Shown here: piece by piece, positions 1 through 46,745 of the stretch | Numbering within the stretch: position 1 is the stretch's first letter | Layout of the letters: each line of letters begins with the position of its first letter | From: an uncultured Bacteroidales bacterium | GTDB lineage: Bacteria > Bacteroidota > Bacteroidia > Bacteroidales > UBA4417 | Reading direction: 5' to 3' | Length of the DNA: 46,745 nt | Assembly (NCBI GenBank): GCA_903879715.1 | Contig: CAIRMR010000178.1 | Coordinates: 1 to 46,745, forward strand | Made by a program: the position numbers and the translations under genes | The notes under the pieces: generated by a model | Told to the model about the DNA's origin: nothing | What the model saw: the letters and a program-made list of their open reading frames with translations, nothing else | Databases searched by the model: none

Positions 1-166
1 AAGCAAACAAGGTAAAAAAACGAACCCAGTTGAGATTGTTTAACGAAGATAATTCTCAACTAAAACTCAATCTATCTACATAAACAAAGGCTTTCAGAAG
101 GGTTTTCACTTAAATTTGAAAACTTCCGGACGGCTGTGATCTTCATTCAATAAATGAGTACATCAG

Positions 167-186
167 GAAAAATATAGTCATTTTTC
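167..186 (-). terminator. weak AT-rich terminator candidate
   Basis: A 7-bp inverted repeat (GAAAAAT, 6-base loop, ATTTTTC) overlaps the stop codon of the following minus-strand gene. The stem is entirely AT-rich apart from its base pair, so it would be a weak terminator. Confidence 0.3.
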
Positions 187-902
187 TAGAAGCTAACTCC
201 AATAACAAGATTCAACTGCTCTTTGTCCGGATTTACTGAGAGTGCGCCAGTAACAGGCAATGAAAATTTATCTGTAATTTTCAACTCTTTAGCGGCTTTA
301 ATCCCGATATTACATACAGCGAAAACATCGTCACCATTATCTCCATAGGTGGTGTGCCATCCATTGCCGGCACCGGCAAAAATACCAAAGTTTTTAAATG
401 CGTAGGCAGCTTCAAAATACATATCGCCACCGCCGGGCTTGTTGGCGGGTCCGCCGTTGGATGCATCATTGATAATGTAATTACCCGATAAGGTCAGATT
501 CTTTATTGTATAAGCCGCATTAATTTCAAAAGCATGGCTTGAGGTATCACCCTGGAACTGGAAATACGGGGTGCTCTGATAGTAATAATCAGTTACACCT
601 AAAGTTAATCCAAAGCCAAAAGTATACGATGTATAAAGATCCAATTCGGCTACATCAGTATCGAAATGAAAGCTGGTCGATCCCCATGCTCCAAGTGTAA
701 AGCCTCCGGTTGAAAACTTCAGCCAGGGTTGAATATTTGGACCAGTTCCAACTTTAGTGCCTCGCCATACATAGGAACTTACGACATCCGCTCCTAACGA
801 AAACGGTGATTCTTTTTCCTCTTCCTGGGCATATAGTGATACTGTTAGTAATACCGTCATTAGAAGAATAATCATTCTTTTTGAATGTAGTGCTGTTTTC
901 AT
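186..902 (-). CDS. Gcw_chp-like outer-membrane/periplasmic beta-rich protein
   Basis: About 238 residues with a clear Sec signal peptide (MKTALHSK, hydrophobic stretch, cut near LYAQ). The mature start, with the SSYVWRG motif and alternating aromatic/glycine beta-strand pattern, resembles the TIGR02001/Gcw_chp family of small beta-barrel-like proteins of unknown function. These are often encoded near ammonium transporters and PII proteins, but neither is visible here. The chain ends in VIGVSF, a terminal aromatic residue as in many outer-membrane barrels. An upstream in-frame ATG at 908 and a TTG at 911 would add two or three residues; 902 is preferred because it leads straight into a normal signal peptide. 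The family match is from memory of its motifs; location in the outer membrane is inferred. Confidence 0.7.
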   Translation of the reverse strand: MKTALHSKRMIILLMTVLLTVSLYAQEEEKESPFSLGADVVSSYVWRGTKVGTGPNIQPWLKFSTGGFTLGAWGSTSFHFDTDVAELDLYTSYTFGFGLTLGVTDYYYQSTPYFQFQGDTSSHAFEINAAYTIKNLTLSGNYIINDASNGGPANKPGGGDMYFEAAYAFKNFGIFAGAGNGWHTTYGDNGDDVFAVCNIGIKAAKELKITDKFSLPVTGALSVNPDKEQLNLVIGVSF

Positions 903-942
903 AATCATCAATTTAAGGGTTAATTAAACAATTAATTCTTTG

Positions 943-950
943 CAAAAATA
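943..950 (-). promoter_or_regulatory. -7 box candidate for the Gcw_chp-like gene
   Basis: TATTTTTG on the minus strand fits the Bacteroidota -7 consensus TAnnTTTG and lies about 40 bases before the start codon. No convincing -33 TTG is seen. The rest of 912-1326 is very AT-rich and holds no gene that I can see. Confidence 0.35.
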
Positions 951-1326
951 CATTTTATTTTAATACCCCCCTGTTTTTTTTGATTCATCTTTATTATTTA
1001 TACCATTTTTAAATAATATACCCCATATTTTTAACTACTATTTTAATTTTTATATACTTTTTTATATTATGCCCTTATTTTTAATTTTTTAACAAATAGC
1101 ACCTTATTATTAGTTACCGGCTTTGTGAGCAAGTGTTTTTACACTGTTTGCTTCTCCTAAAAAGTTTGCGATTGACTTCTTTTAAAATCGATTTTCTGTT
1201 TTCATAATTTTTTATCTTACATCACACAAAAATCATTTTTCCCGGGATTCCGGTGCGTTTTTATAGCCGTATCCTTCATATTGAATATAAAATCCTAATT
1301 TTACACAGATATTAACAACCAGCTTT

Positions 1327-2013
1327 ATGCTTGCGGAACTGAGTCAGATTACAAAATACTATGAACAACAGGATTCTTCTGTCCGAAACCATGTTCTTCA
1401 GGAGATATCGCTGCAGGTTGCCAATAATGAACGGATTGCTATTGTGGGGCCTTCAGGTTCGGGCAAAAGCACCCTTCTCAATATCCTTGGCACTCTCAAC
1501 AAACCGTCGTCAGGTAAAGTTCTTCTTGAAGGCGTTGCTGTAGACCAAATGCCGGAAATCCAACTGGCTGAACTCCGGAATACCTTTCTGGGTTTTGTTT
1601 TCCAGATGCACCATTTGCTGCCGCAGCTTACTCTTTTTGAAAATGTAATGCTTCCTGTTTTGCCGCGAAAAGATAAAATCGCCACAAAAGCAGCCGGCCA
1701 GCGTGCCGTTCATCTGATTGAAAGAGTTGGATTAATAGACCATATGCATCAGTATCCTTCGCAGCTATCGGTGGGTGAATGCCAGCGGGCAGCGGTTGTT
1801 CGCGCTCTTATTAATCAGCCACGCTTATTGCTTGCCGATGAGCCAACCGGATCGCTGGATGCCGCGAGTGCTGAAAAACTATCAACCTTACTCGCTGAAC
1901 TTAACCGGGAACAGAATGTTGCCATGGTTATTGTTACACATTCGATGGAGCTGGCTGCTAAAATGGATAAGATATATCAGCTTCGGGAGGGGAGGTTAGT
2001 TTTAGGTAAATAG
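1327..2013 (+). CDS. ABC transporter ATP-binding protein (LolD/MacB type)
   Basis: A 228-residue ATPase subunit of the LolD/MacB/FtsE class, energising export or extraction at the inner membrane rather than import. Visible motifs in order are Walker A GPSGSGKST (about residues 41-49), Q-loop GFVFQ, signature LSVGECQR, Walker B LLLADEPTG, D-loop SLDAAS and the switch histidine in VTHS. The signature is unusual: the first glycine of LSGGE is valine. No binding protein or lipoprotein-specific partner is encoded beside it. The large FtsX-type permease at 2533 is the obvious partner, although 519 bp of repeat-rich DNA separate the two. Length is normal for the family. The substrate cannot be told from sequence. 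Confidence 0.9.
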   Translation: MLAELSQITKYYEQQDSSVRNHVLQEISLQVANNERIAIVGPSGSGKSTLLNILGTLNKPSSGKVLLEGVAVDQMPEIQLAELRNTFLGFVFQMHHLLPQLTLFENVMLPVLPRKDKIATKAAGQRAVHLIERVGLIDHMHQYPSQLSVGECQRAAVVRALINQPRLLLADEPTGSLDAASAEKLSTLLAELNREQNVAMVIVTHSMELAAKMDKIYQLREGRLVLGK

Positions 2014-2203
2014 AAAATGGGGGAAATGGTTTGACGATCTTACCTTAAAATGAAAAACATATAACAAAAAATGAAAAAGTGAACTGCTGCTGAAACTTAT
2101 TCATTATATGTTATGTGTTTAATGTTAGGAATTAATTCCCCTGCCCGGCTAAACGCTAACATGGACAAGCAAGAAACAAAAAGGGATAGGAAGTCAAATA
2201 GCT

Positions 2204-2350
2204 AAAGGCAAAGGTCAAAAGTCAAAGTGAAAGTCTAAAACGAATAAATTCTATTAAATGTAAGAGCTATCGCAGTCAAAATTCTCAATCTCTATTTTTT
2301 TGTAAGCCATTGATTAGCAAAAAACTTCGACTTTTGATCTTTGACTTTTT
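2204..2350. repeat. inverted heptamer arrays, locus A
   Basis: About five purine-rich 7-bp units (AAAGGCA, AAGGTCA, AAAGTCA and variants, 2204-2238) are followed by three pyrimidine-rich 7-bp units (ACTTTTG, ATCTTTG, ACTTTTT, 2330-2350). The two arrays are partly complementary, sharing an 11-base match, so a transcript could fold back here. The element lies in the 519-bp gap between the ABC ATPase and its permease. Confidence 0.6.
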
Positions 2351-2389
2351 TCATAACTGAAAATTATGCCAGAAAAAACCTCAACTTAG

Positions 2390-2439
2390 CGAAGTGGTCT
2401 CATGCGATGCACTGAGACTTCGGCGTGAGCTCAGCCGAA
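2390..2439. repeat. REP-like double hairpin
   Basis: Two hairpins share bases and cannot form together. The first pairs CGAA (2390-2393) and GTCTCA (2397-2402) with TGAGAC (2413-2418) and TTCG (2419-2422). The second pairs TTCGGC (2419-2424) with GCCGAA (2434-2439). It lies about 95 bp before the permease start. It resembles a dispersed intergenic palindrome more than a terminator, since no T-tract follows. Confidence 0.45.
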
Positions 2440-2532
2440 CGCTTGCGGAAGTGAGTACATTTAAAATAAGCAATGAGCTAATAATTTGATATTTTAGACA
2501 CTAACCCCTAAAACCCAACCCCTAAATCCTTC

Positions 2533-5500
2533 ATGTCACTAATCCCCCTGATCCTCAGCAACCTGAAATACTACCGGAAAGCCTACCTGGCAATCCTGGC
2601 CGGTACGGTCATAAGCACCGCGGTGCTTACGGGCGCATTAGTGGTTGGTGATTCAGTAAGTTATAGCCTCGGACATTTGACAGAAATCAGGCTGGGCAAA
2701 ACCCGGTTTGCAGTTCAGGCGGGCGATCGGTTTATCAGGCAGCAGCTTGCCAGCGATTTGTCAGCGAAGACTAAGACCCTTATTGCGCCTTTGTTACAAC
2801 TCGAAGGCATAGCGGTAAATACGGATAAAAACACACAACTTAACCGGGTTGAGGTGCTGGGTGTTGATACCCGGTTTCTGAAATTGTGGGATTCTCCAAC
2901 ACCGCTGCCTGGTGACGATGAAGCCATATTAAGCCGGAATGTAGCGGAAAAGCTGAATCTGAAACCCGGTGATGAATTCATCCTGAAAATACGTAAACAG
3001 GCTAAAGCTTCCGCAAATGCTCCTTTTGTGTCGGAAAAAGAGCCGCTCATTACTTTCAGGCTAAAGGTTTCCGCCTTAGCAGACGATCAGCAAATGGGAC
3101 GATTCAGTTTAAAAAGCAATCAGTCGGCACCTTTCACCGTTTTTATCAACCTGGCAGCAATGGCCCAAAAGGTGGAATTAACAGGCAATGCCAATGTATT
3201 GTTGTTTGCAGATACAAAAAGCAAAGACCTGACTCTTTCAAAACTGGATTCCCTGCTTCATAAAACCTGGAAACCGGAGGATGCAGGAATTGAATTCAGG
3301 AATTTAACCGGAAATGGCAACTACGAAATACGATCCGGTAGAATATTTATTGATGATAACACGGCAAAAGCAATTAAAACAAGTATTCCGGGAGTAAAAC
3401 CGGTACTTACATACCTGGTAAATTCCATTTCGGCGAATGGCAGATCTACTCCTTATTCATTTGTAACTGCAAAAGATCCGATATTACCCAAACAACAATT
3501 ATCGGAGCAGGAGATTATAATCAGCGACTGGCTTGCCACCGATTTATCAGTAAACCCGGGTGATTCACTTACTTTACGGTATTTTAAAATGGGTTCATTC
3601 CGGAAACTGGTGGAAGACAGCACCCGTTTCCGCATAAAAATGATTTTACCCATCACTGATCCAGAATTTGACCAGACTCTGATGCCTGATTTCCCGGGTA
3701 TGTCAGATGCCGGAAACTGCCGCGACTGGGAAACCGGGGCTCCCGTGAACCTGGATAAAATCAGGGATAAAGATGAAAAATACTGGAACGATTACCGTGG
3801 AACTCCCAAAGCCTTTATTTCAACTGCCGCAGGTGAGAAACTTTGGGATAATGCTTTCGGAAACGCAACAGCATTCCGGTTTAACGCCGACAGCAACACT
3901 TTAGCTTCGTTAAAAAGCAACTTAATGGCCAAACTTAATCCAAAGGAAAATGGACTTGCTGTAAATGATGTATATACCGAAGGCAAAACAGCTGCAGCTA
4001 ATTCAACCGATTTTGGCGGACTGTTCCTGAGCCTGAGTTTTTTTATTATTGCAGCTGCTCTGCTGCTTACTGCTTTGCTGTTTTCGCTGCATGCTCAGAA
4101 ACGGATGTCCGAAACGGCTGTTCTGGCAACATTGGGTTTCAACAAGAAGCTGATTATCCGCATTTTATTCCTGGAGACTACTTTAATTGTAATATCCGGG
4201 AGCGTGATTGGAACTATTACCGGGATATTCTATAACAATCTTTTATTAACCGGGCTTAATACGTTGTGGCAGGATGCTGTAAATACTTCAATGCTGCAGA
4301 TACATCTGAAACCGTCTACACTTTTTCTGGGTTTCGCTCTGGGTGTAATAACCGCTTTACTGACACTGCTTTTTGTATTGCTACGAAACCTGCGAAAGCC
4401 CCTATCTGCAATGGTTAAAGGAATTGTAATTCACTCGCCCGAAGCAAACCGTTCGCGAAAAAAAATAAGTTTTGCGCTATCTGTTCTGTTTTTTGCTGCT
4501 GCAGTAGCAATTATAGTTTATTCATTTATTTCCAACCATGCCGGTGCGTCTGCACCTTTTCTTTCGGCAGGTGGATTAATACTGCTTGCATGCCTTTCGA
4601 TGATGTACAGTGCGCTTTTGCACGCCGGTGAAAAAACAAAAAACGCGCTTCCGGGCTTTTTTACCCTGATTCTCCGTAATGTAAACCTTAAAAGGCGACG
4701 GACTATTACAGCCGTGGCGTTGCTGTCGATCGGAACATTCACCGTGATCATTACCGGTGCCAACCGTAAAACATTTTACGGAACCGAAAACACCAGGCAA
4801 TCCGGAACAGGTGGGTTCCTTTTCTGGGCCGAATCAACAGTTCCTGTTTTAAATGACCTGAATTCCTCAGAAGGCAGAAAAAAATATGGGCTTATGGATG
4901 AAGCGGGCCTTAATAACGTGCGATATTTACAAATGCTCCGTCTCGATGGTAACGATGCCAGTTGTTTAAACCTGAATCAGGCTTTACAACCAGCTATTCT
5001 GGGAGTTAACCCAGTGTACTTCGATCAGCAGCATTCGTTCAGCTTTGCAAACCTGGAACCTTCAGTCAACAACCAACATCCCTGGCTGGTGCTGAACACG
5101 CCGCTGGCTCCGGGTATTATTCCCGGTTTTGTTGATCAAACGGTGATTCAGTGGAACTTATTCAAAAAAGTTGGTGATACATTATTCTATACCGATGAAA
5201 AAGGCCAGGCTCTTGGAGTAAAAATCATGGGCGGGTTGAATAACTCCGTGTTCCAGGGAAATGTGCTCGTTTCGGCGGAATTTTTCCGGAAGTATTTTCC
5301 TTCCACCGGCGGGTCCAACATAATGCTGATTGATGACGCATACGCAAAACGCAGGGAAATATCCGACCGGCTTACGTATCTTTTCCAGGATTATGGCATG
5401 GTAGTTACACCGGCTTCGGAACGACTGGCGGAATTTAACTCGGTTACAAACACGTATCTTACCATATTTATGATGCTCAGCGGACTTGGCATTATTATCG

Positions 5501-5832
5501 GCACCATTGGACTGGGAATTGTTTTACTTCGCAACCTGGCAGAGCGAAAAAAGGAAATCGCACTATACCAGGCATTGGGCTTCGGAAAAAGTTATATCGT
5601 GAAACTTGTTTTTACCGAACACCTTTTTCTGCTCTTATCCGGAATTGGCATCGGCGTAATTGCTGCTTTTGCAGGAATTCTGCCTTCATTCTTTTCGCCG
5701 ACTTTCCAACTGCCAACCACCTTTTTGCTGCTGATTATTCTGTTAATAGCAGTAAACGGATTTGCCTGGATTTATTTCCCGATAAAATCATCATTACGGA
5801 AAAACCTGGTGCAATCGCTGCGAATTGAGTAA
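2533..5832 (+). CDS. large FtsX-like ABC transporter permease
   Basis: A 1099-residue inner-membrane permease of the MacB/FtsX superfamily. There is one membrane segment near residues 18-38, then a long extracytoplasmic MacB_PCD-like region. A first FtsX block (about 495-625) has three or four membrane segments and the motif SETAVLATLGFNKK. More membrane segments follow (about 650-745), then a second extracytoplasmic region, and a final FtsX block (about 990-1090) with ERKKEIALYQALGFGKS. The duplicated layout means one polypeptide could supply both halves of the permease, as in other large proteins of this class. The ATPase at 1327 is the likely partner. The role is probably export or membrane-lipid/lipoprotein handling; the substrate is unknown. 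Confidence 0.88.
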   Translation: MSLIPLILSNLKYYRKAYLAILAGTVISTAVLTGALVVGDSVSYSLGHLTEIRLGKTRFAVQAGDRFIRQQLASDLSAKTKTLIAPLLQLEGIAVNTDKNTQLNRVEVLGVDTRFLKLWDSPTPLPGDDEAILSRNVAEKLNLKPGDEFILKIRKQAKASANAPFVSEKEPLITFRLKVSALADDQQMGRFSLKSNQSAPFTVFINLAAMAQKVELTGNANVLLFADTKSKDLTLSKLDSLLHKTWKPEDAGIEFRNLTGNGNYEIRSGRIFIDDNTAKAIKTSIPGVKPVLTYLVNSISANGRSTPYSFVTAKDPILPKQQLSEQEIIISDWLATDLSVNPGDSLTLRYFKMGSFRKLVEDSTRFRIKMILPITDPEFDQTLMPDFPGMSDAGNCRDWETGAPVNLDKIRDKDEKYWNDYRGTPKAFISTAAGEKLWDNAFGNATAFRFNADSNTLASLKSNLMAKLNPKENGLAVNDVYTEGKTAAANSTDFGGLFLSLSFFIIAAALLLTALLFSLHAQKRMSETAVLATLGFNKKLIIRILFLETTLIVISGSVIGTITGIFYNNLLLTGLNTLWQDAVNTSMLQIHLKPSTLFLGFALGVITALLTLLFVLLRNLRKPLSAMVKGIVIHSPEANRSRKKISFALSVLFFAAAVAIIVYSFISNHAGASAPFLSAGGLILLACLSMMYSALLHAGEKTKNALPGFFTLILRNVNLKRRRTITAVALLSIGTFTVIITGANRKTFYGTENTRQSGTGGFLFWAESTVPVLNDLNSSEGRKKYGLMDEAGLNNVRYLQMLRLDGNDASCLNLNQALQPAILGVNPVYFDQQHSFSFANLEPSVNNQHPWLVLNTPLAPGIIPGFVDQTVIQWNLFKKVGDTLFYTDEKGQALGVKIMGGLNNSVFQGNVLVSAEFFRKYFPSTGGSNIMLIDDAYAKRREISDRLTYLFQDYGMVVTPASERLAEFNSVTNTYLTIFMMLSGLGIIIGTIGLGIVLLRNLAERKKEIALYQALGFGKSYIVKLVFTEHLFLLLSGIGIGVIAAFAGILPSFFSPTFQLPTTFLLLIILLIAVNGFAWIYFPIKSSLRKNLVQSLRIE

Positions 5833-5883
5833 AATAATGTTTAAGGATTGGCGTTTAATACAATAGCTCAAAAGTATTTGACT

Positions 5884-5891
5884 TATATTTG
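5884..5891 (+). promoter_or_regulatory. -7 box candidate for the sensor kinase gene
   Basis: TATATTTG fits TAnnTTTG and lies about 70 bases before the kinase start at 5962. No well-spaced -33 element is seen. Confidence 0.4.
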
Positions 5892-5961
5892 TTGTAATAA
5901 AAACGCAGGCTTGTTATGGTTTCGAATTGAGCGAAGCCATGAATACTAAAAACAACTTTAA

Positions 5962-7638
5962 ATGATAAAGCTTAAAACTATTTATGAACGGGTAATTTTA
6001 TTGCTTTCAGTTTCAGCAATTATATTTCTATTACTCTTTACATCCTTATATTTTTATACCCTGATCCAGGAAAAACAGGTTTATGACTCGGCTCAAACAC
6101 AGTTTTATAACGAGGTTGAATCCTTACTCGACCTGAACTCTGAATCCATGCGAATCGCAGTAAATGATTTTACAAGTTCGGACGACCTGGTTGAATTTAC
6201 CAAAAGCAGAAGTACCAAATGGTACAACGAGCATATAATAGGAGCCATAAATAGCTTAAAGGTCGATTACATTTGTGTTTACGATACGGCATTCAACATC
6301 ATAAGTGAAACATCATCTCTGAAAATTTTATCCCGCAGGTTCATCCCACGTGCTGCCGTTTCTGAAATGCTAAAGCTGCGATATTCAAATTTCTTTCTCT
6401 TGACCACCGAGGGATTGGTAGAAGTAAGCGCCGCCTCTATACATCCAACTTTCGACCGCTATCATAATAAAACACAACCCTCCGGTTACGTATTCCTGGT
6501 TCGCTTCTGGGATCTGTCGTTCAAAACCAAGTTGAGCAAAATAACGAGTTCGCGTGTTGATTTTCAGCAATTGTCCGATCAAAAAAACAACAGGGACCAC
6601 AGTGTACTTTCCGTTTCGAAAAATCTGACTGATGCAGATAACAAAACAGTTTCACACATAGTTTTCAACCGGGATTTTAATCTTAATTTCAGAACTTCCA
6701 AATCACTGTTACTCATAACGGTTATTTCATTTATGCTGGGCATGGTTGTATATATTGTCTATGCCAGATTATGGATTTATCAGCCGTTAAATCTAATCAC
6801 CAAGATACTGGAATCAGAAAATACCACTGCAATCAGTAAACTTCAGCAATCAGCCGGTGAATTCAGTTACATTGGAATACTTTTCGAAGACTATTTTAAG
6901 CAGCGAAAGACACTTGAACTTGCCAAACAAAGGGCGGAAGAGAGCGACAAACTGAAATCAGCATTCCTATCCAATATAGCTCATGAAATCCGGACACCCA
7001 TGCATGGAATTCTGGGTTTTGCCGATATGCTTAAAACGGCTTCACTTTCGGCTGAGCAAATGCAGGAATATATCACTATAATTGAGAAAAGCAGTGCCCG
7101 CATGCTCAATACCATCACCGACCTGATCGAAATATCAAGAATTGAGTCGGGCCAGACAGAGATAAACCAATCATTAATAAATATTGACAGACAATTGGAT
7201 AGCATCTATGCTATTTTTAAACCTGAGGCTGACAAGAAAGGCGTTCATCTGACTATTAATAACAATTCAGAAACTGAAGGATCATACCTACGAACCGATC
7301 GCGAAAAACTTGATACAATTCTCACCCAATTGCTTAAAAACGCAATCAAATACACGAAAAGAGGTTCCATTGAAATTGGCTATGTGCTGAAAGGCAAATA
7401 CGTTGAGTATTTTGTGAAAGATACCGGCATTGGCATTGAAATGGATAAGCAACAAGCGATTTTCGGTCGTTTTACACAAGCCGATAATTCATTATCCAAA
7501 ATATACGAAGGCGCAGGCCTGGGGCTATCAATCACAAAGGCTTATGTGGAAATGCTTGATGGCACCATTTGGGTTGAAAGTGAACCGGGAAAGGGATCAA
7601 CATTCTTTTTCACACTTCCCGCTGAAACAGATCTTTAA
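5962..7638 (+). CDS. membrane sensor histidine kinase
   Basis: A 558-residue two-component sensor. A membrane segment (about 11-34) is followed by an extracytoplasmic sensing region (about 35-245) that resembles CHASE4-type sensors in size and position. A second membrane segment (about 250-270), a linker and the kinase core follow. The phosphorylated histidine is H341 in NIAHEIRTPM. ATP-binding motifs are LLKNAIKY (N box), DTGIGIE (about 487) and GAGLGLS (about 516). The protein ends after the ATPase domain, with no receiver, and no response regulator gene lies next to it, so it is an orphan kinase here. The signal sensed is unknown; the CHASE4 suggestion is weak. Confidence 0.88.
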   Translation: MIKLKTIYERVILLLSVSAIIFLLLFTSLYFYTLIQEKQVYDSAQTQFYNEVESLLDLNSESMRIAVNDFTSSDDLVEFTKSRSTKWYNEHIIGAINSLKVDYICVYDTAFNIISETSSLKILSRRFIPRAAVSEMLKLRYSNFFLLTTEGLVEVSAASIHPTFDRYHNKTQPSGYVFLVRFWDLSFKTKLSKITSSRVDFQQLSDQKNNRDHSVLSVSKNLTDADNKTVSHIVFNRDFNLNFRTSKSLLLITVISFMLGMVVYIVYARLWIYQPLNLITKILESENTTAISKLQQSAGEFSYIGILFEDYFKQRKTLELAKQRAEESDKLKSAFLSNIAHEIRTPMHGILGFADMLKTASLSAEQMQEYITIIEKSSARMLNTITDLIEISRIESGQTEINQSLINIDRQLDSIYAIFKPEADKKGVHLTINNNSETEGSYLRTDREKLDTILTQLLKNAIKYTKRGSIEIGYVLKGKYVEYFVKDTGIGIEMDKQQAIFGRFTQADNSLSKIYEGAGLGLSITKAYVEMLDGTIWVESEPGKGSTFFFTLPAETDL

Positions 7639-7902
7639 ATCTTTGTTTTAGCGACTTTTTAATTCCCGAAGATTCGATTTCGATTGGATGTGCGTTTCAT
7701 CTGTTTATTTTTTAATTTTTACGGGTCAGATGGAATTATTAACGTCTTGCTTATTTTTAAAGGTGTTAATGAGCTAAAGGTTCGCCATGGAGATAATCAT
7801 CCCTCTGTGAGACAATTTATAGTCATGGCTCGTTTCATTAAATTATTATCCACTTAACCAGATTGGCATATAAGAATTCTATAATAATCGAACTACAAAC
7901 TT

Positions 7903-7910
7903 TACTTTTG
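7903..7910 (+). promoter_or_regulatory. -7 box candidate for the SNF2 helicase gene
   Basis: TACTTTTG matches TAnnTTTG 29 bases before the helicase start at 7940. No clear -33 element. Nothing else is seen in 7639-7939. Confidence 0.45.
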
Positions 7911-7939
7911 TATTTCAAATCCATAGCCTGCATTTTCCA

Positions 7940-10900
7940 ATGAATTTTAACCAGATTGACTATTACAATTCCTTATCGGATAGTGAGCAGTTCGTGCTAA
8001 ACATTGCTGCCCTGATAGCTGATGATATAACAGTTTATTATTTCCCGGCAGATTCATTACGCAGAAAGAAGATTTCGAATAAACTAGTCGAAATCTTTTT
8101 AGAAGATGCCTGTAACAATGGTTTATTTATTAAATCACTCAAAGAAGGTGGATATTCGGTTTCGCCGGAGTTTTTGATCTACATCTTTCCACAACTGAAA
8201 AGTTATACGGTGGAGTGGGAATATGTAAACGACAGGTACAGGTATTTTTATTACGGTACGTCGTATATCAGGAATTTGAGGGATTTTTTACACTGCCTTT
8301 TATTTAATCAGGTGAAGTATCCTGAAACGGAATTTAAATTCAGGAATAGCGGTTTCGCTCAACTAAGCTACTCCATGACAGGAATACTGGATTATGTTCC
8401 TTACAAGGAGAGTCTTTCGATGATGGACATTTCTATTGTAAGCCAGCTGCTGGAAAATAAAATCCAGAAATGCATATCAGAACTGGAACCGCTTGCTCCG
8501 ATGTATAAGTATATTGAGGATTTCAAAACAAAGGTTTCTCCTGAAAACGCAATAAAACTTCCCTCAGTAAGCGTAAACCAAAACTTCCATCTTGGCAATC
8601 TTTACGAAGCTCTGGCTGCAAATACGTTTGAAGTCACAAGCCACACTATACCGGCTCTATCACATTTATTCCAAGGCGAATTGAAGTTGGCGCTGGCTTA
8701 TTTTGAACGAAGCTTAAAATCTCAGCGTTCATTCGTAAGAGGATCTCAATTGCCCATTGTTCCTCATGATGCCTTTTATTACCTCATTGCCCTTTTATCT
8801 ATAGCACCCGAAGAATCCGCTCCTGTTTTTCAAAAAATCCACATCGCCTTACAAAAAAAGACCTGTTCTTCCAGCGATGTTATTTATATGCCTGTGTTGA
8901 ACTATGCCGTAAATGATAAAAAATCGCTTTCCCAGAGTCAGAAATTACTTTATGAAAATATACTGGCCGATTCTCAGGACTATCTTGGTATGATCAGTTT
9001 TATGGTTTTATACCTGGTTGAAAACGTGCCTGACGGAAAATTTATAACCAGGGCCTTTCAACTCACACAAAAAGCATGGATAAACGGTTATCGCCTGCTG
9101 GCTTACGAAGCGGCATTTATCCTGAAGCAATGGAACAATGATACGGAAACGAATGCTTTGTTTGAAAAAATAGCCGGCTATTTCGATTTCCAGCCGGCAC
9201 TATCGCATATTTCAAGGCAGGAAGACTGGGAAAAATCCCTAAATGTCTTTCTTTCGATGGGAGCAGGAAATGGCAATGCCAAAGGGAAAGACGAGCAGGG
9301 GAAATTCAGGGTGGTATACTTTGTGAATTTTAAACGCCATTTTTTACAACCTGTTTTACAATCCCGCACGGCGAAAGGAACCTGGTCAACCGGCAGGAAT
9401 ATTGCGCTTAAAACCTTATATGCCGGAAAAGTGGAAGGTATGACAGAGCAGGATTTCCGGCTTTCGAAACACATAAAACATTCGAACGGTTATTACGATG
9501 ATGAATATTCAATTCCCTTCGATGCCATAAAAATACTTGTTGGCCACCCTTATGTTTTTCTCGACGGAACTACCGATCTGCCTGTTGAATTAATTGCTTC
9601 ACAACCAGTACTTCAGGTTACCAAAACACCCAAAGGCTTTACATTGGCAACGGATATCACAGATTCTTCAGAACAGTTTATTATTGAAAAAGAGACGAAT
9701 ACCCGCTATAAAATTTATGACCTTAGCACTCAGCAGCAGAAAGTTATCGAAGCCATCCGACAACAAAAAATCACTGTCCCCGAATCCGGAAAAGAGAAAC
9801 TGATGCAGGTTTTAGGCAACTTCAGTACGCAATTTACTGTTCATTCCGATTTGTCAGTTTCCGACCATGCGAAAGTGAAAAGAGTTACTGCCGATCCGCG
9901 AATCAGGGTTCAATTGTTGCCCATGGGCGATGGGCTGAAAGCTGAACTTTTTGCTAAACCTTTTGGTAACTACCCTCCTTACTGCAAACCAGGAAAAGGT
10001 GGTAAAACATTAATCGCCAGCGAAAAGGGCGAACAACTCCAGGTAACACGCGATCTTATAACGGAAGCTGAATATGCCAATCAGCTGATGGTGAAAATAC
10101 AGGCACTCGAAACCCTGGACATCAGCAGTGATTTAATTGCCTTCGGCGACCCTTTGGATTCTCTGCATTTGCTGGATATCCTGAGGGCACATCAGGATAT
10201 ATGCGTTGTTGAATGGCCCGAAGGGGAACGTTTCAAAATAAGGGGAACCGTAAATTTCGGAAATCTGGCTCTGAAGATAAAAACACAAACCAATTGGTTT
10301 GAACTTCAGGGCGAACTGAAAGTGGATGAAGATACTGTGATAACCCTACAACAGTTACTCCAACTCACCGAAAAAGGTCATACCCGTTTTATAGAACTGA
10401 AACAAGGTGAGTTTCTGGCGTTGAGCGAGCGTTTAAAAAAGCAACTGGATGAGCTGCGTACATTTTCAACAACAGGAAAAGACGGTTTGCGTATCAATAA
10501 ATTTGCATCTGTCGCGTTAGTCGATTTTTTTGATGATGTCGCAAATCTGAAATCCGACAAGTCATGGAAAGATTTCCAATACCGCCTGGATTTAGTGCAA
10601 AACGCAGAAACGCAAATCCCGTCAACTCTTCAGGCCGAACTCCGTCCCTATCAGGAAGAAGGATTTCGTTGGTTATCGCACCTGTCCGAATGGGAGGCTG
10701 GTGCATGCCTGGCCGATGATATGGGCCTTGGGAAAACCATTCAGGCTTTGGCTATATTGTTACATCGGGCGCATACAGGCCCGGCCCTGGTGATTAGCCC
10801 GGTTTCGGTAATTCCAAACTGGATAAGCGAAACCGCCAAGTTTGCGCCCACGCTTAAGATAAAAACACTGACATCCGTAAATCGGGAGCAAACATTAAAA

Positions 10901-12001
10901 GCCCTTGAACCCGGCGACTTACTTATAACATCTTATGGTCTATTACAATCGGAAGAGACGGCTTTTGCGCAAACAAGCTTTGCCACCATTGTACTCGACG
11001 AAGCTCATTCAATAAAGAATTACACCACAAAAACCTCCAGGGCGGCCATGCAATTGCAGGGTCAGTTTCGTATGATACTTACCGGAACTCCGGTTCAAAA
11101 CCACCTGGGTGAAATCTGGAATTTGTTTAACTTCATAAACCCCGGTTTACTGGGATCACTTTCGCATTTTACCGATACCTATATTAAATTTGGCAACGAT
11201 CACACCCGTAAACATCTTAAAAAGTTAATCGCGCCATTCATCCTTCGGAGGACAAAATCTGCGGTACTTGATGAATTACCGGCCAAAACGGAAATTATAC
11301 GAAAAGTAGAACTCAGCACTGAAGAAATGGCGTTTTACGAAGCGCTGCGGCGAAAGGCAATAGATGCTTTAGAAAACGATGACAGCGCACAAGGGACTAA
11401 ACACCTGAAAGCCCTTGCTGAAATTACCCGGCTACGCCTTGCTTGTTGCAACCCGGCATTAGTAAATCCTGAGCTCAATATCAGCTCCGCCAAACTATCG
11501 GCTTTCCTCGAAATTGTTGCCGAATTGATTGAAAATAAACACAAAGCTTTGGTTTTTAGCCAGTTTGTGACTCATCTGGCGCTTGTACGCAAAGCCCTCG
11601 ATGAAATTGGGATCACGTACCAATATCTGGATGGCTCCTGCTCCATGAGCGATCGTGAGAAAAGCGTGAAAAAGTTCCAGGCAGGTGAGGGCGATTTGTT
11701 TCTTATCAGCCTGAAAGCCGGTGGATTAGGATTAAACCTTACCGCCGCGGATTTTGTAATTCACCTCGACCCCTGGTGGAACCCGGCCGTTGAAGACCAG
11801 GCTTCGGACCGGGCACACCGTATCGGTCAAATCCGGCCGGTTACTATTTATCGCTTGGTAGCCGAAAATACTATTGAAGAAAAGATAATCCACCTGCACA
11901 ACACCAAGCGTGATCTTGCCGATACTTTGCTTGAAGGCACCGATCAATCTGCCAAATTATCGGTGGCAGAGCTGGTATCGCTTATTAAGGACAGGGATTA
12001 A
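7940..12001 (+). CDS. SNF2-family DEAD/DEAH-box helicase-like ATPase
   Basis: A 1353-residue protein. The last 450 or so residues form a SNF2/Rad54-type ATPase: RPYQEEGFRWL (about 897), Walker A DDMGLGKT (about 924), DEAH box (about 1019), LTGTPVQN, and the second lobe with VFSQF (about 1203), SLKAGGLGLNLT (about 1257) and DRAHRIGQ (about 1290). Such proteins translocate on double-stranded DNA and remodel protein-DNA complexes; the bacterial members are mostly uncharacterised. The first 890 residues are not recognisable to me. I see no SWIM-type Cys/His cluster, nuclease motif or methylase beside it, so a defence role is not supported. It is probably monocistronic or co-transcribed with the VOC gene 51 bp downstream. 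Confidence 0.88.
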   Translation: MNFNQIDYYNSLSDSEQFVLNIAALIADDITVYYFPADSLRRKKISNKLVEIFLEDACNNGLFIKSLKEGGYSVSPEFLIYIFPQLKSYTVEWEYVNDRYRYFYYGTSYIRNLRDFLHCLLFNQVKYPETEFKFRNSGFAQLSYSMTGILDYVPYKESLSMMDISIVSQLLENKIQKCISELEPLAPMYKYIEDFKTKVSPENAIKLPSVSVNQNFHLGNLYEALAANTFEVTSHTIPALSHLFQGELKLALAYFERSLKSQRSFVRGSQLPIVPHDAFYYLIALLSIAPEESAPVFQKIHIALQKKTCSSSDVIYMPVLNYAVNDKKSLSQSQKLLYENILADSQDYLGMISFMVLYLVENVPDGKFITRAFQLTQKAWINGYRLLAYEAAFILKQWNNDTETNALFEKIAGYFDFQPALSHISRQEDWEKSLNVFLSMGAGNGNAKGKDEQGKFRVVYFVNFKRHFLQPVLQSRTAKGTWSTGRNIALKTLYAGKVEGMTEQDFRLSKHIKHSNGYYDDEYSIPFDAIKILVGHPYVFLDGTTDLPVELIASQPVLQVTKTPKGFTLATDITDSSEQFIIEKETNTRYKIYDLSTQQQKVIEAIRQQKITVPESGKEKLMQVLGNFSTQFTVHSDLSVSDHAKVKRVTADPRIRVQLLPMGDGLKAELFAKPFGNYPPYCKPGKGGKTLIASEKGEQLQVTRDLITEAEYANQLMVKIQALETLDISSDLIAFGDPLDSLHLLDILRAHQDICVVEWPEGERFKIRGTVNFGNLALKIKTQTNWFELQGELKVDEDTVITLQQLLQLTEKGHTRFIELKQGEFLALSERLKKQLDELRTFSTTGKDGLRINKFASVALVDFFDDVANLKSDKSWKDFQYRLDLVQNAETQIPSTLQAELRPYQEEGFRWLSHLSEWEAGACLADDMGLGKTIQALAILLHRAHTGPALVISPVSVIPNWISETAKFAPTLKIKTLTSVNREQTLKALEPGDLLITSYGLLQSEETAFAQTSFATIVLDEAHSIKNYTTKTSRAAMQLQGQFRMILTGTPVQNHLGEIWNLFNFINPGLLGSLSHFTDTYIKFGNDHTRKHLKKLIAPFILRRTKSAVLDELPAKTEIIRKVELSTEEMAFYEALRRKAIDALENDDSAQGTKHLKALAEITRLRLACCNPALVNPELNISSAKLSAFLEIVAELIENKHKALVFSQFVTHLALVRKALDEIGITYQYLDGSCSMSDREKSVKKFQAGEGDLFLISLKAGGLGLNLTAADFVIHLDPWWNPAVEDQASDRAHRIGQIRPVTIYRLVAENTIEEKIIHLHNTKRDLADTLLEGTDQSAKLSVAELVSLIKDRD

Positions 12002-12052
12002 TCTTTTTCAATATTCTAAAACATAGAGATAATTGTCTGATTAACAGAATAT

Positions 12053-12442
12053 ATGAATCAAACTATCGCACATATCGCCCTGCTTGTTAAAGATTACAAC
12101 GAGGCCATTGAATTTTATACCCGGAAAATCCATTTCACTCTTGTGGAAGATACCATTTTGAGCGAAACAAAACGTTGGGTACTGATAGCACCACCCGGAT
12201 CATCCGCATGTTGTCTGCTACTTGCGAAAGCTGACAATGAAGAACAAAAAAGCAGGATTGGCAACCAAACCGGCGGAAGGGTGTTCCTGTTTCTGAATAC
12301 GGATAATTTTGAAAGAGACTATCAGAATTTGCTGGATAAAAAAGTAACTATTGTGCGTCAACCCGTTAAAGAAACCTACGGAACCGTAGCCGTATTTGCT
12401 GATTTATACGGCAACCTCTGGGATTTGATCGAACCGGCATAA
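12053..12442 (+). CDS. VOC-superfamily (glyoxalase/bleomycin-resistance-like) protein
   Basis: A 129-residue cytoplasmic protein with the paired beta-alpha-beta-beta-beta layout of the vicinal oxygen chelate superfamily. The first half starts QTIAHIALLVKDYNEAIEFY and the second ends VFADLYGNLWDLIEPA, where the final E is the usual metal-ligand position. Length is typical for a single-chain VOC protein. Members range from glyoxalases to antibiotic-binding proteins, and the substrate cannot be assigned. It lies 51 bp after the SNF2 gene on the same strand and may share its transcript. Confidence 0.85.
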   Translation: MNQTIAHIALLVKDYNEAIEFYTRKIHFTLVEDTILSETKRWVLIAPPGSSACCLLLAKADNEEQKSRIGNQTGGRVFLFLNTDNFERDYQNLLDKKVTIVRQPVKETYGTVAVFADLYGNLWDLIEPA

Positions 12443-12464
12443 AAAAAAGGAGCCGAAGCTCCTT
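12441..12464 (-). terminator. rho-independent terminator of the NmrA-like gene
   Basis: Read on the minus strand, a 7-bp stem AAGGAGC/GCTCCTT is capped by a TTCG loop closed by C-G, a very stable tetraloop, and followed by an unbroken run of T. It lies about 20 bases past the stop codon of the oxidoreductase gene. Its A-run abuts the stop of the convergent VOC gene. Confidence 0.85.
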
Positions 12465-12485
12465 CTCTCAATCTGTTTTCTCTGG

Positions 12486-13376
12486 TTATTGCTGTGCGTA
12501 TGCTGCAGCAAACACAGGTGCAAATGCGTCAAATGTTGTTTTTCCAAATGTTGCAGAACGGCTGCTGTTGTATTCTGCAGCCATTTCGCCACTTCGCATA
12601 GCAGCGCCCATTTCGGCATAGTTTTTAGCAACATCGGGCGGTAAACCATTTTGGAGCATTCCTCCAACAGTATCCTCATCAGTGAAATTTATCCATTTCA
12701 AATCAGGTTTGCCTATTGCTTTCCCTAATATTGACGCAATTTCATCTGTAGTTTTCTCATCACTGGCAATATACCGCACACTTTTACCCGTGAACAAAAG
12801 ATTTGACAGTTCATCGGCGGCCACATCAGCTATATCAGCAGGATTTGCCAAAACCAGTTTTGCACCTTCTCCGTAATTACCTCCTATTATACCCATATGT
12901 TTTATCATTCCCAGGTTGGCGAAGAAATTGTAATAGAAAAACCCGGGACGAAGGTGTTTTACATTCACACCTTCAAGCGCATTTAAAGCCTGTTCAACAT
13001 AATACAAACCGCTTACTGGTCCGCAACCATCAGGCATATGAGCGCCCATGCTGCTAAGGTTTACAACATTTTTAACACCTGCCGCGGCAATTGCCTGAGC
13101 GTAAATTTTACCAATACCGGCAATGTGCTGTTTCCAGTCGCTTGCGCTGAATGTTGGCGGAACCATGGTGTAAACCGCATCGGCGCCTTTAAAAGTGTTG
13201 GTTACAAATGCCAGATCACTGACTGATCCGATTGCAGCCGAAGCTCCGAGAGCTTCAATTTCTGATTTCCTGTCGGCATTGCTGCTGATAACGGTAACAT
13301 CATGTTTTGCGGCGGTTAGCTTTTCTACAAGCGGTCTGCTGATATGTCCTAAAGAACCTGTGATTATAATTTTCAT
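12486..13376 (-). CDS. NmrA-like NAD(P)-binding oxidoreductase
   Basis: A 296-residue protein of the atypical short-chain dehydrogenase class (NmrA / NAD(P)H:quinone-oxidoreductase-like). The N-terminus MKIIITGSLGHISRPLVEKL carries a glycine-rich Rossmann motif, although the usual GxxGxxG is slightly changed (TGSLGHIS). NLSSMGAH and HLRPGFFYYN occur at the positions expected for this family. No YxxxK catalytic pair is evident, as is usual for NmrA-like members. It diverges from the HxlR regulator at 13457. Enzymes of this type paired with HxlR regulators are often induced by electrophiles or quinones, which is an inference here. Confidence 0.85.
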   Translation of the reverse strand: MKIIITGSLGHISRPLVEKLTAAKHDVTVISSNADRKSEIEALGASAAIGSVSDLAFVTNTFKGADAVYTMVPPTFSASDWKQHIAGIGKIYAQAIAAAGVKNVVNLSSMGAHMPDGCGPVSGLYYVEQALNALEGVNVKHLRPGFFYYNFFANLGMIKHMGIIGGNYGEGAKLVLANPADIADVAADELSNLLFTGKSVRYIASDEKTTDEIASILGKAIGKPDLKWINFTDEDTVGGMLQNGLPPDVAKNYAEMGAAMRSGEMAAEYNSSRSATFGKTTFDAFAPVFAAAYAQQ

Positions 13377-13381
13377 GTTTT

Positions 13382-13435
13382 TTTGTTTTTATTTAACGGA
13401 ACAAAGGTATATTTGCACTTACTTTTATACAAGTA
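13382..13435. promoter_or_regulatory. overlapping divergent promoters with HxlR operator candidate
   Basis: The 80-bp gap between the divergent oxidoreductase and HxlR genes holds two face-to-face promoters. On the minus strand, TTG (13430-13432) lies 20 bases before TACCTTTG (13402-13409). On the plus strand, TTTG (13382-13385) lies 22 bases before TATATTTG (13408-13415). The two -7 boxes overlap by two bases. An inverted repeat, TACTT (13420-13424), six bases, AAGTA (13431-13435), covers the minus-strand promoter spacer and the plus-strand start region. HxlR proteins commonly bind short inverted repeats of this kind in the divergent promoter. Confidence 0.6.
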
Positions 13436-13456
13436 CTTACCCCAAAGTGTGTACAA

Positions 13457-13852
13457 ATGACCAAGATCAAAGAAGCGTCAACCAACCAGGATAACCGTAA
13501 AAATGCGCTTACCCAATGTCCCGTTACATATACACTTGAGAAGATAGGTGGCCGCTGGAAACCGATAATTATATACAATTTACTCAGTGGTACCAAGCGT
13601 TACAGTGAACTCAGAAAATTGATTCCAGCCATTACAGAGAAGATGCTGATCCAGCACCTGAAGCAGCTCGAAGCCGATAACCTGGTTCAGCGAAAAGCCA
13701 AACCGGTTATTCCGCCATTCGTAGAGTACAGTTTAACCGATTCCGGAAAAGAACTGCGCCAGGTGCTTGATGCTATGGTTGGCTGGGCGCTTAAAAACAG
13801 GGAAGTTACATCGGTTCCCCTAAGCCCGGTGATGGAGGAGCAGTTGCAGTAA
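13457..13852 (+). CDS. HxlR-family transcriptional regulator
   Basis: A 131-residue winged-helix regulator of the HxlR/MarR-like class. Family hallmarks are CPVTYTLEKIGGRWKPIIIY (Cys about 22), LSGTKRYSELRKLIPAITEKMLIQHLKQLEADNLVQR (recognition helix and wing) and PPFVEYSLTDSGKEL. The conserved N-terminal cysteine of the family is the redox or electrophile sensor in characterised members such as HypR and YodB. It is transcribed away from the NmrA-like oxidoreductase and most likely controls that gene and itself. Confidence 0.93.
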   Translation: MTKIKEASTNQDNRKNALTQCPVTYTLEKIGGRWKPIIIYNLLSGTKRYSELRKLIPAITEKMLIQHLKQLEADNLVQRKAKPVIPPFVEYSLTDSGKELRQVLDAMVGWALKNREVTSVPLSPVMEEQLQ

Positions 13853-13975
13853 GTAAGAGTAGTGAGTAAAAAATATTTTGGGATTTTGCAGTTACGGTTT
13901 GTTTCTCCTCTCTCCATATCTCCCACTCTCCCCCTCAACTCGTCAGCTTATATCGCCTCATTAAACTCAAGAATC

Positions 13976-14356
13976 TCACCCCGCCATTCCCATAAACATT
14001 CCGCCAAAATAAGGAATCAGCCAGATCAGCCAAACAATCAGGCTGTACCGGTGAAAGCCAACGCGGGTTTTCTCATCACCTTTCCTGACCACGTAGGTTG
14101 CCCAGATGGCGTGAGCCAGCATAAGCCATAGAGCGATCTGGCCGGTAAGTGTATGCAATTCCAACAAGTTAAATGGCTCAGCTGCAAGTGTGCTCATTGC
14201 ATAGGTTCCGGAAACATCGAAAGAAAAACCAATCCAGAATGCGGCTACATGCCAGGCTTTGAGGTATCGCGCAAAGCGCTCAGCCCAAACACCTATTGAA
14301 TAAAACACCAATGCCAGGGTAATCAGTATTGTTGAAATTAATAGGGTTGGTGTCAT
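13976..14356 (-). CDS. HsmA-like (TIGR03987) four-helix membrane protein
   Basis: A 126-residue protein with four predicted membrane helices (about 4-22, 38-58, 72-92 and 103-121). The pattern WHVAAFWIGFSFDVSGTYAM with HTLTGQIALWLMLAHAIWATY, rich in Trp and His, matches the small TIGR03987/HsmA family as I remember it. Function is not established; conserved histidines suggest haem or metal contact but this is inference. It stands alone on the minus strand, downstream of and convergent with the HxlR gene. The gap between them (13853-13975) carries a pyrimidine-rich CTCC-type low-complexity tract at about 13911-13940. Confidence 0.7.
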   Translation of the reverse strand: MTPTLLISTILITLALVFYSIGVWAERFARYLKAWHVAAFWIGFSFDVSGTYAMSTLAAEPFNLLELHTLTGQIALWLMLAHAIWATYVVRKGDEKTRVGFHRYSLIVWLIWLIPYFGGMFMGMAG

Positions 14357-14473
14357 AAAAGAGATTTTTTTAATCAGAATACAGCATGGTAAACAGAGCT
14401 AAATAGTCAACAGGATTTTAAGCCCAACGCTAATTCTATAAACTTTTATCCCTATCCCACTAGAAAAGAGCAT

Positions 14474-15190
14474 TTATTGATTTATAAATTGCTCAAACCT
14501 CCACTCGCTCAACTGTTTAAACTTGTTCATTATGTGCGTTGTAGCCCGGTTATGAATGGCTTGCCAGGTTTTATTAATGATATTTAGTTTTGACAGGGTT
14601 TTATTCCCATAGAAATTAAACCCAACCATCATAAACAGTTGCGCCATTTCTTTCTCCCCGCGCTCTGGAATAGAGGACCGGACATACATTAAGAAATAAC
14701 CGATCGGGTAACCTCCGCTACATTTATATAAAAGAAAGCGGGCATTATCAAAATCAAAAGGATCGGGTGTTTTTTGAATTTTTATAGCGTTTAAATTGAA
14801 TAAATGGAACAGCTGTAGCCCGGCTAATCCTTTTTTATTAGTAAACGGATCCGAGGGCCAGCCGAACAGGTTGACTTTGATTTCATCAAGTTTGTCCTCC
14901 TTGAGCGTAACCTTTGCGATATGGTTCGGCCAGCAACTAGAGTCGCCATTCCATTTCAGTAATTCATCAAACACGAAACTTACGGGAGTCTCTATTCCAA
15001 TCCGGTGGATATTCAGCACCCTGAAAGTATCAACTCCAATGCCTGTACGTTGGAGAATATTCTTGCTGTAAAACGCCCTTTCTTCATCCGAGTGAAACCT
15101 GATACCTGTCTCAACTTCGGGCTTATCCAGAAAGAACAGGCGGATATCCGAAAATATTCCGGTACTTTTTGGAGGAGGTAGTTTCAACAT
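14474..15190 (-). CDS. uncharacterised protein, possible degenerate family member
   Basis: A 238-residue soluble protein that I do not recognise. It has no signal peptide or membrane segment. It is mixed alpha/beta with Trp and Phe through the middle (FDELLKWNGDSSCW, VNLFGWPSDPF) and a basic C-terminal helix ending EWRFEQFINQ. It is a clean ORF with normal codon use for the window, so it is likely a real gene. It stands alone, divergent from the galactokinase operon, with a 353-bp gap between them. Nothing around it suggests a role. Confidence 0.6.
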   Translation of the reverse strand: MLKLPPPKSTGIFSDIRLFFLDKPEVETGIRFHSDEERAFYSKNILQRTGIGVDTFRVLNIHRIGIETPVSFVFDELLKWNGDSSCWPNHIAKVTLKEDKLDEIKVNLFGWPSDPFTNKKGLAGLQLFHLFNLNAIKIQKTPDPFDFDNARFLLYKCSGGYPIGYFLMYVRSSIPERGEKEMAQLFMMVGFNFYGNKTLSKLNIINKTWQAIHNRATTHIMNKFKQLSEWRFEQFINQ

Positions 15191-15444
15191 ATTTTTGGCC
15201 GTTTGTAATTAAATAATTAAGGTTTTTAAAACAGTACAGGAAACAGAAATTAGGCATTCCTATTGGTAAAAGTAACAAATTAACAACCTCCAATACAAGC
15301 AAAAATCTGTTAGTGGAAATTATTTGTAATATTCTGTAGGCTGTAAAAAAATGATTTAAAAACAGACGTTCATACGCCAGACTTTGTTATACCGGTAGAA
15401 TATTATCTGATCTCTATTGTTTGTCTGGCAATAGAATCAAATGA

Positions 15445-15477
15445 TTGAGTTATGAATCAACTCAAATTGTATCTTTG
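15445..15477 (+). promoter_or_regulatory. galK promoter with inverted-repeat operator candidate
   Basis: TTG (15445-15447) lies 22 bases before a perfect -7 box TATCTTTG (15470-15477), 66 bases before the galactokinase start. A perfect 7-bp inverted repeat, TTGAGTT (15445-15451), ATGAATC, AACTCAA (15459-15465), starts at the -33 element and fills the spacer. A repressor bound there would block the promoter. The rest of 15191-15543 shows nothing else clear. Confidence 0.6.
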
Positions 15478-15543
15478 TTACAGAATAAACCTAAAGTCTG
15501 AGATAAAACATTAACTTCAACAGAAAAACCATAAAGCTGAACA

Positions 15544-16827
15544 ATGGAAAATAGTACAACTTTGCTTGAAAGAATTAATGAAGGCAACAACAAAACCCTC
15601 AAAACCCTTTATGGCGGAGATACTGATGTTTTACAAATACAAGCTCTTCGCTATACCGCATTATTAAATAAGTTTCAGGAAACTTACCATGCTGATGAAG
15701 CTGATGTTTTCAGTTCGCCGGGCCGCTCCGAAATTGGTGGCAACCATACCGACCACAACCATGGCCGGGTGCTTGCCGGTGCTGTTAACCTCGACAATGT
15801 TGCCGCAGCAGCAAAGAACAACTCCGATAAGATTCTAATTTTGTCGGTAGATTATCCTCCTTTTGAGGTGGATCTCTCCCAGCTAAATCCTGATATAAGC
15901 GAATACTATACTTCTGCATCCCTGGTTCGTGGAATATGTTCACGCATGAAAGAACTGGGATTTGCAATCGGAGGTTTTAACGCGGTAATTGATGGAGGAG
16001 TCCCGAAAGGTTCAGGATTAAGTTCATCTGCTTCGTTTGAAGTGTTGATCGGAACGATCCTGAGTGAACTGTTCAACGAAGGAAAACTTGATCCCATAAC
16101 CAATGCCATTATCGGGCAATACGCCGAAAATAATTTCTTCGGAAAACCATGTGGCCTGATGGATCAGACGGCCTGTGCGGTAGGTGGTTTTATCACTATC
16201 GATTTCAAAACTCCGGCAAATCCAATCGTTAAAAAAGTAAATTTCGACTTTACAAAAACCGGTTTTGCATTGGTAATTACGGATACCGGTGGAAATCATG
16301 CGGATTTAAATGATGAGTATGCTTCCCTCCCTGTCGAAATGAAATCGGTTGCCAAAGTATTTGACGCAAAGGTTCTTCGCGAAGTAACCCTCGAACAGAT
16401 TGTGGATGCCATTCCTGAACTGCGTGAAAAAACCGGCGACAGGGCGATTTTACGGGCATATCATTTCCAGGGCGACAATGCCAGGGTGGTGAAGCAGGTG
16501 GACGCTCTTGAACAAAATGATTTTCCTGCATTTCTGCAACTGGTAATTGAGTCGGGCTACAGTTCTTTTATGTATAACCAGAATATTTTCCCGGTCAATA
16601 ATGTCAAAGAGCAGGGTGTTTCGCTGGCACTGGCATTGAGCGAAATGGTGCTTAAAGGCCACGGAGCATGGCGTGTGCATGGCGGAGGTTTTGCCGGGAC
16701 CATACAGGCTTTTGTTCCTCAAAATTTGCTGGCGAAATATATTTCAACTCTCGAACATGTATTTGGCAAAGGATCATGCAAAAAGTTATTTATCCGAAAC
16801 ACAGGCTCCACGAAAGTAGAATTGTAA
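15544..16827 (+). CDS. galK: galactokinase
   Basis: A 427-residue GHMP kinase that would phosphorylate galactose to galactose-1-phosphate, the first step of the Leloir pathway. The sugar-binding signature is SPGRSEIGGNHTDHNHG (about residues 57-73). It differs from the usual GEHTDYN/GG form at several places but keeps the core R, G, HTD. The ATP-binding GHMP motif is PKGSGLSSSASFE (about 153-165). A C-terminal motif GAWRVHGGGFAGT (about 375-387) is also present. It is about 45 residues longer than Escherichia coli GalK. It heads an operon that once held a sodium/sugar symporter, now a remnant at 16831. Confidence 0.88.
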   Translation: MENSTTLLERINEGNNKTLKTLYGGDTDVLQIQALRYTALLNKFQETYHADEADVFSSPGRSEIGGNHTDHNHGRVLAGAVNLDNVAAAAKNNSDKILILSVDYPPFEVDLSQLNPDISEYYTSASLVRGICSRMKELGFAIGGFNAVIDGGVPKGSGLSSSASFEVLIGTILSELFNEGKLDPITNAIIGQYAENNFFGKPCGLMDQTACAVGGFITIDFKTPANPIVKKVNFDFTKTGFALVITDTGGNHADLNDEYASLPVEMKSVAKVFDAKVLREVTLEQIVDAIPELREKTGDRAILRAYHFQGDNARVVKQVDALEQNDFPAFLQLVIESGYSSFMYNQNIFPVNNVKEQGVSLALALSEMVLKGHGAWRVHGGGFAGTIQAFVPQNLLAKYISTLEHVFGKGSCKKLFIRNTGSTKVEL

Positions 16828-16830
16828 AAT

Positions 16831-17034
16831 TGACCCGAGTTGACTCTTGTTCTCACCGTAATTCTTTCGCTTACCACAAAGCAGTTAAAATCGGACAAAG
16901 AACTAACCGGCCTGGTGTATTCGCTTACACCAAAAATGAAAGACGAGCCTGGAATTCCGTGGTACGATAAACCTGTCGTAATGGCTGTGATCATTGGTGC
17001 AATTAGTATAATAATAACAATAATTATCTGGTAG
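16831..17034 (+). pseudogene. C-terminal remnant of a sodium/sugar (SSS-family) symporter
   Basis: Starting three bases after the galK stop, a TGA is followed by an open stretch of about 67 codons with no good start codon (only TTG at 16840). It has a hydrophobic helix, a hydrophilic stretch and a terminal hydrophobic helix ending IIIW. The motif ELTGLVYSLTPKMKDEPGIPWYDKP and the final single helix look like the extreme C-terminus of SGLT/vSGLT-type sodium/solute symporters, which end after helix 14. Such a symporter next to galactokinase and the small membrane protein below is a recurrent arrangement as I recall it. About 500 codons are therefore missing, most simply through deletion. A functional 60-residue peptide cannot be excluded. 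Confidence 0.65.
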
Positions 17035-17045
17035 GAGGTTTAATT

Positions 17046-17252
17046 ATGGATATGGATATTCGGATTCCCATTGGACTGCTGTTTGCAATCCTCGGTTTTA
17101 TATTTGTCGCTTTCGGGCTCTTTACTATGAACGATACTGAATTGTACGCGCGTTACCTGGGCAGGTATATTAATCTGTGGACCGGTTTGGCTATGATGGT
17201 GTTTGGTGGGCTAATGCTGTTTTTCTCGCTGAGAAAGAAGAAAACAGTCTGA
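17046..17252 (+). CDS. small two-helix membrane protein of the gal operon
   Basis: A 68-residue protein with two membrane helices (about 7-27 and 43-61) joined by MNDTELYARYLGRYINLW and a basic end RKKKTV. A strong Shine-Dalgarno-like AGGAGG (17035-17040) precedes the ATG, unusual in this phylum, where such sites are rare. I recall similar small proteins downstream of sodium/sugar symporters in Bacteroidota, so it is probably a symporter-associated subunit or accessory that outlived its symporter. Function is unknown. Confidence 0.65.
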   Translation: MDMDIRIPIGLLFAILGFIFVAFGLFTMNDTELYARYLGRYINLWTGLAMMVFGGLMLFFSLRKKKTV

Positions 17253-17343
17253 TTCAGAAAAAAACGCAGAAGTCCGCAAGTGAACGGGAAATAAACCTGT
17301 TTATACTTTTACTTCCTTTCGTGTACACTATGGCCTTCATTAA

Positions 17344-17375
17344 GAAAAGGATTCTAAACAGAATCCTTTTCTCTT
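17344..17375. terminator. bidirectional terminator between convergent genes
   Basis: A perfect 12-bp stem, GAAAAGGATTCT (17344-17355), loop AAAC, AGAATCCTTTTC (17360-17371), is followed on the plus strand by TCTTTT. It serves the gal operon on the plus strand and overlaps the stop codon of the minus-strand gene. Confidence 0.75.
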
Positions 17376-18025
17376 TTAAACTCTTCTATTTCGGCCAGGA
17401 AAACCATCGCGTTCTGTAATTTTTCGGCACCAAAGAATTTGTCAGTATGTTTCACCCAATTACCTGACTTATTTTTAAGCGAAAGCTTTCTGAACAGATA
17501 AATGGAAAGCCCGGTAAATATGGCGACAATTACAGCCTGTATTGTCCAAAAAACGAATCCTCCATGCTGCACGAGCTCTTCGGTATACCACCATGTGCAA
17601 TACAAGGGTGCTTGCAGCAGCAGTACGCGACCCACCTGGACATAAGATGTATACACCCTGGCCAGCTTGCGTTGAGTTTCAAGGATGCTGCCGGCTATGT
17701 TAATTGTGCTCAGAATTATGATATGCCGTAAATAAAGGACCACGGCAAAAACATTGAAAAGAATGATCAATCCAACCGAAATGGTAAAGTACGGATTATC
17801 CTTCGTATGGTAGACCAGGAAACTAAGGAACCAAACCCAGGCTACACCCATCAGCATTACAAAAATATGGCTCTTTTTAAAAGAGTTGATTTTTGATTCT
17901 GCCTTTATGGATTGAATATCTTTCAGTTGTTGGAAATTTACTTCCAGCAAGCGATCCAGTTTCCTGTCGTACGATTGCCATGCGTTTTTCAAATCCAGTT
18001 CGTTCATGATTTTATCCGTTAGCAA
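17354..18025 (-). CDS. membrane protein paired with ECF sigma factor (putative anti-sigma)
   Basis: A 223-residue protein with a soluble N-terminal region of about 48 residues (NELDLKNAWQSYDRKLDRLLEVNFQQL) and four membrane segments (about 50-70, 77-98, 123-145 and 155-177). It overlaps the end of the upstream sigma factor gene by 14 bases, so the two are translationally coupled. The order sigma factor then membrane protein, with a cytoplasmic N-terminal helix able to hold the sigma factor, suggests an anti-sigma role. It has no zinc-binding anti-sigma motif, so this is inferred from context. Confidence 0.7.
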   Translation of the reverse strand: MLTDKIMNELDLKNAWQSYDRKLDRLLEVNFQQLKDIQSIKAESKINSFKKSHIFVMLMGVAWVWFLSFLVYHTKDNPYFTISVGLIILFNVFAVVLYLRHIIILSTINIAGSILETQRKLARVYTSYVQVGRVLLLQAPLYCTWWYTEELVQHGGFVFWTIQAVIVAIFTGLSIYLFRKLSLKNKSGNWVKHTDKFFGAEKLQNAMVFLAEIEEFKREKDSV

Positions 18026-18515
18026 GTGAGAATTTTATTTTTAATTTTTCCTTTATACGTCCGATTTTGGTTGCAACATTTGTTTCGGTGATACCCAGCA
18101 CCTCCGCCATTTCCTTATGGGTTTTATTATCCAGGTACAGAAGCATTAATGCTTTATTCAATTCGTCCAGCTCATTAATAAACTGATAAAGCAACAGTAC
18201 ATTCTCTTCCAGTTCAGCAGATTCTTCGTCAACAACCAGCTCTATTATGTTATCTGTAAGTGGGGTTGCTGCATCTTTTTTTGCCTTCCGGTAAAAGGAT
18301 ATGGCCACATTTAGCGAAATCCGGTACATCCATGTTGAATGCTCATACTCATCGTTGTAGTTTCCGAACGATTTCCACAGCTGAATAATGATTTCCTGGA
18401 CAAGGTCGTTCCTGTTTTCACTGTTTTTACAATACGAATTCGCAATCTTATAGATTATTCCTTTGTGGGTGTTGATAACCGATAGAAACAATTCCGATTT
18501 ATCCGTTGGTTTCAT
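18012..18515 (-). CDS. ECF RNA polymerase sigma factor
   Basis: A 167-residue sigma-70 family protein with region 2 (NDLVQEIIIQLWKSFGNYNDEYEHSTW, about residues 34-61) and region 4 (THKEMAEVLGITETNVATKIGRIKEKLK, about 132-159). Region 1 and region 3 are absent, as in the extracytoplasmic-function group. It is translationally coupled to the membrane protein at 17354, which is likely its regulator. The regulon is unknown; autoregulation is likely for such pairs. Confidence 0.9.
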   Translation of the reverse strand: MKPTDKSELFLSVINTHKGIIYKIANSYCKNSENRNDLVQEIIIQLWKSFGNYNDEYEHSTWMYRISLNVAISFYRKAKKDAATPLTDNIIELVVDEESAELEENVLLLYQFINELDELNKALMLLYLDNKTHKEMAEVLGITETNVATKIGRIKEKLKIKFSLANG

Positions 18516-18622
18516 TTTGTGTTTCGTGTCGGTTATATATGTTTGATTGTAAAATTCGTGTTTTTGATTTCCTTCTCTTCATACAATTCAGGATCAGAAA
18601 ATCTCTGTTTCTTAATTATTCG

Positions 18623-18678
18623 CAAAGGTGTTGGAAATATCACAGCCTGATTGAAAATAAATATTTTCAATCAGGCTG
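18623..18678 (-). promoter_or_regulatory. near-consensus -7 box beneath a 16-bp palindrome
   Basis: CACCTTTG on the minus strand (18623-18630) differs from TAnnTTTG at one base. It lies about 110 bases before the sigma factor start. Directly upstream on that strand, where the -33 element would be, lies a perfect inverted repeat with 16-bp arms (18643-18658 and 18663-18678) and an AAAT loop. It lacks a T-tract on either strand, so it looks more like an operator or RNA structure than a terminator of the VOC gene 120 bp away. Confidence 0.45.
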
Positions 18679-18798
18679 ATTAAATCCATTTTCAGAAAAA
18701 CACATGCAAGGTAAGACGCCCTATTTATCTGGCTGAAAGCCAAACGTACCGAGTCGGATTTCAGTGGCTAGAAGTTTTCTTACAGTCGCTTTTCTGTA

Positions 18799-19314
18799 TT
18801 ATTTTGTTATTCCACCAGGGAATTTGCCATATTCAAGATCATTGGGCTCCCAAAGCTCAACTTTGTTTCCTTCAATGTCAAGAATGTGGACAAACTTTCC
18901 ATAGCTGTAGGATTCTAATTTATCAACAATTGTCACACCTTCTTTTTCAAGTTGTTCAACCAGGCTAACCAGGTTTTCGACCCGGTAATTGATCATAAAG
19001 GTCTGTTTTGATGGTCCAAAATATTTTGTTGAATCTGAAAAAGGGCTCCATTGCGTAAATCCTTTTTTAGTGCTGTCCGAAGCCTGCCGCCATTCAAAAT
19101 TTGTCCCGTACTCATCGGTTTGCAAGCCCAGGTGAGCTTTGTACCACCCTTTTACTTTTTCGGGATTTTTACACTTGAAAAAGATGCCTCCAATGCCGGT
19201 TACTTTTTTCATTTTTACCTGGTCAGGTGCCTGGTTTACCAGGATCGATTTAAATGCGAAACCAAAGCTGAATGAAATCGCAATAGCTAAAATCACTACG
19301 AATGTATTTTTCAT
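18799..19314 (-). CDS. secreted VOC-superfamily protein
   Basis: A 171-residue VOC-fold protein with a signal peptide or N-terminal anchor (residues 1-25, MKNTFVVILAIAISFSFGF). The fold starts VTGIGGIFFKCKNPEKVKGWYKAHLGL and ends FVHILDIEGNKVELWEPND, the E of VELWEP sitting at the usual metal-ligand position. Most VOC proteins are cytoplasmic, so a periplasmic copy is a little unusual. The substrate is unknown. It is alone on the minus strand between two intergenic gaps. Confidence 0.8.
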   Translation of the reverse strand: MKNTFVVILAIAISFSFGFAFKSILVNQAPDQVKMKKVTGIGGIFFKCKNPEKVKGWYKAHLGLQTDEYGTNFEWRQASDSTKKGFTQWSPFSDSTKYFGPSKQTFMINYRVENLVSLVEQLEKEGVTIVDKLESYSYGKFVHILDIEGNKVELWEPNDLEYGKFPGGITK

Positions 19315-19474
19315 TTTTGAGACCGTTTATTGTTAGAGGAAAACCAAGGCCGACCATGTATTTCAGGCGGGTGAATAAACCAAATGTACTAATCTTTTAA
19401 TAGTAATTCTCACAGTTTTAACCAGTATGAAAGAATTGAAATGCCATAAATCCGGAAACGGGTATTTTTCGCGA

Positions 19475-19975
19475 TTACTTTTCCTGGAGTTTATTCCATA
19501 TCTCCCTCACATTTTCCTCGTTTCTATTGTACTCAACCCGGGTATTTTTTTCATACACTTCCCAGCTGGGCAGTATATTAATTTTACCTGAGTCAGGATA
19601 TTCCGTAATATCAATTCCAACTGTTGTCCTTATGTCGAGATAAGCACATGGAGAATGGGTGTGGTTGTAAAACTGGTGCGCGCTTGTTTCTCCAATTTCG
19701 AAGAAAACCAGTTCTCCCGGATTCACAATTTGAAACCCATCAACTGAACGTAATGTCATAGATCCCGATATCACCATAATAAGCTCCTCAGCATTCCTGT
19801 GAAAATGATACGGGAACGAAAATTTTCCCGGATCAAGCTGGCGAATATCGAAAACAAAATGTTTTGAATCAGATACTGCTCCTAATCGAGGAATAAGGGT
19901 TTTTAACCCAAAATCTTCTAAGGATGAACTATCAGTCCTGAATTCAAAGTTTTCAGGTTTAATTATTGTTGGCAT
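19475..19975 (-). CDS. cupin-domain protein
   Basis: A 166-residue single-domain cupin. Motif 1 is visible as FPYHFHRNAEELIMVISGSMTL (about residues 55-76), with two His and one Glu metal ligands, and motif 2 as GELVFFEIGETSAHQFYNHTHS. The frame is open for 32 further residues upstream, but those begin in non-coding-like sequence, so MPTIIKPENF at 19975 is chosen. Cupins bind metals and act as sugar isomerases, dioxygenases or small-molecule sensors, and the substrate here is unknown. Confidence 0.83.
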   Translation of the reverse strand: MPTIIKPENFEFRTDSSSLEDFGLKTLIPRLGAVSDSKHFVFDIRQLDPGKFSFPYHFHRNAEELIMVISGSMTLRSVDGFQIVNPGELVFFEIGETSAHQFYNHTHSPCAYLDIRTTVGIDITEYPDSGKINILPSWEVYEKNTRVEYNRNEENVREIWNKLQEK

Positions 19976-20248
19976 TGTTTTTTGGATTAGAGATGAATAA
20001 ACAGGGATACGATTAAAAAGTATGATAATCGGCCAGACTGCTGTATGGCAAGTTTGAACAAGTTTAAACAAATAAGGTATAAAAGAGTTTATCGTTAATA
20101 ATCAATAACGTTTCAGACACTTGGAATGGAATTTACCCCCCTTGGGGAAATAACTATACCTGCTGCAATTCAGTTATGAAATTGCAGAATAAATACGGTG
20201 GGTAAAAAACAAATGAGTGGCTAAATCCTCTTAAACAAAAGACTTCCT

Positions 20249-20920
20249 TTATTTTATTTGAGCAGACTTTTCAGCCCCAAACAAATCATGTGGCTTTTCA
20301 CTGAAAGTGCCGTTAAATAAAAAAACGGTGAGAGTAATGTAAACGATAAAACCAACTACTATAAGTAACTGAAACAAGGAAGTTTTTTGAATATCCTGTT
20401 TTGATTTTACATCACAGACTTCACCCGGGCAATATTGAGCTTTTTCTTTATAAACCATCGAATAGAATCTGCATCCCAAACAAATACCAAAAGCAGATTC
20501 AAAGAGAAGGAACACAAGGCAAATCAGGCAGATTATACCCGTAATAGCGCTATAGGAATTCATCAAAACCACAAGTATGAACATGGTAGTTGCCAAAACC
20601 AGGCCGATTAGCCAGGCAAACTTTTTTTGTTTGGCCCCTACATATTCGGGAACCTGGTTCCTGACAATCAAACGCCCTACTATTAATGAAGGAGAAAATT
20701 TAGGGTTAATAAAAATACGTATCAGCAGATCTGTAAGGAAAATGATAACAGCGTATTTCAGCATCAGGAAATCTCCTTTTGATGCTGCTGAAAAAATGGA
20801 GACAAACATCATTACAAACAGTATTCCTGCTGCAGCCCGTATTTCACGTTCGTTTAATACCGGAATAGTATAGCCATCCACATCTTCTCCAAATTTTATC
20901 ATTGTATTTTCTTTTTTCAT
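20249..20920 (-). CDS. DUF4395-like membrane protein
   Basis: A 223-residue integral membrane protein with about five helices (about 28-48, 52-72, 105-125, 128-150 and 185-205). The cytoplasmic start DGYTIPVLNEREIRAAAG and the pair FESAFGICLGCRFYSMVY plus CPGEVC fit DUF4395 as I recall it. The two Cys pairs (CLGC and CPGEVC) suggest metal binding or redox chemistry, and in other genomes DUF4395 proteins lie near rhodanese or thioredoxin genes. No such partner is adjacent here, although a rhodanese/thioredoxin set lies at 34-35.7 kb. Function is unknown. Confidence 0.8.
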   Translation of the reverse strand: MKKENTMIKFGEDVDGYTIPVLNEREIRAAAGILFVMMFVSIFSAASKGDFLMLKYAVIIFLTDLLIRIFINPKFSPSLIVGRLIVRNQVPEYVGAKQKKFAWLIGLVLATTMFILVVLMNSYSAITGIICLICLVFLLFESAFGICLGCRFYSMVYKEKAQYCPGEVCDVKSKQDIQKTSLFQLLIVVGFIVYITLTVFLFNGTFSEKPHDLFGAEKSAQIK

Positions 20921-20975
20921 ACTTGTGATTTTTGTTTATGTTAGTTTAGTAAAAAAATAAAGGTAACCTGGTATG

Positions 20976-20983
20976 CAAAGTTA
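20976..20983 (-). promoter_or_regulatory. -7 box candidate for the DUF4395 gene
   Basis: TAACTTTG on the minus strand matches TAnnTTTG exactly, about 56 bases before the DUF4395 start. It abuts the stop codon of the DUF4180 pseudogene. No -33 element with the usual spacing. Confidence 0.4.
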
Positions 20984-21298
20984 TCATTTCCCCAATTTCT
21001 GAATCGCCAAATCTATATTATCTGTGAAAAACGCACAATTCGACTTATTGCTTTCAAAAATAAAATCCTGCAAATTCTTGCTTTGGTATTTGGTAAAATC
21101 GCTGACAATAACCAGTTTTACCCTGTAATTTGAAATTTATTTCAATTTTCTCCAGCCAACCTTGTTTTCAGGTCGAAAAAAATCAGCATGCAGATTTGGA
21201 ACGTGAATAATTATTTGCTCGCAGTCATCAGCTATTAAATCACCGAACAGATCCAGAAAGTTCCGTAACAGGGAAATCCGGAAGTGCTCAGCAGTAAG
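20984..21298 (-). pseudogene. DUF4180-family gene with in-frame stop
   Basis: A reading frame of 105 codons between stops, with one internal TAA (21137-21139). Downstream of the stop it reads ISNYRVKLVIVSDFTKY, then LQDFIFESNKSN and DLAIQKLGK, which look like the conserved C-terminal half of DUF4180 proteins. Upstream in the same frame it reads DLFGDLIADDCEQIIIHVPN, which fits the preceding segment, so the frame is continuous across the stop. The usual N-terminal 20 to 30 residues are absent. This is a decayed gene rather than a sequencing frameshift, unless the stop is an assembly error. DUF4180 has no known function. Confidence 0.65.
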
Positions 21299-21346
21299 TT
21301 ACGCATTGGAGTCTTTCGCGTTTGGGTGAAGGTAATTTAATTGTAT

Positions 21347-21377
21347 ATCATGGCACTGTGGCATGATCTGCTTTTTT
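21347..21377 (+). terminator. terminator-like hairpin
   Basis: Near-perfect 10-bp arms (ATCATGGCAC and GTGGCATGAT, one mismatch) are followed by CTGC and six T. No gene on the plus strand lies upstream, so it is either a remnant or acts on an unseen short transcript. Confidence 0.4.
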
Positions 21378-21635
21378 ATAACGCATTAACCGTTATTACA
21401 AATTTATACTACAACGCCTGTTCTTTGCAAAACAATATAACCTTTATCCTGTTTCGATTCAACAAAAAACTTGTGCAATCATTGATTTCCCATATATTTC
21501 TGCCCGGTAGCGAATAACCTGCCTCAAAACCTATAAACAACGAAGCCATCTCCTTTTGAGACAGCCTCGTAGTTGCAGTCAACTTATGATATTTTTTTGA
21601 TTGTTGCCGGTTCATTTTGTTACCCGGCCCGGTTT

Positions 21636-22109
21636 TCAGATGGCTTTGATACTAAAGAAAGACAATACAGATTCTGCGTTATCCGGGGTAACATGCAGGT
21701 GAAATTTCCCGTCTTTAAAAATAAAGTACTCAGATTGCAGATGTGCTTTCTTATAGTTACCATTATACAAATCACCGCATTCTCTGTATTCGCAATACTT
21801 ATAAAGCCTGAAACCATTACGCGATGTAACATATTCCATAAGGGCCGTACAGTTTGCCGGTGCCCATTTGCACTTTACAGGGAGCCGTTCGAACAAGCAA
21901 CCGTTGCAGGAATAGGAATCCACATTCTTAAGCGGAACTTTCATAATGGATCCATCGGACAATTTCAGGTTCATATTAAGTAATCCCGACCTTACCGTCT
22001 GGCAGAAATAGGTCTTCCCGTTTACGGTTACATAGCTGGTGGCTTCGCCCCCGGCTTTCAGAATCAGAACAGATATGAACAGTATCAGAAATAAAGATAG
22101 TTTTTTCAT
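21636..22109 (-). CDS. secreted cysteine-rich protein, unknown
   Basis: A 157-residue protein with a signal peptide (residues 1-19, MKKLSLFLILFISVLILKA). The mature part has about eight cysteines, including SCNGCLFERLPVKC and YCEYRECGD, with Tyr-rich beta-like segments, so disulfide bonds in the periplasm or outside the cell are likely. I do not recognise a family. It stands alone on the minus strand. The 399-bp region upstream (22110-22524) shows no gene and only scattered short AAGCGC-type motifs. Confidence 0.65.
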   Translation of the reverse strand: MKKLSLFLILFISVLILKAGGEATSYVTVNGKTYFCQTVRSGLLNMNLKLSDGSIMKVPLKNVDSYSCNGCLFERLPVKCKWAPANCTALMEYVTSRNGFRLYKYCEYRECGDLYNGNYKKAHLQSEYFIFKDGKFHLHVTPDNAESVLSFFSIKAI

Positions 22110-22524
22110 TGTTTGGTCCTCCTTATTTTAGGTTAATAATTCAATGCAGTAAAACTACATAAATACCTGATAGTGAAGCAAATCTATTCTATAATACGGC
22201 CAAAAGAATCGATAAACGGTTAAGCGCTTTAAGCGGTCGTTTCGCCGGATAAAATGAAGGTTTAAGCGATGAACGAAAGAAGATGGAAGCTGTTATTTAA
22301 TGAAAATATTATTTTACTCCAGAAGCGCATAGATGGAGAAGCGCCAACAAGGCACAAAAGATCACAAAGCGCGGAATTTTAAATGCGTAAACGAATTGAA
22401 TTTAAGGCGTTGTGGTAAAAAAAAGACATTCGGTTCAGACCAAACTATGAGAATAGCCAAAACATTATAAAATTAAAAACACCTATACCATTATAGTCTT
22501 ATACCTTTGCAACAACTCCGGAAT

Positions 22525-23253
22525 TTACCGCTTTTCAATAATATCGAAGAAATTCTTCTGGTATGTGTCGCCTATCGGGATGCGCTGATCAGCAATTTTA
22601 ATATGTTTTCGCTCTATGGATTCAATTTTGCTGATTGCTACAAAATAGGAACGGTGAACCCTGCAGAACTTATGTTCCGGCAGAACATCTTCAATACCAC
22701 TGGCATTCATCAGTGTCATAATTCGCTTTTTGGGTGTTACAATGCGCCAATAATCGCCCATTCCTTCAATATATAGCACTTCGGATGTAGTCACTTTTTC
22801 AATATGAGTATCCGTTTTTACGAAAAAGTAATCTTTTTCCGCTATTTCAGATGGATGTGATGCTACCTGATTCCCTTCCTGAATATTTGCTTCAATCTGC
22901 ATGCGGTCGTATACTTTGTTTAAACCCTTAAAGAAACGTTCGAAAGAAATGGGTTTAAGAAGGTAGTCAGTTACATCCAGGTCAAATCCCTGCAGGGCAT
23001 AGTTATCATATGCCGTTGTCATGATCACATACGGTTTCACGTTCAACGCGTTTAACAATTGTATACCGGTAAGGTCCTCCATCTGGATATCGAGCAGAAT
23101 CAGGTCCACTTGATTATTGCGAAGGTATTCCATGGTATCAAAGGCATTATCGAATGTCTGCACCAGTTTCAGAAATGGAACTTTTGCACAGTAATCTTTA
23201 ATGATTTCGAGAGCCAGCGGCTCATCATCAACAGCTATACAATTGATCTTCAT
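22525..23253 (-). CDS. LytTR-type response regulator
   Basis: A 242-residue regulator. The receiver (about residues 3-120) has acidic pocket DDEP, phospho-acceptor Asp in LILLDIQMED (about residue 57), the switch Thr in MTTAYD and the Lys in LLKPISFERF. The LytTR DNA-binding domain (about 137-240) contains HIEKVTTSEVLYIEGMGDYW and FCRVHRSYFVAISKIESI. It is encoded one base after the LytS-type kinase and forms a two-gene unit with it. LytTR regulators usually bind direct repeats upstream of their targets; none was identified here. Confidence 0.92.
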   Translation of the reverse strand: MKINCIAVDDEPLALEIIKDYCAKVPFLKLVQTFDNAFDTMEYLRNNQVDLILLDIQMEDLTGIQLLNALNVKPYVIMTTAYDNYALQGFDLDVTDYLLKPISFERFFKGLNKVYDRMQIEANIQEGNQVASHPSEIAEKDYFFVKTDTHIEKVTTSEVLYIEGMGDYWRIVTPKKRIMTLMNASGIEDVLPEHKFCRVHRSYFVAISKIESIERKHIKIADQRIPIGDTYQKNFFDIIEKR

Positions 23254-23254
23254 A

Positions 23255-24283
23255 TCAGTTGGCTATTTCAAGATTGATTTTGAATGTTTCGGCTCCGCGA
23301 CTAATCTGTAGCTTATGCTTATCAGGATATACGAGTTCAAGCCTTCGCCTTATCATACCAAGACCAATCCCGCTTGCAGGTTCATCATTAGCCGATGTTG
23401 TATTCTTAAGGTAATTGATAACTTCAAAACTTATCTTCCCGTTTAATGTTGATAAATGAATAAGAATTCCGGGACGGTAGCTTTTGCTGCTGTGTTTAAA
23501 GGCATTTTCAACGAAAGAAATCAGCAACATAGGGGCAATGGACTGGCCTTCGATAATTCCCTGAATCTGAATCGACACAAAATCAGGATGTTTAGTTCTG
23601 AGATTCTGCAGTTCGATATAACTTTTCAGGTATTCAATCTCTTTTTCGAGCGGAACTTTTGGGTTGGCCGAATCATACAACATATATCTCATGATGGAAG
23701 AGAGTTTCATGACTGCTTCGGGAGCATCGTCCGATTTCCTGTAAACCAGCGAATAGATATTGTTGAGTGTATTGAAAAGAAAATGTGGATTCACCTGTGC
23801 CCGCATCAGGGCGAGTTCGCTTGCCTGCTGCTGGTTGACGAGTTCGTCCCTGAGTTTTTGCGATTCAAACCAGTTGATCATAAAACGAATGAGAATAGCG
23901 TAAATCCCAATTATAATCACCATTCTCAGGTTATTCCACATATAAACTGATTGAAATAACATGTCACTTTTCATCTGATTATTAAAAATTTTCCAGAGAA
24001 AATATTCAGCAGGTGTGCGGAATATGGTAATAATAGCTACCAGTATCAGCCCGCTGAGTATTGCCAGACCCTTACTTTTGAATTTCAGTAAACGTGGAAA
24101 CAAGAAATAAACCGGGTAGAATGTGATTATGTTGAGTACCGCTGAAATACAAACATCTAACAGATATTTATTATTGACCAGCATACTTTCATCAAGTTTC
24201 CCAATATAAAGGGGGAAGAGGCCCTGGTTTATGATATAGAACCAGAAGAGTAAATGGATAAGTATGATATTTTTCCGTTTCAT
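23255..24283 (-). CDS. LytS-type sensor histidine kinase
   Basis: A 342-residue inner-membrane kinase of the His_kinase/YehU class. Four membrane helices fill residues 1-140. The kinase part starts LALMRAQVNPHFLFNTLNNIYS, where the histidine of PHFLFN (about residue 165) is phosphorylated. The short ATPase domain has ISFVENAFKHSSKS and SGIGLGMIRRRLEL. It is co-transcribed with the LytTR regulator immediately downstream. No sensor domain outside the membrane is present, so the signal is probably membrane-borne or cytoplasmic. Confidence 0.92.
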   Translation of the reverse strand: MKRKNIILIHLLFWFYIINQGLFPLYIGKLDESMLVNNKYLLDVCISAVLNIITFYPVYFLFPRLLKFKSKGLAILSGLILVAIITIFRTPAEYFLWKIFNNQMKSDMLFQSVYMWNNLRMVIIIGIYAILIRFMINWFESQKLRDELVNQQQASELALMRAQVNPHFLFNTLNNIYSLVYRKSDDAPEAVMKLSSIMRYMLYDSANPKVPLEKEIEYLKSYIELQNLRTKHPDFVSIQIQGIIEGQSIAPMLLISFVENAFKHSSKSYRPGILIHLSTLNGKISFEVINYLKNTTSANDEPASGIGLGMIRRRLELVYPDKHKLQISRGAETFKINLEIAN

Positions 24284-24470
24284 GGGTACAAGCGTTTCAT
24301 GGGTTGTCCTACATTACTTTATCTTGCGCAAAATAATGAAAAACAGGCTTGTAAGTCATAATCAAATCGATGAACTGTGTTGATTTCCCGGTAAATTGAA
24401 GGGTTATATCTGTCAGAAGGAAAGAACAAAACAAATCGTTATTGGGGAAATTAAATGTCCAAAGCCTTGA

Positions 24471-27400
24471 CTACACACCTTCATCTGAATTACCCGGAAT
24501 AATTACCCGGAACTCGCTTCCTTTCCCGACTTCACTATCAACTTCAAGGCGACCACCATGTTTTTCGGTAAACTCCTTGCACAGGATTAATCCCAAACCT
24601 GTTCCGGGCTCCTGGCCAGTGCCTTTGGTTTTGTGAGCAGTGTCGATACTGAAAAGCGTTTTCAGCTTATCGGCCGGTATGCCAATGCCATTATCCTTTA
24701 CACTCAAAATGCAATACCCATTATTTTGTGAAATCACCACCCGAACCTCTCCGCCCACAGGAGAAAATTTCAATGCATTAGTCAGGAGATTGCGAAGTAT
24801 CGTATTTATCATGTTTACATCGCCATACATTATACCATTCACGCTAAAATCGGTAAGAATACTGATGTTTTTACGGGCAGCCTGTACGGAGACAAGTTCA
24901 ATAATTTCTTCAGCCTGTACTTTCAGGTCTATTGATTCAGATCTGAATGATATTGTTCCTGTTTGGGACCGGGCCCATAATAACAGATTTTCCAGCAATT
25001 CGTGCGCCTGCTGCGAGGAACCTTTTATATTTTCCAGCGTCTTTTGCAGTTTCTGAATATCCGGATCATCCAGGCTTATCAGCAAAATATCAGTAAGCCC
25101 TATAATAGCGTTGAAAGGATTCCTGAGATCATGGGCAATGATTGAAAAAAATTTGTCTTTCGCGGCATTCAGCTCATGAAGTTCTGAATTCTTTTTCAAG
25201 ATCTCTGATTTCTGTTCTTCTATCAGATGTGTTCTGACACTGACTTTTTCCTCAAGAACCCTGAGTTCCCGAATGTGGTTGCGTTCCCTTATTTTAATAT
25301 AAAGGAAAACCAGGAATAGGGTCAAAAGAATATATGCCATGTACGCGGCCGTACTTTTCCACCATGGAGGGTGAATGATTATGGATATACTTACGCCGGT
25401 TTCATTCCAGCGACCGTCGTTATTGCAGCCTTTCACCTGCATTGAGTATTCTCCCGACGGAAGGTTGGTGAAGGCAACAAAATTCCTAGTGCCTATATCA
25501 TTCCAGTCGTCATCTACTCCTTCTAACCTGTATGCATAACGGTTTTTAGCAGGATTTGTAAACTCCAGCGCGGCAAATTCGATGGTGAAAGTGTTTTCGT
25601 TGTATTTAAGACTTATGGGATCTCCTTTTTCCAGGTTAAGATATTCCCTGGTGCCCTTATTTAATTTATACGCTGCAGTAATGGCAATAACCGGTATATG
25701 CGGGTTATCAATAAGCGAATCAGGATAAAAGGAATTAAATCCATTCATTCCTCCAAAAAACATTTCCCCGCCCGTACTTGCGAAAGAAGCACCCAGGTTG
25801 AATTCCGGGCTTTGCAAACCGTCTTCCACTGTATAAGTGCGGAATTTGCCTGTGGTTGGCTCAAACCGGCACAACCCATTCCCCGTAGCAAACCAGAGAT
25901 AATGATTTTTGTCTTCACGAATACTGTACACAAGATTGCTGGGGAAACCCTGGTCAGCAGAATAATAGCTGAACAATGCATTCTTCTTTGAATACCTGTT
26001 TACATAAGAATTTGTTCCGATCCAGATATAACCGTCTTTATCTTCAAATAAAGCCGTAATAAAGTTGTCCGACAAGGAATTTGCATTTTTTTCACTTTTC
26101 CTGAAATGTGCATTTCTGCCTTTCTTCTGATCAATTACATCAAGGCCGTTTATTGTTCCAACCCAGATGGCTCCTTCACGATCTTCGAGTACCGTATATA
26201 CAAGATTCGAGCTGATCCGGAACTCAGGAATTGCGCCGACGTAAAAATGCTGCGGCATAGACCCGTCCGGCTGAAGTTTGAATAATCCATCATGGGTAGC
26301 AACCCAATAGTTCCCCAACTGATCTTGTATCATCTTATTGATCCTCAAGCCTGGAAGATCGGGCAGACCCTTACCCCTGAAAAGTTCCCGGGGACGGGCA
26401 AACCGTCTTTCCTGGCGATCATAAACTAACAGCCCATCACGTGTTCCGAGCCAAATATTATGCTTGTTATCTTCAAAAATGCAATGAATGTAGTCGTTAG
26501 GAATGTGGAATTTACCAGCTAGCTTTGAGGAATAATGTTCAACTTTACCGTTTTCCCTATTGTAAAGGTTCAATCCCTGGCCCCAGTTCCCAATCCAGAT
26601 CACTTTATTTTCGTCTTCATAAATCGATGCAATTACATTTCCGGCCAGGTCAACAGAATATGGAGAATCACTTTTGCGGTACAGCTTGAAATTCCGCTTC
26701 TGAAGATTGGTTTTATTGATGCCCGACAAGGTTCCTATCCAAAGATTGTCGGAGTTATCGATGGCTAACGAAAGATTAATATTATGATTAAGTCCGCTTT
26801 TCCCGGCATAGAATCGTTCAAAAAACACACGGTTATGCTTGTCGCGGCTCATCCTGTTAAGACCTCCGCCTTCCGTCGCAATCCACAGATTTCCCGATTT
26901 ATCAGCAAGAATTGCCCGGATAAAATTATTGGCAAGCGAAAATTCATTCCGATTATCCTTAAAGTAATGATCGAATCCTCTTCCATTGGCTTTCAAGTGA
27001 TTAAGTCCCTGGCTTGTCCCGATCCACAGTTCGCCTTTCTGATCCTGGTATAAGGCTGTAATGTTATCGTCCGACAAGCTGGCCGGATCAGCAGGATTGT
27101 GATTAAAAACACTGAAAGACGCCGTTCCCGGGCTAAAAGCAGCCAGTCCCTTGGTTGAGGCTGTCCAGATAGTTCCATTCCTGTCCTCAAGTAATGGAAT
27201 GTTGTTGTCCTTTGCGCTTCCATCAAAGACAAAGGGGCTGATAAAGTGATTGAATTTCAATGTTTTAGGATCGCATATCGAAAGTACAGGGGGCATATTG
27301 ATGAGGATGTTCCCGTTTCGGGCACATTTGACATCATAAACACAATCTGTAGCCAGAACCGCGAATGGAGAGATAAACTTAATCCTGCTGAATCGTTTTT

Positions 27401-27728
27401 CCTTCCGTATATATTTAACCAGTCCACCCTTTGTCGCAATCCACAGGTTTAATTCCTTATCTTCAGCAATACCGTTAATCCAGTTATTGGCAATAGAATT
27501 GGAATCATTGGGATTATATGTAAATATCTCGAAAGTGTACCCATTGTATTTATTAAGTCCGTTTTGTGTTCCAAACCAAATGTATCCCTTAGAGTCCTGG
27601 AATATACAGTTGACAACACTTTGCGAAAGTCCGTCGCTGATAGAATATCCTGAAAAATAATATTGCTGCGCGTTGCCTGAAAAACAACACAGAAAAAGAA
27701 AAATAATCAAAACCGTTTTTTTGTTCAT
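24471..27728 (-). CDS. beta-propeller (Reg_prop/Y_Y_Y) sensor histidine kinase without receiver
   Basis: About 1085 residues. A signal sequence (MNKKTVLIIFLFLCCFSGNAQ) leads into about a dozen Reg_prop repeats of the form DKxGxxWIGTxxGLxR (about residues 30-690), which build two seven-bladed propellers. Then come a Y_Y_Y domain (about 720-785, ending PSGEYSMQVKGCNNDG), one membrane helix (about 790-812) and a coiled linker. The kinase histidine is H866 in IIAHDLRNPF. The ATPase motifs are LRNLLTNALKFS, DNGIGIP and GTGLGLILCKEF. It stops after the ATPase domain. Most relatives of this layout are hybrids with a receiver and an AraC domain, so this one must signal to a separate regulator. The first Met of the open frame (27833) lies inside a likely promoter, so 27728 is used. 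Confidence 0.9.
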   Translation of the reverse strand: MNKKTVLIIFLFLCCFSGNAQQYYFSGYSISDGLSQSVVNCIFQDSKGYIWFGTQNGLNKYNGYTFEIFTYNPNDSNSIANNWINGIAEDKELNLWIATKGGLVKYIRKEKRFSRIKFISPFAVLATDCVYDVKCARNGNILINMPPVLSICDPKTLKFNHFISPFVFDGSAKDNNIPLLEDRNGTIWTASTKGLAAFSPGTASFSVFNHNPADPASLSDDNITALYQDQKGELWIGTSQGLNHLKANGRGFDHYFKDNRNEFSLANNFIRAILADKSGNLWIATEGGGLNRMSRDKHNRVFFERFYAGKSGLNHNINLSLAIDNSDNLWIGTLSGINKTNLQKRNFKLYRKSDSPYSVDLAGNVIASIYEDENKVIWIGNWGQGLNLYNRENGKVEHYSSKLAGKFHIPNDYIHCIFEDNKHNIWLGTRDGLLVYDRQERRFARPRELFRGKGLPDLPGLRINKMIQDQLGNYWVATHDGLFKLQPDGSMPQHFYVGAIPEFRISSNLVYTVLEDREGAIWVGTINGLDVIDQKKGRNAHFRKSEKNANSLSDNFITALFEDKDGYIWIGTNSYVNRYSKKNALFSYYSADQGFPSNLVYSIREDKNHYLWFATGNGLCRFEPTTGKFRTYTVEDGLQSPEFNLGASFASTGGEMFFGGMNGFNSFYPDSLIDNPHIPVIAITAAYKLNKGTREYLNLEKGDPISLKYNENTFTIEFAALEFTNPAKNRYAYRLEGVDDDWNDIGTRNFVAFTNLPSGEYSMQVKGCNNDGRWNETGVSISIIIHPPWWKSTAAYMAYILLTLFLVFLYIKIRERNHIRELRVLEEKVSVRTHLIEEQKSEILKKNSELHELNAAKDKFFSIIAHDLRNPFNAIIGLTDILLISLDDPDIQKLQKTLENIKGSSQQAHELLENLLLWARSQTGTISFRSESIDLKVQAEEIIELVSVQAARKNISILTDFSVNGIMYGDVNMINTILRNLLTNALKFSPVGGEVRVVISQNNGYCILSVKDNGIGIPADKLKTLFSIDTAHKTKGTGQEPGTGLGLILCKEFTEKHGGRLEVDSEVGKGSEFRVIIPGNSDEGV

Positions 27729-27830
27729 TCCGAAATCAAGATTACAGAACTGCCTTTCTTTTGCCATATATAAACTGCTGGCAGAATTAAGTGAAACAAG
27801 AAAATTCAAGTAGATGAATATAATCAGTAT

Positions 27831-27838
27831 CAAATTTA
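27831..27838 (-). promoter_or_regulatory. -7 box candidate for the propeller kinase gene
   Basis: TAAATTTG on the minus strand fits TAnnTTTG, about 103 bases before the preferred start codon. It overlaps the first possible start codon, which argues for the internal start at 27728. Confidence 0.45.
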
Positions 27839-28020
27839 CAAAACCCTGACAGGTATTCCTAATGAAATATGTTTTGCTTATTTAAGACGATGTAGAACCT
27901 GAAATGTTACAATTGTGATTTGATTGCCTGAGTTCTATCTGTGAAATCCGGTTCCCCTTCGCCAAACCCGCCTTACTGATCTGTAATTAGTATAACGTTT
28001 ATATTCTATTCCTGATCGAT

Positions 28021-28028
28021 TATATTTG
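28021..28028 (+). promoter_or_regulatory. -7 box candidate for the YLKF-repeat gene
   Basis: TATATTTG fits TAnnTTTG, about 74 bases before the start at 28102. A GTTT at 27997-28000 is a weak -33 candidate, 20 bases upstream. Confidence 0.45.
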
Positions 28029-28101
28029 CTTTATAGTCAGCACATTAAGTAATTTTATTTCACATTTAGAGATCAGCGTTAATCATTAAAACCATAAAGC
28101 C

Positions 28102-28770
28102 ATGAAAACATCAATTTTAGTATCGGGTTTTGCTGCACTCTGCCTGCTGGTAACATTTGCAGAAGCACCCCGTCGTCACCGTGAAGACAAAATGAATGTA
28201 GCTTCAAAAGACGATATTTCAATTGAAATAGCGAAGAAGGCCATCGTGTTACCCGGAGTGGCAATAACGAATAACGGTAATAATGACGCTTGGATTACAT
28301 TTCCGGCTAATCCTGCTAAAGATTTCAGTTACCTGAAGTTCGGTGCAACTGAATACATGGAAACTGAAGCCAATAACCAGGAAGTGACTGAAGTTTTACC
28401 GGAAGCTTCAGAAGCTGAATTCAGGTACCTTAAATTCAAAATAATAGATTTTCAAACAGATTCAGAATTTAATGATGACGAAATGCCGGAATTGCCGGTA
28501 AACGAAAACAAAGCTTCCACAATTTCCAAACGGGAACCTATAGTAAATGATTTTGAGTACCTCCGGTTTGATAGTAATGATTATACTTCCGCTAGCCGGG
28601 CAGATAGTAATGAAATCGATGAGTTGCCTTTAGATGAAGCCAAAACCCTGAATCCGGTTCAAATAATAGCACCTGGTGAAACTACAGACGAATTTAAATA
28701 CCTTAAATTTGAGATAACAAAGTACTATAGTTGTGAAAACCGGAGATCCAATGAAATCTTACCTGAATGA
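28102..28770 (+). CDS. secreted acidic protein with four YLKF repeats
   Basis: A 222-residue protein with a signal peptide (residues 1-22, MKTSILVSGFAALCLLVTFAEA). The mature region holds four copies of an acidic repeat. Each opens with [DE]FxYL[KR]F at residues 74-80, 106-112, 150-156 and 197-203, continues about 15 polar/acidic residues, and closes with an ELP-like motif (EVLPE, PELPV, DELPL, EILPE). Spacing between copies is 32, 44 and 47 residues. I do not recognise a named family. A preceding segment (AITNNGNNDAWITFPAN) may be a degenerate fifth copy. It lies 156 bp before the type IX secreted protein and may be co-expressed with it. Function is unknown. Confidence 0.75.
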   Translation: MKTSILVSGFAALCLLVTFAEAPRRHREDKMNVASKDDISIEIAKKAIVLPGVAITNNGNNDAWITFPANPAKDFSYLKFGATEYMETEANNQEVTEVLPEASEAEFRYLKFKIIDFQTDSEFNDDEMPELPVNENKASTISKREPIVNDFEYLRFDSNDYTSASRADSNEIDELPLDEAKTLNPVQIIAPGETTDEFKYLKFEITKYYSCENRRSNEILPE

Positions 28771-28856
28771 AAAAGTAAGGGACAAATAACTTTGTCAGAG
28801 TATGCAACCAATTAAATAATACTTGTTTAAAAAAAATCAGATTTCCTTTTTTTACT

Positions 28857-28864
28857 TAAATTTG
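28857..28864 (+). promoter_or_regulatory. -7 box candidate for the type IX secreted protein gene
   Basis: TAAATTTG fits TAnnTTTG, 62 bases before the start at 28927. No -33 element with normal spacing was seen. Confidence 0.35.
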
Positions 28865-28926
28865 TGTGTATATAATATTCAAGAACTTTTCTCAGTTTAC
28901 TTAACTATTCACTTAAATCAATTAAA

Positions 28927-31500
28927 ATGAAAGCAAAATTCTACATTTCAGTTTTATCGCTGTCAATTTTATTCTGGGCAGCTAATGCTTTTTCGCAGGT
29001 AGTGAAGCCCGAAAAAGTTATTAAATCAATAGGTTTTGATATTTCTAAAAAGCTCAGCGATGTTAAGTCCAAAGCACCTGGCTACATCGACAGAACGTGG
29101 AAAGAAAAAGTGATTCCCAACAAGGACGGATTCCTTGAGGAATTTAAAAAAGAAGCTGCCTTGAAAGGTCCGGACCCGATGTTGCAAGGTAATCAACTTA
29201 AAGCCAGCAGTGCAAGTGCTACTGTAGGCAAGAACTTTGCCGGTCAGGATAATGTCAGTGGTGTTGCTCCTCCTGACACCCAGGGTGATGTAAGCCCATT
29301 ATATTATTTGCAAATGGTAAACCTGTCCTTCCAGATCTGGGACAAAAATGGAAACACACTTCTGGGTCCCTTACCAAGCAGCGCACTTTGGGATGGATTT
29401 ACCGGGGCTTGGACCGGCACCAACGACGGCGACCCCATAGTGCTTTATGATCAGGCTGCCGACAGGTGGATTGCAACACAGTTTGCACTTCCCAACTATC
29501 CCAGCGGCCCTTTTTATGAACTGGTAGCTGTTTCAACAACCAACGATCCAACCGGTTCCTGGTACCGATATGCCTTCGAGTTTGTAAATATGCCAGACTA
29601 TCCTAAGTTTGGCGTTTGGTCTGATGGGTATTACTTAACCATAAATCAGTTCGCTTCGCGTACCATGAGATTTCAGGGAGCTGCGGTTTGTGTTCTCGAT
29701 CGCGCAGCTATGATCAGTGGTAGCTCGAGTGCTAAAATGTTATTCTTTAACCTGGGCACAACCTATGGAAGCCTGCTTCCCGCTGATGCAGATGGATCTG
29801 TAATGCCACCTGCCGGTAGCCCCAATTACCTTGCCGACCTCAGTACCAATTCACTTCATATCTGGCAAGCTAAAGTTGATTGGAATACCACAACTAATTC
29901 GTCTGTTACTTTAGTTAATACTCTTGCCACTCAAGCTTATTCCTATAGCGGAATTACTATTAGTCAACCTGGAACAACACAAACTCTCGATGCATTAGCT
30001 ACCCGGTTAATGTACCGCTTACAGTACCGGAATTTTGGCAGCTACCAGGTGATGCTTACCAACCATTCCGTAAATGCCGATGGAACCGGACGGGCAGGCG
30101 TACGCTGGTACGAGCTAAGAAATTCAGGCACTGGCTGGTCCATTTACCAGCAGGGAACCTATGCTCCCGCAGATGGTAACAGCAGATGGATGGGTAGCGT
30201 TGCTATGAATGGTAAGGGAGATATTGGATTAGGTTATTCCGTTTCGAGCACTACAACGTATCCCTCAATTCGCTTTACGGGTCAAACTGCAGCAAATTCA
30301 GGCACAGGAGTGTTGGATGTGACAGAAACATCCATAAAAGCTGGTGCGTTATCACAAACCGGCGTTAACCGCTGGGGTGATTACTCTATGATGTCAGTGG
30401 ATCCAACAGACGATGCAACATTCTGGTACACAAGCGAATATTCAGGCGGCGGATGGGACTGGAAAACACAAATCGCTTCCTTTAATTTCGGAGCATCGGT
30501 TGTTATTGCCCCTGTTGCAAACTTTTCAGCCACTCCTTTAACCGTAACTACAGGCCAACAAGTTAGCTTCACGGATCTATCCACCAATAATCCAACATCA
30601 TGGTCCTGGGTGTTTACCGGTGCTACTCCTTCAACCAGTACCGAAAAGAACCCGGTTGTCACCTATCCTGCTGCCGGAAAATATACAGTAAGTCTCACAG
30701 CCACAAATAGTGCCGGAAGCAATACGATTACAAAAACGGATTACATTACCGTAACAACTTCTTCAATTAGTTATTGTGTTTCTAAAGGCAGCAATACGTC
30801 ATATGAATGGATAAATTCCGTCACACTGGGTTCCTATACAAATCTTTCTGGGTCAAATAGCGGTTATGGCAACTTTATTTCAACAGTAATTCCGTTAATA
30901 AGTGGCAGCTCATCTAACCTTGTATTAAGTCCCGGATTTTCAGGAAAGTCGAGATCAGAATATTGGAAGGTGTGGATCGATTACAATAAGGATGGAGATT
31001 TTCTGGACGCCGGTGAAAATGTTTACTCTGCTATTCGACAGAAAGGCTCAGTTTCAGGGACTATTGCTGTACCCGCGGGATTAACCGGAGATACAAGGAT
31101 GCGTATCGCCATGAAGTATGCTGCAGCATCAACATCCTGTGAGCTTTTTACCTATGGCGAAGTGGAAGATTATACAGTTGCGTTCGCATCAGCAATAAGT
31201 GCTCCGGTTGCTAATTTACCCGGCAACTCAGCTAGTACAGCTACTTCTAATTCGAAAGCAAATAATCTTAAGCTTGAAATTTACCCTAACCCTGCCTCTG
31301 ATTTGCTTAATGTGCTGGTAACCGGCGCTGAAAAAACTTTTAATATCAAGGTTTACAATGCGTTAGGACAAATTATAGATGATTTTAATGTTACAGATAG
31401 CCAGGCAACAATAAACCTTAGTAAGTATAATAAAGGTATATTTTACCTTGGTGTTGATGACGGTATCCATAATGCTTTGAAGAAATTTATCAAGGAATAA
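28927..31500 (+). CDS. type IX secreted PKD/GEVED-domain surface protein
   Basis: An 857-residue secreted protein. A signal peptide (residues 1-24) is followed by a long beta-rich domain of about 500 residues beginning SGVAPPDTQGDVSP, with repeated WMGSVAMNGKGDIGLGYS-like strand motifs. A PKD domain follows (about 527-610, VANFSATP to TKTDYITV), then a GEVED domain (about 614-745, with WIDYNKDGDFLDAGENV and GEVEDYTV). The C-terminus is a type IX secretion sorting domain (about 780-857, LEIYPNPASD and KGIFYLGV). It should be exported by the type IX system and attached to, or released from, the outer surface. No catalytic motif is visible in the N-terminal domain. PKD and GEVED domains usually mediate binding. 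Confidence 0.9.
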   Translation: MKAKFYISVLSLSILFWAANAFSQVVKPEKVIKSIGFDISKKLSDVKSKAPGYIDRTWKEKVIPNKDGFLEEFKKEAALKGPDPMLQGNQLKASSASATVGKNFAGQDNVSGVAPPDTQGDVSPLYYLQMVNLSFQIWDKNGNTLLGPLPSSALWDGFTGAWTGTNDGDPIVLYDQAADRWIATQFALPNYPSGPFYELVAVSTTNDPTGSWYRYAFEFVNMPDYPKFGVWSDGYYLTINQFASRTMRFQGAAVCVLDRAAMISGSSSAKMLFFNLGTTYGSLLPADADGSVMPPAGSPNYLADLSTNSLHIWQAKVDWNTTTNSSVTLVNTLATQAYSYSGITISQPGTTQTLDALATRLMYRLQYRNFGSYQVMLTNHSVNADGTGRAGVRWYELRNSGTGWSIYQQGTYAPADGNSRWMGSVAMNGKGDIGLGYSVSSTTTYPSIRFTGQTAANSGTGVLDVTETSIKAGALSQTGVNRWGDYSMMSVDPTDDATFWYTSEYSGGGWDWKTQIASFNFGASVVIAPVANFSATPLTVTTGQQVSFTDLSTNNPTSWSWVFTGATPSTSTEKNPVVTYPAAGKYTVSLTATNSAGSNTITKTDYITVTTSSISYCVSKGSNTSYEWINSVTLGSYTNLSGSNSGYGNFISTVIPLISGSSSNLVLSPGFSGKSRSEYWKVWIDYNKDGDFLDAGENVYSAIRQKGSVSGTIAVPAGLTGDTRMRIAMKYAAASTSCELFTYGEVEDYTVAFASAISAPVANLPGNSASTATSNSKANNLKLEIYPNPASDLLNVLVTGAEKTFNIKVYNALGQIIDDFNVTDSQATINLSKYNKGIFYLGVDDGIHNALKKFIKE

Positions 31501-31521
31501 ATGGATTTATGTATTGTTTTT

Positions 31522-31560
31522 AAAAACAAGCCCGAGAACGAGTTCTCGGGCTTGTTTTTT
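31522..31560 (+). terminator. rho-independent terminator
   Basis: A long stem (AAAAACAAGCCCGAGAAC pairing with its complement ending 31559) is GC-rich in the middle and followed by T, 22 bases after the stop of the secreted protein. Confidence 0.88.
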
Positions 31561-31775
31561 ATTTATGATTTTTTTCAACTAAGCAGATTTCTTCTTTGAT
31601 GATTTCCCGCTGAATCATTCTATAATTTCCACATTCCAACTATGGTTTAACAGATCAGGATAACCTGAAGTTGTAAAATTATAATGAATACTTGCTCCCT
31701 GTCAATCTTAAGTAATCGGAAATAAATAGTGTACTATTAGCTTAATTTTGTGGTTTTTAACCCCTCTTGATCTCC

Positions 31776-31964
31776 CTATATTTCAACTTCGCACAGGAAA
31801 TCGCGGATGTCGTTTTTCTGATTCTCTTCGCGTTCAATTTCATCAATTTTATCTAAAAGGTGAATCAGATTAACTTTAAATAATTCAATCTCACTCCGCA
31901 GCGGTTTCTGCTTCAGGAAAGCTTTGTTAAGGGATTTGCAAGGATTGACGAATTTAATATTCAT
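31776..31964 (-). pseudogene. N-terminal remnant of a type IIG restriction-modification protein
   Basis: A 62-codon frame starting MNIKFVNPCKSLNKAFLKQK and running through PLRSEIELFKVNLIHLLDKI. This looks like the conserved N-terminal domain (DUF7149-like) of large Eco57I/type IIG restriction-modification proteins, which normally run past 1000 residues. Here it ends after about 57 recognisable residues, at DFLCEVEI and a stop. No methylase motif (such as NPPY) or later domain follows in any frame, so nearly the whole gene is lost. The frame extends 34 codons upstream of this start, but without similarity. It lies about 290 bp from tRNA-Ala, a common site for gain and loss of islands. The family call rests on motif memory. 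Confidence 0.6.
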
Positions 31965-32203
31965 TAGGTATGTTGAAAACGAAATAAAATAAACGGGCGA
32001 AATAGCATATTCAAAGTAAAGGAATATTGTGATATGTGCGTTTGATAAATGTGAAAACAGATTCACAAATTTTTATCAGCGATTAAAGTGGGTTGGATAC
32101 CTTCGATTTCCATCTGTTAACTTCCAATTTTGATTCAAAGAAATATGAAATTTGTAAACTAACGTTCTCTTTCGCAGGTTTAAATAATTTCAGGGTGAAA
32201 ACA

Positions 32204-32231
32204 AAAAGGGTTTCCATTGCTGAAAACCCTT
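32204..32231 (-). terminator. terminator after tRNA-Ala
   Basis: On the minus strand an 8-bp stem AAGGGTTT/AAACCCTT with a 10-base loop is followed by TTT, 21 bases past the tRNA 3' end. Confidence 0.7.
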
Positions 32232-32251
32232 CATTATCTGTATTCTATCAG

Positions 32252-32325
32252 TGGAGTGTAGGGGAGTCGAACCCCTGACCTCTTGCCTGCCAGGCAAGCG
32301 CTCTAGCCAACTGAGCTAACACCCC
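32252..32325 (-). tRNA. tRNA-Ala (anticodon GGC)
   Basis: A 74-base tRNA. The acceptor stem GGGGTGT pairs with ACACTCC (one G-T pair). The D arm holds GCTCAGTTGGCTAGAGC, the anticodon stem is CTTGC/GCAAG around loop CTGGCAG giving anticodon GGC (Ala, codons GCC/GCU), and the T arm is AGGGGTTCGACTCCCCT. The CCA end is not encoded. Confidence 0.95.
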
Positions 32326-32385
32326 GAAACAGAGGGGCAAAATTAAGAAACTTTCCTAATTTTACACAAAATAAGATTAATATTT

Positions 32386-32940
32386 ATGAAGCGCCTCTTT
32401 GCAGCCATTAAAATTCATCCGTCAGCAAGATATATCAGCCTGTTTGATGAAATTTCTTTATCGCTCAAGCATGAAAGAATTAAATGGGTGGAGCCGGAAA
32501 ATGTGCATCTGACATTGAAATTCTTTGGTGAAACAGATGAAGCTAAAATTCCGGCAATCCGGCTGGCTATTGAAGCTGCCGTTGCACAATCAAAGTCTTT
32601 TACACTGAAAATAGCCAATACAGGCATTTTCGGCAGCCGTTACGATCCAAAAGTATTGTGGTTTGGAATTGAGAAACAGTATGAACTGGAAAGCCTGGCA
32701 CAAAATATTTTTACCGAACTTGCAAAATACGGCTGGGAGCAGGATCGCCAGAATTTTGTTCCCCATCTTACTATTGGACGGATCAGGGAATTAAAGGATA
32801 AACCGCTTTTTCAAAAAATCATTGGAAAATACAATACTTTTGAAATTCAGGAAGAAAATGTAACCGAAGTCATCCTTTACGAAAGTATACTTCGCCGCGA
32901 AGGTCCGTTGTATGTAATTGTTTTTACAGCTGTTCTTTAA
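32386..32940 (+). CDS. thpR: RNA 2',3'-cyclic phosphodiesterase (ThpR/LigT)
   Basis: A 184-residue 2H phosphoesterase. It opens 2',3'-cyclic phosphate ends of RNA to 2'-phosphates and in vitro can also ligate tRNA halves. The two catalytic HxTx motifs are visible: HLTL (about residue 43, in VHLTLKFFGE) and HLTI (about residue 128, in PHLTIGRI). The start MKRLFAAIKI and total length are typical. It lies 60 bp from the divergent tRNA-Ala gene. That adjacency is probably chance. Confidence 0.92.
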   Translation: MKRLFAAIKIHPSARYISLFDEISLSLKHERIKWVEPENVHLTLKFFGETDEAKIPAIRLAIEAAVAQSKSFTLKIANTGIFGSRYDPKVLWFGIEKQYELESLAQNIFTELAKYGWEQDRQNFVPHLTIGRIRELKDKPLFQKIIGKYNTFEIQEENVTEVILYESILRREGPLYVIVFTAVL

Positions 32941-33015
32941 ACCCAAATTACGCTTTAGCGTAACTGAAAATCAAATCGTTGATTGTCAACTAAAAATTTA
33001 TAACAACAAAGATCC

Positions 33016-33098
33016 TGATTCCCAATTTCATAATCACGACCAGTACAACAAGCCCTCTTGAAATTTGGGGCTTGGAAATTGGGATTTGGGACTTCAAA
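33016..33098. repeat. inverted heptamer arrays, locus B
   Basis: Two 7-bp units on the left (TGATTCC, CAATTTC at 33016-33029) face an array on the right (TTTGGGG, CTTGGAA, ATTGGGA, TTTGGGA, CTTCAAA, 33064-33098). GAAATTGGGA on the right is the exact complement of the left end. Apart from this, 32941-33195 holds nothing recognisable. Confidence 0.5.
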
Positions 33099-33195
33099 AA
33101 TGCAACAACCGTACTCGATTTCAGTTTCCCCAGCTTACACTATTAAAAGCCTTTTTGCCATTGACCTTAAAGCCTGACCGCCAAGCAATATAGTC

Positions 33196-33203
33196 TATCT
33201 TTG
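33196..33203 (+). promoter_or_regulatory. -7 box immediately before the Crp/Fnr start codon
   Basis: TATCTTTG ends only four bases before the ATG at 33208. If it is active, transcription would begin at or next to the start codon, giving a leaderless message. No -33 TTG lies at the right distance. Confidence 0.4.
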
Positions 33204-33207
33204 TATT

Positions 33208-33828
33208 ATGAAACTAAACGAAATAGTTGAATTCAAATCCTCACCGCAGATAATAAAACGGCTGAACGAATTCGGATTTACTAAAATATTCGAGGAAGGG
33301 GCTGTAATATTTAATGAAAACGCGAATATAAAAGCCATTCCAATTGTAACAAACGGCAGTATAAGGATAATGCGCACGGATGAGGAAGGAAGAGAAATTC
33401 TTCTCTATTATATAACTTCCGGCGAAAGTTGCATTATGTCGTTTTTGGGTGGAATGCACCACGATACCAGCAAAGTAAAAGCCATTGCAGAGGAAGAAAC
33501 ACAAATACTATTTATTCCCACCGATAAAATGGGTTTACTCATTAAAGAATTTCCAGAATGGCTGGAGTATATTTTTCGATTGTATCACGAGCGCTTCGAA
33601 GAATTACTGGATTCCGTAAATGCGATTGCATTCAAAAAACTGGATGAACGCATTTATAGCTTAATTAAAAGGAAATGTGAATTAATGAAAAATAATACGC
33701 TTAACGTAACTCACGAACAATTAGCTAATGAGTTAGGAACAGCCCGTGTAGTGGTTTCGCGTTTGCTTAAACAAATGGAGGACGAGGGTTTGGTGAAATT
33801 GGGCAGAAATAAAATTTCACTTATGTAA
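33208..33828 (+). CDS. Crp/Fnr-family transcriptional regulator
   Basis: A 206-residue regulator with a cNMP-binding-like beta-roll (about residues 20-115, GAVIFNENANIKAIPIVTNGSIRIMRTDEEGREILLYY), a long dimer helix (about 115-140) and a Crp-type winged helix (about 150-206, VTHEQLANELGTARVVVSRLLKQMEDEGLV). It lacks an N-terminal cysteine cluster, so it is not an iron-sulfur Fnr. It does have a Cys near residue 75 (GESCIMSF). The gene lies upstream of the rhodanese/thioredoxin set on the same strand, so control of sulfur or redox genes is a reasonable guess. Confidence 0.9.
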   Translation: MKLNEIVEFKSSPQIIKRLNEFGFTKIFEEGAVIFNENANIKAIPIVTNGSIRIMRTDEEGREILLYYITSGESCIMSFLGGMHHDTSKVKAIAEEETQILFIPTDKMGLLIKEFPEWLEYIFRLYHERFEELLDSVNAIAFKKLDERIYSLIKRKCELMKNNTLNVTHEQLANELGTARVVVSRLLKQMEDEGLVKLGRNKISLM

Positions 33829-34122
33829 CAAATGTTGCTGCACAGCAACTTTCAAAGAATCACTTTTGCAGATTAATAATTTCCTCACTCTGATTCAATC
33901 AAAGTGAAATAAATTATCGGAACCATAGACACTGTGGTAAGCGTTCATTTATTCGTGGCAATAGCAGGTTTGTAGTTCACAAAACTGATTTCAGAAACTT
34001 CTGTAACCGAACTTTTTGTTCCTGCAGGTGTTTCACATCATTAAAAGTCTTTGAGATTTTGTCCTTTTTATGTAATTCAGTTTCTCAATCCTAAAAAAGT
34101 AAAGTTAAAAATCAGAAAGAAA

Positions 34123-34434
34123 ATGTTCGAATCAATCATACGTTTATTCACTAAAGAAAAAACCGACTACGCACAACTCGTAAAGGATGGCGCTGTAATT
34201 CTGGATGTACGTACCAAAGGCGAATTTGCAGGCGGACACATAAGGGGCTCGGTAAATATTGCCATTGAGCAGCTTGGCAATAATCTTCACAAGTTAAAAA
34301 ACAAATCAAAACCTATTATTACTTGCTGTGAGTCGGGGATGAGAAGTGCGGCTGCAAAAAATATCTTAAAATCGAACGGTTATACAGAAGTATATAACGG
34401 AGGTAGTATGTATCGTTTGCAAAACAAATTGTAA
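34123..34434 (+). CDS. single-domain rhodanese
   Basis: A 103-residue sulfurtransferase. The catalytic loop is CESGMR (Cys69 to Arg74), preceded by DVRTKGEFAGGHIRGSVNI, the standard rhodanese aspartate/arginine and histidine motifs. A second Cys sits directly before the catalytic one (CC). The open frame begins 24 codons earlier, but MFESIIRLFTKEKTDY follows an AAAGAAA stretch and fits family starts better. It is the first gene of a same-strand set that also holds a small three-Cys membrane protein and a rhodanese-thioredoxin lipoprotein, so sulfane sulfur handling is likely. Confidence 0.88.
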   Translation: MFESIIRLFTKEKTDYAQLVKDGAVILDVRTKGEFAGGHIRGSVNIAIEQLGNNLHKLKNKSKPIITCCESGMRSAAAKNILKSNGYTEVYNGGSMYRLQNKL

Positions 34435-34470
34435 TCGGCCACGAATTGAATGAAAATGGTTTATAAAAGG

Positions 34471-34684
34471 CTGGAAGACGGAAGACCGAAGTCGGAAGTT
34501 GGAAGTCGGAAGTTGGAAGTCGGAAGTCGGAAGACCGAAGACTGAAGACCGAAAAAGGGGCTAATTTTAGACTTTGTTCAATTAATGGGAATATCTGACC
34601 AAAGGAAATGGGCCAATAATACCTGTTTTTATAGATAAATAAAGGTATCAGGAGGACTTCCGTCTCCTGACTTCCGACTTCCAA
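34471..34684. repeat. inverted heptamer arrays, locus C
   Basis: Twelve consecutive 7-bp units of the form NYNGAAG (CTGGAAG, ACGGAAG, ACCGAAG, TCGGAAG, TTGGAAG and so on, 34471-34554) are followed 102 bp later by four inverted units (CTTCCGT, CTCCTGA, CTTCCGA, CTTCCAA, 34657-34684). A 16-base match, GTTGGAAGTCGGAAGT, is perfectly complementary to 34670-34685. It sits between the rhodanese gene and the small membrane protein, so it would be in the middle of any common transcript. Confidence 0.85.
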
Positions 34685-34729
34685 CAAAATAAATATTCCC
34701 CCTAAATTAACAGTAGAACTACGAATCGC

Positions 34730-34978
34730 ATGAAAGAACGAATTTTAACAAACTGGACACTCACACGGGCATTCTATCTTATCATAGGTTTGTTTGTAAT
34801 CATACAGTCATTCTTGGGCCAACAATGGTTCGGAATTGCCTTTGGTGGATATTTTGCAGCAATGGGTTTGTTTGCTTTTGGTTGCGCATCAGGAAATTGT
34901 GCTGGCGGTAATTGCTCAACAGCGTCAAAACAAAATACCAATCAGGTTGAAAATTCAGAAGAAAACGAAACAAAATAA
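34730..34978 (+). CDS. DUF2892-like small membrane protein with CX4CX4C tail
   Basis: An 82-residue protein with two membrane helices (about 13-29 and 34-51) and a tail with three cysteines, C52, C57 and C62, in the pattern CASGNCAGGNC. The helices resemble the DUF2892 module that in Escherichia coli YgaP is fused to a rhodanese domain. Here rhodanese genes lie on both sides, so the set looks like a split form of that architecture. The cysteine tail could carry sulfane sulfur or metal, which is inference. It ends four bases before the lipoprotein gene and is probably translationally coupled to it. Confidence 0.75.
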   Translation: MKERILTNWTLTRAFYLIIGLFVIIQSFLGQQWFGIAFGGYFAAMGLFAFGCASGNCAGGNCSTASKQNTNQVENSEENETK

Positions 34979-34982
34979 TCAA

Positions 34983-35699
34983 ATGACAAAGTATTTATCA
35001 ATCATATTAGCAACAGTTGCACTTATTTTCAACAGTTGCACCAACGGGCAATCAACGCCGTCCAATAATCCTTCTGTTTCTGCGGTAGAGTTTTCGAAAA
35101 AAATCACAGAACTCCCAAATGCTCCACTTATTGATGTGAGAACTCCCGGAGAATTTTCGCAAGGCCATTTGAAAAACGCCATAAACTACGACATTAGCTC
35201 CAGCGAATTTGAAAAACAAATCTCATCACTCGACAAAGTAAAACCAGTTCTGGTTTATTGCCTGAGTGGCAGCAGAAGCACTTATGCAGTTAGATATATG
35301 AAATCAAACGGTTTTAAAGAAGTGTATGAGTTATACGGAGGCATGATGAAATGGAGAGCTGCCAGCCTTCCTGAAACTACGGATAGAACTGTAGCTTCAA
35401 CAGGAATTAACAAACAACAGTTTGATAATCTGCTCGTTACAGATAAATTAGTTTTGATAGATTATTATGCCGACTGGTGCGCTCCCTGCAAAAAAATGAA
35501 ACCTTACTTGGACGAAATATCAAAGGACATGGCCGACAAAGTGGTTGTAATTCGTATTAATGCCGACGAAAGCAGGGAACTCTGTAAAGAATTGAAAATT
35601 GATGCCATTCCCGTTTTACAGATATATAAGAACAAAACACTCATCTGGGCAAATACAGGATTTATTGAAAAAGAAGCGGTTTTAAATCATTTAAAATAA
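34983..35699 (+). CDS. rhodanese-thioredoxin fusion lipoprotein
   Basis: A 238-residue protein with three parts. A lipoprotein signal ends at Cys19 (LIFNSC), so it is anchored on the periplasmic face. A rhodanese domain (about 33-130) has LIDVRTPGEFSQGHL and catalytic loop CLSGSR (Cys93). A thioredoxin domain (about 140-238) has active site WCAPC (Cys166 and Cys169) and the cis-proline segment DAIPVLQIY. Fusing a sulfurtransferase to a reductase lets one protein take sulfane sulfur and reduce the persulfide. The open frame continues upstream in another gene's frame, but the ATG at 34983 with its lipobox is clearly the start. Confidence 0.92.
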   Translation: MTKYLSIILATVALIFNSCTNGQSTPSNNPSVSAVEFSKKITELPNAPLIDVRTPGEFSQGHLKNAINYDISSSEFEKQISSLDKVKPVLVYCLSGSRSTYAVRYMKSNGFKEVYELYGGMMKWRAASLPETTDRTVASTGINKQQFDNLLVTDKLVLIDYYADWCAPCKKMKPYLDEISKDMADKVVVIRINADESRELCKELKIDAIPVLQIYKNKTLIWANTGFIEKEAVLNHLK

Positions 35700-35830
35700 A
35701 TCAGACCCCAATCACTCAAATTTTATTACTTCCGGAAAGACATCATCTGTTGTTTCCCAAGTGCCAATTGAACCCGGATTGGAACGCGGATAACTCTGAA
35801 AAGACTGATAAAAACAGATTTTTTATTCTC

Positions 35831-35951
35831 AGTGTTCCTTTGTGACTATAGTTTCTCCGTGGTTAATCCTTCAAAATAAAAACATACTTCATTTTTCTCC
35901 GTGTTCCCCTGTGATCTCCTTGCCTCCGTGGTTAAGCCCTCAAAATAAAAA
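35831..35951. repeat. two imperfect direct repeats of about 52 bp
   Basis: Copies at 35831-35882 and 35900-35951 share GTGTTCC, TGTGA, CTCCGTGGTTAA and TCAAAATAAAAA in the same order, with a 69-bp period. CTCCGTG-type intergenic repeats of this sort are common in this phylum. Non-coding as far as I can see. Confidence 0.7.
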
Positions 35952-35980
35952 ACCCTCCGGAAAACGAATCCCGCAGGGTC
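35946..35980 (-). terminator. terminator of the DUF6249 gene
   Basis: On the minus strand ACCCTGCGG pairs with CCGGAGGGT (one G-G mismatch) and is followed by six T, about 25 bases after the stop codon. Confidence 0.75.
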
Positions 35981-36003
35981 TAAAAAACTAACCATTTTTT
36001 TTA

Positions 36004-36354
36004 TTATTCCGTTTTTGGTGGCTCGGCTTCGCCGTCTTTACGGTGTTTCTCGATAAAAAAATCGATGATCAAAGCCATACCACCAAATATGGAGGCCATT
36101 GAAAAATAAGCGGCTTCAGGCGACATTACCTGGTATTTAGCCAAAAGCTCAGCAATAAGCAGCCCTAGTCCTACACCAAAAAGTAGAAGTCCCCATTTGA
36201 GCGAAGAATAGCAGCGGCCATCTTCTTTAAGTATGGATGCATCGCGGCCGCTTTGAATCAGCGCCAGGCGTTCTTTTTTGCGGTACGACATATATACAAT
36301 GCCCAGTATCATTGCAAAAAATGCTATCGGAATCCACAATCCTTCGTTATTCAT
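36004..36354 (-). CDS. DUF6249-like membrane protein
   Basis: A 116-residue protein with three membrane helices (about 5-22, 50-70 and 82-103) and a loop with the pattern YRKKERLALIQSGRDASIL between the first two. That helix-then-KERLALIQSG layout matches small DUF6249 proteins as I recall them, which often lie next to ECF sigma factor genes. It is transcribed away from the sigma factor at 36651 across a 296-bp gap. Function is unknown. Confidence 0.72.
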   Translation of the reverse strand: MNNEGLWIPIAFFAMILGIVYMSYRKKERLALIQSGRDASILKEDGRCYSSLKWGLLLFGVGLGLLIAELLAKYQVMSPEAAYFSMASIFGGMALIIDFFIEKHRKDGEAEPPKTE

Positions 36355-36650
36355 AATATTCGTATTTAAATGTTTTTAAAACTGTTCTCTGCTCATTATG
36401 ACGTATCTTTTTATTTAAGGTTACAAAAAAGTGAATTTTGTTGTAATTTTACTCCCTAAATAATCTTTTTAGAATAGAATACATTTTACCGGCAAAACAA
36501 ACACCTAACACATCTGTTATTTTTACTGTTTTTTCCTTTTCATTTTTTAGTATAGAATCAAATTTCTCCATTTATTTTTACCTCGTTAACACGGCTCTTC
36601 TTGTATAAATAGGATGTAACCTTTTTCAACAACCAGCGTCATACTACCAC

Positions 36651-37220
36651 ATGAAAGAACAGGACGATATTTTTCACGTGCAGAAAGTACTTGCGGGAAA
36701 CACCACTGCATTTGCCGTTCTGGTTGAAAAACATAGTGATATGGCTTTCACTATCGCAAACAAAATTGTTCGCAACCGTGAAGATGCCGAGGAAATTGCC
36801 CAGGATTCGTTTGTGAAAGCGTTTCAATCATTACGTTCTTTTAAAGGGGATTCAAAATTCAGCACCTGGTTGTACCGCATAGTTTATAATGCAGCCATTT
36901 CGCATACCCGTCGTAAAAAACAGGATTTCACCCAGCTCGACGAACGCGTGGTAAGTGATACAACCGAAGACGAAATTTTTGAAAACCTCGACACACTTGA
37001 TGCCGAACTCCAGTCGAAACTGGTAAATGAAGCCATCAATAACCTGCCTGCCGATGAAAGTGCCATTGTTACGCTCTTTTATCTGAAAGAAAATACCATC
37101 GACGATATAAGCCAGATCACCGGGCTGAGTATGTCGAACGTAAAAGTAAAGCTGTTCCGTATACGTAAAAAGCTCTATGACGAATTGCAGACAAAGATGA
37201 AATACGAAACAGTAATGTAA
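36651..37220 (+). CDS. ECF RNA polymerase sigma factor
   Basis: A 189-residue sigma factor. Region 2 (about residues 22-90) has REDAEEIAQDSFVKAFQSLRSFKGDSKFSTWLYRI, the best-conserved stretch of ECF sigmas. Region 4 (about 125-180) has LPADESAIVTLFYLKENTIDDISQITGLSMSNVKVKLFRIRKKL. It belongs to the common RpoE-like group. Its downstream partner is the membrane protein at 37472, separated by an octamer repeat array. Next to it on the other strand lies the DUF6249 protein. Confidence 0.92.
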   Translation: MKEQDDIFHVQKVLAGNTTAFAVLVEKHSDMAFTIANKIVRNREDAEEIAQDSFVKAFQSLRSFKGDSKFSTWLYRIVYNAAISHTRRKKQDFTQLDERVVSDTTEDEIFENLDTLDAELQSKLVNEAINNLPADESAIVTLFYLKENTIDDISQITGLSMSNVKVKLFRIRKKLYDELQTKMKYETVM

Positions 37221-37227
37221 AAAAATG

Positions 37228-37235
37228 TACTTTTG
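37228..37235 (+). promoter_or_regulatory. -7 box upstream of the octamer array
   Basis: TACTTTTG matches TAnnTTTG, eight bases after the sigma factor stop codon. A transcript from here would carry the whole octamer array as its leader. No clear -33 element. Confidence 0.4.
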
Positions 37236-37270
37236 CACCTCATAAAACTAAGCAACTATTACCGTTAAAC

Positions 37271-37470
37271 CTTTGAATTCTTGAACCTTTGAACTCTTGA
37301 ACCTTTAAACTCTTGAACCTTTAAACTCTTGAACCTTTAAACTCTTGAACCTTTAAACTCTTGAACTCTTGAACCTTTAAACTCTTGAACTTTTGAACTT
37401 TTGAACTCTTGAAATCTTGAAATCTTGAACCTTTGAACTCTTGAACTCTTGAACCTTTAAACTCTTGAAC
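37271..37470. repeat. 25-unit octanucleotide tandem array
   Basis: Exactly 25 consecutive 8-bp units fill 37271-37470 with no interruption. Main units are TCTTGAAC and CTTTAAAC, often alternating, with variants CTTTGAAC, TTTTGAAC and TCTTGAAA. The last unit ends at 37470, one base before the ATG of the next gene at 37472. The number of units can be expected to change by slippage, which would alter the length and sequence of the leader. Confidence 0.95.
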
Positions 37471-37471
37471 C

Positions 37472-37909
37472 ATGACAACTGATAAAAACAATCACGATGA
37501 AGCGATCCGTCGCATTGTCAGCCGCACACGGCTCGACAAGCCTTCGGAAAGGTTCAGCGCGCGTATCATGGATCGCCTGCTCGCCGCACAACCTGAGCCT
37601 GTTAAAAAATGGATGATCACATACCAATATGGAATTCTCGCAGTTGCAGCAGGCGTTGCTATACTGATGCTGATTTTCCCGGCATGGACAGTATTTGATT
37701 TTGATGTTAAAATGGTAGGAACCTCAGCCGCGCAAATGGCTGGAAACCTTTTTACTGACGGAGTTATATGGGTTGGTCAAATGTTCGGCAAAATCGGCGC
37801 ACTAGGCAAATACGCTTACTTTATCCCTGTTTCGGTTGCCATTCTGCTGGTTTCCATTTTCGACCAGGTTATAAGCCGCAAGCCGCAGGTTAATGCCGCA
37901 AAGAGCTAA
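37472..37909 (+). CDS. membrane partner of ECF sigma factor (putative anti-sigma)
   Basis: A 145-residue protein. A cytoplasmic N-terminus (about 1-50, with RIVSRTRLDKPSERFSARIMDRL) precedes two membrane helices (about 52-72 and 112-132). The start motif LDKPSxxFxxxIMDRL recurs in Bacteroidota proteins next to sigma factors as I recall it. Gene order and topology suggest it holds the sigma factor at 36651 to the membrane, though it lacks a zinc anti-sigma motif. Its start codon directly follows the octamer array, so translation initiation may depend on that array. Confidence 0.75.
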   Translation: MTTDKNNHDEAIRRIVSRTRLDKPSERFSARIMDRLLAAQPEPVKKWMITYQYGILAVAAGVAILMLIFPAWTVFDFDVKMVGTSAAQMAGNLFTDGVIWVGQMFGKIGALGKYAYFIPVSVAILLVSIFDQVISRKPQVNAAKS

Positions 37910-37936
37910 ACCAGAAATTTCTTTATATAAATTAAG

Positions 37937-37972
37937 ATCATTTTGCCAGCCCCGGTAAAATGATTTTTTTTT
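37937..37972 (+). terminator. rho-independent terminator
   Basis: An 11-bp stem, ATCATTTTGCC and GGTAAAATGAT (one G-T pair), loop AGCCCC, followed by eight or more T. It lies 28 bases after the stop of the putative anti-sigma gene and separates it from the kinase-like gene at 38001. Confidence 0.88.
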
Positions 37973-38000
37973 CGTCACTTTCCAAATCAATCCATTACAA

Positions 38001-38879
38001 ATGCTTCCGGATGAACTAAAAAAATCTGTTGAATTTTCACTGGCTGCTCAATTCGAAAATCCGGTAGTAATTTCCGAAATCAGGTCCATTGGCGGAGGTT
38101 GCATTAATGATTCATTTTCGTTAAAAACCAATATCGGAAAGTATTTTATCAAATATAATTCAGCCTCTGCCTATCCGGGAATGTTCGAAAAAGAAGCTGC
38201 CGGGCTTGAAATTCTGGCGGATACCAAAACCATTGAAATTCCAGAAGTGATAAGCTCAGCCGAAACCGGAGAATATGCTTATATTTTGCTTCGATACATT
38301 GAAACAGGTTTAAGTTCCCGTAATTTCTGGAATGATTTCGGTACAAAGCTGGCTGATTTGCATCGAAATACCAACGACTATTTCGGACTTGATCATGATA
38401 ATTATATCGGATCCCTGGTTCAGAGAAATACTCCGCATGCCGATTTTTTCAGTTTCTTTATCTCAGAACGAATCGAACCTCAGTTGAAAGAAGCCCGAAA
38501 CAAAGGTGCATTCAGTCAAGGTGAAACTCGTTATTTCGATTCACTCTTTAACGCACTGCATAATATTATTCCTGTCGAAAAACCGGCTCTAATTCACGGA
38601 GATCTCTGGAACGGGAATTATATGGTTACCTCCGATGGTACACCTTGCCTGGTTGATCCGGCCATTTATTATGGCCATCGCGAAGCGGATATCGCCATGA
38701 CACAGCTTTTCGGAGGATTTCATCCGGAATTTTATCACGCGTATAACCTGTGCTGGCCTATGGAAAAAGACTGGCAGAAACGTATGGATATATTCAATCT
38801 TTGCCCGTTACTGGTGCATGTTAACTTGTTCGGTGGCAGCTATGCCGGGCAGGTATTGCAGATTATCCGGCAATTTTGA
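38001..38879 (+). CDS. fructosamine-kinase-family protein
   Basis: A 292-residue kinase of the fructosamine-3-kinase/APH fold. It starts LPDELKKSVEF, has GGGCINDSFSLKTNIGKYFIKYN (nucleotide loop and Lys, about 30-52), HGDLWNGNYM (catalytic Asp, about residue 200) and LVDPAIYYGHREADIAMTQLFGG (metal-binding Asp and family signature). Members phosphorylate Amadori products or ribulosamines and so help to deglycate proteins. Length is typical. It stands alone after a strong terminator. Confidence 0.9.
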   Translation: MLPDELKKSVEFSLAAQFENPVVISEIRSIGGGCINDSFSLKTNIGKYFIKYNSASAYPGMFEKEAAGLEILADTKTIEIPEVISSAETGEYAYILLRYIETGLSSRNFWNDFGTKLADLHRNTNDYFGLDHDNYIGSLVQRNTPHADFFSFFISERIEPQLKEARNKGAFSQGETRYFDSLFNALHNIIPVEKPALIHGDLWNGNYMVTSDGTPCLVDPAIYYGHREADIAMTQLFGGFHPEFYHAYNLCWPMEKDWQKRMDIFNLCPLLVHVNLFGGSYAGQVLQIIRQF

Positions 38880-38911
38880 CTAATTTCGGGCTCGGTAAAT
38901 TTTGAATTGTT

Positions 38912-38933
38912 AGTTGTCCGGAAAAATCGGACA
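38912..38933 (+). promoter_or_regulatory. palindromic element upstream of Bro-N gene, copy 1
   Basis: TGTCCG, a 7-base A-rich spacer, CGGACA. The 22-base stretch AGTTGTCCG, one base, AAAAATCGGACA recurs with a single mismatch at 39211-39232 inside the gene that follows. It lies about 100 bases before that gene's start, where an operator could be. Confidence 0.55.
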
Positions 38934-39032
38934 TTTTAAAATCTTTCATTTCAGGTGCATTTATATCTGGATTTTTACCGAAAATCACGTTTTAAAAGCT
39001 TATATTTAAGCATTTAAAATCATTTGAGAATC

Positions 39033-39872
39033 ATGAATAAGGACACAGCCATAAAGCTTTTCGAATCTAAAAAAATCCGTTCCATTTGGGATGATGAGGA
39101 TGAAAAATGGTATTTTTCTATCATTGATGTTGTTGAAGTATTAACAGGGACAGATCGTCCCAGAAAGTACTGGAGCGATTTAAAGGCTAAACTTAAAAAG
39201 GAGGGAAGTGAGTTGTCCGAAAAAATCGGACAACTGAAATTAGTTGCAGGCGATGGTAAACTATACATGTCAGATGTCGCAGATACTGAGCAACTTTTTC
39301 GTCTTATTCAATCCATTCCCTCCCCGAAGGCCGAACCTTTTAAGACCTGGCTTGCAAAAGCCGGCCGCGAAAGGATTGACGAAATTGAAGATCCTGAAAT
39401 TGGATTTGACCGTTTAATGGTAACTTACCTTAAAAAAGGGTACAGCAAGGAATGGGTTAACCAACGTTTAAAAAGCATTGAAATCCGGAAAGAACTTACG
39501 GATGAATGGGATGAACGCGGTGTTAAAAAAGGCCAGGAGTATGCCATCCTTACGGATGAAATTACGAAAGCCTGGAGCGGACTAAGTGTTAAACAATATA
39601 AAATTCATAAAGACCTGAAAAAGGAAAACCTCCGCGACAATATGACAAACCTTGAGTTGGTGCTGAATATGCTTGCGGAAGCATCAACTACCGAGATTTC
39701 AAAAGATAAAAAGCCCAAAACATTTAACGAAAATAAAACCGTTGCCCGAAAAGGCGGTGAAGTAGCAAAAGCAGCACGTCTGCAACTGGAAAGCACAACC
39801 GGTAAAAAAGTCGTAACATCGCAAAATGCAAAATCACTGCAGCAAGCTAAAAATAAGGAATTAAGTGATTAA
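39033..39872 (+). CDS. Bro-N (phage antirepressor-like) protein
   Basis: About 279 residues. The N-terminal Bro-N domain (about 1-100) starts DTAIKLFESKKIRSIWDDEDEKWYFSIIDVVEVLTGTDRPRKYWSDLK, a DNA-binding fold known from phage and insect-virus BRO proteins. The middle (about 100-215) is charged and helical. The C-terminus is basic (KTVARKGGEVAKAARLQLESTTGKKVV). Chromosomal copies like this are widespread in Bacteroidota, not linked to prophages, and uncharacterised. The open frame starts with TTG at 39024; the ATG at 39033 is preferred. A perfect 9-bp inverted repeat (39211-39219 and 39227-39235) lies in its own coding region, copied from or to the promoter region. Confidence 0.85.
   Translation: MNKDTAIKLFESKKIRSIWDDEDEKWYFSIIDVVEVLTGTDRPRKYWSDLKAKLKKEGSELSEKIGQLKLVAGDGKLYMSDVADTEQLFRLIQSIPSPKAEPFKTWLAKAGRERIDEIEDPEIGFDRLMVTYLKKGYSKEWVNQRLKSIEIRKELTDEWDERGVKKGQEYAILTDEITKAWSGLSVKQYKIHKDLKKENLRDNMTNLELVLNMLAEASTTEISKDKKPKTFNENKTVARKGGEVAKAARLQLESTTGKKVVTSQNAKSLQQAKNKELSD
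39211..39235 (+). repeat. palindromic element inside Bro-N gene, copy 2
   Basis: AGTTGTCCG (39211-39219), seven bases, CGGACAACT (39227-39235): a perfect 9-bp inverted repeat in codons for ELSEKIGQL. It matches copy 1 at 38912-38933 over 22 bases with one mismatch. Confidence 0.7.
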
Positions 39873-39965
39873 TCAACAACTTCCACTTACTCACTTTTCT
39901 CCACTTCACCCTTTCACCCACTCTCCCCATCACAACATTAGCATTAACAATTTAAATTACAAAAA

Positions 39966-41204
39966 TTGAACTTTTCAACATTCGGCTTCAGCCCAACCTT
40001 AATGGAAGGCATCGAAGCAATAGGCTACGAAGAAGCAACTCCTGTACAGGAATCAGCAATACCGGTAATTCTTGCAGGACGCGATTTAATCGCTTCGGCA
40101 CAAACCGGCACCGGGAAAACCGCCGCATTTTTACTGCCGGTAATCGAAAAACTTATGGCCATGCCACACGATAACCAGGTGAAAGCGATGGTTATTGTGC
40201 CAACCCGCGAACTCGCCCTGCAGATTGATCAGCAGATGGAAGGATTTTCCTATTACACAAAAGTGAGCTCCATTGCCATTTACGGCGGAACCGACGGAAC
40301 CGTTTTTTCACGCGAAAAACAGGCATTAACAGAAGGTGCCGACCTCATTGTTTGTACTCCCGGCCGGCTGATGGCTCATCTGAATATGGGTTATATAAAA
40401 TTTCCTGAACTTAAATTCCTGATTCTCGATGAAGCTGACCGTATGCTCGATATGGGATTTCACGAAGATATTCTTAAAATATTATCCTACCTGCCCAAGA
40501 AACGCCAAAACCTGATGTTTTCGGCCACCATGCCTTCAAAAATACGCCACCTGGCAAAACAGATTCTCCACGATCCTTTCGAGATTAATATCGCCATGTC
40601 GAAACCGGCCGAAAAAATCGTTCAGAAAGCGTATGTGGTATACGATACCCAGAAAATTCCGCTTATTAAAATGTTGCTGAAAGAAACAGTTATGAAGCGT
40701 GTTTTGATTTTCTGTTCAACCAAGGAAAAAACACGCCAGCTCTACCATGAACTGAAGAAAACCGGAATTAAAGCCGAAGAAATTCACTCAACCCTTGAAC
40801 AGTCAGCCCGCGAAAATGTAATTATCCGTTTTAAAAGCGGTGATATTCCTGTGCTTGTTGCCACCGATATTGTTTCCCGCGGTATTGATATCGAAGATAT
40901 TGATATGGTTATTAATTACGATGTGCCTCACGATGCCGAAGATTATATTCACCGCATCGGCCGCACAGCACGTGCTTCCGCAGAAGGAACCGCAGTTACC
41001 TTTATTAACGAACGCGATCAGCAGCGGTTTGGTGCCATCGAAACTTTACTCGAACGAGAAATTGAAAAATCTCTTGTTTCTGAAGAGTATGGCGAAACAC
41101 CAGCTTACAATCCTAAAATAAGACGAAAAGATGAAGGTCGGAAATTTGGAGGAAAAAGGAAAGGCGGAGGAAAACCAGGCAATTCGGGAAAGCGGAAAAG
41201 CTAG
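39966..41204 (+). CDS. DEAD-box RNA helicase (RhlE-like)
   Basis: A 412-residue ATP-dependent RNA helicase. The Q motif GYEEATPVQESAI (about 19-31), Walker A AQTGTGKT (about 44-51), DEAD box LDEADRMLDMGF (about 153-164), SAT (about 185-187) and the second-lobe motif HRIGRTARA (about 327-335) are present in order. The C-terminus is a short basic tail rich in Gly, Lys and Arg (about 385-412), as in RhlE-type proteins that work on rRNA or mRNA structures, often at low temperature. The start is TTG (MNFSTFGFS), as no ATG fits the Q motif. A pyrimidine-rich CTCC/CACTT low-complexity tract (about 39880-39932) lies just upstream. Confidence 0.9.
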   Translation: MNFSTFGFSPTLMEGIEAIGYEEATPVQESAIPVILAGRDLIASAQTGTGKTAAFLLPVIEKLMAMPHDNQVKAMVIVPTRELALQIDQQMEGFSYYTKVSSIAIYGGTDGTVFSREKQALTEGADLIVCTPGRLMAHLNMGYIKFPELKFLILDEADRMLDMGFHEDILKILSYLPKKRQNLMFSATMPSKIRHLAKQILHDPFEINIAMSKPAEKIVQKAYVVYDTQKIPLIKMLLKETVMKRVLIFCSTKEKTRQLYHELKKTGIKAEEIHSTLEQSARENVIIRFKSGDIPVLVATDIVSRGIDIEDIDMVINYDVPHDAEDYIHRIGRTARASAEGTAVTFINERDQQRFGAIETLLEREIEKSLVSEEYGETPAYNPKIRRKDEGRKFGGKRKGGGKPGNSGKRKS

Positions 41205-41256
41205 ATTCTGGATTTGAAAATCCTTGAACCATTATACTTTTAACATTTAACTAAAT

Positions 41257-42642
41257 TTACTTCTCTCCCTTGCTTCTCTCGTCCCAAAGTTCTTTAAAAC
41301 TTTTAGGGGCAACTTCCGGCAATTCCCGGCGTGGTCCCCAGGCTGCTGCAAAGAACTTTTTCAGCGCTTTATTCTTGTTTTTACCGCTCAGCATATCAAT
41401 GTACTTGCGTTTGCCCATAGCAGTTTTGTAGGCATACATCACAGTTTTATCAAACCGGCTGGCAAAGCCTTCCTTTACCGAATCGTTGCGGTTGTATAAT
41501 AAAAGTTCGTGGAGGTTGATTTTTACCGGGCATACTTCGGTACAGGCACCACAAAGCGAAGAAGCGAAACTCAGGTGCTTAAAATCTTTCATTCCACGCA
41601 TCCAGGGAGTGATTACCGATCCGATAGGTCCGCTGTAAGTGGTTCCGTAAGCGTGTCCGCCAATGCTTTTATAAACCGGACAAACATTGAGGCAGGCACC
41701 GCATCGGATACATCCCAAGGCACGGCGTTGGTTTTTATGTGCCAGTATTTCAGTACGGTTATTGTCGAGCAGGATCACATACATTTCTTCCGGACCGTCG
41801 TTTTCACCTTCCTGGCGCGGACCAGTAATAATTGAATTATAAACAGTCATATTCTGACCTGTTCCGTGTGTTGCCAGCAAAGGCCAGAAGAGATCCAGGT
41901 CGCGGAGTTTTGGAATAAGTTTTTCGATTCCTGCAATTACAATATGTACTTTCGGAAACGACATGCTCATCAAAGCATTGCCTTCATTTTCGGTAAGACA
42001 AACAGCGCCAATATCAGCTACCAGGAAATTAGCGCCCGTAATTCCGATATCAGCCTTAAAAAATTTATCACGCAAAAGATTCCGGACATAAGCTGTAATT
42101 TGCTGTGGTGTACTGTTGGCATCCAAACCAAATTTCTCATTGAAAAGCTGTGCCACCTGCTCTTTCGATTTATGCATGGCAGGGGTAACAATATGGTAGG
42201 GTTTTTCACCGGCAAGCTGAACGATATATTCTCCAAGGTCGGTCTCCAGCGATTCAATACCGGCTTTTTCGAGGTGCTCGTTTAATGCAATTTCCTCGGT
42301 AACCATGGTTTTGCTTTTAACGATATGCTTAGCCTGCCGCTTTTTTACAATTTTAAGCACTTCGCTAACAGCTTCGGCACCATCCTGCGCCCAGATTACC
42401 TTACCACCCCGCGATTGAAAAGAAGCTTCAAAATCAACCAGGTATTTAGGCATATCCGTAATTACCTTGTTTTTAATATGCGCAGCACGGTTTTTAGCTA
42501 ATTCAAGATTGCTGTATTGTTCCTTTCCTTTTACAACAGCAGCATCGTAGCGAGAAATATTAAATGCCAGTATTGCGCGGTGAGTTTTATCAAAAGCAGT
42601 CTTTTCGCTGTCGGTTACAAACTTGGTATAGGAATCGCTCAT
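41257..42642 (-). CDS. lutB: LutB-like iron-sulfur lactate-utilization protein
   Basis: A 461-residue protein of the LutB/YkgF family, part of the cytoplasmic L-lactate oxidation complex (LutABC). The N-terminal LUD domain (about 60-300) is followed by a two-cluster 4Fe-4S ferredoxin region: CIRCGACLNVCPVY (about 311-324) and CGACTEVCPVKI (about 361-372). Genes for LutA and LutC are not adjacent, so the complex must be completed elsewhere or this protein works alone. It is co-directional with rpiB (76-bp gap) and may share its transcript. Confidence 0.88.
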   Translation of the reverse strand: MSDSYTKFVTDSEKTAFDKTHRAILAFNISRYDAAVVKGKEQYSNLELAKNRAAHIKNKVITDMPKYLVDFEASFQSRGGKVIWAQDGAEAVSEVLKIVKKRQAKHIVKSKTMVTEEIALNEHLEKAGIESLETDLGEYIVQLAGEKPYHIVTPAMHKSKEQVAQLFNEKFGLDANSTPQQITAYVRNLLRDKFFKADIGITGANFLVADIGAVCLTENEGNALMSMSFPKVHIVIAGIEKLIPKLRDLDLFWPLLATHGTGQNMTVYNSIITGPRQEGENDGPEEMYVILLDNNRTEILAHKNQRRALGCIRCGACLNVCPVYKSIGGHAYGTTYSGPIGSVITPWMRGMKDFKHLSFASSLCGACTEVCPVKINLHELLLYNRNDSVKEGFASRFDKTVMYAYKTAMGKRKYIDMLSGKNKNKALKKFFAAAWGPRRELPEVAPKSFKELWDERSKGEK

Positions 42643-42718
42643 CTAGTTTTTATTAAAGTACGAGTTTTTTGAAAATGTTTCAACCTGGCTGTTAAAAGCA
42701 GGAAGAAAATTTATTTTA

Positions 42719-43162
42719 CTATAAAGGTATTTTATCAATCCGGGTTTTATGCCTTCCGCCTTCGAAATCGGTAGTCAAAAAAGCCATTACTGCGCTAAGT
42801 GCTTCATATTGTGAAATAAACCTACCCGGCAGGCAGATTATATTTGCGTCGTTATGGCGGCGGGCAAGTTCCGCAATTTCTGTATTCCAGCATAGCGCAG
42901 CACGTATACCGGCATGCTTGTTGGCCGTCATGCAAATTCCATTTCCGCTGCCACAAATCAGGATTGCCATCGGGTATTGGCCGTTTTCAACTGCCGAAGC
43001 CACGGGGTGAGCTACGTCAGGATAGTCTACACTTTCGGGTGTATAAGTGCCAAAATCACGAACCGAATAGCCTGATTCAGCGAGTTTTATCTTTATATGT
43101 TCCTTTAGTTCGTAACCGCCCTGATCACATCCCAAAGCTATAGTTTTCGATTTGTCAACCAT
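42719..43162 (-). CDS. rpiB: ribose-5-phosphate isomerase B
   Basis: A 147-residue RpiB/LacAB-family isomerase that interconverts ribose 5-phosphate and ribulose 5-phosphate in the pentose phosphate pathway. Hallmarks are the start GCDQGGYELKEHIK (active-site Asp), YPDVAHPVA, ICGSGNGICMTANK (catalytic Cys about residue 69) and HNDANIICLPGR. Length is standard. It lies upstream of the LutB-like gene on the same strand. Confidence 0.95.
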   Translation of the reverse strand: MVDKSKTIALGCDQGGYELKEHIKIKLAESGYSVRDFGTYTPESVDYPDVAHPVASAVENGQYPMAILICGSGNGICMTANKHAGIRAALCWNTEIAELARRHNDANIICLPGRFISQYEALSAVMAFLTTDFEGGRHKTRIDKIPL

Positions 43163-43708
43163 TGTTAGTAAGTTATTTTTTGTAAATTAACATGTGAAAT
43201 GGAATATAGCCTGTTTGCTTTCATAATTAACCACTTACACTATGAAACAAAAGTACGTCCAAAAACGAGGTGTTTCATTATCAGGTGAATAGATTTATTA
43301 AACAATTATTGTTAATAAGTGCTTACTTTTGTTACTAAAATGTGCATAGAATTTGCTTGCTCTTAACAATTAATTCACAGGTAGACCAGCCTGGGTGTGC
43401 CCGAAAAAGTTTGCTCTAGTTATGAGTCTTTTTACAACATACTATGAACATATTTTACCTGTTTATAAGCTGGAATTTTTATAACCGGCGTTGTAATGAA
43501 CAGATTGTTAACAACTACAGTAAAGGGATAAATATCAGAACTTAAACCTCGTTACAATTGTTTATAACCTGTGAATAAACATAGGCGTGCCACAATAAAA
43601 AATAAAATTTGTAAAAACTGCTAACACTATCAACAGGCTAATATTAATAACATATTAATTAATTAAAAAGAAATAATTATTATTTACTGAATAAGAAAGG
43701 TTGGAAAA
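43163..43708. promoter_or_regulatory. long intergenic region with promoters for rpiB and nadA
   Basis: 546 bp without a gene. On the minus strand TACTTTTG (43248-43255) is a likely -7 box for rpiB. On the plus strand TACTTTTG (43324-43331) fits a -7 box, but it is almost 380 bases before nadA. A perfect 10-base palindrome TTGTTAACAA lies at 43505-43514. No terminator or riboswitch structure was recognised. Confidence 0.4.
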
Positions 43709-44644
43709 ATGGAGAATGAAGAACTGATAAAAAAAATTGAAAAATTAAAGAAAGAAAAGAATGCTGTTATTCTGGCTCATTATTACCAGGTGGCCGAAAT
43801 TCAGGATATCGCCGACTTTATAGGCGACAGTTTACAGCTTTCGCAAAAAGCTGCCGAAACCGAGGCCGACATCATTGTTTTTGCCGGAGTTCATTTTATG
43901 GCCGAAACAGCAAAAATATTATCGCCTTCAAAAAAAGTACTTCTGCCGGATCTGGATGCCGGTTGTTCATTGGCTGCCAGTGCGCCTGAAAAGGAATTTT
44001 CCGACTTTGTTAAGAAACATCCTGATCATAAAGTGATTACCTACATTAATTGCACAGCAGCAGTTAAAACCTGGTCGGATGTAATTGTAACTTCCAGTAA
44101 TGCGGTTAAAATTGTTGAATCCTTTCCAAAAGATCAGAAACTGATTTTTGCTCCTGATAAAAACCTGGGCGCTTATATAAATGGTTTAACCGGTCGCGAT
44201 ATGCTGCTCTGGGACGGTGCATGCGAAGTACATGAAACCATCCGTACCGAAAGCATTCTGAAACTTAAACTGGAACATCCGGATGCAAAACTTATTGCGC
44301 ATCCTGAATGTAAAAGGCCGGTTTTAATTCTGGCCGATTTTGTTGGTTCAACAGCTGCCATGCTCGATTTTACTGCGAAAGACAGCTGCAAGAAGTTTAT
44401 CGTAGCCACCGAAACCGGTATCATTCACCAGATGCAGAAACTTTCGGCGGATAAACAATTTATTGTAGTTCCTTCGGATGAAACCTGTGCATGCAACGAT
44501 TGTCCGTATATGAAGCTGAATACGCTGGAGAAATTATATCTTTGTATGCTTAACGAAAAACCAGAAATTACTTTATCAGAAGAAGTAATCGAAAAAGCTA
44601 AGAAACCAATATTGCGTATGCTTGAATTGTCAAAGAACGGGTAG
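43709..44644 (+). CDS. nadA: quinolinate synthase A
   Basis: A 311-residue NadA, which condenses iminoaspartate with dihydroxyacetone phosphate to quinolinate in de novo NAD synthesis, using a 4Fe-4S cluster. The triplicated fold is visible: [24 protein letters not shown] at the N-terminus, a [11 protein letters not shown] loop with Cys, and [18 protein letters not shown] and [12 protein letters not shown] hold the remaining cluster cysteines. Length and motifs are complete. The neighbours nadB and nadC are not here. Confidence 0.95.
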
Positions 44645-44648
44645 GGTT

Positions 44649-44779
44649 GGAAAATAGAAAATAGTTAATGGAAAATAGTAACCAGTGAAGCCATTAACAA
44701 TTGAATTTTAAGAGTTTAAAGTTTATTGTAAAATCATTCGAAATGCAGCCTATTTTCCATTTTCCATTTTCTATTAACT
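44649..44779. repeat. inverted heptamer arrays, locus D
   Basis: Four 7-bp units (GGAAAAT, AGAAAAT, AGTTAAT, GGAAAAT, 44649-44676) are followed by four inverted units (ATTTTCC, ATTTTCC, ATTTTCT, ATTAACT, 44752-44779). AATGGAAAATAG at 44667-44678 is the exact complement of 44750-44761. It sits between nadA and the repeat-protein gene, over part of that gene's possible 5' extension. Confidence 0.7.
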
Positions 44780-44829
44780 TTAAAAAGACTCTACAAAATT
44801 ACTTTGTATTAACTTTCAAAAATGCTTTG

Positions 44830-46353
44830 TTGAAAACTCTGGTTTTTTTTACTTTACTTTTTTTATTCGCTATTCAATCACAAGCTCAGGAAGAACATAT
44901 CAATACTGTTACGGATGGTATTGCAAAATTTTATTATCCGAATGGTAAACTTTCGAGCGAAGGAACCATGCGTGAAGGTAAACCTGATGGGTACTGGAAA
45001 ACATTTTATGAAAACGGTGTTATGAAATCAGAAGGTAACCGGAAGAATTATCTTCTCGACAGTGTTTGGAAATTTTATGATGATTCTGCCAGGCTGCTGG
45101 TTTCTATTACGTACGCCTTCGATAAAAAAAACGGTCTGAAAACAACCTACCGCCAGGGCGAAATGACAACTGAAACTTTTGTGAATGATATCAAGCAAGG
45201 TCCTACAACGTATTACTATCCGGATGGAAAAGTCCGTTTGATTGTAAATTTTGTTGGTGGTCTCGAAAATGGAATTGCCCGCGAACTTGATACAGATGGA
45301 AATGTTATCACTTACATGGAATATAAAAAAGGATTCCTGGTAAGCCGAGAGCGGATTAATCGTAAAGATAGCAAAGGATTAAAACAAGGGCGGTGGAAAT
45401 ATTTTTATGATAACAATGCTATAAAACTTGAAGGTACTTTTAAAGACGATAAAAAGAACGGTTATTTTAAAGATTATGATGAAAACGGAAGCCTGTTAAC
45501 GGTCAAGAAGTTTATTAATGATGTTGAGCAGGTTCAGGCGCAGGAAATCACCAGCCTGAAATTAAAGACAGATTATTATCCAAGCGGAAAAGTTAAAACC
45601 GTGGCCAGTTACAATGGCGAAGTTCCCGAAGGTGTTCGTCGAGAATACAATGAAGACGGTAAAATAACTGCTGGTTATATTTTTACAAATGGCGTGCTTA
45701 CAGGTGAAGGAATTGTGGATGAAGAAGGAAATAAAGAAGGCGATTGGCGCGAGTATTATACTGATAAAACATTACGCTCGGTTGGAGTGTATTCCAAAGG
45801 AAAAGCCATTGGTAACTGGAAATATTATTTCGAAAACGGTAAACTGGAGTCAGAAGGAAAATATACCAAATCCGGATTGCTGGATGGAACCTGGCGTTGG
45901 TATTTCGATGATGGAAGTATCAGGCGTATTCAATCGTATATTGCCGGAATGGAAGACGGCGAATACGAAGAATATGATGAAACCGGGCGACTGATTGTTA
46001 AAGGACAGTTTGCCGAAGGAGTGGAAGAAGGTGAATGGGTGTATGATTTTGGTAATTACCGTGAACTGGGAAATTACAAAGGCGGTGCACGTTACGGTAA
46101 ATGGAAATCGTATTATGCTGATGGAACCTTAAAGTTTGAAGGAGAATTTATCGACGATAACCTGAATGGAAAAGTAAACTGGTATTGGTCAACCGGAAAA
46201 CTAAAGGACCAGGGAAATTATGTTAACGGAAGCCGCGAAGGCGACTGGATCACATTTAATGAAGACGGAACTCCTTTTCTTATCATCACTTATCGGGGTG
46301 ATGTTGAAAAAAGATATGACGGGATTGTTATTAAACCAGAGTTTGAGGAATAG
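44830..46353 (+). CDS. secreted MORN-like (YwqK-type) repeat protein
   Basis: About 507 residues after a signal peptide (LKTLVFFTLLFLFAIQSQAQ). The rest is nearly all repeats of 22 to 25 residues of the form YYxDGKxxxEGxFxxGxxxGxWxxYY, at least 15 copies, the toxin-antitoxin YwqK/MORN_2-type variant. Despite that name, no toxin partner lies nearby. Such repeats form extended beta-sheets and bind proteins or membranes. The frame is open from TTG 44701 with an ATG at 44743, but both lie in or before the inverted heptamer element, and neither gives a normal signal peptide. TTG at 44830 or 44827 is the best start. A near-consensus -7 box TTACTTTG lies at 44798-44805. Export is likely and function unknown. 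Confidence 0.75.
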   Translation: MKTLVFFTLLFLFAIQSQAQEEHINTVTDGIAKFYYPNGKLSSEGTMREGKPDGYWKTFYENGVMKSEGNRKNYLLDSVWKFYDDSARLLVSITYAFDKKNGLKTTYRQGEMTTETFVNDIKQGPTTYYYPDGKVRLIVNFVGGLENGIARELDTDGNVITYMEYKKGFLVSRERINRKDSKGLKQGRWKYFYDNNAIKLEGTFKDDKKNGYFKDYDENGSLLTVKKFINDVEQVQAQEITSLKLKTDYYPSGKVKTVASYNGEVPEGVRREYNEDGKITAGYIFTNGVLTGEGIVDEEGNKEGDWREYYTDKTLRSVGVYSKGKAIGNWKYYFENGKLESEGKYTKSGLLDGTWRWYFDDGSIRRIQSYIAGMEDGEYEEYDETGRLIVKGQFAEGVEEGEWVYDFGNYRELGNYKGGARYGKWKSYYADGTLKFEGEFIDDNLNGKVNWYWSTGKLKDQGNYVNGSREGDWITFNEDGTPFLIITYRGDVEKRYDGIVIKPEFEE

Positions 46354-46418
46354 GTGTATTTTAAATACTAAGCATAAATTATTTATAGGAATGATCATAT
46401 CATCAAATTGATATAGCT

Positions 46419-46655
46419 ATGAATTCAGACGAACTAAAACTTGATATTACTGAACAGATTTCAAAAACTAATGATAGTTTATCAAATTATTGGGGATCTC
46501 CATCGTTTAAAGGAGTATTGGAAGATGACCCGGATTCACTTAAAACAGTGCATAAAAAAGTAACGCGGTATTATAAGATGCAATTAGTTATGTCGGTCTT
46601 ATTGTCCGGATCTATTCTAGTTATTTTAACACAACTATCCGAAAGTTTGAAATAA
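46419..46655 (+). CDS. small single-helix membrane protein, unknown
   Basis: A 78-residue protein with an acidic N-terminal half (MNSDELKLDITEQISKTNDSL) and one membrane helix (about 53-73, MQLVMSVLLSGSILVILTQL). A good ATG and separation from other frames support a real gene. It follows the MORN-like gene by 65 bp and may share its transcript. No family recognised. Confidence 0.5.
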   Translation: MNSDELKLDITEQISKTNDSLSNYWGSPSFKGVLEDDPDSLKTVHKKVTRYYKMQLVMSVLLSGSILVILTQLSESLK

Positions 46656-46684
46656 AAAGGTGCTTGAGAATCGCATAAATTAGT

Positions 46685-46715
46685 AGTCGCAAAACAAAAC
46701 AAAAAATATGCGACT
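46685..46715. repeat. short inverted repeat near window end
   Basis: AGTCGCA (46685-46691) and TGCGACT (46709-46715) flank 17 A-rich bases. Too short to assign as a transposon end or terminator. Confidence 0.3.
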
Positions 46716-46745
46716 CTACAAGCGATCCAAAAATACAGATAAACC

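Follow-up and report, generated by a model that had tools for sequence, protein, structure and literature searches.

STRR are heptamer tandem repeats of cyanobacteria, on which Mazel et al. have reportedly written. The arrays analysed in our study resemble STRR and the TAACTGA repeats in being heptamer arrays between genes, as far as the available descriptions extend. TAACTGA heptamer repeats are reported from Beggiatoaceae, cyanobacteria and some Bacteroidetes (MacGregor 2015, PMC4679880), and in the main genome of that study they are direct, lie mostly just before start codons and include one inverted case. The inverted heptamer layout itself is already known from Xanthomonas: in two genomes examined by Rehm et al. 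(2015, PMC4692102), inverted GGGAATC pairs occur in 70 and 75 cases; hence the two-array inverted plan, which a preliminary description of the present DNA had taken to be undescribed, had in fact been published. According to the same report, the Xanthomonas repeats overall are mostly intergenic, are found most often between codirectional genes and start a short way (mean 28 nt) after the gene on their 5' side, and the majority lie between the same genes in both species while their length and sequence vary. Heptamer repeats are reported to be over-represented in many bacterial genomes, and Rehm et al. repeat the idea that seven bases correspond to the DNA stretch contacting the polymerase active site. 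Among the matches listed for the literature on heptamer and tandem repeats, paired inverted heptamer arrays were found in Rehm et al. alone.

Other systems share only some of these features. BrickBuilt of Porphyromonas gingivalis (PMC4596501) is likewise a Bacteroidetes MITE with tandem repeats between genes, whereas its units are 23 nt long and form one direct array, and its abstract makes no mention of inverted heptamer arrays. Template switching, by which hairpin arms are known to be created and repaired (PMC8794818, PMC8604942), is similar to what is proposed below in being a DNA-level process that creates and homogenises such arms, whereas the cases in the parts of those papers considered here are RNA-gene stems and short inverted repeats in yeast coding DNA, with no fixed 7-base period. 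REP/BIME elements, compared by description, are 20-40 bp palindromes accompanied by a RAYT tyrosine transposase, whereas heptamer arms and long loops are found here.

The DNA studied is a stretch of 46,745 nucleotides (the window) from contig CAIRMR010000178.1 of an uncultured Bacteroidales bacterium, for which inverted heptamer arrays had been described at four loci. The location of all four between genes is confirmed, with codirectional neighbours at each, and the inverted arrays are upheld at loci 1, 3 and 4. The features are given below with strand and supporting evidence.

2138..2513, no strand: 376-bp stretch with the GTCAAA pair and a portion of a further repeat (missing in relative G003)
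2204..2228, + strand: locus 1, 5' arm of GTCAAA(A) type (arm search)
2324..2348, - strand: locus 1, 3' arm of GTCAAA(A) type (arm search)
33013..33029, - strand: locus 2, weak 5' arm, unclear as a heptamer array (17 nt, 82% complementary)
33060..33091, + strand: locus 2, short TTTGGGA-type array (array scans)
34424..34431, + strand: locus 3, left copy of a probable 8-bp target duplication, ACAAATTG, decayed (6 of 8 bases match the right copy)
34432..34720, + strand: locus 3, MITE-like insertion of family A holding the inverted GGAAGTC arrays (end repeats, genome copies, empty sites)
34472..34553, + strand: locus 3, 5' heptamer array of GGAAGTC / GGAAGAC type (Tandem Repeats Finder, lag-7 scan)
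34655..34685, - strand: locus 3, 3' inverted heptamer array (31-nt arm, 87% complementary)
34721..34728, + strand: locus 3, right copy of the probable 8-bp target duplication, ACGAATCG, decayed (flank comparison)
44653..44678, + strand: locus 4, 5' arm behind nadA, family D, AATAGAA / AATGGAA type (arm search; orthologous site compared)
44750..44775, - strand: locus 4, 3' arm behind nadA (arm search)

The arms are 25 nt long and 88% complementary at locus 1, where 6- and 7-bp unit spacing is mixed, 31 nt and 87% at locus 3 (34498-34528 with 34655-34685), and 26 nt and 88% at locus 4. At locus 1, stretch L331 of G003 keeps 18 bp where the window has 2138..2513 (blastn), and the repeated part within this insertion also occurs elsewhere in the genome. 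The pairing at locus 2 (33013-33029 with 33075-33091) is heptameric in the right arm only, and in two relatives, G003 and G009, the corresponding gaps are of like length and lack heptamers; because of these gaps, locus 2 was not counted as a firm case. Folding as single-stranded DNA gave z-scores of -5.6 for locus 3, -5.4 for locus 4, -3.0 for locus 2 and -2.2 for locus 1.

Locus 3 is a decayed MITE-like insertion and a copy of the dispersed family A, so that the earlier view, in which the loci were built in place and no single transposon had spread, does not hold here. The insertion separates a rhodanese-like gene, whose stop codon is formed by the first three bases of the insertion, from the gene that follows; G009 and G012 have empty sites, where this stop directly adjoins or overlaps the next start. 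The family A ends are shared by further copies in the genome, with terminal inverted repeats beginning GGTTCTACT in six seed copies and GGTTCT ends, from which the window copy has diverged. The 8-base flanks agree at 8, 7, 7, 7, 7 and 2 positions in the six seed copies and at 6, 6, 6 and 2 in four further ones; thus five of the ten two-ended copies agree at 7 or 8 of the 8 positions, three (the window copy included) at 6 and two at 2. The mean agreement of 5.8, against 3.6 across copies, was reached by 14 of 200,000 random permutations. Of the 16 family A elements, 4 (one being a model seed) had both ends recognised by end models scoring above 99% of the background, and a further 3 had one end recognised. 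The ends and the 8-bp duplications may be ISL3-like. The ISL3-type transposase domain PF01610 had no match in the genome, and the plasmid collection searched with locus 3 gave none.

The wider occurrence of such elements was assessed in 1.44 Mb of the 6.07 Mb draft genome, a sample in which 391 kb had been chosen for listed GGAAGT matches and most of the other DNA consists of contigs known via such matches (stretches L249 and L253 contain listed ones). A cruder first detector scored array pairs up to 700 bp apart. At period 7 it found 1 inverted pair against 7 direct ones in the window and the contigs taken by number, 12 against 1 in the picked loci, and 6 against 2 in the nadA regions of the genus; at other periods, inverted pairs numbered 0 to 2 in every set. 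Since second arms are often too irregular to be scored as arrays, this detector is blunt, and a register-shift test was used instead, in which a shift is assigned when at least 0.62 of the positions pair after the arms are slid. Among 211 inverted repeats with a score of at least 13, the best register shift was 7 in 54, 14 in 13 and 21 in 6 (73 together), while each of the eleven other shifts seen accounted for 1 to 6. In the window and 20 contigs taken by number (274 kb), 13 inverted repeats scored at least 15, three of them with a 7- or 14-base register, against none in one shuffle within 200-bp windows. The same DNA gave 12 array rows of period 7, three of them within 126 bases of L064, and 9 of period 14, a multiple of 7; the remaining periods from 4 to 13 and 15 gave 0 to 4 each. 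Across the whole genome, three consecutive GGAAGTY units with up to 3 mismatches gave 187 + 163 matches, against 1 + 0 for the reversed pattern.

Merging yielded 40 elements, of which four judged by eye to be non-heptameric (L056 7374, L068 13110, L031 14092 and window 20565) were removed by hand. The remaining 36 inverted heptamer elements, 21 of them outside the 391 kb picked by GGAAGT, have loops of about 20 to 310 bases. Four unit families cover 32 of them and 4 belong to no family. As read by eye, family B units contain runs of three G (TTTGGGA), and those of families A, C and D do not (e.g. GGAAGTC, TTTACGA, AATAGTT). The arm order is constant in each family, with no reversed case among the 36, a test that rests on the 32 family members. 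The earlier proposition of one plan without a common sequence is thus borne out, such elements being widespread across the quarter of the genome that was sampled, and the scan that had been suggested along with it did reveal an excess of inverted repeats over the one shuffle. On the other hand, independent building of each locus does not predict a constant arm order, which counts against that part of the proposal.

In comparison to Xanthomonas, the likeness lies in heptamer arrays that often form convergent inverted pairs close behind a gene, at a median of 30 bases behind the upstream stop for the 30 elements in codirectional gaps. In the sections of the Xanthomonas report considered here, one G-rich unit type with a possible G-quadruplex is studied, whereas here one genome holds at least four unit families, some without G tracts, relatives have a changed unit at a shared site and one family lies partly within a MITE. 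The additions to what is known are therefore the variety of units, their turnover at fixed sites and the MITE.

This turnover is seen where the same inter-gene site was compared in related species. Behind nadA, an inverted pair was found by best-arm search in 8 of 15 loci, the gap being too short in the other 7. The units are AATAGAA in G000 and G003, GTTAATA or GTTATTG in G012 and G002, and AGCCAAC in G013; neither G009 nor G013 scores higher than the best of 100 shuffles of its own sequence. Before smpB, inverted pairs of a TTTACGA-type unit occur in G000 and G015, and G003 has one whose unit is very different; G002, G005, G011 and G012 show 7- or 14-base periodicity and have no matched inverted arm. 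Further, all three arrays of L045 lie at sites with arrays in G003, where the unit is a different one in the first case, is altered by a single base in the second and is the same in the third. Thus, at the few sites compared, the unit word often differs, and the mirrored layout is kept in some.

Co-variation of the arms was examined by permuting the 3' parts between genomes; 370 of 40,320 permutations attained the observed sum at nadA (where the half-split misses the G013 pair, both arms lying in the first half) and 6,295 of 362,880 at smpB. The arms match modestly better within than between genomes at these two sites, and because the match among close relatives at nadA is as good across genomes (13.5) as within them (13.3), the permutation values partly reflect shared ancestry. 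The expected co-variation of arms across relatives is in this way borne out in part, and building in place keeps support at locus 4 and the smpB site from differing units and some co-variation.

With about even confidence, we propose that these elements are paired inverted heptamer tandem repeats arising by slippage and template switching, with family A partly MITE-borne. A Bacteroidales-like genus would carry inverted heptamer pairs of the Xanthomonas kind in which the unit sequence is free to change. Replication slippage behind a stop codon would lengthen or shorten short heptamer tracts, whose length and unit do differ between species, and two inverted tracts could fold into a DNA hairpin. 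Template switching would then copy one arm from the other, so that the arms remain matched even as the unit drifts or gives way to another; such copying is inferred from matched arms with differing units at one site, together with the lack of a G-U signature described below. Family A, the locus at 34432-34720 included, would in addition have been taken to new places by a MITE-like element, marked by GGTTCT ends and target duplications of 8 bp. An influence on downstream gene expression may follow.

The strongest competitor, though one we consider unlikely, is that every family consists of MITE-like transposons or what is left of them, the arms being subterminal repeats and the family-specific ends mostly decayed. 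Family A does show ends and 8-bp duplications, exists in several copies and has an empty site, every family keeps one arm order, and locus 1 is an insertion relative to G003. Against this stand the missing PF01610 match, the differing units at one site across species and the rarity of family A ends, which at the 99% background level flank none of the 20 non-A elements on both sides and one of them on one side. Moreover, similarity outside the masked arrays is limited to one pair among the 36 elements, both of family A, which rules out a conserved spacer as an element core beyond that family. Flank duplication at the array edges gave 4.50 observed against 4.49 across elements outside family A (family B 4.1 against 4.6, C and D 4.9 against 4.2); this test is weak because family A duplications lie further out than the array edges, and it is blind to family A as well (4.19 against 4.15). 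The non-A families look rewritten in place, as the nadA and smpB sites indicate. A search for empty sites of family B by way of the gene beside L065 gave distant relatives at 29-38% identity. Chance or an assembly artefact has a negligible probability: this genome, like those of most relatives, is a draft in tens to hundreds of contigs, but the one shuffle gave no such inverted repeats, few occur at other periods or shifts, and arrays recur at matching sites in the separate genomes of relatives.

Selection on pairing in functional RNA stems that act within operon transcripts, through attenuation, RNA stability or control of translation, is improbable to a greater degree than the transposon reading. 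It would fit the position near the upstream stop, the strong predicted RNA folds (median z -4.85 against 20 mononucleotide shuffles each) and the codirectional neighbours of 30 of 35 placeable elements, compared with 389 of the 583 background gaps that span 100 bp or more (Fisher p 0.024), but the excess over all adjacent pairs (748 of 1,020) is not significant (p 0.12), the element is missing at several sites in related genomes and the loci have no Rfam match. Mismatches between arms on the coding strand of G000 comprise 38 G-U and 53 A-C, whereas a tight-hairpin control has 39 and 21 (Fisher p 0.008); in the other genomes of the genus, the positive control for this test failed (1 G-U, 7 A-C). 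The absence of a G-U excess in this small comparison speaks against upkeep as an RNA stem. Intrinsic transcription terminators, very improbable and ruled out as a candidate, would account for the stop codons preceding the hairpins, but only 3 of 35 elements lie between convergent genes, there is no U tract (on average 3.7 and 3.1 T among the ten bases after the hairpin on the two strands) and the loops are long.

A broader form of the slippage and template-switching explanation, which is tentative and doubtful at present, is that the layout is inherited at an inter-gene site and the sequence is not, a fixed 7-base DNA copying step rebuilding both arms. If true, the unit word would be replaceable within a genus while the mirrored plan persists, and one copying process would operate in Bacteroidales, cyanobacteria and Xanthomonas. 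A genus with many units, one layout and site-by-site comparison allows process to be separated from sequence, and slippage, template switching, transposition and RNA selection can be compared at the same sites within it. In the cyanobacterium Lyngbya sp. HA4199-MV5, 400 kb contained 106 period-7 arrays, whereas no other period from 5 to 13 gave more than 6. Inverted heptamer pairs are present there too, with 7 G-U and 6 A-C mismatches (control 3 and 0).

Arrays of 7-base period with varied units occur in this 6.07 Mb draft genome (G000) and form inverted pairs; they persist at the sites compared between relatives, and one family of them is partly mobile. The four loci of the window were inspected and searched for both tandem and inverted repeats, and their single-stranded DNA folding z-scores were obtained:

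2204-2350, locus 1, inverted heptamer pair, z-score -2.2
33013-33091, locus 2, weak pair, z-score -3.0
34432-34720, locus 3, pair within a MITE-like insertion, z-score -5.6
44649-44779, locus 4, pair behind nadA, z-score -5.4

The preliminary description had regarded all four as inverted heptamer pairs, and this holds for loci 1, 3 and 4, which are good pairs with arms of 25 to 31 nt and 87-88% complementarity, but not fully for locus 2 (arms of 17 nt, 82% complementary, heptameric in one arm only). G003 and G009, two relatives, have a gap of similar length at the locus 2 site and lack a heptamer counterpart there. No Rfam family was found to match the loci, the sole match in the window being a tRNA.

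The excess over shuffled DNA that was earlier proposed as a check was found in a sample of 274 kb (the window and 20 contigs chosen by number), where 13 inverted repeats scored at least 15, three of them in a 7- or 14-base register, against none after a single shuffle within 200-bp windows. Tandem arrays of period 7 gave 12 rows in this sample and those of period 14, a multiple of 7, gave nine, whereas the other periods scanned (4 to 15) gave 0 to 4. In a larger sample of 1.44 Mb, of which 391 kb was chosen for GGAAGT matches and the remainder came mostly from contigs known through those matches, 211 inverted repeats were subjected to a register-shift test; the best shift was 7 in 54, 14 in 13 and 21 in 6, and the eleven other shifts together accounted for 25 (each at most 6). 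Merging of the inverted repeats gave 40 elements, four of which were removed by hand; 21 of the remaining 36 lie outside the GGAAGT-picked 391 kb, that is, 21 per about 1.05 Mb. A cruder test, counting scored-array pairs of period 7, gave 1 inverted versus 7 direct in the 274 kb, 12 versus 1 in the picked loci, 6 versus 2 in the nadA regions of the genus and 3 versus 2 in loci of other bacteria; every other period gave 0 to 2 inverted pairs in every set.

By their units, the 36 elements fall into family A (GGAAGTC type, 16), B (CCAAATT type, 8), C (TTTACGA type, 4) and D (AATAG/AATGG type, 4), and four are without family, one of which (L245) resembles B by eye. A reversed arm order of a family unit was found in none of the 36, the test resting on the 32 with a family, and the listed GTTGTTA and GGCAGAG pairs of the cyanobacterium Lyngbya likewise keep, by eye, one arm order throughout. 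Independent building of each pair predicts mixed arm orders; a constant order is expected where pairs descend from each other or where the process is strand-specific.

Descent by transposition was earlier disfavoured for all loci, and this view cannot be kept for locus 3, which, judged by its sequence, is a MITE-like insertion with common ends, imperfect flank duplications, further copies and empty sites in G009 and G012. A search of its own genome with the spacer and right flank of this locus gave partial copies, three of which have both outer ends in common and are variably diverged. The end sequence (at most 3 mismatches) matched the genome eight times versus none for the reversed control; six matches were used as seeds, and L267 has arrays with an unclear second end. 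The remaining match, L263, was rejected as a copy, having neither arrays nor a second end and looking like a chance match. The six seed copies measure 205 to 244 bp, and comparison of the 8-base flanks of each gave 8, 7, 7, 7, 7 and 2 identical positions (mean 6.3 versus 3.9 between copies; observed sum reached by 4 of 720 permutations). Further copies with both ends agree at 6 (window), 6 (L216), 6 (L217) and 2 (L037) flank positions, and for all ten the mean is 5.8 versus 3.6; random permutation matched this in 14 of 200000 trials. The rhodanese stop abuts or overlaps the next start in both G009 and G012, so the insertion took place between two closely coupled genes; in G003 the element is present, its 3' arm is shortened, and its flanks agree at 5 of 8 bases. 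A second MITE end was looked for in L046 and a PF01610 transposase in the genome, and neither was found. With position matrices for both ends (cut-off at the 99% background), both ends passed in 4 of the 16 family A elements (one being a seed) and one end in 3, versus none and one, respectively, among the other 20, so that the majority of the sampled GGAAGTC pairs are without recognisable MITE ends. Outside the masked arrays, similarity was seen for one pair only among the 36 elements, both of family A. No target-duplication signal was found at the outer edges of the B, C and D arrays, a test that says little, since family A, with its ends at a greater distance, gave an equally blank result.

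The per-site comparison of close relatives proposed earlier showed that the unit differs at the nadA and smpB sites and at part of the L045 sites, and that the locus 1 stretch (376 bp) is missing in G003. The right part of that insertion, 2357-2498, is a dispersed repeat in its own right and, by eye, partly palindromic; it has matches elsewhere in the genome (best 88-90% over about 130 bases). For nadA, 16 loci from 15 genomes were compared (G011 is without a nadA match); excluding the G014 locus, which stops at a contig end, the best inverted pair scored 10.5 to 18.5 in 8 of 15, and in the other 7 the gap measures 0 to 50 bases. The heptamer units vary from genome to genome. When the 5' part was scored against the 3' half, without preselected arms, the mean arm match was 13.3 within genomes, 13.5 between close and 10.1 between distant relatives; the within-genome sum was reached by 370 of 40320 permutations, and in G009 and G013 the score was no higher than the maximum from 100 shuffles of their own sequence. 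At a site that is of family C in G000, beside a gene which we take from its protein sequence to be smpB, G000 and G015 have inverted pairs of similar unit and G003 one of another unit; G005, G002, G012 and G011 show 7- or 14-base periodicity with unmatched arms, the top lag is 8 in G007, and gaps are short in G004, G006 and G014. The downstream protein was unmatched within the G010 and G001 loci, and the G009 locus ends at the gene. Nine genomes, those whose gap reaches 90 bases or more, entered the permutation, which gave 6295 of 362880. G003 has an array in the position of each of the three arrays in the stretch L045, with the unit quite different in one, changed by one base in one and identical in one.

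Genes were placed with a simple reading-frame caller, by which some are missed. Among 35 placeable elements, 30 lie between same-direction genes, 3 between convergent and 2 between divergent ones, versus 389, 79 and 115 background gaps of at least 100 bp, element gaps included (Fisher p 0.024), and 748, 135 and 137 of all adjacent pairs (p 0.12). Median distances for the 30 are 30 bases from the upstream stop codon and 57 from the start of the following gene, and 21 are nearer the upstream gene. If the arms were kept up as RNA stems, their mismatches on the coding strand should favour G-U over A-C; no such excess was found in these 30 elements (16 versus 28, p 0.10) or in 71 arm pairs at a laxer threshold (38 versus 53), whereas 126 tight hairpins of the same DNA gave 39 versus 21 (contrast with the 71 pairs, p 0.008). 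This control is not general, since in the relatives the heptamer pairs gave 2 versus 14 and the control 1 versus 7, and in Lyngbya 7 versus 6 and 3 versus 0. Most likely, the arrays would grow by slippage, the arms would be matched by template switching from arm to arm, and such DNA would be tolerated between same-direction genes.

The genome scan suggested earlier gave the 36 inverted heptamer elements in 1.44 Mb and, for GGAAGT, the one unit taken into the genus and order search, matches far above the reversed control in 12 of 15 other genus members; G004 and G006 were level with the control, which outnumbered the pattern in G010. Fifteen genomes of other families in the order have at most 4 matches each. 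At 80 nadA loci of other bacteria, arrays scoring at least 13 numbered 13 for period 7, six of them in the Lyngbya locus, and 1 to 6 for other periods (5 to 13). In the Lyngbya genome the GTTGTTA triple gave 504+500 matches versus 23+19 for the control, with a single match in Nostoc and in Phormidesmis, whose genomes supplied two of the other loci; 400 kb of Lyngbya held 106 period-7 arrays (any other period at most 6) and 15 inverted repeats with a shift of 7, 14 or 21 (any other shift 2). For Xanthomonas, Rehm et al. 2015 (PMC4692102) report heptamer arrays in inverted pairs and, for the repeats as a whole, a placement much like that of the elements here. The two-array plan, previously thought to be undescribed, is therefore not new. 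Many unit families per genome, unit change at orthologous sites across a genus and a MITE carrying inverted heptamer arrays were not found in the literature searched, a small share of the matching publications.

Several other arrays were also observed. Units of 7 and 8 bases, TTGAACC/TTTGAACT, alternate in a direct array of 203 bp (37268-37470) that lies behind a sigma-70-like gene (36651-37220) and immediately before a start codon; by eye, its site holds about 85 bases in G003 and a short seed only in G009 and G012, and these shorter versions suggest growth in place. In L194 of G011 (about 975-1145), a heptamer array about 200 bases long behind an ABC gene has a wandering unit (AATCGTT, AATCGCA, AATCCGC, AATAGAA), with the 7-base register and AAT core mostly kept despite these changes. 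L184 of G013 has seven period-7 arrays scoring at least 13 in 19.6 kb, the top density among the relatives' sampled nadA regions. In G012, L204 (upstream of a Crp-like gene) and L192 (behind an ABC gene) are two copies of one element with ends of roughly TTAACCTGATTTATTCA and TGAATTATTCAGGTTAA and, by eye, inverted arrays of 9-base units of ACACTGATA type, perhaps the same two-array plan with another period.
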